Under the pieces are notes generated by a model that saw only the letters and a list, made by a program, of their open reading frames with translations, made no database searches and was not told the origin of the DNA. The position numbers and the translations under genes were made by a program. From positions 1 through 31,639 of IMG/VR virus record IMGVR_UViG_3300042867_001824: 31,639 nucleotides of DNA. One strand, written 5' to 3'. This document shows positions 1 through 31,639 of the stretch, piece by piece (within the stretch, counting starts at the first letter, position 1; every line of letters begins with the position of its first letter). This stretch comes from a virus.

Positions 1-197
1 CCATAAACGCCTGTGTTTAATGTGGCTATAGTGCTTATATTTAAAAGTAATCTCTGATCTCTTGGCAAAGTCTCATCATACATTTGAACTAATTTTACCG
101 AAAATTTTGCCTTGTCGTATGCTGAATCTATTTGTCTTTCATCAACCATCTCGGTTCCAAGAGTAGATTGTTCTAACCATTGTATAAAACTTTTCAA
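1..197 (-). CDS. 5' part of an unknown gene with a capsid-targeting-like N-terminus (cut by window edge)
   Basis: The minus strand is open from about position 254 to the window edge, so the 3' end is missing. No ATG precedes the conserved-looking part. I chose a TTG start at 197-195 because GGGG lies five bases upstream and the peptide would then begin (M)KSFIQWLEQS. That resembles the leaders of other proteins in this window (MKSFLEFWSQ, MKTFYEFMES). A TTG at 242-240 would give a longer product. The visible part is about 65 residues, soluble and helix-rich, and includes DERQIDSAYDKAKFSVKL. I do not recognise the family. A virion-internal role is inferred from the leader alone. Confidence 0.5.
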   Translation of the reverse strand, partial: MKSFIQWLEQSTLGTEMVDERQIDSAYDKAKFSVKLVQMYDETLPRDQRLLLNISTIATLNTGVY

Positions 198-232
198 GTT
201 AGCCCCATTATTTAAAAATAAACTTGTTATAC

Positions 233-240
233 TATTTATC
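233..240 (-). promoter_or_regulatory. possible T4-type late promoter
   Basis: Read on the minus strand this is GATAAATA, one base off the T4 late promoter core TATAAATA. It lies 43 bases upstream of the proposed TTG start at 197. The region is AT-rich, so a chance match is possible. Confidence 0.25.
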
Positions 241-275
241 AATAATTTTGTAATTTAAAATGTAAATAATTTAAC

Positions 276-860
276 ATGAATAACATTACATTAAATTATC
301 TGATAGAAAAACATAAACTAAATGCAAATAGATCTTCTGGAACTGATAAAGTTAGAAGACATAGCTACATTGATGTTTACGAATCTTTGTTTGCATCAAA
401 AAGAAATGAAAATTTGACAATTCTTGAAATTGGAACACATTTTGGTGGTTCTGCTCTTTTATGGCATGATTATTTTCCAAAATCAAATCTTGTTCTTCTT
501 GATATAATGGATAGAACTTTGGATCAACATATGAAACAAATGAATCCAAATAGATATAAAAAAATAATTTCAAATGCTTATTCTCAAGAAGTTGTAAGTC
601 AAATTAAAATTGATTACTCAAATGGATTAGATATAGCCATAGATGATGGGCCACATACTCTACAAAGCCAAAAAGACTTTATACAACTTTATATGCCCAT
701 GATTCGTAAAAATGGAATCCTTGTCATTGAAGATATAAGTAAAATTGAATATGCACATGAACTTAAAAAAATAACACCAGAAAATTACATTTCCGAAGTA
801 ATAGATCTTAGACATGTAAAAAATAGATATGATGATATTATGTTAATTGTCAAAAATTGA
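276..860 (+). CDS. class I SAM-dependent methyltransferase-like protein
   Basis: The 194-residue protein has the Rossmann methyltransferase layout: a glycine-rich SAM motif I, ILEIGTHFGGSALLW (about 50-64), an acidic strand end LVLLDIMD, and a later strand IAIDDGPHTLQSQ followed by GILVIEDI. The D-D-G-P-H pattern is typical of the Methyltransf_24/CmcI-like group, whose phage and bacterial members often act on sugars or small metabolites. The substrate cannot be read from the sequence. No clear Shine-Dalgarno precedes the ATG. It is one of three such genes in the window (with 9453-10166 and 15550-16152), all on the plus strand beside minus-strand genes. A terminator-like hairpin follows directly. 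Confidence 0.75.
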   Translation: MNNITLNYLIEKHKLNANRSSGTDKVRRHSYIDVYESLFASKRNENLTILEIGTHFGGSALLWHDYFPKSNLVLLDIMDRTLDQHMKQMNPNRYKKIISNAYSQEVVSQIKIDYSNGLDIAIDDGPHTLQSQKDFIQLYMPMIRKNGILVIEDISKIEYAHELKKITPENYISEVIDLRHVKNRYDDIMLIVKN

Positions 861-862
861 TG

Positions 863-897
863 AACTAAACATTTAAATTTAATCATTTAGTTTTTTT
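863..897 (+). terminator. rho-independent terminator
   Basis: AACTAAA (863-869) pairs with TTTAGTT (886-892), and the 3' arm runs into a T tract to 897. It follows the methyltransferase stop. The stop codon of the convergent endonuclease gene (883-885) lies inside the loop. Confidence 0.5.
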
Positions 898-2508
898 ATT
901 GTATTTTTCTTTTGCTTTTTTAGATCTGCAAATTTTACACGATCTGCATAATCCGTCTGATTTTGAATTGTCTGGAGAGAAAAGTTTAAATTCCAATATT
1001 TGCAAACAGTTAACGCATTCTTTCTTTCCGTCAGCTACATGAGGATTGTTTTTTTGCAAATGTGGCTTCGCTCTACTTCCTGTTATATGACCTCCCTCAC
1101 GCTCACATATGTAGCGACCATTTCTGGCTATATTCTTATCGTGCGTAAGTCTTAGCGGAGTATGTTCCTCGTTGCAGAAGGAGCAAAATAAGGTGATTTT
1201 GTCGTTGGCAATATGGGTGTGGTAATATCTTTTTGATTTTTGATTGGCATTTTTCTTTGACTGCTCTTGAAATGTTTTGTCTCCTTGAGTTTCAGCAAGG
1301 TATTTCTTGGCCCAAGAAACTATATCCTTATCCGATACAAGTTGGCTATCATCTTCAGTCCATAATTTAAATTTTAATCCTTTTTTTGCTGCGAAATCCT
1401 TCGAATCATTGATTTGATCGATCACAGTTTGATGTTTTAACCATAGTTTTGGCTTTATTTCCCATATTTCTGTTCCACTATTTAATTCTACATAGAGGTC
1501 TGGATTTCTCCATGATTTCTCTCCACGGAAAACTTCACAACGACAAAAAGATTTAACTGAAGGATTTGATTCTAAAAGAAATAGGCATCTTAGTTCATAT
1601 GATGAAGAAAAATAAATAGGTGAATTGTTTTTTTCGGATTGAAAGTAACCTCTAATGTGCGAATGTTTGAAGTCTCCACTAGCGTGTTGACTAGCACATT
1701 TTTTCGAGATGTTTTCCTTCCATGTCATTCGAACCTCTGGTTTTAAATTCATAACCCAACGATTTTTTCCATAATCATAAATTCGTACAAGACCACGACT
1801 AAAGGCCCATTCGGATTCGGTCATACCATCTGGACATTTGCTACTAGATTTCTTCTGGCTTTGTTTGCTTAATCGTTTTTGCAATATGGTGTTTAAGTAC
1901 GAATAATCAGACTTGTGTTTCTTTTCAAGGGTAAATCCAATAGATTCATAGACTTTTCCAATACTCATACGATTGTCACTGAAACTTATGATTTCATCAT
2001 AGTCCATTTTCTTTGCCCAATCTACGGCTTTTTTTAGTAACTTACCAGCACCACCAATCACTTGTGTTTTGGTTCGGAAACATAGTCGATCTAAAACAAT
2101 TTTATTTTCAGATATCTGTCGGCTATGTCTTCCAAGTGACATGACACCAACTAATTCTTCTTTGTGCCAAAGACCAAAATATACTATTCCAAGATTGTTT
2201 GATCCTTGAATGTGAAATTCTTCTAAAAATGATTTTGAATCTAATTTTGAAAGTTCTTTTACCTCACAATTTCTAGCTGACAATCTTTTCGAGTAACAAC
2301 CAGCCTTGGACAACAAAAGTCCTTCCCATTGTTTTCTTCTAGAAGACCATTCGTCTGAAAAAATGACTATATTTGTTCCCGAAGAAGGCGTTTTAAACTT
2401 TGAAAACGATTTCGAATCGGACAAATCGACAAAGTCAATTGCGAGTTCAATACCAATACTTTGCAGCCATTCTTGTGGTGTTGTTTGTTTCATTTTAATT
2501 TTAGCCAT
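883..2508 (-). CDS. homing-endonuclease-like protein: GNAT-like + PD-(D/E)XK + zinc fingers
   Basis: The protein has 541 residues in three parts. Residues about 105-205 form a GNAT-like domain of the type found in viral selfish endonucleases (LDRLCFRTKTQVIGGAGKLL, then SFSDNRMSIGKVYESIGF). Residues about 298-385 look like a TnsA/Vsr-type PD-(D/E)XK nuclease: E305 in SSYELR, D337 in NPDLYV, and E350-x-K352 in WEIKPK. The C-terminus has Cys pairs (C442/C445, C498/C501, C521/C524) suited to zinc binding. It is divergent from a second nuclease gene at 2643, and both lie downstream of the capsid gene. No Shine-Dalgarno is evident at the ATG used; an in-frame ATG follows five codons later. Homing activity is inferred from the architecture, not shown. 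Confidence 0.75.
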   Translation of the reverse strand: MAKIKMKQTTPQEWLQSIGIELAIDFVDLSDSKSFSKFKTPSSGTNIVIFSDEWSSRRKQWEGLLLSKAGCYSKRLSARNCEVKELSKLDSKSFLEEFHIQGSNNLGIVYFGLWHKEELVGVMSLGRHSRQISENKIVLDRLCFRTKTQVIGGAGKLLKKAVDWAKKMDYDEIISFSDNRMSIGKVYESIGFTLEKKHKSDYSYLNTILQKRLSKQSQKKSSSKCPDGMTESEWAFSRGLVRIYDYGKNRWVMNLKPEVRMTWKENISKKCASQHASGDFKHSHIRGYFQSEKNNSPIYFSSSYELRCLFLLESNPSVKSFCRCEVFRGEKSWRNPDLYVELNSGTEIWEIKPKLWLKHQTVIDQINDSKDFAAKKGLKFKLWTEDDSQLVSDKDIVSWAKKYLAETQGDKTFQEQSKKNANQKSKRYYHTHIANDKITLFCSFCNEEHTPLRLTHDKNIARNGRYICEREGGHITGSRAKPHLQKNNPHVADGKKECVNCLQILEFKLFSPDNSKSDGLCRSCKICRSKKAKEKYNKKTK

Positions 2509-2642
2509 TGTTTAAGTGTAAAGTTTACCAGCCATTAAAGAAGACGAAGACTTTATTTTTGTCATATCATTACTTGACTTTTTGCATGTTTTACTATATA
2601 TATTATATATTACATCAATTGCATTTTACAAGGAAATTAAAC

Positions 2643-3842
2643 ATGTATCTTCAAGAAATTAAAAACATTTTACAAGGTCACGAAGTAAAAATCAAATATG
2701 ATTGTGATGGTGGTTATGAAAATTGTGGCCAAGAAAAGATGCTAAAATTGAAATATGCTGAAAAAAACATTAGAGATAATGATGGTAAACATATTTGTCG
2801 TAAGTGCCAACTAAAAAATAAAAACCCTATGAAAAAAAAGGAAATAAGGGATAAGGTAAAGCGAACTTGTGTGGAAAGATATGGAAGTACACTTCCGATT
2901 AATTCTCAAGATAATATTGAAAAAAGAAGAGAAAAATTTCAAGACGAAGAATATAAAAGAAAATGGGTCGAAAAGCATAAACAGACATCTTTGGAAAGAT
3001 ATGGTGTAGAACATCCTATGCATTCTGAATCTGTAAAAGAAAAGCAAAGGCAAACTATGCAGGAAAACCATGGTGTTGATCATCCGTATCAATCTCCCGA
3101 AATAATGGCAAAAATGAAAGCCAATAATATGGAAAAATACGGAGTTGAAAATGTTGCCGAATTAGCAGAAGTACAAATAAAAATGGCCCAAACTACTTTG
3201 AGAAAATATGGTGTCGAGCATTATAATCAACTGCCAGAAATGAAAGATTACTTGAGGAAAAATTGCAGGGAATGGTTAGCAGAAAGCTATGCTGCTGGTG
3301 GTCCCAATAAAGGCGTTCCAAGACTAGAGGAATGGAATCAAAAACAACGAAATACTGTCTTAGAATTGATATTAGATGGTAAGTGGAAGTCTGGTCACAA
3401 AAATAGCTGGCGTGGATATTACACATCTATTGGTAAATGCAAACGAAGATCATCGTTTTTCAGGTCTGGCTTTGAATTAATTTATCATCATTACCTCGAC
3501 ACATGCCAACAAGTTGAATGGTACGATTATGAACCTTTTGCAATATCATATGAAATTAATGGAAAATTTCACAATTACATTCCAGATTTTCTAGTAAAAT
3601 TTAAAAATGATGATGTCCTTTATATTAGAGAGGTCAAAGCAGATTATCTCCATGATTCTGTAGAAACAAAATCTAAATATGAAGCTGCTAGAAATTTTGT
3701 AAAGATGGAAATAAACATGAATTATTCTGTGTTGTTGAAACAAGACATCTATTCATTAGGTATAGATTTTAAATCACTTAAGCAACAAATCAATGTTGTT
3801 ATTGTGCATGAACCAAAAACAAAAAAACCCAGCCATTTCTAG
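2643..3842 (+). CDS. homing-endonuclease-like protein with (R/K)YGVE repeats and PD-(D/E)XK domain
   Basis: The protein has 399 residues. An open frame extends upstream to 2508, but the ATG at 2643 has a good AAGGAAATT site, so I use it. The N-terminus has a CxxC pair (C52/C55). Residues about 76-200 hold five repeats built on RYGVEHP or KYGVEN followed by S-x-E-x-x-x-K, the array seen in phage endonucleases (DUF7487-like), probably for DNA contact. Residues about 270-375 are a TnsA/Vsr-like nuclease with E278 (FRSGFELIYHHYL), D315 (NYIPDFLV) and E330-x-K332 (IREVKADY). It is convergent with the capsid gene and shares a terminator hairpin with it. It is likely a selfish nuclease, but a general PD-(D/E)XK nuclease role is not excluded. 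Confidence 0.8.
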   Translation: MYLQEIKNILQGHEVKIKYDCDGGYENCGQEKMLKLKYAEKNIRDNDGKHICRKCQLKNKNPMKKKEIRDKVKRTCVERYGSTLPINSQDNIEKRREKFQDEEYKRKWVEKHKQTSLERYGVEHPMHSESVKEKQRQTMQENHGVDHPYQSPEIMAKMKANNMEKYGVENVAELAEVQIKMAQTTLRKYGVEHYNQLPEMKDYLRKNCREWLAESYAAGGPNKGVPRLEEWNQKQRNTVLELILDGKWKSGHKNSWRGYYTSIGKCKRRSSFFRSGFELIYHHYLDTCQQVEWYDYEPFAISYEINGKFHNYIPDFLVKFKNDDVLYIREVKADYLHDSVETKSKYEAARNFVKMEINMNYSVLLKQDIYSLGIDFKSLKQQINVVIVHEPKTKKPSHF

Positions 3843-3857
3843 TTGGGTTTTTTGTTA
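3819..3857. terminator. bidirectional terminator between endonuclease and capsid genes
   Basis: AAAAAACCCA (3823-3832) pairs with TGGGTTTTTT (3845-3854), with A and T tracts on either side. It can therefore end transcription of the plus-strand endonuclease gene, whose TAG stop (3840-3842) lies in the loop, and of the minus-strand capsid operon ending at 3898. Confidence 0.85.
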
Positions 3858-3897
3858 ATCATTATGATCGTAAGTCCTCGTCTAGCAAGGCTTTACG

Positions 3898-5343
3898 CTA
3901 AATAATAAAATTAGCAATCGACATTCTTGCGTAGAACTTCGCACCTTCACGAAGCAATTTCTTGCCGTATCGTGTTAAAATTCCCTTACGAGGACAGAAG
4001 CTTTCTGGATCGAGAACAACAGGAGTCTGAGTAAGAGGAACATAAGGGCAGTAGAAATATCCTGAGTCAAGATATGAATCGCCTTTATAGCCCATAAGGA
4101 TTTGGTTAGATGGGAACAATGGATCTTTATATAGTCTCCAACGATTGTTCACAGTACCAACATACTGGATACCCAAGCTGCTGCTGAAAGTTTCAGAAGG
4201 TGCAGGAGCAAAACCAGCGGTTGCGGTTTCAAAGATTGAAGCAACTTCAGGAGATGTAACGATGAAGTTAGCACCACCACGAAGGGTCTTACGATGAATA
4301 ACGGAGGAAATTTCAACGATCTTCACATAGAGAGATTCGTATTTTTCTTTGATAGTATCACCCAAGGAGGTGTTGAAATCCCAAGCGGTTACAGTACCAG
4401 CATTTTGACGGAGGTCGGTGAGAACTTCACGATCAATTTCAAGATTAATTTCTTGAGCAAGAACTGCGGTCAATTCGGCTTCAGCATCCAAGTTGTGTTG
4501 TGAGCGAAGATCTTGTTGAGCTTCATAAGACCATACAGCCTTCAACTTACGGGTTTTGGCAGTAATATCTTCAGATTCAACAACGAGGTTGATTTCTGGA
4601 AGATCTTGTGAGCATTCAAGATTAGCTTCGTAACTTGCAACGATATTGTTTGGGCCAGGGTTGCCGCCAGTCCAAGCAAGGGTAACTATACCGCTAGTAG
4701 GATCTAAACTTGATCCTGCGGAGATTGCTTTTGGGGTAGGAGTTCCGATATCGGTAAAGTTAAATACACCAGCGGAACTTACGCTGAATGTTTGAATAGC
4801 CACAGCACCATCATAAACAGTACCAGTAACGGTTCCTGTCAAGATAGGGGTGTGTTCAAAAGGACTGTATACAGATGTAGCATCTGCACCATCATCGGTA
4901 GCTCCCACTTCATTTTGAACGAACTGATGGGAATAGAAGATATCGAGATTAGCAGTACCATCTGCTCTCTGCATCAATGAATTTGCATCATCGCCAGGGA
5001 AACCGCTATTATTATCAGCACCACGAGTAGCACCCTTGTTGGAAGAGTATCTAAAGCGGAGATAATAAACAAGACCAGTAGGTCCTAGCAAAGGCTGGAC
5101 TGATACGATCTTATTAGCGATCAATTGTGGGTAGATCCTACGAACCAATGGGATTGAGATTCGTTTGAATTGTGCGATGTCAGCGGTGTCGGTAGACACT
5201 TCGTTGATAAGGCGTTGGTTTTCGAGAAGAACTGCTGTGGCTGCACGAGTATTACGGTCTTCGATGCCTTCGAGGAGACCAGTCTTAGCCCAGCGTCCTT
5301 CTAACTCTTTAGCTTCATTTAAAAATCTAGCATTAGCGTTCAT
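3898..5343 (-). CDS. 23: major capsid protein (T4 gp23-like)
   Basis: This 481-residue protein forms the hexameric head lattice. Recognisable T4 gp23 features include the N-terminal W-x-x-x-x-LLEG (18-26), the segment SIPLVRRIYPQLIANKIVSV (63-82) followed by QPLLGPTGLVYYLRF, and the C-terminal DPESFCPRKGILTRYGKKL region. LLE (23-25) and LLE (39-41) fit the L-x-E cleavage pattern of gp21 proteases, so a short N-terminal propeptide is probably removed. Residues about 165-241 form a Gly/Thr/Ser-rich, beta-type insertion. AAGGAAAT precedes the ATG. It is the last gene of the minus-strand head block, 37 bases after the scaffold gene. It is slightly shorter than T4 gp23 (521). Confidence 0.95.
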   Translation of the reverse strand: MNANARFLNEAKELEGRWAKTGLLEGIEDRNTRAATAVLLENQRLINEVSTDTADIAQFKRISIPLVRRIYPQLIANKIVSVQPLLGPTGLVYYLRFRYSSNKGATRGADNNSGFPGDDANSLMQRADGTANLDIFYSHQFVQNEVGATDDGADATSVYSPFEHTPILTGTVTGTVYDGAVAIQTFSVSSAGVFNFTDIGTPTPKAISAGSSLDPTSGIVTLAWTGGNPGPNNIVASYEANLECSQDLPEINLVVESEDITAKTRKLKAVWSYEAQQDLRSQHNLDAEAELTAVLAQEINLEIDREVLTDLRQNAGTVTAWDFNTSLGDTIKEKYESLYVKIVEISSVIHRKTLRGGANFIVTSPEVASIFETATAGFAPAPSETFSSSLGIQYVGTVNNRWRLYKDPLFPSNQILMGYKGDSYLDSGYFYCPYVPLTQTPVVLDPESFCPRKGILTRYGKKLLREGAKFYARMSIANFII

Positions 5344-5380
5344 ATTAAAATTTCCTTTATAACTTGTTAGAATTTAGCTT

Positions 5381-6280
5381 TTACTTTGGTTTCTTTATAC
5401 CTGAAAGAACCAAAATTTGGTCTATTTCACTGCTGTTGTTGCCGACATTTTCCGCAATGACGACTTCTTGATCAACAACTTTTTGTCCTCTCCCCGTTAC
5501 ATTCTTTGCTTTTTCAGATCTTTCTTTCTGTTCTGTGATTACTTCAGATCTCTTCTGTGAAGATGTCGCTTGTTTTTGCTCTGTAATCAAATTTTTAGCA
5601 TAGCGTACATTTTCATTAAGTTTGGTATTTTCGGTAGACAAGCGAATATTGCGAGCTTCCATAATACGGAGTTGGCCTCTAGACTCTTCCAATTGTTTTT
5701 GGAATTCTTCAATTTTAGCCGAAGAGAAGTTTTGAGATTCGTCATCAGACAAATAGTTACTTGCGATATCAACGATTTTATCCAAGGCAACTTTATGTTC
5801 TGCGATACGAGGATCGCTAACAACATCTTTGCGAGCTTGTTCGTAAATTTCTTGACCTTTTGCTTGCAAGAATTGATCTACTTTGTCTACGATATATTCT
5901 TTCATTTCTTGAAGTTTTTTGTCGTATTCTTCATACAACTCAACTTCGATGTTGCCGTTTTTGGATCGTTCGGTCTTCAACATTTGATAAGCTTCTTCGT
6001 ATCCTTCTTCAAGTGCGTTTTTGTATTCTTCGCCTTGAATATCTAGACGATTTCGCAGATCAGCGATGATAGCATATGCTTCTTCATAACCTTGTTCTGC
6101 GGTTTTTTCAGAGTTTGACAATTCTCCAGAAAGTTCAGTATAGGCTTCTTCAAGTTTCTCGTTATATTCTTTTTCGAGATCTAGCTTTGCCTGATTCAGC
6201 ATTTCGTTGATAGCTGAACTTACTTCCTTTACATCGGATTCTGGTAAAAGTTTCTTGATTGCTTCCATTATCTTTTCCAT
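5381..6280 (-). CDS. 22: prohead core scaffolding protein (T4 gp22-like)
   Basis: The 299-residue protein is highly charged and almost entirely helical, as expected for the T4 gp22 scaffold that fills the prohead and is degraded by gp21 before packaging. It has a near-repeat in residues 60-100 (GYEEAYAIIADL and GYEEAYQML), coiled-coil heptads, and a Gln/Lys-rich C-terminal third. The call rests strongly on position: between a gp21-like protease and a gp23-like capsid gene, as in T4. Several (L/I)-x-E tripeptides could be cleavage sites. GAGGTTAGG lies just upstream of the ATG. Confidence 0.88.
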   Translation of the reverse strand: MEKIMEAIKKLLPESDVKEVSSAINEMLNQAKLDLEKEYNEKLEEAYTELSGELSNSEKTAEQGYEEAYAIIADLRNRLDIQGEEYKNALEEGYEEAYQMLKTERSKNGNIEVELYEEYDKKLQEMKEYIVDKVDQFLQAKGQEIYEQARKDVVSDPRIAEHKVALDKIVDIASNYLSDDESQNFSSAKIEEFQKQLEESRGQLRIMEARNIRLSTENTKLNENVRYAKNLITEQKQATSSQKRSEVITEQKERSEKAKNVTGRGQKVVDQEVVIAENVGNNSSEIDQILVLSGIKKPK

Positions 6281-6326
6281 TAGCCTAACCTCACTTTGCT
6301 AGTATTTCGTTTTTAAAAAAATTAAA

Positions 6327-7007
6327 TCAAACAATTTTAGATTTTATATTCTTTGTTTGATCTTCAATTATTCCACCTAAGCAAGCTATTAATGCTTCTT
6401 TGCTAATTTTATGTATGCTTCTGCTTTCGTTTTTAACTAAAGAATCAGAAGATTCCACTGAATTATTTGATGGAATGTAACTTTCACGCTTGCTTACAAC
6501 TTTTTCTTGGAAAGCAGAATGTGTAGATGGATCAGCCACTGCATCGAAAGTTAATAGTTTATAACTTTCGCCAATAACAAGAATTCCACTTTCATCTACT
6601 CGTCCGTTGCCAACACCTCTGCTGCTGATTCCAACACGCACACCATCATTGATGAGTGCTTTTAGAATACGGCCATGAGGAGTGTTTAATATCTCGCCTT
6701 CACCCATAAGATTATTTCCTTCCCACCATAACTTAGTAATTACATGGGAAGCTTTTTCGAAATGTATGATACTATCTGTAGGATGATCTAATTCGCCAAT
6801 CAATCCTCTTGCTTCAATTATTGGAGTTAGAGCCTTAACATTGTCGTTTAAGACGCTGTAAGGATATTTCCTTTTATTTTTATTGACAGCTTCTGCTTCT
6901 TGGAATTTTCCTCTAAAGCTAGTTAATCCTTTATTAGTGGATTCATTTAGACTTAGAACGAAACCGCCAGAATTGCAGGAGTCAACAAGTAGCATTTTAT
7001 CACTCAT
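6327..7007 (-). CDS. 21: prohead core serine protease (T4 gp21-like)
   Basis: This maturation protease cleaves scaffold, capsid and internal proteins after assembly. The 226-residue sequence has the herpesvirus-assemblin-like phage protease motifs: SFRGKFQEAEAVNKNKRKYP (30-49), the catalytic His in GELDHP (H75), the catalytic Ser in VGISSRG (S128 or S129), and TFDAVADPS (153-161). A GGAG site precedes the ATG. The gene starts nine bases after the preceding 612-residue gene and is followed by the scaffold gene, so co-expression is likely. The C-terminal 60 residues are charged and may be removed on activation, as in T4. Confidence 0.92.
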   Translation of the reverse strand: MSDKMLLVDSCNSGGFVLSLNESTNKGLTSFRGKFQEAEAVNKNKRKYPYSVLNDNVKALTPIIEARGLIGELDHPTDSIIHFEKASHVITKLWWEGNNLMGEGEILNTPHGRILKALINDGVRVGISSRGVGNGRVDESGILVIGESYKLLTFDAVADPSTHSAFQEKVVSKRESYIPSNNSVESSDSLVKNESRSIHKISKEALIACLGGIIEDQTKNIKSKIV

Positions 7008-7016
7008 TACTCTCCT

Positions 7017-8855
7017 TTATTGGTTGATTACTGGTCTTTTGCTTTCTGGGGATAAAGTATTCTTAAGATTAGGCCAAGTATCACTATCTTGATATGTTCC
7101 TAATTCATCATTATCTTTATCTGCCCCTTTTTCGCCCTTCATTGTAAATTCAAAAGCATCAGGAATGTAAGGATTGCTTAGGGAAGGCCAAGTATTATCT
7201 CCGCCATCGTTTCCTAAAGCGTCACCCATCATTTCTTCTTCACCACCGAAGGACTTTCCATCACTTACTGGACTATGATCAACACCATATTCATCCCCAC
7301 CATTAAATTTGGAAGGAACAGCATCGGTTTGTCTCGCAGCCCAAGCATTCATGGGGTGATCTCCACCTACTGAGGTATGAACATCCATGTCTTTCCATTC
7401 ACCAGAGTGATCCAAGTTTGCTTCAACCAATTCACTGATATAATCAGCGATATTTTCTGCTAATTCCAAACTAGGAGCAGAATTTCTATTGAGTACAGAT
7501 TCACATTCAGACATGAAACTAGCGGTTTCCACTTTGGCAACTTCATCTCCGATTTGAATTGCTGCTTTATTCATTTCGTGAAGTGCTTTGTATAAATCTG
7601 AGAATACTTTTAGATCAATGCTATCGCTTTCGTCTAGCTTATCAAAGAAATCAACAGCTATGTTTTGAAATTCAACATATGAATCTTTGCATGTTTTGCA
7701 TTCGGAAGTTACATCATTAGAGTAACCAGCCAATTTTGCGATTTTGCTAACACGACCAGTATAAGCATGATGTGCTGTTCTTAGAATTGCTTCTGCCATA
7801 AAGTTGCAGACGCTATCATCATAATTATTTACATTTGCGATTTCAAGAGCTTCAGCGATGTTTGCTGATAGTTCATCTTGCGTCAAATAAAGAACTGATG
7901 GCCATTTTGCGACAATGTTTTCTAAGCATTCTTCAAGATTAGCATTATCAGATATATTGTTATATCGTTTAAGTTCAGCAATAGCCTTTACGAATGATTG
8001 GTCTTCATTTACTCTTTTTGCTTTGCCACGAAGAACTTTAACTTCGGTATCTAAAGTCTTCCAATTAAATGCAAGAACTTTACCTTCGTTACGCTTTTGT
8101 ATGTTTGGAATTGCCAAAGCAACTACATTTCCGTTGTTGTCATTTTTGACTACAGATTCAGAAATAACATGACCATAATTTTTATAATCAACATATCCAA
8201 ATACATTTTCAGCTAATTTAGACCATTCTTTCATAGTCTTTTTAATACGAGTATGAACTCCCCATCGTTTATTGGATGTTTTTCCCAATTTTTTCTTTGC
8301 TTGTGCAGCTTTTCTTTTCATTTCTCTTTTTATAGAATCTGGAATCATCGCTGCTCGTCTAGCTTTAGTGCGAACGCCAGCCATAACTTCAGCATGTGGC
8401 CTTTTCTTACGATATTTTTTTGATCGTTTTCCAGTTGGCTTGCTAGTAGTAACTATAGCCTTATATCCTTCAGTTAGTTCTCTGCGAACATTTGGCATTG
8501 AGAAATATTCTTCAAATTTAGTATTTGCTTTTTGCTTGTTATTATCAAGCAATGCATCAACCATTTCTGAAATGGCATTACGAGAATTTGCTTTTGCTGA
8601 TTCATTATCGATTACAAGCTCTTGAATATTTTCAAGAATAACTTGATCATCTTCTAATTTGTAAATCGCATGAATATATGTATCATCGGATGTTTTATAT
8701 GTAACATCTGATTCTCCGTAGCAATGCAATTCAACATCAACGCCAAGGGTTTTACCCAAAACATCTTGTGCATTGATTAATTCTTGTTCTGATCTTGTCA
8801 AAGATCCTTCTTCTAAATTTCTAAACGCTTCGAAACTGATAAGTTTTCTTTTCAT
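7017..8855 (-). CDS. large head/core protein of unknown family in the gp67/gp68 position
   Basis: This 612-residue protein lies between the portal-side genes and the prohead protease, where T4 has the small core proteins gp67 and gp68. I recognise no named domain. Residues 1-12 (MKRKLISFEAFR) resemble the leader of T4 internal proteins and are followed by NLEEG, a fit to an L-x-E cut site. Residues about 137-214 are very rich in Lys/Arg (for example KRSKKYRKKRP and KREMKRKAAQAKKKLGK), suggesting DNA binding. The middle is helical and the last 110 residues are acidic, Gly/Asp-rich and low in complexity. Several further L-x-E sites (LTE, LAE) are present. An internal, protease-processed head protein is my inference. 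GGGAG lies about ten bases before the ATG. Confidence 0.7.
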   Translation of the reverse strand: MKRKLISFEAFRNLEEGSLTRSEQELINAQDVLGKTLGVDVELHCYGESDVTYKTSDDTYIHAIYKLEDDQVILENIQELVIDNESAKANSRNAISEMVDALLDNNKQKANTKFEEYFSMPNVRRELTEGYKAIVTTSKPTGKRSKKYRKKRPHAEVMAGVRTKARRAAMIPDSIKREMKRKAAQAKKKLGKTSNKRWGVHTRIKKTMKEWSKLAENVFGYVDYKNYGHVISESVVKNDNNGNVVALAIPNIQKRNEGKVLAFNWKTLDTEVKVLRGKAKRVNEDQSFVKAIAELKRYNNISDNANLEECLENIVAKWPSVLYLTQDELSANIAEALEIANVNNYDDSVCNFMAEAILRTAHHAYTGRVSKIAKLAGYSNDVTSECKTCKDSYVEFQNIAVDFFDKLDESDSIDLKVFSDLYKALHEMNKAAIQIGDEVAKVETASFMSECESVLNRNSAPSLELAENIADYISELVEANLDHSGEWKDMDVHTSVGGDHPMNAWAARQTDAVPSKFNGGDEYGVDHSPVSDGKSFGGEEEMMGDALGNDGGDNTWPSLSNPYIPDAFEFTMKGEKGADKDNDELGTYQDSDTWPNLKNTLSPESKRPVINQ

Positions 8856-8973
8856 GTGTAATCAACTCCCTGTGCTGTAGGTTACAAATATATTTTTATT
8901 AGCACGATTTTGGATGCCGTGTCATTATCGTATATATTGCATTATAACAATATTTTTACTTTTATTTTTCAAT

Positions 8974-8996
8974 ATTTGTTTGTGTCAAAAACAAAT
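8974..8996. other. small inverted repeat in the divergent intergenic region
   Basis: ATTTGTTT (8974-8981) and AAACAAAT (8989-8996) form an 8-bp stem with a 7-base loop. It sits between the divergent genes at 8855 (minus) and 9044 (plus). It could be an operator or be chance in AT-rich DNA. No T tract follows, so it is not a normal terminator. The rest of 8856-9043 holds only promoter-like AT-rich DNA. Confidence 0.25.
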
Positions 8997-9006
8997 GTCA
9001 CAACTA

Positions 9007-9014
9007 TATAAGTA
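9007..9014 (+). promoter_or_regulatory. possible T4-type late promoter
   Basis: TATAAGTA differs by one base from the T4 late core TATAAATA. It lies 37 bases upstream of the ATG at 9044, the same spacing as at 18782. Confidence 0.4.
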
Positions 9015-9043
9015 TGCTTATCAATATAAAAATGAGGTAAAAA

Positions 9044-9358
9044 ATGAAAACATTTTATGAATTTATGGAAAGTGTGGGAACTGATTTGGCCAATGAGATT
9101 GGTCCAATGGGATTGACAAAAGAAAGAATGGAAGTTTTGGCACCAATGTTTGTCTTCGTTGATAAATCAATCAATAATGATCCTACCTTCATGAGTAGAC
9201 TATATAATTTATTTAAAACAGAAGTTTCGCAATTTCCACAACTTCAAGAAGATTTTGATAAATTAGATGTTCAAAAAATTAAACGGGCTGTTAGTGGTGT
9301 TGAAAAAAATCGTACTACCGATATGGTTGTTTTGCCTAATTCAGATAGCCCAATGTAA
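9044..9358 (+). CDS. small protein with capsid-targeting-like leader, function unknown
   Basis: The 104-residue protein begins MKTFYEFMES, very close to the MKTYQEFIAE leader of T4 internal proteins IPI and IPIII. After it comes a helical, charged body without recognisable domain motifs. ATGAGG lies just upstream, and a late-promoter-like TATAAGTA is 37 bases before the start. It lies on the plus strand, inserted with a methyltransferase gene into the minus-strand head block between portal and core genes. An internal head protein is a plausible inference. F-M-E/S or a later site would have to serve for cleavage, and neither is a perfect L/I-x-E match. Confidence 0.65.
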   Translation: MKTFYEFMESVGTDLANEIGPMGLTKERMEVLAPMFVFVDKSINNDPTFMSRLYNLFKTEVSQFPQLQEDFDKLDVQKIKRAVSGVEKNRTTDMVVLPNSDSPM

Positions 9359-9421
9359 TTTATTTTCATTAAGTTCATACCCGATGCAATCAAATATTAT
9401 TATATGAGCCAAGTAATTGGT
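9356..9421 (-). pseudogene. remnant duplicate of the 3' part of the zinc-ribbon gene
   Basis: About 65 bases closely match 10200-10264 in the neighbouring zinc-ribbon gene, in the same orientation. Read on the minus strand it encodes IIFDCIGYELNENKL, against IIFDCIGYELTESNL in the intact gene. Upstream of that the frame is lost by small indels. The remnant overlaps the stop of the 104-residue gene. The intact and remnant copies flank the methyltransferase gene, which suggests a duplication or displacement when that gene was inserted. Confidence 0.7.
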
Positions 9422-9452
9422 TCATGATCTATTAAAATTGAAAAAGGAAAAA

Positions 9453-10166
9453 ATGAATGTTAAAACTATGCAGGAAATCATTTTTTTTATAAAAGAAACA
9501 AATATATCGAATATACCAGATAAAGATTTAGAAAAACATATTTGTTCTTTTGGATTAAATGGAGAAATTTTAGGAGAGCAACCATTATCATTGTCTAATT
9601 ATTATGGTAAAGGATTACATCTTTGGCAGTACCCTAATCAGTTTGCTCCATTTTTAAAGTGGTTGTCAACAATTAAAGCTGATTCTTATTTAGAAATAGG
9701 TTGTAGACATGGAGGTACATTTGTAATAATGTCAGAGACATTGAAAAAAAATAATCAAAACATTCGTTTGATGGCTTGTGATTTAATAGAAGAATCTAAT
9801 GTTTTAAAAGAATATAGAAATTATTCAAATTTTGAATATATTAAAATAAGTAGTAGACTTGAAAAATTTAAAAACATTATAGGAAACAATGTTGAAGTGG
9901 TTTTTATTGATGGTGACCATGAATATGATGGGTGTTATAGTGATTGGAAATTATTTGATTCAAATGATAAAACTAAACACATTATATTTCATGATATAGA
10001 TAGTGCAAGTTGTCGCCATGTTGGTGCTATTTGGAAAGATGTAAAAAAAGATAAAAGATTCGAATCTATAGAATTTATTCAACAATATCCTGTAGAAGAT
10101 ATACCATTTAAAAATAAATTTTTAGGGATAGGCGTATTATCAAGAAAAATAAATTTTCTCAGATAA
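9453..10166 (+). CDS. class I SAM-dependent methyltransferase-like protein
   Basis: The protein has 237 residues. I start at the ATG at 9453 because AAAAAGGAAA precedes it; a TTG 36 bases upstream is in frame but poor. Motif I is YLEIGCRHGGTFVIM, an acidic strand end follows in RLMACDLIEE, and the third strand is VEVVFIDGDHEYDGCYSDW, the D-G-D-H pattern of Methyltransf_24-type enzymes. IIFHDID and a C-terminal FLGIGVLSRK follow. The substrate is unknown. It lies opposite to the head operon and is flanked by an intact and a decayed copy of zinc-ribbon sequence, so it looks like a late insertion. Confidence 0.75.
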   Translation: MNVKTMQEIIFFIKETNISNIPDKDLEKHICSFGLNGEILGEQPLSLSNYYGKGLHLWQYPNQFAPFLKWLSTIKADSYLEIGCRHGGTFVIMSETLKKNNQNIRLMACDLIEESNVLKEYRNYSNFEYIKISSRLEKFKNIIGNNVEVVFIDGDHEYDGCYSDWKLFDSNDKTKHIIFHDIDSASCRHVGAIWKDVKKDKRFESIEFIQQYPVEDIPFKNKFLGIGVLSRKINFLR

Positions 10167-10167
10167 T

Positions 10168-10410
10168 TTATTTTGAAAACCAATACTTAAAAGATTTTTG
10201 TAAATTACTTTCAGTAAGTTCATATCCAATACAATCAAATATTATTGCATCAACTTTACAAATTGGACAAAGTGCAGTTTCCCCTGCGTCTGTAAATTCT
10301 TTTACTTCGTCTGCTTTAAAAATTTTACAACAATGGTAACATCCTGCATTTCTAGAAATAGAAAGTAAGGATTTATTTTTAAACACAAATGATGGTAATT
10401 GTCTTTCCAT
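10168..10410 (-). CDS. small zinc-ribbon protein
   Basis: The 80-residue protein has two Cys pairs, CYHC (24-27) and CPIC (48-51), separated by about 20 residues, plus the conserved-looking ETALCPICKVDAIIFD. This resembles small bacterial cytoplasmic zinc-ribbon proteins of the form ARCYYC...TALCPYCGIDSVI. A structural zinc site is very likely; the role is unknown. It begins seven bases after the portal stop, so it is probably translated from the same message. Part of it is duplicated at 9356-9421. Confidence 0.75.
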   Translation of the reverse strand: MERQLPSFVFKNKSLLSISRNAGCYHCCKIFKADEVKEFTDAGETALCPICKVDAIIFDCIGYELTESNLQKSFKYWFSK

Positions 10411-10417
10411 TGTAATA

Positions 10418-12928
10418 TTAACTCAAATAACTAGTGTCTTTATCTTCGTAGTCTTGTTCTGTTCCATAGCTATAGATTTCAAGGTTATATTTCTTCAAAT
10501 CTTCCTCATCTGCTTCTGGTATTTCAGAGGCGGACGAACCAGCTTCTTCTTTTGATTCACCCTCTTCTGGTGGAGTTCCTTCTGGTGGTGGAGTTCCTTC
10601 TGGTGGTGGAGTTCCTTCTGCACCCAATTCTGGAGTAGGTCCACCAGCCTCGGCACCAATTTCTGGAGCAGCTTTTTCTTCACTTGGAACACCGACTCCA
10701 AGCAATTGTGGATTTTGCCCCATGATAGCAATTTTTAAATCTTCAAGTTTTTGTAATTTCAAACGACTCAACATCATCGATGCATCTTCTTCGCTATGCA
10801 TAAGTATTTTTGTTAATATGTCGAAATCCGACATAAGCAAACTTCCCTTAAGCGATGCAGCATTTCCAAATCTTGCAGTCTTAACTTCATTTCTTGACAA
10901 TTCACGCCAATCAGAAGGTGATGTCATTTTTATTTTAAGATCTTGATACATTTCACTTGGGTAGCCACGAAGCTCTAAATGTCTTTCGCAAAGATCAAGA
11001 ATACCATCTTCAAAATTTGATTGTAATCTTTCAATCATGCGAGCAAATTTTACATCTTGTGCAGACAATGTAATTCTTGTTGCATTTACATCTTCGCTTG
11101 AGAAATAATTTTTGGGAAAGTTTAGAGACACAAATAATTTATTTCTGAAGTACAAAGCATCATCTACTTCTCCAAGATTTTGCGCACCAGGCAAAGTTTC
11201 AATTCTTGTATTTGCATTAGGGCGAATTGGAATCCAAAAGTCTTCATCTTGTGCAGGTGGTTGCCATCTTTCTTCAACCATATTGGCTCCGCTATTGCCA
11301 CGATTACCAGCAATTTTTCTCTTTCTGAATTGATCTTTCATTCTTTCCAAAAATGCTTCTGCTTTAAATGGAGGAAGCTGACCAACATCAATATAGAACA
11401 CTCGTCTCTCAGGTGCCCGGGTTAGCCTATACACCACCATTGCATCTTCCATGAGTCTCAATTGATGTGCTGGTCCTCTGGCTGGCTCAATAAGAGACTG
11501 TCCATAAGGATAGAAGTTTCTTCTATCGTCTCCTATTCTAATGTGTAAAACTTGTAATGGATTAAATCTAATTGCTGTAGATTGATTGAGTTCCGCATCA
11601 CTAAGTTGTGATATATCTCCTCTTCCCAACGATTGATAATCTGGGCCTTCTTTGGATTGTTGGAATTCTATTAATCTTCCTTTAATGGTTTCAATCCTAT
11701 ACATTGTTTCTGGTGGTAGTGTCGTAAGTTTATATATTCCGTCAGAAGGCTTGTCGGGATTTATAACTATTTCAAAAAATTTATCACCATGAACAATTAA
11801 ATCTTTAAAATAGGCAAATGCATGACGATTCAAATTTAACATTTTTCTATGTAACAATAAGAATTCAAGTTCTTTTTTCACATCATCATTTTTGCAATCA
11901 ATTTTAAAAACATTACCAGTATCATCTTTTTGGCAATTGTGAAGTATAACAGAATCAGTTGCGAAGCATTTGTGTTTTTCCACAGATATGTCATACACAT
12001 CAATTTCTTTTCCTTCTGTGACTCCAACTACTTTGCGACAAGTTTTGCTTTTATTTAAATATTTTAATTCTTTAAGTGAGAATCCATTTTTGTGAATACA
12101 ATTTTCTACTGTGTGCCAATCTAAATTCATGATTTTGGCAATTTGTCGAACAGGAATATCTCCACAAATCAATCTTGTTGCTCTATTTAATTTTTCATAT
12201 TCTGGATTTGTTTTTCCATATCTCCAATCATCGATGAATTGTCTTTCATGTACCCATCCTTTTTCAAAGCTCATGATTCTTGGAAATTGATTTGTTTTGA
12301 TTTTTGTAAGGTCTTGATTTGCTGGGGTTCGATAAAATGGCATTAGTTCATCGCCAAATTCTAATTCACCACAGGGTATCCATTCTCCATTTCTTTTAAG
12401 AACTCTATGATCTGGTGTTGCGACAATTGACTTTCCATTGTCTAAAAGTATTTCAATGGTTTTTGCTTTTTTTACAATTCTTGGAGCAAATGCCCATCCT
12501 AAACTGTAATCATTTTTTTCAAAATCATAACAATATACTAGAAATCTTTCATCTGCTTTATTGTTTGTTAGCCATTCAATTGTTTGATAGCCGAATGGAG
12601 TTGCAATTTTAGTATCACCAGAAACACAAGCTTCATCAGCAAATACGGTCATAGCCATTTCAATTTCTGGAACATTTCTTAATCTTTCGTATTCCTTGTA
12701 CCTCATACTCCTATTGCCAAGAGTAGTAGTATCAATCATGTCATAGGTTTGACGAAGATTTACATAATTACTTGGTCCTTGGCCTGTTACTAGCTCTCCG
12801 CCAGTTTGAAGGGCATCGGTTTGTGCTATACCTGCACCCGTAAATTTTGAAGTATCCTTTATTTTGCTTAAAGGATCTTTTTCGGTTGCGTATGTAAACA
12901 ATTTAAAAAAATCTGACCAAACTGTCAT
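10418..12928 (-). CDS. 20: portal vertex protein (T4 gp20-like) interrupted in frame by an intein
   Basis: The 836-residue precursor would splice to about 605 residues. The N-extein (1-100) and C-extein (332 onward) together form a T4 gp20-type portal, the dodecameric ring that starts head assembly and holds the packaging motor. Features include LRNVPEIEMAMTVFADEA, the stem/clip region DRRNFYPYGQSLIEPARG and LMEDAMVVYRLTRAPERRVF, and FRNKLFVSLNFPKNYFSSED near the C-terminal third. Residues 101-331 are a mini-intein. The last about 130 residues are Pro/Gly/Glu-rich with three near-identical TPPPEG units and an acidic tail. AGAGGAA precedes the ATG. It is the first gene of the minus-strand head block. 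Confidence 0.95.
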   Translation of the reverse strand: MTVWSDFFKLFTYATEKDPLSKIKDTSKFTGAGIAQTDALQTGGELVTGQGPSNYVNLRQTYDMIDTTTLGNRSMRYKEYERLRNVPEIEMAMTVFADEACVSGDTKIATPFGYQTIEWLTNNKADERFLVYCYDFEKNDYSLGWAFAPRIVKKAKTIEILLDNGKSIVATPDHRVLKRNGEWIPCGELEFGDELMPFYRTPANQDLTKIKTNQFPRIMSFEKGWVHERQFIDDWRYGKTNPEYEKLNRATRLICGDIPVRQIAKIMNLDWHTVENCIHKNGFSLKELKYLNKSKTCRKVVGVTEGKEIDVYDISVEKHKCFATDSVILHNCQKDDTGNVFKIDCKNDDVKKELEFLLLHRKMLNLNRHAFAYFKDLIVHGDKFFEIVINPDKPSDGIYKLTTLPPETMYRIETIKGRLIEFQQSKEGPDYQSLGRGDISQLSDAELNQSTAIRFNPLQVLHIRIGDDRRNFYPYGQSLIEPARGPAHQLRLMEDAMVVYRLTRAPERRVFYIDVGQLPPFKAEAFLERMKDQFRKRKIAGNRGNSGANMVEERWQPPAQDEDFWIPIRPNANTRIETLPGAQNLGEVDDALYFRNKLFVSLNFPKNYFSSEDVNATRITLSAQDVKFARMIERLQSNFEDGILDLCERHLELRGYPSEMYQDLKIKMTSPSDWRELSRNEVKTARFGNAASLKGSLLMSDFDILTKILMHSEEDASMMLSRLKLQKLEDLKIAIMGQNPQLLGVGVPSEEKAAPEIGAEAGGPTPELGAEGTPPPEGTPPPEGTPPEEGESKEEAGSSASEIPEADEEDLKKYNLEIYSYGTEQDYEDKDTSYLS
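11936..12628 (-). mobile_element. mini-intein within the portal protein
   Basis: The 231-residue element (portal residues 101-331) has all splicing residues: Cys1 in CVSGDTKIATPFG (block A), T171-x-x-H174 in SIVATPDHRVL (block B), VYDISVEKHKCF (block F), and SVILHN with penultimate His and terminal Asn (block G), followed by Cys332 of the C-extein. No LAGLIDADG or HNH motif is visible between blocks B and F. That segment instead contains a helix-turn-helix-like stretch (IPVRQIAKIMNLDWHTVENC), perhaps a DNA-binding remnant of a lost homing domain. It sits in the conserved ADEA/CQKDD part of the portal. Confidence 0.92.
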
Positions 12929-12957
12929 AATATTCCTCTAATTAACTTAGTATGGAT

Positions 12958-12965
12958 TATTTAGT
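12958..12965 (-). promoter_or_regulatory. possible late promoter of the head operon
   Basis: Read on the minus strand this is ACTAAATA, two bases off TATAAATA. Its first base is 37 bases upstream of the portal ATG, the same spacing as other candidates in the window. Confidence 0.3.
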
Positions 12966-12997
12966 TATTATAAGGCTAATTGTTTTTAAGGTTATAG

Positions 12998-13591
12998 ATG
13001 AAAAAAGTTTTATTTTTATCAAGTCATTTAGGATCTGAGTCTGATCAATTATATGTCGCTTTTTGCGATTTATTATCAATTCAGGGATACAAAAAAGAAA
13101 ATATCTATAGAAGCATGCAAGATATATATATTTTAACAGAAAGAAAGCATAAACTCAAAACATCGGCAAGAGTTTACATGGATCATTTGCTTTTTAATTA
13201 TCAATTTTCATGTAAACAAGCATACGAAAATTGTAAATTTATATTTCTTGTACGAGAACCAGAGGAGACAATTGAATTTTTGGTTTCAAATAAATTTTAT
13301 AATAAAAAAGATGCAATTTCATATTATCTTTACAGAATCAGAAGGATATGTGAAATGGCAAAGAATGCAAAAGACGGATTATTTTTAACACACGCAAATT
13401 TAAAAAATGGCAAAGGAATACAGGAAATTAAAGATTATCTTAACATAAAAGAAAGATTTAATTTTGTTTTTGAAAATATTGAAAATAAAAATAAAAATAT
13501 TTTGACATATAAAGAAATTGAAAATTTAAATCAGGTTTATGAAAAATATCTTTATTTTGTTCATAATATTAATTGCATTAGCATTAAATAA
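12998..13591 (+). CDS. sulfotransferase-like P-loop protein (tentative)
   Basis: The 197-residue protein starts with a hydrophobic strand and turn, KKVLFLSSHLGSESDQLYVA. In the middle it has KFIFLVREPEETIEFLV, which resembles the 3'-phosphate-binding F-I-x-L-V-R-(D/E)-P motif of sulfotransferases. The N-terminal loop is not a textbook 5'-PSB motif, so catalytic activity is uncertain. It is highly Lys/Asn/Ile-rich like its neighbours. AAGG lies nine bases before the ATG. It is divergent from the portal gene and three bases upstream of a small gene, with which it may be co-expressed. If it is a sulfotransferase, phage surface glycans or host metabolites are possible substrates. Confidence 0.55.
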   Translation: MKKVLFLSSHLGSESDQLYVAFCDLLSIQGYKKENIYRSMQDIYILTERKHKLKTSARVYMDHLLFNYQFSCKQAYENCKFIFLVREPEETIEFLVSNKFYNKKDAISYYLYRIRRICEMAKNAKDGLFLTHANLKNGKGIQEIKDYLNIKERFNFVFENIENKNKNILTYKEIENLNQVYEKYLYFVHNINCISIK

Positions 13592-13594
13592 TGT

Positions 13595-13813
13595 ATGAAA
13601 TTTTTAGATTGGATTATAAAAAGAGACGAGAACTTTAATGCGACCATGCCTTCTGATGTTGGAGACGCAGGTGGAAAAGACACTGATATTCCTCCATTAG
13701 AAACTAGAGGGGCTTTTCCATTCTATTCAGATGAGGAAAAGCCACCTGTTCCGCCAAGACTCAAAAAAGAAAAATGTAGCAAAAAGAAAAATCAATTTGG
13801 GAATAAAATATAA
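13595..13813 (+). CDS. small unknown protein with a MKFLDW leader
   Basis: The 72-residue product starts MKFLDWIIKRDENF, a short amphipathic leader similar to others in this window. It continues as a disordered-looking, Pro- and charge-rich chain (DIPPLETRGAFPFYSDEE, then PPVPPRLKKE) with a basic C-terminus. It starts three bases after the preceding stop, and its 3' end overlaps the convergent peptidase gene by 22 bases. No domain is recognised. It could be a small virion protein; the low complexity means it could also be a chance frame. Confidence 0.5.
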   Translation: MKFLDWIIKRDENFNATMPSDVGDAGGKDTDIPPLETRGAFPFYSDEEKPPVPPRLKKEKCSKKKNQFGNKI

Positions 13814-14499
13814 TTATTCGGAACAATAAAATTATTATAATAATCAACAATTTTTATTTGAGAAGCAATTGTTTTCATGTGAATAATATCATTGTCGGCA
13901 TAAATCGCACAAATCCATCCATCCCATCTTTGATCAAACTCAGACATTTTCCATGTTCTAATTTTTAGTTCTTTATCACTATTGTTGATATATTTTATTA
14001 TTTTTTTATCTTCATCATAGTGAACCATCACCATAGCATGGCCAGGTATTCCAAATAAAACTCCTCTTTTTTCAATTACTATAGCTTTTTTTATAAGACT
14101 TCTATCTTTTATGCTATTTGTTTGTTCAAATTTTACACCTAGTTTTTTTAATTTCCAAGATGCATTTGATGGACTGCTATAGCTTTGGCAATCACGATCT
14201 TTGGTAAGATCAAACAATTTGATTTCACTGGCATATCTTCCTATGCATTCCAATGATGCCCACACGCATTGGATACCAGTTTTGTTGAAAACTCTATCCT
14301 TCATGGGTATTGGAGTCATAACATCAGACAGATTTTCATCCTCTTCACCTTCATAAAGTGAAACCGGATTGCGTCTTGTGTCATTTGGATTTGGATATAA
14401 ACTCTTATCGGATTGTCTAAGAGCAAATGTAAGAAAAGACAAAAAAAGCAAAAAAGTACAGACATGGACTAAGAAAAAGCTAGTTTTTTTTAAACGCAT
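13792..14499 (-). CDS. exported papain/C39-like cysteine peptidase-like protein
   Basis: The 235-residue protein has a hydrophobic N-terminal segment (residues 7-26, after MRLKKT), either a signal peptide or an anchor. The mature part matches the papain-like/C39-like pattern: GIQCVWASLECI with Gln77 and Cys78, a His in GIPGHAMVMVHYD (H154), and Asn in YINNSD (172-173). This gives an apparent Gln-Cys-His-Asn set. The activity could be peptidase or a related transferase, acting in the periplasm or outside. AAGGAGG precedes the ATG. A terminator separates it from the upstream poly-Asp gene, so it has its own promoter or relies on readthrough. Confidence 0.7.
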   Translation of the reverse strand: MRLKKTSFFLVHVCTFLLFLSFLTFALRQSDKSLYPNPNDTRRNPVSLYEGEEDENLSDVMTPIPMKDRVFNKTGIQCVWASLECIGRYASEIKLFDLTKDRDCQSYSSPSNASWKLKKLGVKFEQTNSIKDRSLIKKAIVIEKRGVLFGIPGHAMVMVHYDEDKKIIKYINNSDKELKIRTWKMSEFDQRWDGWICAIYADNDIIHMKTIASQIKIVDYYNNFIVPNNYILFPN

Positions 14500-14601
14500 A
14501 TTCCTCCTTGAAATGTCTATAAATATATAGAATTGCGATTAATTTAAGATTAGTCTTTTGATAAGATTGTTGATTATTTACTTGTTTTTGGGTTTAATTG
14601 A

Positions 14602-14637
14602 AAAATGCCCCCAATATTTAGATATTGAGGGCATTTT
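14602..14637 (-). terminator. rho-independent terminator after the poly-Asp gene
   Basis: AAATGCCCCCAATAT (about 14603-14617) pairs with ATATTGAGGGCATTT (14622-14636), with one mismatch and a 4-base loop. On the minus strand it ends in CATTTTTC. It lies 19 bases beyond the stop of the poly-Asp gene, and being symmetrical it may act both ways. Confidence 0.85.
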
Positions 14638-14655
14638 GGTTTAATTATTTAAAAA

Positions 14656-15066
<411 letters not shown>

Positions 15067-15117
15067 GTTTTGTTTCCTTTTATGTAAGACCTTAATACAT
15101 AATATAAGGAGATAGTA

Positions 15118-15546
15118 ATGAAAAATACATTGATTTTTTTAATTTTTATGATTTTTTTTTCAGGTTGTCAATTTGTTCCACTATTTAGCCCTATTATTAC
15201 AGGAATAATCATTTGGAAAGAAGGTCAGGCACAAAAATATTATGAAATAAATACTTTAATCATGTATAGATGCGTAAAGAATTCTCTTCATGATTTAAAT
15301 ATAAAAATAACAAAAGATCAAAAAAATAAAAATGGCTATTATTTACAGGCAGAAAACAAAGACACTTTTTACATTCACATATATTATGTTAAAAAAGATG
15401 TTAGCAATGTAGCAATCAGAATAAACACATTTGGAAATAAATCTTACACAGAACTTATATATCAAAAAATTGATTCCAATATGGATATAATAAATTACGA
15501 CAATAAGGGATTACCAGTAAAAATAGAAAGCTCTTATTTGGATTAA
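15118..15546 (+). CDS. small outer-membrane-type lipoprotein (DUF3568-like)
   Basis: The 142-residue protein has a Lys-start signal peptide and a lipobox, FFSGC (Cys17), so it should be lipidated and anchored in the cell envelope. The body (YYEINTLIMYRCVKNSLHDL, then INTFGNKSYTELIYQKID) resembles the DUF3568 pattern of small bacterial lipoproteins: an initial strand-helix, a middle dipeptide repeat of strands, and an I-R-x-x-x-F-G-x-x-x-x-S-x-x-I-x-x-K-I ending. TAAGGAG lies seven bases upstream. Phage-encoded lipoproteins are often involved in superinfection exclusion. That is a possibility here, not a finding. The methyltransferase gene follows after three bases. Confidence 0.7.
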   Translation: MKNTLIFLIFMIFFSGCQFVPLFSPIITGIIIWKEGQAQKYYEINTLIMYRCVKNSLHDLNIKITKDQKNKNGYYLQAENKDTFYIHIYYVKKDVSNVAIRINTFGNKSYTELIYQKIDSNMDIINYDNKGLPVKIESSYLD

Positions 15547-15549
15547 ATA

Positions 15550-16152
15550 ATGTTAAAACATAATAATATAATAACTCGTGACAATCTTGTTGATCACATT
15601 CAAAATTATGGTCTTGATAAAAATGAAGTTCATTGGGGTTCTATTCCACAAGATTCAATTGAAAAAATAATTGAACTAATAAATGAAAATGATTTAAAAA
15701 ATGGATTACAAATTGGTGGATTTGTCGGAATAACTCATTGCTGTCTTGCGTATGCTCTTAAAGATAAGGGGATCATGTGTACAATAGATCCAAATATAGA
15801 ACATCGTAAAATAAAAAGACCAATGGATATAGCAATAATAATGGCTACAGAATATAAATTAATGAAAAACTCTATGTTTATTTGTGGTTATGCCCAACAA
15901 CAAATGGAAATATTTTATTTTTTGGGATTAAAATTCGATTTTATTTTGATTGATGGTAATCATCAAGAAAATATTTATAGCGAGATTGAACAAGCAGACA
16001 GAATATTGAAAACTAATGGGTTGTTAATCATTGATGATATCGATCTTTGGGATTTCCCCAAAAAATCATATGAAAACTTCCCATTAGAATCTCGCTATAA
16101 AAAAATACCAGCAAACAAAAGAATCGGAGTTCTTAGCAAACTTTCCTGCTAA
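15550..16152 (+). CDS. class I SAM-dependent methyltransferase-like protein
   Basis: The 200-residue protein has a degenerate motif I, GLQIGGFVGITHCCLA, then IMCTIDPN, and the diagnostic strand FDFILIDGNHQENIYSEIEQ followed by GLLIIDDIDLWDF. The C-terminus (RIGVLSKL) resembles that of the 9453 methyltransferase (GIGVLSRK), so the two may be related. It lies three bases after the lipoprotein gene and probably shares its message. Its 3' end overlaps the convergent metallopeptidase gene by 20 bases. Substrate unknown. The weak motif I leaves open loss of SAM binding. Confidence 0.68.
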   Translation: MLKHNNIITRDNLVDHIQNYGLDKNEVHWGSIPQDSIEKIIELINENDLKNGLQIGGFVGITHCCLAYALKDKGIMCTIDPNIEHRKIKRPMDIAIIMATEYKLMKNSMFICGYAQQQMEIFYFLGLKFDFILIDGNHQENIYSEIEQADRILKTNGLLIIDDIDLWDFPKKSYENFPLESRYKKIPANKRIGVLSKLSC

Positions 16153-17791
16153 TCAAAGATCCTATTGTTCTGCAAATTTTAGAACAAATCGTACTTGATG
16201 TATAACATCCTCTTTTTACAGCTACTGGTTCTTCTTGTGGAGAGCAACTGCAATCTACAGTAACACCTTTAGAGCCACAGCCAGCGTTATTCTGCCCTTT
16301 CCATGGCTTGCCATATTCTGGAGCATTTGGATCACAAGCATTATTTGGATTACATTTACAAACAATTTTCTTTCTTAAAAGTTTATTGTTTATAACTTCA
16401 AACATGTGAGAGTCATCTTCTCCAATAAGATTATTTTCACTTAATGAATTCACACAAGAATTCGCCATTTCATTAACTTCTTCTTCGCTAGTTTCAATCG
16501 CATGAATTAAATTCTTATCTTTATCAAACATATACATATTTCTACAAGGAACCTCTACAGTCATATCTTTTTTGTTTGATAAGATTGAAACTTCTTTTTT
16601 TATTTTAACTATTGATGCTGATTGTGTTTTTAAAACAAATCCATCATCACAAGTGATTTCCTGTACTTCTCGTTTATTTTCCTTTACGATGCTTTTATAG
16701 GTTTTATTAGAAAGTGCTTGGAGCGTTGTTCCAATTATGTTTCTTTTAATAAAAACCTTTCTCAAAACACTTCCATATTTGGAATTATTTTGTGATTTAT
16801 CATAATTCAACATTTGCAAAGCAGCAGAGTTATAAAACTTAATGGTATCTGCAAATTGACAAGCATACAAAATATATGTTACTGCTGTATCTCTAGCAGA
16901 TTTAAGTGCTGGCAAAGGTTGCATGCCACTAGACATATTTTGTTTGAATATTTCAATCATACATTCATACCAAGTGCCAGTCCACACCCTGCTAAAGCTA
17001 TGTGGTTCGTTAGATAGTTGATCATTAGGACTATCTTTTGGCAATTTTTTAGGATCAACATAAATAAAATCGTTAACTGCATCACGAAGAAAATATTGAT
17101 ATGTTTTATCCCCAGTAACATCAAATATTGCCTTTCCTAATTCTTCGGCCAATCTTGATATGATATTTGATTTAGAAAGGTCGTTATTTGTTTGCGTTAA
17201 AGCTTTTTGAAGTATTTGGTCATATTGCATAATATTTGAAATAGCTGAAATATCACCAAAAGATTCATGAAAAGCCCAAGCCTCATATGATTGTGCATTC
17301 CAAAGATCTGGTCTAAGTATGTCTAAGAACGCATGTCCGAATTCGTGAGACACAATATCTGCTGATTCGGCTGTATATACAGTTTTCTTAGTTACAGTAT
17401 CAATATCGTAAAAGAATTTAAGATTAGATCTATCATAATATGCGTTAAAATCTTTACCTGCTCTTGGCAATACATTTAAGGTGCTTGTAGCTGCCCATTT
17501 TGTAAATGTCTTTTTGGTTTTATTTTGCGAGATTAAATATTTCGCAGTATTTTGAATAGTCACATAACAACTTGCTGCTTGACCTTGCAATGTATGCATG
17601 GCATAACCACCACCAACATATCCTTGTACATTCAACTTCAGTGAAGATGCAGTTGGTGGAACAATTTTAACACCTTGTTCTGGTGTAGTTGGGTCATTCA
17701 AAAGATAATCTATTGTTTTTACGGGTGTAACAGCGATTTTGTTTTTCGCTGTACATACAGATTTAAAAATGTTTTTTATCCAGTTTAACAT
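16133..17791 (-). CDS. thermolysin-like (gluzincin) zinc metallopeptidase with Cys-rich tail
   Basis: The protein has 552 residues from the ATG at 17791, chosen for its AAGGAGG site. The frame stays open upstream, but that part overlaps the divergent gene's start. Zinc ligands are visible: HEFGH (His149, Glu150, His153) and, 22 residues on, AFHESFGDISA with Glu176 and Asp180, the second-helix E-x-x-x-D of M4/M36-type enzymes. EPHSFSRVWTGTWYECMIEI follows in the helical C-lobe. The last about 75 residues contain many Cys (CKCNPNNACDPNAP and CSCSPQEEP), suggesting disulfides or metal binding. No classical signal peptide is seen. A virion-associated or released protease is possible. Confidence 0.8.
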   Translation of the reverse strand: MLNWIKNIFKSVCTAKNKIAVTPVKTIDYLLNDPTTPEQGVKIVPPTASSLKLNVQGYVGGGYAMHTLQGQAASCYVTIQNTAKYLISQNKTKKTFTKWAATSTLNVLPRAGKDFNAYYDRSNLKFFYDIDTVTKKTVYTAESADIVSHEFGHAFLDILRPDLWNAQSYEAWAFHESFGDISAISNIMQYDQILQKALTQTNNDLSKSNIISRLAEELGKAIFDVTGDKTYQYFLRDAVNDFIYVDPKKLPKDSPNDQLSNEPHSFSRVWTGTWYECMIEIFKQNMSSGMQPLPALKSARDTAVTYILYACQFADTIKFYNSAALQMLNYDKSQNNSKYGSVLRKVFIKRNIIGTTLQALSNKTYKSIVKENKREVQEITCDDGFVLKTQSASIVKIKKEVSILSNKKDMTVEVPCRNMYMFDKDKNLIHAIETSEEEVNEMANSCVNSLSENNLIGEDDSHMFEVINNKLLRKKIVCKCNPNNACDPNAPEYGKPWKGQNNAGCGSKGVTVDCSCSPQEEPVAVKRGCYTSSTICSKICRTIGSLISRKVC

Positions 17792-17842
17792 GATTGCCTC
17801 CTTGGAATAATGTGATATAATATATAATAATTTAAGGTTATA

Positions 17843-17850
17843 TATAAATT
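17843..17850 (+). promoter_or_regulatory. possible late promoter in the divergent region
   Basis: TATAAATT, one base off TATAAATA, lies 34 bases upstream of the plus-strand ATG at 17877. The interval 17792-17876 separates divergent genes, is almost pure A/T and must carry promoters for both. Confidence 0.3.
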
Positions 17851-17876
17851 TAATATTTACATGATATGGAAACAAT

Positions 17877-18410
17877 ATGCACAATAGAGAGAAGTTAATA
17901 CAAGAGCAAAGAACAATAGAGGCCATGAAAAAAGGATATATTGGATATGAAGGAAAGTTTGCCTACATAGCTAAAAAATTAGGATACCCAATTATATCAC
18001 AAGGCGGAGGCAATTATAATCAGACATTTCTAGATGATTTTTATGACTTTAATGATAGTAATGATGACAAAAACGAATTGCCAATCATGGATGAAAATGA
18101 ATCTATAAGTGAAATTGGAATGTCTTATGAGGGATTGCAATTTGGCAATAATTTAACTATTATTTTGCTATATGGTAATGCGGATATTACAGTTAGACAT
18201 GAGAGCAATCTTGTTTATAAGGAGGTTGCTGGAGAACTTGAAGGATTTGTTCCTAATGAAATATGGGAAAATCATATTGAAAAGATGTATGAGTATGCAA
18301 AAAAAATAGAAAAGAAAAAAAGACCTTTAGAAAATGAAGATTTGGAAAAAAAAGCAAATAAAAAGAAAAAAGAAATATTAGATGATCTTAAGAAAAAATG
18401 GGGAATATGA
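17877..18410 (+). CDS. unknown protein, acidic middle and basic coiled C-terminus
   Basis: The 177-residue protein has a helical N-terminus (HNREKLIQEQRTIEAMKKG), an Asp/Asn/Glu-rich middle (residues about 50-85), a short beta-like region (LQFGNNLTIILLYGNADITV), and a Lys-rich coiled C-terminus from residue 140. No family is recognised. GGAAAC precedes the ATG. Its TGA overlaps the next gene's ATG as ATGA, so the two are probably translationally coupled. It is divergent from the metallopeptidase gene. Confidence 0.65.
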   Translation: MHNREKLIQEQRTIEAMKKGYIGYEGKFAYIAKKLGYPIISQGGGNYNQTFLDDFYDFNDSNDDKNELPIMDENESISEIGMSYEGLQFGNNLTIILLYGNADITVRHESNLVYKEVAGELEGFVPNEIWENHIEKMYEYAKKIEKKKRPLENEDLEKKANKKKKEILDDLKKKWGI

Positions 18411-18766
18411 TGGATAATATATACAAATCACTTTTGAACCTTGGTTTTATCATATATGAGGATAAAAATGAATTTTTTTTACAAAAAGTTTCTTTGCCAC
18501 ATAGTCCTAAAGTGATATCTCAAATTAATTTTGCAACATATGATGAAGCGTTAAATTTTGCGAAATCTGTTGTGGATATTGAAAAAAAAACGAATTACAA
18601 AGCTCTAATTAGATATAGACAAGGATTAGGCGTAGAATATGTTACTGTGCCTAGTATTGTTGCCAAGGATGAGAAGGAAGCCGAAATAATTGCTTTAGAA
18701 AAAAGCGGGTTGCTTAAAAATTTGAAAGCTAAAATAATAGAAATAAAAATAAGGTTTCAAAATTAA
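18407..18766 (+). CDS. small unknown protein, coupled to the preceding gene
   Basis: I start at 18407 because the ATG overlaps the previous stop in ATGA, and GGGGAA lies just upstream. Another in-frame ATG lies at 18398. The product is 119 residues with mixed alpha/beta character (for example ALIRYRQGLGVEYVTVPSI, then a helix EKEAEIIALEKSGLLK). No family is recognised. A terminator-free gap of 52 bases with a late-promoter-like site separates it from the next gene. Confidence 0.65.
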   Translation: MMDNIYKSLLNLGFIIYEDKNEFFLQKVSLPHSPKVISQINFATYDEALNFAKSVVDIEKKTNYKALIRYRQGLGVEYVTVPSIVAKDEKEAEIIALEKSGLLKNLKAKIIEIKIRFQN

Positions 18767-18781
18767 AATCCATGGCATAAA

Positions 18782-18789
18782 TATAAATA
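18782..18789 (+). promoter_or_regulatory. T4-type late promoter
   Basis: An exact TATAAATA, the core recognised in T4 by the gp55/gp33 late sigma factor. It lies 37 bases upstream of the ATG at 18819. It is the best match in the window and is in an intergenic position. Confidence 0.6.
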
Positions 18790-18818
18790 GATGTCACTTT
18801 ATATCATCAAGGGGAACT

Positions 18819-19364
18819 ATGAATAATCAAAATGTAGAAAAATGGACTTTAGAAGACGGAAGAAAAGCAGAAAAAAGAATTTCTGAGAGCGTCAATCATT
18901 CTGATTTGACCAGTGAAAAAATTGTAGAACTTCACATGGAAGATGAAAGACCTTTGAAGCTTAAGCAAAGAATAGTCGAAAAGACTAAGCCTGTACTTTA
19001 TGAACGCAAGATTGAAACCTTGGATGCACAAGGCAATGTTGTTGATGTTAAAGTAGAATCGGCAGAACCAAAAATCCCAATGCAACTTGTCGAACATATT
19101 GCTTTGGCTAACAATCATGTTGCTGCCCAAGGTTGCAAAGCTGCTTGCAAAAAAGGCTTAACGAAAGAAGATTTGGCAGAAGCATTTGCAACAGCCCTAA
19201 AATCAGTAAAGTCTGAAAATTGCAACTTAAATAGCCTTGGAATCGCAGATCAAATTGCTGAAAGAGTTAATGGAGATTCCGATAATAATCTTACAAACAA
19301 GATTTTAATTGGAATTATTGTTCTTTTAATTGCTGGTTTGGGATACATGTTATTTGCAATGTAA
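18819..19364 (+). CDS. tail-anchored membrane protein of unknown function
   Basis: The 181-residue protein has a long charged, soluble N-terminal part and a single C-terminal hydrophobic segment (about residues 158-179, ILIGIIVLLIAGLGYMLF) ending in AM. It is probably inserted post-translationally in the inner membrane with the bulk in the cytoplasm. A Cys pair in GCKAACKKGLTKED (about 105-118) is the only notable motif. AAGGGGAAC precedes the ATG. The gene has its own late promoter and a strong terminator, so it is a single-gene unit and probably well expressed late. No family is recognised. Confidence 0.75.
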   Translation: MNNQNVEKWTLEDGRKAEKRISESVNHSDLTSEKIVELHMEDERPLKLKQRIVEKTKPVLYERKIETLDAQGNVVDVKVESAEPKIPMQLVEHIALANNHVAAQGCKAACKKGLTKEDLAEAFATALKSVKSENCNLNSLGIADQIAERVNGDSDNNLTNKILIGIIVLLIAGLGYMLFAM

Positions 19365-19391
19365 TGAGTCTAAAGAGATAAAAATAAATTG

Positions 19392-19420
19392 GGGGAAGCT
19401 TCACAACTTCCCCTTTTTTT
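19392..19420 (+). terminator. strong rho-independent terminator
   Basis: GGGGAAG (19392-19398) pairs with CTTCCCC (19407-19413), followed by seven T. It ends the tail-anchored protein gene. The remaining bases to 19524 hold only a weak open frame with no start signals. Confidence 0.92.
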
Positions 19421-19524
19421 CTATTCATATCTTTGAAAATAAAGAAATTTTATCAATTCATAAAAAAGTTTCTATCGCAGAATTGGAAGATAGTGCAGAA
19501 AATTGGTCTCTGAGAGAATTTTCT

Positions 19525-20604
19525 TTACGCCTTCCTGATTCCAAAGGTGGTCTCATATCCAGCAGAAACATATAGCCAGTTGGTGTCTGCCATAATCGTT
19601 TGTACTGGTGATGATCTATTATCAGTTGTTTCATCACCTAATCTACCATTACCATTGTCACCCCAAACCCAACATGTTCCATCATTCTTTATTGCAGCAG
19701 AATGATATTGTCCACCTTCAACCTGCTTCCAATCAGTTCCATATGTAACTGTTTGAATTGGCGAAGATCTATCATTTGTTGTCTCGTCACCTAATTGACC
19801 ATCACCATTATTTCCCCAAGTCCAGCATGTTCCATTATTCTTGATCGCAAGCATATGATAGTCACCACAAGAAATTTGCTTCCAATCAGTTCCATATGTA
19901 ACCGTTTGAACTGGTGAAGATCTATCATTTGTTGTCTCGTCACCTAATTGTCCATAACCATTTCTTCCCCAAGTCCAGCATGTTCCATCGTTCTTGATTG
20001 CTGCGATAAAATCTTTACCACAAGAAACAGATTTCCAATCAATTCCACCACATATTGTTTGAACTGGTGATGATTTAGTTACACTCGTATTGTCGCCTAA
20101 TTGTCCATTTGAATTTTGACCCCAGCACCACAAAGTTCCATTGTCCTTTATAGCTGCTGTGTGACTGCCACCAGACGCAACTTGCTTCCAATCAGTTCCG
20201 CCACATATCGTCTGTACTGGCGATGATTTATCATCAGTTGTCTCATCACCAATTTCTCCATCAGAATTATGACCCCAAAGCCATAATGTGCCATCAGTCT
20301 TTATAGCAGCACAATGTTCGAAATAGGTTCCAACCACCATTGTTTTCCAATCATTTCCACCACATATCGTTTGAACAGGTGATGATTTATCATCAGTTGT
20401 ATTATCACCTAAACCACCATCTTCGTTCTGACCCCAAGTCCAAAGAGTTCCATCATCCTTCAAACCAGCGATATTGTAATAGCCACAATTGATTTGAACC
20501 CAATTGCTACCACCGCAAATCGTCTGTACTGGAGATGATCTGTCATCTGTTGTATTGTCGCCAAGTTCTCCGTTACCATTATTCCCAACGCCCCATACCG
20601 TTCC
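19525..20604 (-). repeat. seven tandem RCC1-encoding repeats
   Basis: A period of about 150-156 bases is visible at DNA level. Phrases such as GGTGATGATTTATCATCAGTTG (on the plus strand, with variations) recur, and repeats 5 and 6 are nearly identical in protein (GQLGDETTNDRSS in both). The high identity between units suggests recent duplication or gene conversion. Confidence 0.85.
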
Positions 20605-21456
20605 AACGATTGGTGCGACAGGAGGCGTAGGAGGCGTGATCAAGTCATCAGATGTGAGAACATGTGGTATCTGGAAAATTTCGTCAGGTTCGGTATTTGT
20701 GTCGGTGAAGGTATAGATGGTCTTTCTGGCTAGATCACCAACCAATGCACCTGCTGGATATTCGATTATCTCGACAATTCTTCCTTCTTCGTCTACGGTT
20801 TGTTTCTTGAATGTGTATATGCCAGAGGCACGACCACGCAACAGTTCCCAATCTGCTTTTGGGCTATCGGGATCAAATCCAGCTTCTGAAATAATTTGAG
20901 CATCGAATTCATTTTCTGGATCGAGTTCTATTAAATGGGCAAGGCTTAAAGGAAAGGTAAATCTATTGTCTATGGTATCTCTTGAAAAAAAAGACATTAT
21001 TTCGCCAACAGGTGCTTTCTTATTGAATCTTAAAATTCTTTCAGCAGATGTGTTTGAAATATACATTTTGACAATACGCTTTGGGCGATTTTTATTTGCA
21101 ACAATTAAAACATGATTTTTTATTCCATTTTTTGATACTCTGGCTTCAAACATGCTTGCAAAAGTAGCATCTGCATTTAAAGAACTAACAACTTCGTATG
21201 CGGTTACTTCGTTGGAGTTTAGGCCACTAATATTTATCTCTAGAGAAGACCAATTTCTAAATTCTTCATCCCAAGCATAATTTATCTTGATCGTATTATA
21301 AACGGAGAAATCAAATGGGTCATGATTCCAACTATAGGTGAAATCTTGTGTATTTTGATTTGCAGCAATTTTAAATGTCAGCGAATATTGACGATCATTG
21401 CCTGTATTGAGATATCCCTGATATTCTTGTGCGAAAACATTTTGAAAAAATGACAT
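19525..21456 (-). CDS. virion-type protein with C-terminal seven-repeat RCC1 beta-propeller
   Basis: The protein has 643 residues. Residues 1-270 are a beta-rich domain I do not recognise (MSFFQNVFAQEYQGYLNTGN onward), of the sort used as a virion-attachment platform. A Pro-rich linker (TPPTPPVAP) follows at about 274-283. From about 285 there are seven RCC1-type repeats of about 51 residues, each with W-G-x-N-x-x-G-x-L-G-D-(N/E)-T followed by S-S-P-V-Q-T. Seven repeats fit one closed propeller. The likely role is an exposed binding module such as a fibre or decoration protein; binding partner unknown. AAGAGG precedes the ATG, and a CATAAATT element lies 37 bases upstream. Confidence 0.85.
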   Translation of the reverse strand: MSFFQNVFAQEYQGYLNTGNDRQYSLTFKIAANQNTQDFTYSWNHDPFDFSVYNTIKINYAWDEEFRNWSSLEINISGLNSNEVTAYEVVSSLNADATFASMFEARVSKNGIKNHVLIVANKNRPKRIVKMYISNTSAERILRFNKKAPVGEIMSFFSRDTIDNRFTFPLSLAHLIELDPENEFDAQIISEAGFDPDSPKADWELLRGRASGIYTFKKQTVDEEGRIVEIIEYPAGALVGDLARKTIYTFTDTNTEPDEIFQIPHVLTSDDLITPPTPPVAPIVGTVWGVGNNGNGELGDNTTDDRSSPVQTICGGSNWVQINCGYYNIAGLKDDGTLWTWGQNEDGGLGDNTTDDKSSPVQTICGGNDWKTMVVGTYFEHCAAIKTDGTLWLWGHNSDGEIGDETTDDKSSPVQTICGGTDWKQVASGGSHTAAIKDNGTLWCWGQNSNGQLGDNTSVTKSSPVQTICGGIDWKSVSCGKDFIAAIKNDGTCWTWGRNGYGQLGDETTNDRSSPVQTVTYGTDWKQISCGDYHMLAIKNNGTCWTWGNNGDGQLGDETTNDRSSPIQTVTYGTDWKQVEGGQYHSAAIKNDGTCWVWGDNGNGRLGDETTDNRSSPVQTIMADTNWLYVSAGYETTFGIRKA

Positions 21457-21485
21457 TTTTAACCTCTTTTTTTAAAAACTCTACA

Positions 21486-21493
21486 AATTTATG
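21486..21493 (-). promoter_or_regulatory. possible late promoter for the RCC1 gene
   Basis: The minus strand reads CATAAATT, two bases off TATAAATA, 37 bases upstream of the RCC1 gene ATG. Confidence 0.35.
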
Positions 21494-21550
21494 TAGTAAT
21501 GCGTGATGAAAATATTTTGATCTATTAGATATTAGAGAAAGATCAAAAAA

Positions 21551-21578
21551 ATAAGACAGGATATTATTCCTGTCTTAT
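21551..21578 (-). terminator. rho-independent terminator
   Basis: ATAAGACAGGA pairs perfectly with TCCTGTCTTAT across a six-base loop. On the minus strand a T tract follows. It ends the exported-protein gene at 21597. Confidence 0.88.
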
Positions 21579-21596
21579 GAAAATTATAAAAATAGT

Positions 21597-22043
21597 TTAT
21601 TGTGCAAATGTGGCATAAACTGGTTGTTCGTAAACTTTATAAGGTATTCCGCATCTAATGATTTTATCGGTGTATCCAATTATTGTTGGTTGATTCACGA
21701 TAATTTGTTCCTGTACATTAGTAGGAACCATCATACTATATCCATTAACACATTGTGGCATAAGAACACACTTGTTTAAAACTACTACTTTTGCAAAATT
21801 TTGGGTAATTGGCACTTTTTCGACCCATACTCTTTTGCGGTATGTAATAGCATAATCTCGAAATTCAAATTTCAAAAAACAACCATTGCAAACATGAACT
21901 AGTTTTTTTTCAATTTTAGTTTCTTCTACAAATGATATTTGTACATCATTTGTAGTCATATTAACAATTCTACTTATAATACCATCATCGGCATAAGATA
22001 ATGATGGAACAAAACACATTACAATTACAAAAAAATACTTCAT
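21597..22043 (-). CDS. small exported protein of unknown function
   Basis: I start at the ATG at 22043, which gives 148 residues beginning with a classical signal peptide (MKYFFVIVMCFVPSLSYA, cleavage expected after A-x-A-like SYA). An upstream in-frame ATG would put 11 charged residues ahead of it. The mature part is beta-rich with five Cys (CNGCFLKF, CVLMPQC, RCGIPY) that could form disulfides in the periplasm. I recognise no family. A terminator follows. Confidence 0.68.
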   Translation of the reverse strand: MKYFFVIVMCFVPSLSYADDGIISRIVNMTTNDVQISFVEETKIEKKLVHVCNGCFLKFEFRDYAITYRKRVWVEKVPITQNFAKVVVLNKCVLMPQCVNGYSMMVPTNVQEQIIVNQPTIIGYTDKIIRCGIPYKVYEQPVYATFAQ

Positions 22044-22158
22044 ATTTTTCTTCTTTCTAAAAAAAATTAAATCCACAAAAATAAATTACCACAAAAAAAA
22101 CAATACTACAATATTTTTTGTGTATTTTATAAAATATTTTAATACTTATACAAATTAT

Positions 22159-22341
22159 CTATTTTGACTTTGATAACTTGAAACAAACTTTGCAAGGAAG
22201 ATTTTTAATTTTTTCATATCTGCTTTTAGAAATTGGAAATGGTGTTAATTTTTCATCAAAAACAAAATTATGACCACATTCTAAACAAATACGATATTTG
22301 TTGAATTGTAAAAATTGAGTCTTTATAATTTTCTTCAACAT
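22159..22341 (-). CDS. small zinc-finger protein
   Basis: The 60-residue protein has two CxxC pairs, CLEC (19-22) and CKVC (50-53), in a basic context (MLKKIIKTQF start, KLSKSK end). A single zinc site is likely; DNA, RNA or protein binding is possible. It starts two bases after the ferritin-like gene's stop and is probably the last gene of the M28-ferritin message. Its short length keeps confidence moderate. Confidence 0.6.
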   Translation of the reverse strand: MLKKIIKTQFLQFNKYRICLECGHNFVFDEKLTPFPISKSRYEKIKNLPCKVCFKLSKSK

Positions 22342-22343
22342 AA

Positions 22344-22793
22344 TTAAAATCCAGAATTAATGCCACGAATAATTTGTTTTAATTCGTCAACATCTAATCT
22401 GCTTTCTTCTATTTGCTTTTCAAGAAATATATGAATCCAGTCACCATCAACTGTTTTCAAATCTTCAGCTTGATGCATTCTTGTTGAGTAATTAGAAACT
22501 ACTTCCTCTTCAAGTGTCAAGGCTTGTTTCAATATATCTGCTGGATTCTTTAATTTTGGTAATTTTTCATAATAGGGTATATTGGTTATTTCAATACCAA
22601 GCCCAACTAGAAGATCACTAAATTGACTTACATGCCTTAATTCTTTGCTGGATTCTTCTAAAAAATGTTCTTTATATTCTTTTGAGTGTAATCCTTGAAC
22701 TAAAGCAGCACTTTGCAAATAAAAATGCAAATGAGTTAGTTCATTGCGAAGATCGCTTGCCAACAAGGTGTAAAGTTCGTCTTTGGTTATCAT
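22344..22793 (-). CDS. ferritin-like di-iron protein
   Basis: The protein has 149 residues from the ATG at 22793. That ATG overlaps the previous stop (ATGA) and has GGAG six bases upstream; an ATG 12 bases earlier is less suitable. The four-helix pattern resembles bacterioferritin: Glu18 in NELTHLHFYLQ, Glu51 and His54 in SKELRHVSQF, a Glu cluster at 95-97, and Glu125-Glu130 in EKQIEES. The last position is Glu where bacterioferritin has His. Iron storage, ferroxidase or peroxide protection is likely in the family, but the phage role is unknown. It is coupled to an exported peptidase gene. Confidence 0.78.
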   Translation of the reverse strand: MITKDELYTLLASDLRNELTHLHFYLQSAALVQGLHSKEYKEHFLEESSKELRHVSQFSDLLVGLGIEITNIPYYEKLPKLKNPADILKQALTLEEEVVSNYSTRMHQAEDLKTVDGDWIHIFLEKQIEESRLDVDELKQIIRGINSGF

Positions 22794-23896
22794 TTTTTGC
22801 TCCATTCGTTAAAGTTTTTAATTCCATGATCGTGATCGTAATTCATTTCTTTAAAGTCACTATGATTGAATACTGGTTTATTTTCTTCCTGTGATATCTT
22901 CCAAATTAATTCTAGTGCATATTTTGAAATATTTTCTATACCGTTGTAATTTAATTTATCTGCCGTGTCTTGTGGCGTGTGATAATAATCATGTCCTCCA
23001 GTATGGAGAAATGCTATTGGTATTTTTTTATTATAAAAGCTTGCATGATCGCTTCCGCTAGTTCCCCTAGTGGTTATACTTTTTGCAAAGCTATATTTAT
23101 CACTAAGCTCACCGATATATCTTGTAATATCTACAGAGCTATTTAAATCAGAGAAACCTGCAAGCTGTTTTCCTTTTTTAAGGTATCCAATCATATCCAT
23201 ATTAAGCATAAATGTATGATTTTTTATATTAGGATTATCTTGTGGAAATAATGGGTTGTTTACATAATATAGGCTACCAAGCAAACCCATTTCTTCTGCT
23301 GAAAATGCTATAAACAAAATTGTTCTTTTATTTTTAAGTTTTGACATACCTTTAGCAATTTCAAGTAAAGCAGCAGTACCAGATGCATTATCGTCAGCAC
23401 CAGGGTGTATTTTTATTTTTGACTGCATGCTCATTTGAGGTCCATAACCGATATGATCCATATGTGCGCCAACAACTATGATTTCATCTTTTAAATTTTC
23501 TTCTTTGCCTTCTGACCATGCTAAAATATTATTTGTAAAATCATCCCCAGATTCTTTATTTGGCCCATAATTTAATTTTTTGATTGGGAATTTTTGATAT
23601 TTTGATTTATAGCCATAAGACTCAAATTTGTTTTTAATAAATTCTGCTGCTAAAATGTTGCCTTTTTTACCAGACATTCTTCCTTCAAGCTCTTGAGATG
23701 CTAAATATTCAACAGTTTTTTGGGAAGAATCGCTTGTTATTTTAGATAAACCTTCATTTAGCGATTCAAATTTTTGAGGTTCTTTATCAAGTTTTTCATT
23801 ATTTTCTTGAAATTCTTTTATATTTGTTGTTTTAGAAATGTAAACAATTAAAAGCATAAATCCTAATACTAATATTGTAATTTGTAATTTTTTCAT
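22790..23896 (-). CDS. exported M28-family metallo-aminopeptidase
   Basis: The protein has 368 residues from the ATG at 23896, which has GGGAG five bases upstream. The N-terminus is a signal peptide or anchor (KKLQITILVLGFMLLIVYI). All zinc ligands of M28 co-catalytic peptidases are visible: His145 in GAHMDHIG, Asp168 in PGADDNASG, Glu201-Glu202 in SAEEMGLLGS, Asp234 in NMDMIG, and His306 in YYHTPQDT. It should trim peptides in the periplasm or outside. Phage-borne M28 enzymes are uncommon, so this is probably acquired from a bacterium. It is divergent from terminase and overlaps the ferritin-like gene by four bases. Confidence 0.88.
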   Translation of the reverse strand: MKKLQITILVLGFMLLIVYISKTTNIKEFQENNEKLDKEPQKFESLNEGLSKITSDSSQKTVEYLASQELEGRMSGKKGNILAAEFIKNKFESYGYKSKYQKFPIKKLNYGPNKESGDDFTNNILAWSEGKEENLKDEIIVVGAHMDHIGYGPQMSMQSKIKIHPGADDNASGTAALLEIAKGMSKLKNKRTILFIAFSAEEMGLLGSLYYVNNPLFPQDNPNIKNHTFMLNMDMIGYLKKGKQLAGFSDLNSSVDITRYIGELSDKYSFAKSITTRGTSGSDHASFYNKKIPIAFLHTGGHDYYHTPQDTADKLNYNGIENISKYALELIWKISQEENKPVFNHSDFKEMNYDHDHGIKNFNEWSKK

Positions 23897-23972
23897 GATA
23901 TCTCCCAAATAAAATTTCATTTTCCTATATATTTTAAAGTAGTTTCATAAAAAAAGAAAGTCATTTAAAATA

Positions 23973-25787
23973 ATGAGTTTACCAGAATTTTTAAAAAGTC
24001 CATCTGATTCGATCTGGAGATTAAAATATAAATCCTTAAAGCAATATTACGCAAGTGAATATAATTCTAAATATTTTTCATTTGACAAATATCAATTGGA
24101 AATAGATCCAGATGAACCCATGGAACATGTTGAAAAATACGATCCAAATAGAAGGCAACTAGAAATCATAAAGTGTTGTCATAGCTTTTCGTATTTTTGC
24201 CACAAATATGTAAAGATTCTACATCCAACAAAAGGTCTTGTTCCATTTATAATGTTTAAATATCAGCACAAAGTAATAAGTGATTATATGAATCATAGAT
24301 TCAATATTATTTCAAAGTTTCGTCAAGGTGGTTTGACGACTGTTACACTTTTATGGGGCATGTGGAAATGCATGTTTCAAACTGATCAACAAATTATGTT
24401 ATTGTCAAAAACAGATAGAGAAGCCACAGATATTGGAATGATGATTGATCGTGCTTCTGAAAATTTACCAGATTGGCTTAGGCCAAAAAAAGATGGTAAG
24501 TGGAATGATCACTTGAAAATGTTTACCGAAACTGGCAGTTCTTTGAAGTTTTATTCTCCTCAAGCAGCCCGTGGAAAATCCGTTACATTTTTAATTATTG
24601 ACGAAGTTGCGTTTATCGAAGATATGGATAAGCATTGGAAAGCTATGTGGCCTGTGCTTTCTACTGGTGGTAGCTGTGCTTTGGTTTCCACTGTAAATGG
24701 TATTGGAAATTGGTATCATCAGACCTATATTGAGGCCAGAGAGAAAAGAAATTTATTTCATATCATAGATTTAGATTATTGGGAACATCCAGATTACAAT
24801 AATCCTAAGTGGGCATCGGAACAAAAAGCTCAGTTGGGAGAAAAAGGTTTTTTACAAGAAGTTTTAAGAGAGTTTTTGGGAACTGGCGAGACTTATTTTT
24901 CATCCAAGATAGTTCGAGAGCTTACAGAACAAACCATAAACAACAATCCAAATAGAAAATTATTTGCAAAATGGTGCAATCTTATGGGATTTGCAGCAAT
25001 TTGTGAATCAGAAGAGAACAAAGGTGCTTTGTGGGTATGGAAAGAGCCAGTTGAAGGTCATGAATATATTATTGGTGCAGATTGTGCCGAAGGTCAGGGA
25101 GAAAACAATGACAATAGTTGCTTCCAAGTAATTGATATGCTGACTTTAGAACAAGTTGCAGAATTTTATTCAAATACCATACCTCCACATCTATTTGCAC
25201 AAACATTAAAAGAAGTTGGAATTTACTATAATAATTCACTTATGGTTGTGGAAAATATGGGGCCTGGTATAGCTGTTTTGAATAATTTACAAAATCAATT
25301 GTATTATGATAATTTGTATTTTGATTCGACCAAGTCTAATTCTAGGGCTGGTATAAAAATGGGGCAGGTAAATCGTCCATTGTTTCTTGAAACTTTACAA
25401 AATAAATTAATGAATCAACAAATAAGAATAAATAGTATTAGATTTACAAATGAACTTGGTACATTTGAATATAATTCAACGACTAAAAAGGCACAAGCTC
25501 AAAAAGGAAAGCACGATGACGCTATCATGTCAATGTGCATGGCATTATATGTTAGAGATTCTATGATGCAAGACATTCCATTAGGAGCTTCTATTGATAC
25601 GAATAGAATTGACAAAATAAATAATGAAGTTTACGAAGAAATAAAAAGAGAGCTAGAAGAGGGCAAGCCAGAGGACATTCTTAAAATTACAAAATCTAGT
25701 TTATTTGATGAAGATGATATCTATAATTCTGATGGCGTTTCCTTCAGAAGAAAAAATGAAAGTTTGCTAAGAGAGTTCGGATGGTAA
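23973..25787 (+). CDS. 17: terminase large subunit (T4 gp17-like)
   Basis: The 604-residue DNA-packaging motor has an ATPase N-terminal half and a nuclease C-terminal half. The Walker A region is the deviant KFRQGGLTT (115-123), which lacks the usual Lys before Thr; Arg/Lys at its start probably substitutes, as in other phage terminases. Walker B with the catalytic Glu is FLIIDE (206-211), and the coupling motif is STVNG (239-243). RNase-H-like nuclease acidic residues are Asp370 (GADCAEG), Glu427 (VVENMG) and Asp515/516 (KGKHDDAIMS). The ATG at 23973 begins MSLPEFLKSP. Three genes follow closely on the same strand. A small terminase subunit is not visible in this window. Confidence 0.95.
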   Translation: MSLPEFLKSPSDSIWRLKYKSLKQYYASEYNSKYFSFDKYQLEIDPDEPMEHVEKYDPNRRQLEIIKCCHSFSYFCHKYVKILHPTKGLVPFIMFKYQHKVISDYMNHRFNIISKFRQGGLTTVTLLWGMWKCMFQTDQQIMLLSKTDREATDIGMMIDRASENLPDWLRPKKDGKWNDHLKMFTETGSSLKFYSPQAARGKSVTFLIIDEVAFIEDMDKHWKAMWPVLSTGGSCALVSTVNGIGNWYHQTYIEAREKRNLFHIIDLDYWEHPDYNNPKWASEQKAQLGEKGFLQEVLREFLGTGETYFSSKIVRELTEQTINNNPNRKLFAKWCNLMGFAAICESEENKGALWVWKEPVEGHEYIIGADCAEGQGENNDNSCFQVIDMLTLEQVAEFYSNTIPPHLFAQTLKEVGIYYNNSLMVVENMGPGIAVLNNLQNQLYYDNLYFDSTKSNSRAGIKMGQVNRPLFLETLQNKLMNQQIRINSIRFTNELGTFEYNSTTKKAQAQKGKHDDAIMSMCMALYVRDSMMQDIPLGASIDTNRIDKINNEVYEEIKRELEEGKPEDILKITKSSLFDEDDIYNSDGVSFRRKNESLLREFGW

Positions 25788-25790
25788 ATT

Positions 25791-26684
25791 ATGTCGCTAC
25801 AAAAATACATTGAAAAAAAATATCATAAATCAAAAGTGAATTATGATATTTCTGAGTACAAAAAAAATGTGCAAGACATATGTTTTGTTTTTAAGAACAA
25901 GCGTGAATTGCGTGAGTATTATATTGATTTGTCAGAATTATCTAAAGATTTAGATTTTATAAATTATCCAAAAAAATTTAAATTACTTTTAAATATATGT
26001 TCGCCTAACGAATCTGAATATCTAAAAGAATTTGAACATTTCTTCGAATGGGCATCTATAAGAGAAAATTATAAAATTAGAAGAATAGAAGAAAATATTA
26101 CAAATATTAAATCATTTTATTTTTTAAAAGAAGATGTTAATTTAGATGACATTTCATTTGTGATAGAATCAAAATGTTCCAAGATATTAAATAAATTTAA
26201 AATTTTGGACATTTATATAAATGAAGCGATTCAAGAAACAAATTGGAATGGAACTGATGTTATTGTTCATATTTTAACTGATGATTCTGCTAAAATTCAA
26301 GTTGGCGATGGAAATATATTTTTATCAATGGATGACAATGGTATTAAATATATTTCTGAAGAGTCATCTAATTGCAATCAAGATTTTGAAATATTAAGAG
26401 ACAGGTTGTTCAATCCAATTAAACATTATTTCGATTTCTATATTCAAGAAAAAACCGATAATAACAAAAAGATAAATAGCTTTAAAAGAAGTTTTTATTT
26501 AAATAAAATAAATGAATATTTTTATTTTCCTTTGGATTTAAAAAGACCAGAACAAAAAGATGGAATGGACATTTGGAAGATTAAATTAAAGTTAAATCAA
26601 GTAATTTTTGAAGAAGGTTTTTTTAGAGTTAAAGATTGTTTGCAAAAAATAAGATATCTAGAATTGGAGTCGCATGAAAGTTAA
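25791..26684 (+). CDS. unknown protein downstream of terminase
   Basis: The 297-residue protein, rich in Lys, Ile and Asn, starts three bases after the terminase stop. I recognise no domain. The N-terminus (MSLQKYIEKKYHKSK) is basic and helical; the middle has beta-type segments (GTDVIVHILTDDSAKIQVGD). A tail or neck role can be suspected from the neighbourhood only. Its 3' end overlaps the next gene by 11 bases, which supports a shared message. Confidence 0.7.
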   Translation: MSLQKYIEKKYHKSKVNYDISEYKKNVQDICFVFKNKRELREYYIDLSELSKDLDFINYPKKFKLLLNICSPNESEYLKEFEHFFEWASIRENYKIRRIEENITNIKSFYFLKEDVNLDDISFVIESKCSKILNKFKILDIYINEAIQETNWNGTDVIVHILTDDSAKIQVGDGNIFLSMDDNGIKYISEESSNCNQDFEILRDRLFNPIKHYFDFYIQEKTDNNKKINSFKRSFYLNKINEYFYFPLDLKRPEQKDGMDIWKIKLKLNQVIFEEGFFRVKDCLQKIRYLELESHES

Positions 26685-26988
26685 TTTAAATGAAATTAAA
26701 AATTATATTTCCATGGCTTTGTCTGGAACATCTGGAGATTTTCAAATGGCAGAAATAAACTTCTATTTGAAAACAGCTTTGCAAAAAATTGAACAAAAAC
26801 AAATCAAAGAAAACAAAAAGTCTGAATTTGTATCTTCTAATATGGTTCTAAAAAATGGCACACTAATAAATCCAATAGATGCAAAAAAAGCTATTTCGAA
26901 AATTGACGAATTAATCAACTTTGAACAAAATAAGATTAATTCATCATTTATAAAACAAGACAAAGAAATAAAAACTATTATAGATTAG
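26674..26988 (+). CDS. small helical protein of unknown function
   Basis: The 104-residue protein is Lys/Ile/Asn-rich and helical, with a short turn region FVSSNMVLKNGTLINPIDAK and helices on either side. GGAG precedes the ATG, which lies inside the end of the previous gene, and the next gene starts eight bases after it. This looks like one operon with terminase. No family recognised. Confidence 0.68.
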   Translation: MKVNLNEIKNYISMALSGTSGDFQMAEINFYLKTALQKIEQKQIKENKKSEFVSSNMVLKNGTLINPIDAKKAISKIDELINFEQNKINSSFIKQDKEIKTIID

Positions 26989-26996
26989 GTGAAAAT

Positions 26997-27518
26997 ATGA
27001 AAACAAATTGGAATGGAATTTTAAAAATAACTCATGCACAACACATAAGAAATAATGAGATTATTTGGGAAGATAAAAATCTTTATAATATTCTTCATTC
27101 TCAAGGAGAAGAATTATTTTTAAAAACTTTATTTTATAATGATGGTACACTGCCAACACCAATATATTATCTTGGCTTGGACTCAAGAACAGCAATAACT
27201 TATGCCGACAGTATGACAAGCTTAGTTGGCGAACCTACTGGAAGCGGGTACACAAGACAACCACTGAATTCAACATCTACAGGCAATACAGGATGGACTA
27301 TTTCTGCGGAAACAAGTATTCATAAAGCTTTATCTAATGTGGTTTCATTTGTTGCTAGTGGTGGTTCTTATGGACCCATGTATAATTTGTTTTTGACAAA
27401 TAAATCAGATAATACAGGAAGTCTTATCTCAAGCGTTTCATTGTCAACCCCATCAACATTGACAAGTGGAGATGTGCTTAGTTTGAGAATGACTCTATCT
27501 CTTAGAGATGTACCTTAA
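26997..27518 (+). CDS. probable virion structural protein
   Basis: The 173-residue protein has a Gly/Ser/Thr-rich, beta-type composition unlike its Lys-rich neighbours. It carries the pattern YYLGLDSRTAITYADSMTSL, then GEPTGSGYTRQPL and a repeated S-L-S-T-P-S-T-L-T-S-G-D-V ending, as in many small phage tail or baseplate-associated proteins. GGTGAA precedes the ATG. Last gene of the terminase run. Its stop overlaps the stop of the convergent gene. Confidence 0.65.
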   Translation: MKTNWNGILKITHAQHIRNNEIIWEDKNLYNILHSQGEELFLKTLFYNDGTLPTPIYYLGLDSRTAITYADSMTSLVGEPTGSGYTRQPLNSTSTGNTGWTISAETSIHKALSNVVSFVASGGSYGPMYNLFLTNKSDNTGSLISSVSLSTPSTLTSGDVLSLRMTLSLRDVP

Positions 27519-27943
27519 ATTATAGTTGATATCAATCTTTGATCGTCATATATTTCAATAATGTGAACTATACTGTAATTTATAGTTTTCTTTTTTATAC
27601 GACTATATTCTTTGTATTGTAGACTTTCTTTTCCGCCATCTTTTGAATCTCTAAGCATAATACCTATTGGTAAAGTGCTATTGTCTAAGAATGGTGGTAA
27701 AAATATGTTATAACCTTCATCAAACTTTGTGACTGCCTTTTTTCCATCATCTATTTTAAGCTTATATTTACAAAAAACTTCAATTGCAGGTTCTGATGTT
27801 TTTCCATTTAAGAACCATATTGGAACTGATACCCCTATAGCTTCTATTTCTGCATCTGGTTCTGCAAATAAATATCTCTGCTCTTTTGTAAGAAAGATAT
27901 TGTGAGATACCGTTAGAGTTAAAACATTTTCGTCTATATACAT
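27515..27943 (-). CDS. unknown beta-rich protein
   Basis: The 142-residue protein has mixed beta content and a recognisable hydrophobic core but no motif I can name (for example NVLTLTVSHNIFLTKEQRYL and VSVPIWFLNGKTSEPA). It is convergent with the structural gene and divergent from the exported protease gene. It is not obviously exported. Confidence 0.6.
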   Translation of the reverse strand: MYIDENVLTLTVSHNIFLTKEQRYLFAEPDAEIEAIGVSVPIWFLNGKTSEPAIEVFCKYKLKIDDGKKAVTKFDEGYNIFLPPFLDNSTLPIGIMLRDSKDGGKESLQYKEYSRIKKKTINYSIVHIIEIYDDQRLISTII

Positions 27944-27968
27944 AAGGAATTACTCTAAAAGAGGAAAT

Positions 27969-28847
27969 ATGAAAAAATTTATTATAAACCTTTTCTGTTT
28001 ATTTACTATTTTATCTACAAATTTGGCATTTGGTCAAGAAATAAAAGTACATCCTCTTGACAAAATGCCATTATTGCCATCAAAAATTGGCTATTATGGC
28101 GAAGCACCTGTCGAGCAAAGAGGGATTGAATTTAGAAAATGGTTGGCACCATCGGTTAAAATAGCTGTGTCGGATGGTTCTGGTTCTGGAACTATAGTTT
28201 ATTACGATTCTTTAAAAAACATAGCTTATGTGGCTACATGTGGTCATCTTTGGAATTATGGAGTTATGAATTCTCAAGAAGGATTAAAAAGAAATATAAC
28301 ATGTAAAATAATCACATGGTTTCATAATGAAAAAAAATTAGCAGAACCAAAAACATATACTGCGAAAGTTCTTTTTTACAATCATATCACTGGAGCAGAC
28401 ACAGCACTTGTTTCGTTTGAACCAGATTGGGTGCCAAATTATTTTCCAATTGCACCTAAAAATTACCAGTATAAAAAAGGTAGTATTATGCATAGTTGTG
28501 GATGTGATGGTGGTGACGAAGTGGCTCATTATGAGGTCGAAGTGGTTGGTGTAATTAATGAAAGTCTGACAACAATAAAAAATAGCCCAAGACCAGGCCG
28601 TTCTGGTGGTGGTTTAATGGATGATAAATATTACATTGCAACTTGTTGGGCAACATCAATGTATAAAGGAACAAGTGAGGGTTATTTTACGCCACTGCCA
28701 GTAATTCATGATATATGGACAAAAAATGGATATGAATTTTTACTCAAGATCAGACCAGATTTTGATTTAGCTAAAAAATTAAAAATTATTGATAGAACTG
28801 TTAGGCAGAATAAGTATGACGAAGAATATATTTTGATTCCAAATTAA
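27969..28847 (+). CDS. exported trypsin-like (S1-fold) serine protease
   Basis: The 292-residue protein has a signal peptide (KKFIINLFCLFTILSTNLAFG, cleavage near residue 22). The mature part carries the chymotrypsin-fold catalytic set: His93 in YVATCGHLW, Asp144 in TGADTALVSF, and Ser212 in GRSGGGL. Cys residues are spread through the fold (C91, C177, C179). GAGGAAAT precedes the ATG. It should act in the periplasm or outside the cell. Together with the M28, papain-like and thermolysin-like enzymes it makes this window unusually rich in peptidases. The next gene follows after ten bases. Confidence 0.85.
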   Translation: MKKFIINLFCLFTILSTNLAFGQEIKVHPLDKMPLLPSKIGYYGEAPVEQRGIEFRKWLAPSVKIAVSDGSGSGTIVYYDSLKNIAYVATCGHLWNYGVMNSQEGLKRNITCKIITWFHNEKKLAEPKTYTAKVLFYNHITGADTALVSFEPDWVPNYFPIAPKNYQYKKGSIMHSCGCDGGDEVAHYEVEVVGVINESLTTIKNSPRPGRSGGGLMDDKYYIATCWATSMYKGTSEGYFTPLPVIHDIWTKNGYEFLLKIRPDFDLAKKLKIIDRTVRQNKYDEEYILIPN

Positions 28848-28856
28848 GGTTTTTAT

Positions 28857-29702
28857 ATGATGACATTTTTAGAATTTTTAGATTATAAAGAAAATAACAA
28901 TTTATCTTCTGATGAATATACCGAACTTCAATCAACATTAAGAAAAATGATGTCTGACAATCTTGATCTTGGAAATTTCGTATCAAATCTTAAGCAATTT
29001 ATTTCTAACCCTAAGTTTGTTGATTTTTTAAAATCTGGTGATGAAAATGATGCTTTGAAAATCACAAGAAAAAATATACCTGTAGCTGATTTAATTCCAA
29101 CTCAAGATGAAATTTTTCTTGAATCATCTTTAGATAATGGATTAACTGATAGATTTGGCAACCTTGCACAATTCCTTGATGGTAATGCACAAGTAAAGGG
29201 CTATGTAGTCACTTGTATGGTGAATGGTAGTGTTTTCATTCTTGATGGTCATCATAGGTGGTCACAATATTTTCTATTTAATCCGCAATCAGAAGTTCCT
29301 TGTTTGATAATTGAAAATTTAAATTCATATTTAAGAGGATTAAAAATAGCACATTTAGCTGTTGCTGCAAAATTAAGTAGTGTTCCTTCAGCTTCTGGAA
29401 GTGAAACTAATCTATTCACCATAGATTACGAATCATTTGAAAACCATATTAAAAATATAATTACAGAAAAATCATTACAAATATTTATTGATAAGAATTT
29501 AGCCAAAAATGTTGATGATGTGGTTGATTTTCTTTGGAATAATGTATTAAAAATAAGAAAATACAATTTAGGAAAAGAATCAAGAGGTTTAATGCCTCAA
29601 ACTGGTGGTGCTGCCAAAGGATTTGAAAAAGACTTAGAACAAGGAAAAATAAATGTCATCCCAGATTGGTTGACTTTATCTGGATTATTGGCAGAAAATT
29701 AA
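28857..29702 (+). CDS. ParB/sulfiredoxin-fold protein with capsid-targeting-like leader (copy 1)
   Basis: The 281-residue protein starts MMTFLEFLDYKE, a T4-internal-protein-like leader. The ParB/Srx core spans about residues 72-160: VADLIPTQDEI, a strand GYVVTCMVNGSVFI, and DGHHRWSQYF (130-139), in which G-H-H-R replaces the G-E-R-R of ParB or the G-C-H-R of sulfiredoxin. The family includes nucleases, CTPases and ATP-using kinases. The C-terminal part (LMPQTGGAAKGFE, then IPDWLTLSGL) is shared with the next gene. It follows the protease gene by ten bases with AAGG upstream. It is a tandem paralogue of 29744-30700. Confidence 0.75.
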   Translation: MMTFLEFLDYKENNNLSSDEYTELQSTLRKMMSDNLDLGNFVSNLKQFISNPKFVDFLKSGDENDALKITRKNIPVADLIPTQDEIFLESSLDNGLTDRFGNLAQFLDGNAQVKGYVVTCMVNGSVFILDGHHRWSQYFLFNPQSEVPCLIIENLNSYLRGLKIAHLAVAAKLSSVPSASGSETNLFTIDYESFENHIKNIITEKSLQIFIDKNLAKNVDDVVDFLWNNVLKIRKYNLGKESRGLMPQTGGAAKGFEKDLEQGKINVIPDWLTLSGLLAEN

Positions 29703-29743
29703 AATTTTATATTATATATAATAAATCAATAACAGGAGACATA

Positions 29744-30700
29744 ATGAAATCATTTTTAGAGTTTTGGAGCCAAATAAAAGAAGAAGCACCAGTAGCACCA
29801 CAAACACCAGTAGTGGGGCAACAACAAGTGGCTAAACAAGCACCAGTAGCACCACAAACACCAGTAGTGGGGCAACAACAAGTGGCTAAACAAGCACCAG
29901 CAGCAGGACAGCAACAAGTTACAGAAGTATTAAAATCTATAATGGCTGCTCCAAATATGGAAAATTTTATAAGTCAATTGCAAAATGCAATAAATAAACC
30001 AGAATTTTTAGAATTGTTGAATAGTGGAGATGGACAAAAAGATAAAATAGCCATTTCTGATAAGCCAATTCCTGCCAATAAACTGATTCCAACTCAAGCT
30101 GAAATTTATCTAAGCAAATCAATAGACATGGGAATACAAAAACCAGAAAAACTTTTATCTGGTGATCCTTCTGCTATTCCTGGTAGTATTATTGTTGGAG
30201 CTACAAAAGATGGAAAATATGCAATTATTGATGGTCATCATAGATGGTCACAATATTTTGTTTTTAATCCACAATCAGAAATTAATTGTAAAATTTTAGA
30301 AGGAATTAATTCCTCTCTTGATGCACTAAAAACTACTCAATTGGCACTAACTGCAAAAAGTGGCACAGTAAAATTAGAGTCTGATAGCGGAGTGGATTTA
30401 ATGACCATATCTGAGCAAGTTTTTAAAGATTATGTATTGGAAAAGTTAAAAGCCGCACAAACGCTTCCTATCTTTACAAAAGTAATACCAGAAATAAAAG
30501 ATGAAAATCAAGCAGTTGATTATTTGTGGAAAAATGTATTACTATTGCAGTCAATTAAAGGAAAGCAAGATCAAGCAAACGCAAGACCTTTAATGCCTCA
30601 AACTGGCAGTGCTAAAGGTTGGGATGCAGCATTGCAAGCTGGACAGGTTAATATTGTTCCTGATTGGCTAGTACTTTCTGGCGTAGTCATTCGTGACTAA
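29744..30700 (+). CDS. ParB/sulfiredoxin-fold protein with capsid-targeting-like leader (copy 2)
   Basis: The protein has 318 residues. I use the ATG at 29744 because AGGAG precedes it; the open frame extends 26 codons further up. The leader MKSFLEFWSQIKE is followed by a perfect I-x-E site (IKE, 11-13) for a gp21-type protease. Residues 14-60 are a Pro/Gln/Val-rich linker with two 18-residue direct repeats and a partial third. The ParB/Srx core follows (NKLIPTQAEI, IIVGATKDGKYAIIDGHHRW), then the same C-terminal region as copy 1. The extended linker distinguishes it from copy 1. A function as an injected effector is inferred. Confidence 0.78.
   Translation: MKSFLEFWSQIKEEAPVAPQTPVVGQQQVAKQAPVAPQTPVVGQQQVAKQAPAAGQQQVTEVLKSIMAAPNMENFISQLQNAINKPEFLELLNSGDGQKDKIAISDKPIPANKLIPTQAEIYLSKSIDMGIQKPEKLLSGDPSAIPGSIIVGATKDGKYAIIDGHHRWSQYFVFNPQSEINCKILEGINSSLDALKTTQLALTAKSGTVKLESDSGVDLMTISEQVFKDYVLEKLKAAQTLPIFTKVIPEIKDENQAVDYLWKNVLLLQSIKGKQDQANARPLMPQTGSAKGWDAALQAGQVNIVPDWLVLSGVVIRD
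29786..29920 (+). repeat. 54-bp direct repeats within copy 2 of the ParB-like gene
   Basis: Two identical 54-base units (29786-29839 and 29840-29893) each encode APVAPQTPVVGQQQVAKQ. A shortened, diverged third unit follows. Identical tandem units indicate recent duplication, and linker length is probably variable between relatives. Confidence 0.92.
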
Positions 30701-31455
30701 TTTTTATAAAAGGTACAAACCTTTCTATAATCACAAAATCTACAATGGTTTCCTACTGATCCAACAACTAAAGATGGATCAGAGGAAACTATGCGATCAT
30801 AAGTTTCTATAAGTTCTTGTTGTGCTGAATCAAGACTTTCTTGTGTGAATCCAGTCGATACTATTTCAGATCCTTCTAGATAAAACAAAGCTGCTTTGAT
30901 GTTTTCTGCTTTTGCACCAAAGTGATTTTGAATTATTTTTCCATATGTTCTTAATTGTAGGTCTTTTCCTATATTACTTTTATTTTTTCGCCACATTCCT
31001 TGTTTCGTGGTTTTGTAATCAAGAATAAAGAATTTATCTTCACGAATAATAAGTCGATCAATAAATCCTTTTATTTTTTTATTATTTGGTGGATCAATAT
31101 CATAATTGAATTCCCACTCTAATTCGCCATCAAAACCAATTCTATCGGTAATTGTTTTGACATTTGCCAAATGAATTGGTAATTTTTTTTTGTATTGTGA
31201 AGGCAATGGGGGCGAAGGATTGTTCTGTTCCAACATGATTTTACCAGTCAAAATTTCTGAGGCAATTTCTTCTATTGGTTTTTTACCTTTTTCCATCACA
31301 TAATGTTCTGCAACTTTATGGACAATTTTTCCATATGTGAAGTGGTCAGCAACTGGTTCATTTGATATAATCTTCAAATGATACCTGTATTTGTATTGGG
31401 CATGACAAGTATCGAAGCACTGTTTTCTAGATACCGAGATATGTTCAATGTTCAT
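30697..31455 (-). CDS. RecB/Cas4-like PD-(D/E)XK nuclease with probable Fe-S cluster
   Basis: The protein has 252 residues from the ATG at 31455 (GGAG upstream). The open frame continues further, but that part would overlap the divergent gene. RecB-family nuclease motifs: His46 in YGKIVHKVAEHY, Asp133 in GFIDRL, Asp146-x-Lys148 in ILDYKTTK, and Gln167-x3-Tyr171 in QLRTYG. The Cys set of AddB/Cas4-type 4Fe-4S nucleases is present: an early Cys (C13 or C17, CFDTC) and a C-terminal CRFCDYRKVC (C238-x2-C241-x5-C247). An exonuclease role in phage replication or recombination is likely. It is next to a probable primase gene. Confidence 0.88.
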   Translation of the reverse strand: MNIEHISVSRKQCFDTCHAQYKYRYHLKIISNEPVADHFTYGKIVHKVAEHYVMEKGKKPIEEIASEILTGKIMLEQNNPSPPLPSQYKKKLPIHLANVKTITDRIGFDGELEWEFNYDIDPPNNKKIKGFIDRLIIREDKFFILDYKTTKQGMWRKNKSNIGKDLQLRTYGKIIQNHFGAKAENIKAALFYLEGSEIVSTGFTQESLDSAQQELIETYDRIVSSDPSLVVGSVGNHCRFCDYRKVCTFYKN

Positions 31456-31494
31456 TTTTGTTTCTCCGCTTAATTGTAAAGAGAAAGAATTAAA

Positions 31495-31639
31495 ATGGCA
31501 ATAAATTTTGACAAATTTGTTGAATGGGCAGAATCTAGATTTAGCGATGTGATTGTTAAAGGTAATGAAATTCATTTGAATAGTATATTTTCAGATGATA
31601 CAAAACATCATTTGTGGTGCAATCCGACTGGTGGCAAGA
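31495..31639 (+). CDS. probable DNA primase, N-terminal zinc-binding part (cut by window edge)
   Basis: The 48 visible residues begin MAINFDKFVEWAESRFSD with GAGAAAG upstream and run in frame to the edge. The stretch DDTKHHLWCNPTGGK resembles the start of the zinc-binding region of T4-superfamily and environmental phage primases, in which W-C-N-x-x-G-G-K is followed by further Cys residues. The rest lies outside the window, so this is a tentative family call. It is divergent from the Fe-S nuclease gene, consistent with entry into a replication module. Confidence 0.6.
   Translation, partial: MAINFDKFVEWAESRFSDVIVKGNEIHLNSIFSDDTKHHLWCNPTGGK

What the first reader, a model, noticed from the sequence alone, without database searches (positions are those of the whole stretch)
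1..30700. Shared capsid-targeting-like leader on several unrelated proteins: possible packaged and injected protein set
Seen in the sequence: five proteins of different size and strand start with a closely similar decapeptide: (M)KSFIQWLEQS at 197 (minus, TTG start), MKTFYEFMES at 9044, MKFLDWIIKR at 13595, MMTFLEFLDY at 28857, and MKSFLEFWSQ at 29744. The 612-residue core-region protein starts MKRKLISFEAF. Established: T4 internal proteins IPI and IPIII begin MKTYQEFIAE, a capsid-targeting sequence that is cut by gp21 after I-A-E. This window has a gp21-like protease, and copy 2 of the ParB-like pair has I-K-E right after its leader. Inference: these leaders mark head-internal proteins. The two ParB/Srx paralogues would then be effectors injected into the host with the DNA. 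The 13595 and 28857 leaders lack a perfect cut site, so the set may be smaller.
Basis: partly seen in the sequence, partly recalled or inferred. Interest (0 to 1): 0.8.

Follow-up and report, generated by a model that had tools for sequence, protein, structure and literature searches.

The report
Megaphage packaging tags on many proteins
A group of giant freshwater phages appears to put a short T4-like "pack me into the head" tag on dozens of unrelated proteins, which probably travel inside the virus particle and enter the bacterium with its DNA.

Summary
The window is a fragment of a megaphage with T4-type head genes (S77 protease, gp23, gp20, gp17). Its five leaders match the T4 capsid-targeting sequence (CTS). 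Such leaders start 145 ORFs (119 families) in five relatives of 137-595 kb: 130 of 2359 first ATGs carry the core, against 34 of 6720 internal ATGs.

Positions not used for selection agree with T4: T/S before the first aromatic, E/Q two after it, Glu five to nine after it (119 of 145; 35 expected). In homologues of the 197(-) protein, F4 and W7, the T4 targeting positions, are invariant (13 of 13 aligned).

Half of the genes with a T4-late-type box abutting the ATG carry the core (64 of 127; 66 of 2232 without box). One relative has 12 consecutive leader genes, some with near-identical promoter-plus-leader DNA on unrelated bodies. Cargo includes RNA-repair, NUDIX, 2H-phosphodiesterase and C39 domains. 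None of 18 DnaB, RNR and AAA ORFs read has it at the first ATG.

Packaging, cleavage and injection are inferred, not shown. The ParB/Srx label of the pair at 28857/29744 is weak. I rate this a strongly expanded variant of a known system.

The parts
3..197 (-). Leader-bearing protein, cut by the contig end (206 aa in relatives); TTG start, leader (M)KSFIQWLEQ before a conserved body starting STLGTE; HECTH (zincin-type) motif in the full-length relatives
   Evidence: F4 and W7 invariant in 13 of 13 aligned homologues (14 distinct; near-identical L190 left out). HECTH also invariant, but IVHECTHE was one of the six search patterns, so that part is partly built in
209..214 (-). TAAATA late-promoter-like box, first base at -17 of the TTG start
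   Evidence: sequence
9044..9358 (+). 104-aa leader protein MKTFYEFMES, between the core protein and the portal
   Evidence: homologues at 27-33% identity in L024, L031 and L032 (E 1e-4 to 4e-14); the two aligned (L024, L031) keep MKTF..[FY][MI]E
13595..13813 (+). 72-aa leader protein MKFLDWIIKRDE-N
   Evidence: F..W and E-N invariant in 8 of 8 aligned proteins; in L029, L032 and L089 the row is the significant tblastn match, L041, L057 and L076 are look-alikes without one, and in L091 the match lies elsewhere
13585..13590 (+). TAAATA late-promoter-like box, first base at -10 of the ATG
28857..29702 (+). Leader protein, copy 1 of the DGHHRW (ParB/Srx-like?) pair: MMTFLEFLDYKE-N
   Evidence: domain label weak
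29744..30700 (+). Leader protein, copy 2 of the pair: MKSFLEFWSQIKE-E
   Evidence: leader 11 of 14 identical to the G008 copy, rest 78 of 247 (G008 was reached through gp23 and copy 1)
7017..8855 (-). 612-aa prohead-core-region protein (by position), MKRKLISFEAFRNLEE; the same core after a longer N-terminus
   Evidence: F/Y at residue 8 in 30 of 30 and F at 11 in 29 of 30 distinct homologues printed
6327..7007 (-). gp21-type prohead protease (Peptidase_S77)
   Evidence: PF03420 E = 9.8e-28, over cut-off
5381..6280 (-). Protein in the gp22 scaffold position
   Evidence: position between gp21 and gp23; only phrog_10922 (unknown function) E = 7.6e-6
3898..5343 (-). Major capsid protein gp23
   Evidence: PF07068 E = 3.8e-87
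5200..5211 (-). Predicted gp21 cut site L-I-N-E in gp23
   Evidence: L-[IMVF]-N-E-[VAI] in 19 of 19 clade MCPs aligned (18 of 80 loci plus LR756511); the T4 gp23 cut site used for comparison is recalled

Best explanation
The shared leader is a T4-type capsid-targeting sequence (CTS). Late in infection (inferred) these phages make many small and medium proteins whose first 10-15 residues follow M-[KL]-T-F-[KR]-[EQ]-[FW]-L-E-x-x-E, probably a short amphipathic helix. The aromatics at about residues 4 and 7 dock the protein into the prohead core (inferred from T4). The S77 protease then cuts after a glutamate about 9-13 residues in (inferred). The mature protein stays in the head with the DNA and enters the host with it (inferred). 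The tag is modular: unrelated proteins carry it, often with their own late-promoter-like box directly before the start codon, so promoter plus leader acts as a 'make late and pack' cassette. The window proteins at 197(-), 9044, 13595, 28857 and 29744 belong to this set, and the 612-aa core-region protein carries a version of the motif.
For: First ATG versus internal ATG: LR756511 52/943 vs 15/1826; G001 16/624 vs 5/1937; G002 23/347 vs 10/1445; G003 18/276 vs 3/982; G004 21/169 vs 1/530. Unselected positions follow T4; Glu at +5 to +9 in 119 of 145 vs mean 34.6, maximum 51 in 300 draws. T4 positive control: ipII, ipIII and gene 61.1 are hit. In T4, residues 4 and 7 target, 8 and 10 govern processing (PMC9026906, passages). 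F4 and W7 invariant in 13 of 13 aligned homologues of the 197(-) protein; one of six search patterns was its leader, but the 61% and 47% relatives have other leader letters and cannot have come in by it. F..W and E-N invariant in 8 of 8 aligned 13595-like proteins. Copy-2 leader 11/14 vs rest 78/247. Orthologues whose leaders differ in length meet at Glu-Ser: WLNE-SSLND, WMHLDE-SSLND, FLNLKE-STLLD. 145 leader proteins fall into 119 families, 101 singletons (blastp E 1e-3). Leader core on 64 of 127 boxed vs 66 of 2232 unboxed first-ATG genes. Twelve consecutive leader genes in G004, 11 with a box at -11/-10; two neighbouring pairs share 31/33 and 28/33 leader bases with bodies at 14/45 and 17/45. 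None of 3 DnaB, 3 RNR and 12 AAA ORFs has it at the first ATG.
Against: No proteomics; packaging, cleavage and injection are untested. By the internal-ATG rate about 13 of the 130 first-ATG hits are chance; two DnaG-type primases and, probably, an FkbM methyltransferase without box are false positives. The commonest Glu position (+5, 53 of 145) has an aromatic, not I/L, at P3, and L181 (MKTFIEWLQSTLGTE) has no Glu at the leader end, so the cut rule is not a clean copy of T4's. 61 of 145 leaders have no box, and boxed starts were one way into that list; only the first-ATG table is free of this. The box is not proof of late expression: LR756511's DnaB-type ORF has TAAATA 15 bases before its ATG. 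Of the window genes, 28857 and 29744 have no box next to the ATG (29744 has TATATA about 30 bases upstream). T4 itself is not significant in the start test (3/147 vs 2/361, p = 0.15), and LR756508, which also has a gp23-type capsid gene, shows no enrichment in 150 of 484 kb. One AAA ORF matches the core at an internal TTG/GTG. My ORF caller is simple and lists spurious ORFs.
Confidence: 0.85

Rival explanations
1. The leader is an N-terminal coding signal for translation of late mRNAs that begin at the start codon, and has nothing to do with packaging.
For: Box at -11 or -10 upstream of 71 of 145 leader genes; strong association in the first-ATG table.
Against: 63 of 127 boxed first-ATG genes lack the leader, among them a 1640-aa ORF. 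61 of 145 leaders have no box. Conservation is at protein level: the core Phe codon is TTT 40, TTC 18 in the 42% GC genome but TTT 4, TTC 16 and TTT 10, TTC 17 in the 53% and 56% GC genomes.
Confidence: 0.05
2. The leader is a docking helix for another late assembly (membrane site, tail, or an intracellular compartment), not the head.
For: No direct evidence of head location. Leader proteins are scattered over the genomes, not confined to head gene clusters.
Against: Match to the T4 CTS, including the two targeting positions, and the same motif on a protein encoded next to the S77 protease. Weak or no enrichment in 150-kb samples of huge phages LR756508 and LR756501 (whether they have an S77 protease was not tested).
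Confidence: 0.08
3. Chance: short N-terminal stretches of this form arise by composition, and the five look alike by selection.
For: The motif is short; some false positives exist (DnaG-type primases).
Against: Internal ATGs of the same ORFs give 34 of 6720, first ATGs 130 of 2359 (summed); F4/W7 invariant in a homologous family.
Confidence: 0.02

Closest known systems
T4 capsid-targeting sequence of IPI, IPII, IPIII and Alt (PMC9026906 and PMC5694885, passages; Mullaney and Black 1996, which they cite, was not seen)
   Same: 10-20-residue N-terminal leader on unrelated proteins, aromatics at 4 and 7, Glu at the processing site, S77 protease and gp23, cargo that differs between phages
   Different: 18-58 leader ORFs per genome or fragment here (raw counts) against the few of T4; Glu often at +5 or +8 and not only +6; late-type box abuts the start codon; arrays of cassettes; cargo includes recognisable enzymes
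Ejection proteins of giant phage SPN3US / phiKZ group (PMC5694885, passages)
   Same: Giant phage, many head-internal proteins, prohead protease processing
   Different: Propeptides there are mostly much longer (several over 100 residues); here about 10-15 and T4-like
T4-like late promoters of Aeh1 (CTAAATA from -12) and T4 (TATAAATA, -13 to -6) (PMC1524935, passages)
   Same: Same -10 element; CTAAATA is frequent here
   Different: Placed so that transcription would start at or within a base or so of the start codon; none of 147 first ATGs in the first 100 kb of T4 has this arrangement. Leaderless phage mRNAs as such are not new (PMC5312081, passage)

Membership tests
T4-type capsid-targeting sequence | Short N-terminal leader shared by otherwise unrelated proteins | tested here: met
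   145 leaders, 119 families
T4-type capsid-targeting sequence | Aromatic residues at 4 and 7 (targeting positions in T4, PMC9026906) | tested here: met
   F4/W7 invariant in 13 of 13 aligned homologues; in the 105 leaders of three genomes F is residue 4 in 57, 3 in 21, 5 in 16, 6 in 11
T4-type capsid-targeting sequence | gp21 cut motif (hydrophobic)-x-E at the end of the leader | tested here: inconclusive
   Glu strongly enriched at +5, +6 and +8; clade MCPs keep L-[IMVF]-N-E; at +5 the P3 residue is aromatic; L181 lacks the Glu
T4-type capsid-targeting sequence | S77 prohead protease and gp23 in the same genome | tested here: met
   window: PF03420 9.8e-28, PF07068 3.8e-87; gp22 by position only
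T4-type capsid-targeting sequence | Late expression | tested here: inconclusive
   Late-type box association 64/127 vs 66/2232; no transcript data
T4-type capsid-targeting sequence | Protein found in the virion, leader removed, injected | not testable with these tools
   needs proteomics
ParB/Srx fold (28857 and 29744) | Profile match to ParB/Srx | tested here: inconclusive
   phrog_1033 E = 0.0017 for copy 2, none for copy 1; no ParB family in Pfam; PDB profile search: best hit an ATP synthase subunit (E = 0.089), then E = 0.15-0.27 over the DGHHR stretch to a 242-aa hypothetical protein and free serine kinases
Zincin metalloprotease (197(-) protein) | HExxH motif in a zincin fold | tested here: inconclusive
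   HECTH in 13 of 13, partly built in by the search pattern IVHECTHE; no Pfam match; no Foldseek hit at E <= 0.001

The most novel reading that the evidence does not exclude
In these megaphages a portable 5' cassette, a late promoter placed on the start codon plus a capsid-targeting leader, is copied in front of arbitrary genes and so builds a large packaged protein set (some 14-44 per genome or fragment after subtracting chance) that is delivered with the DNA. It includes RNA-repair and nucleotide-cleaving enzymes (CCA-adding-type nucleotidyltransferase, HAD of RNA-repair type, 2H phosphodiesterases, one of them matching the anti-CBASS Acb1 model, NUDIX) and cysteine proteases that would act in the first minutes against host defences.
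Probability: 0.5. Interest if true: 0.82.

Novelty: new variant of a known kind. Interest (0 to 1): 0.7.

Why it matters
Which proteins an uncultured huge phage carries in its particle cannot easily be measured. If the leader is a CTS, the packaged set can be read from sequence alone. That gives a ready list of candidate early-acting counter-defence proteins in genomes where most genes are unnamed, and each prediction (in the virion, cut after a named Glu) can be tested by mass spectrometry.

Tried and rejected
AlphaFold2 of the 28857 protein (6 sequences) gave mean pLDDT 40 and was not used. The 197(-) family model (mean pLDDT 70.8) draws a helix at 4-11, but residues 7-20 are below 50, so I give it no weight; Foldseek found nothing at E <= 0.001. 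An S-adenosylmethionine lyase as cargo was considered and not claimed: the census hit could not be traced to a protein; the genome hits are a leaderless ORF in G004 and a sub-threshold match inside leader gene G001 28798, which Pfam did not confirm. FkbM methyltransferase and DnaG hits are judged false positives, as is NADAR (picked by eye, not scanned alone). The second list used a wrong slice of the upstream sequence and was replaced. The simple [IL]xE count is biased by the motif's own hydrophobic positions, so only Glu counts at unselected positions are used. Invariance of HECTH was first taken as evidence and then marked down because it was a search pattern. Literature searches listed 25 of 55, 20 of 101, 25 of 42 and 3 of 3 papers; no listed title or abstract start reports such a set in huge phages; unlisted papers and subscription journals were not seen. 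Papers: passages only of PMC9026906, PMC3012670, PMC5694885, PMC1524935, PMC9391042 and PMC5312081; all others as listings.
Full report
What the window is. The 31.6-kb window is a virus record with T4-type head genes: gp23 (PF07068, E = 3.8e-87), gp20 portal with an intein, gp17 and a gp21-type S77 protease (PF03420, E = 9.8e-28). The nearest relative listed from the phage collection is LR756511.1, a 595,163-bp uncultured phage (gp23 77.7% identical); the head-gene block is collinear there at 523-534 kb, while the block from the terminase to the 16133 gene is inverted. IMG/VR holds many pieces of the clade (381 gp23 relatives, best 80 kept).

The observation. The five N-termini are as stated. 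In the window the loosened motif is at 4 of 35 first ATGs and 0 of 153 internal ATGs. For the TTG-started 197(-) protein, homologues begin MKTFIEWLQ-STLGTE, MNFSKWFYEQG-STIGTE, MKKFKEWLSEQ-STVGTE and MNFKHWFIEN-ATLGTE (the dash marks where the conserved body begins, not a cut), several with a TAAATA or TATATA box upstream. In 13 aligned homologues F4 and W7 are invariant (14 distinct sequences from 23 loci, near-identical L190 left out). One of the six search patterns was the leader MKSFIQWL, but the relatives at 61% and 47% identity have different leader letters, so they came in by other patterns. The HECTH motif was itself part of a pattern, so its invariance counts for less.

Genome-wide test. 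I called ORFs with a simple greedy caller in five larger relatives (LR756511; G001 532,729 bp; G002 343,421; G003 223,268; G004 136,667) and asked for a core: M, up to three residues, a polar residue or Gly, F, two residues, F/W/Y, then one of I, L, M, V, F, W, A, C, T. First ATG versus internal ATG: 52/943 vs 15/1826, 16/624 vs 5/1937, 23/347 vs 10/1445, 18/276 vs 3/982 and 21/169 vs 1/530. The internal rate predicts about 13 chance hits among the 130 (7.7, 1.6 and 2.4; the rest is arithmetic). Comparison phages: LR756508 (150 of 484 kb) 2/202 vs 1/269; LR756501 (150 of 735 kb) 7/206 vs 8/621, p = 0.07; T4 (first 100 kb) 3/147 vs 2/361, p = 0.15; Mel-JY01 (100 of 190 kb) 1/105 vs 3/422; the cultured Stenotrophomonas phage CM1 (200 of 320 kb) 7/247 vs 4/817, p = 0.005. 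With Y allowed for F, ipII and ipIII of T4 are hit. So the motif is T4-like in kind and much expanded in this clade; CM1 shows a small set.

Residue pattern. The 145 leaders are starts that match the core and are either the first ATG or have a box. Positions not used to choose them show T/S/N before the Phe, R/K at +1 and E/Q at +2, and Glu at +5 (53), +6 (22) and +8 (50) against 9.2 expected per position. Glu occurs within +5 to +9 in 119 of 145 (mean 34.6, maximum 51 in 300 draws from protein bodies). A T4 review states that CTS residues 4 and 7 direct targeting and residues 8 and 10 processing (PMC9026906, passages). The clade's gp23 keeps L-[IMVF]-N-E-[VAI] in 19 of 19 sequences aligned (18 of the 80 loci plus LR756511), a likely cut site. 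Glu at +5 would put an aromatic at P3, which is unlike T4, and L181 has no Glu at the leader end; the cut rule is therefore open.

Conservation in families. Orthologues meet at Glu-Ser although the leaders differ in length: WLNE-SSLND (LR756511), WMHLDE-SSLND (G001), FLNLKE-STLLD (G006, close kin of the window). The window's copy-2 protein and its G008 counterpart share 11 of 14 leader residues but 78 of 247 in the rest. For the 13595 protein, 8 of 8 aligned sequences keep F..W and E-N; three of the seven relatives (L029, L032, L089) are significant tblastn matches at that place, L041, L057 and L076 are look-alikes without one, and in L091 the match lies elsewhere. For the 9044 protein, homologues at 27-33% identity lie in L024, L031 and L032; the two aligned (L024, L031) keep MKTF..[FY][MI]E. 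The 612-aa protein beside the protease keeps [FY] at residue 8 in 30 of 30 and F at 11 in 29 of 30 distinct homologues printed.

Promoter link. A box TA[AT]ATA has its first base at -11 or -10 in 71 of 145 leader genes (box was one way into that list). Taking first ATGs only, which is free of this, 64 of 127 boxed genes carry the core against 66 of 2232 unboxed genes (p = 7.5e-53). In T4 the late element TATAAATA spans -13 to -6, and in Aeh1 CTAAATA starts at -12 (PMC1524935, passages). By that rule these transcripts would start at or next to the AUG. Boxed genes without the leader include a 1640-aa ORF. The box is no proof of late timing: a DnaB-type ORF of LR756511 has TAAATA 15 bases before its ATG.

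Modularity. The 145 leader proteins fall into 119 families, 101 of them singletons, 17 present in two or more genomes (blastp E 1e-3 on the part after residue 14). In G004 twelve consecutive ORFs at 90.2-98.3 kb carry the leader (eleven by the pattern, one by eye), eleven with a box at -11/-10. Neighbours share promoter and leader DNA but not bodies: 31/33 leader bases and 14/45 body bases for 90152/90666; 28/33 and 17/45 for 94128/95000. A SAM-synthetase-like gene a few kb before this array (84358, named by eye) has no leader.

Cargo. 103 of the 105 leader proteins of three genomes were scanned as a set (two cross locus borders); 58 of the 103 were also scanned one by one and 43 of these 58 have no match at the limits used. 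Named: tRNA-ligase-type 2H phosphodiesterase (LR756511 411779), 2'-5' RNA ligase/Acb1-like (G002 262132), C39 peptidase (LR756511 429897), PolyA_pol/tRNA nucleotidyltransferase (LR756511 580680), HAD of RNA-repair type (LR756511 582920), NUDIX (G001 157341; the domain match begins at residue 14, directly after the leader), thymidylate-kinase-like (G001 347051), radical SAM (G002 122708), DUF3293 (G002 100814), DUF5661 (LR756511 440552), a KOW-type match (LR756511 419122). The other matches are weak or judged false (MgtE_N, UME, DnaJ zinc domain, FkbM). Ten G004 array-region proteins gave one clear match, PolyA_pol at 86966. As a control, 3 DnaB, 3 ribonucleotide reductase and 12 AAA matches were read: none has the leader at its first ATG; one AAA ORF matches at an internal TTG/GTG. 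T4 internal proteins are described as counter-defence proteins (IPI against GmrSD, PMC3012670; IPIII needed on ECOR17, PMC9391042; passages), so such a cargo would fit, but no activity was tested.

What is shown and what is inferred. Shown: the leader is real, start-specific, conserved, modular, linked to a late-type box, and matches the T4 CTS. Inferred from T4: late timing, core docking, cleavage, packaging, injection. Uncertain: the functions of the window's own five proteins. The pair at 28857/29744 has a conserved DGHHRW but only weak ParB-like matches; the 197(-) protein has HECTH but no fold match.

Verdict. It is most likely a strongly expanded, cassette-like variant of the T4 capsid-targeting system.

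Noticed in passing
LR756511, G001-G004 upstream of many ATGs: A T4-late-type box TA[AT]ATA with its first base at -11/-10 of the start codon, which would give mRNAs without a 5' untranslated region; also on genes without the leader.
   Followed up: partly
window 10418-12928 (-): Portal protein gp20 carries an intein (PF14890, E = 2.2e-12).
   Followed up: no
window 883-2508 (-): Mom-family match (E = 8.9e-10) with a weak TnsA-like match in one 541-aa protein: possible DNA modification plus nuclease fusion.
   Followed up: no
window 14656-15066 (-): 136-aa protein that is mostly runs of aspartate.
   Followed up: no
window 19525-21456 (-): Protein with RCC1 repeats (PF00415, E = 1.4e-62); its N-terminal part is similar to LR756511 172.7-173.6 kb.
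   Followed up: no
window 22790-23920 (-), 27969-28847 (+), 16133-17926 (-): Peptidase M28, a trypsin-like match just under its cut-off with a signal-peptide-like start (by eye), and a protein with HEFGH (by eye, no Pfam match): several possible proteases in 31 kb.
   Followed up: no
window 22344-22805 (-): Ferritin-like protein (PF00210, E = 1.1e-11).
   Followed up: no
G004 82.5-98.3 kb (mostly L215): Region dense in leader genes; two products (85986-, 95607+) have a YH[RV]T stretch reminiscent of ADP-ribosyltransferases (recalled motif, by eye; Pfam found nothing clear for 95607, 85986 was not scanned).
   Followed up: partly
T4 record 18966-19130 (-), gene 61.1: Hypothetical T4 protein of 54 aa begins MKTFKEFIKE, a CTS-like start.
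   Followed up: no
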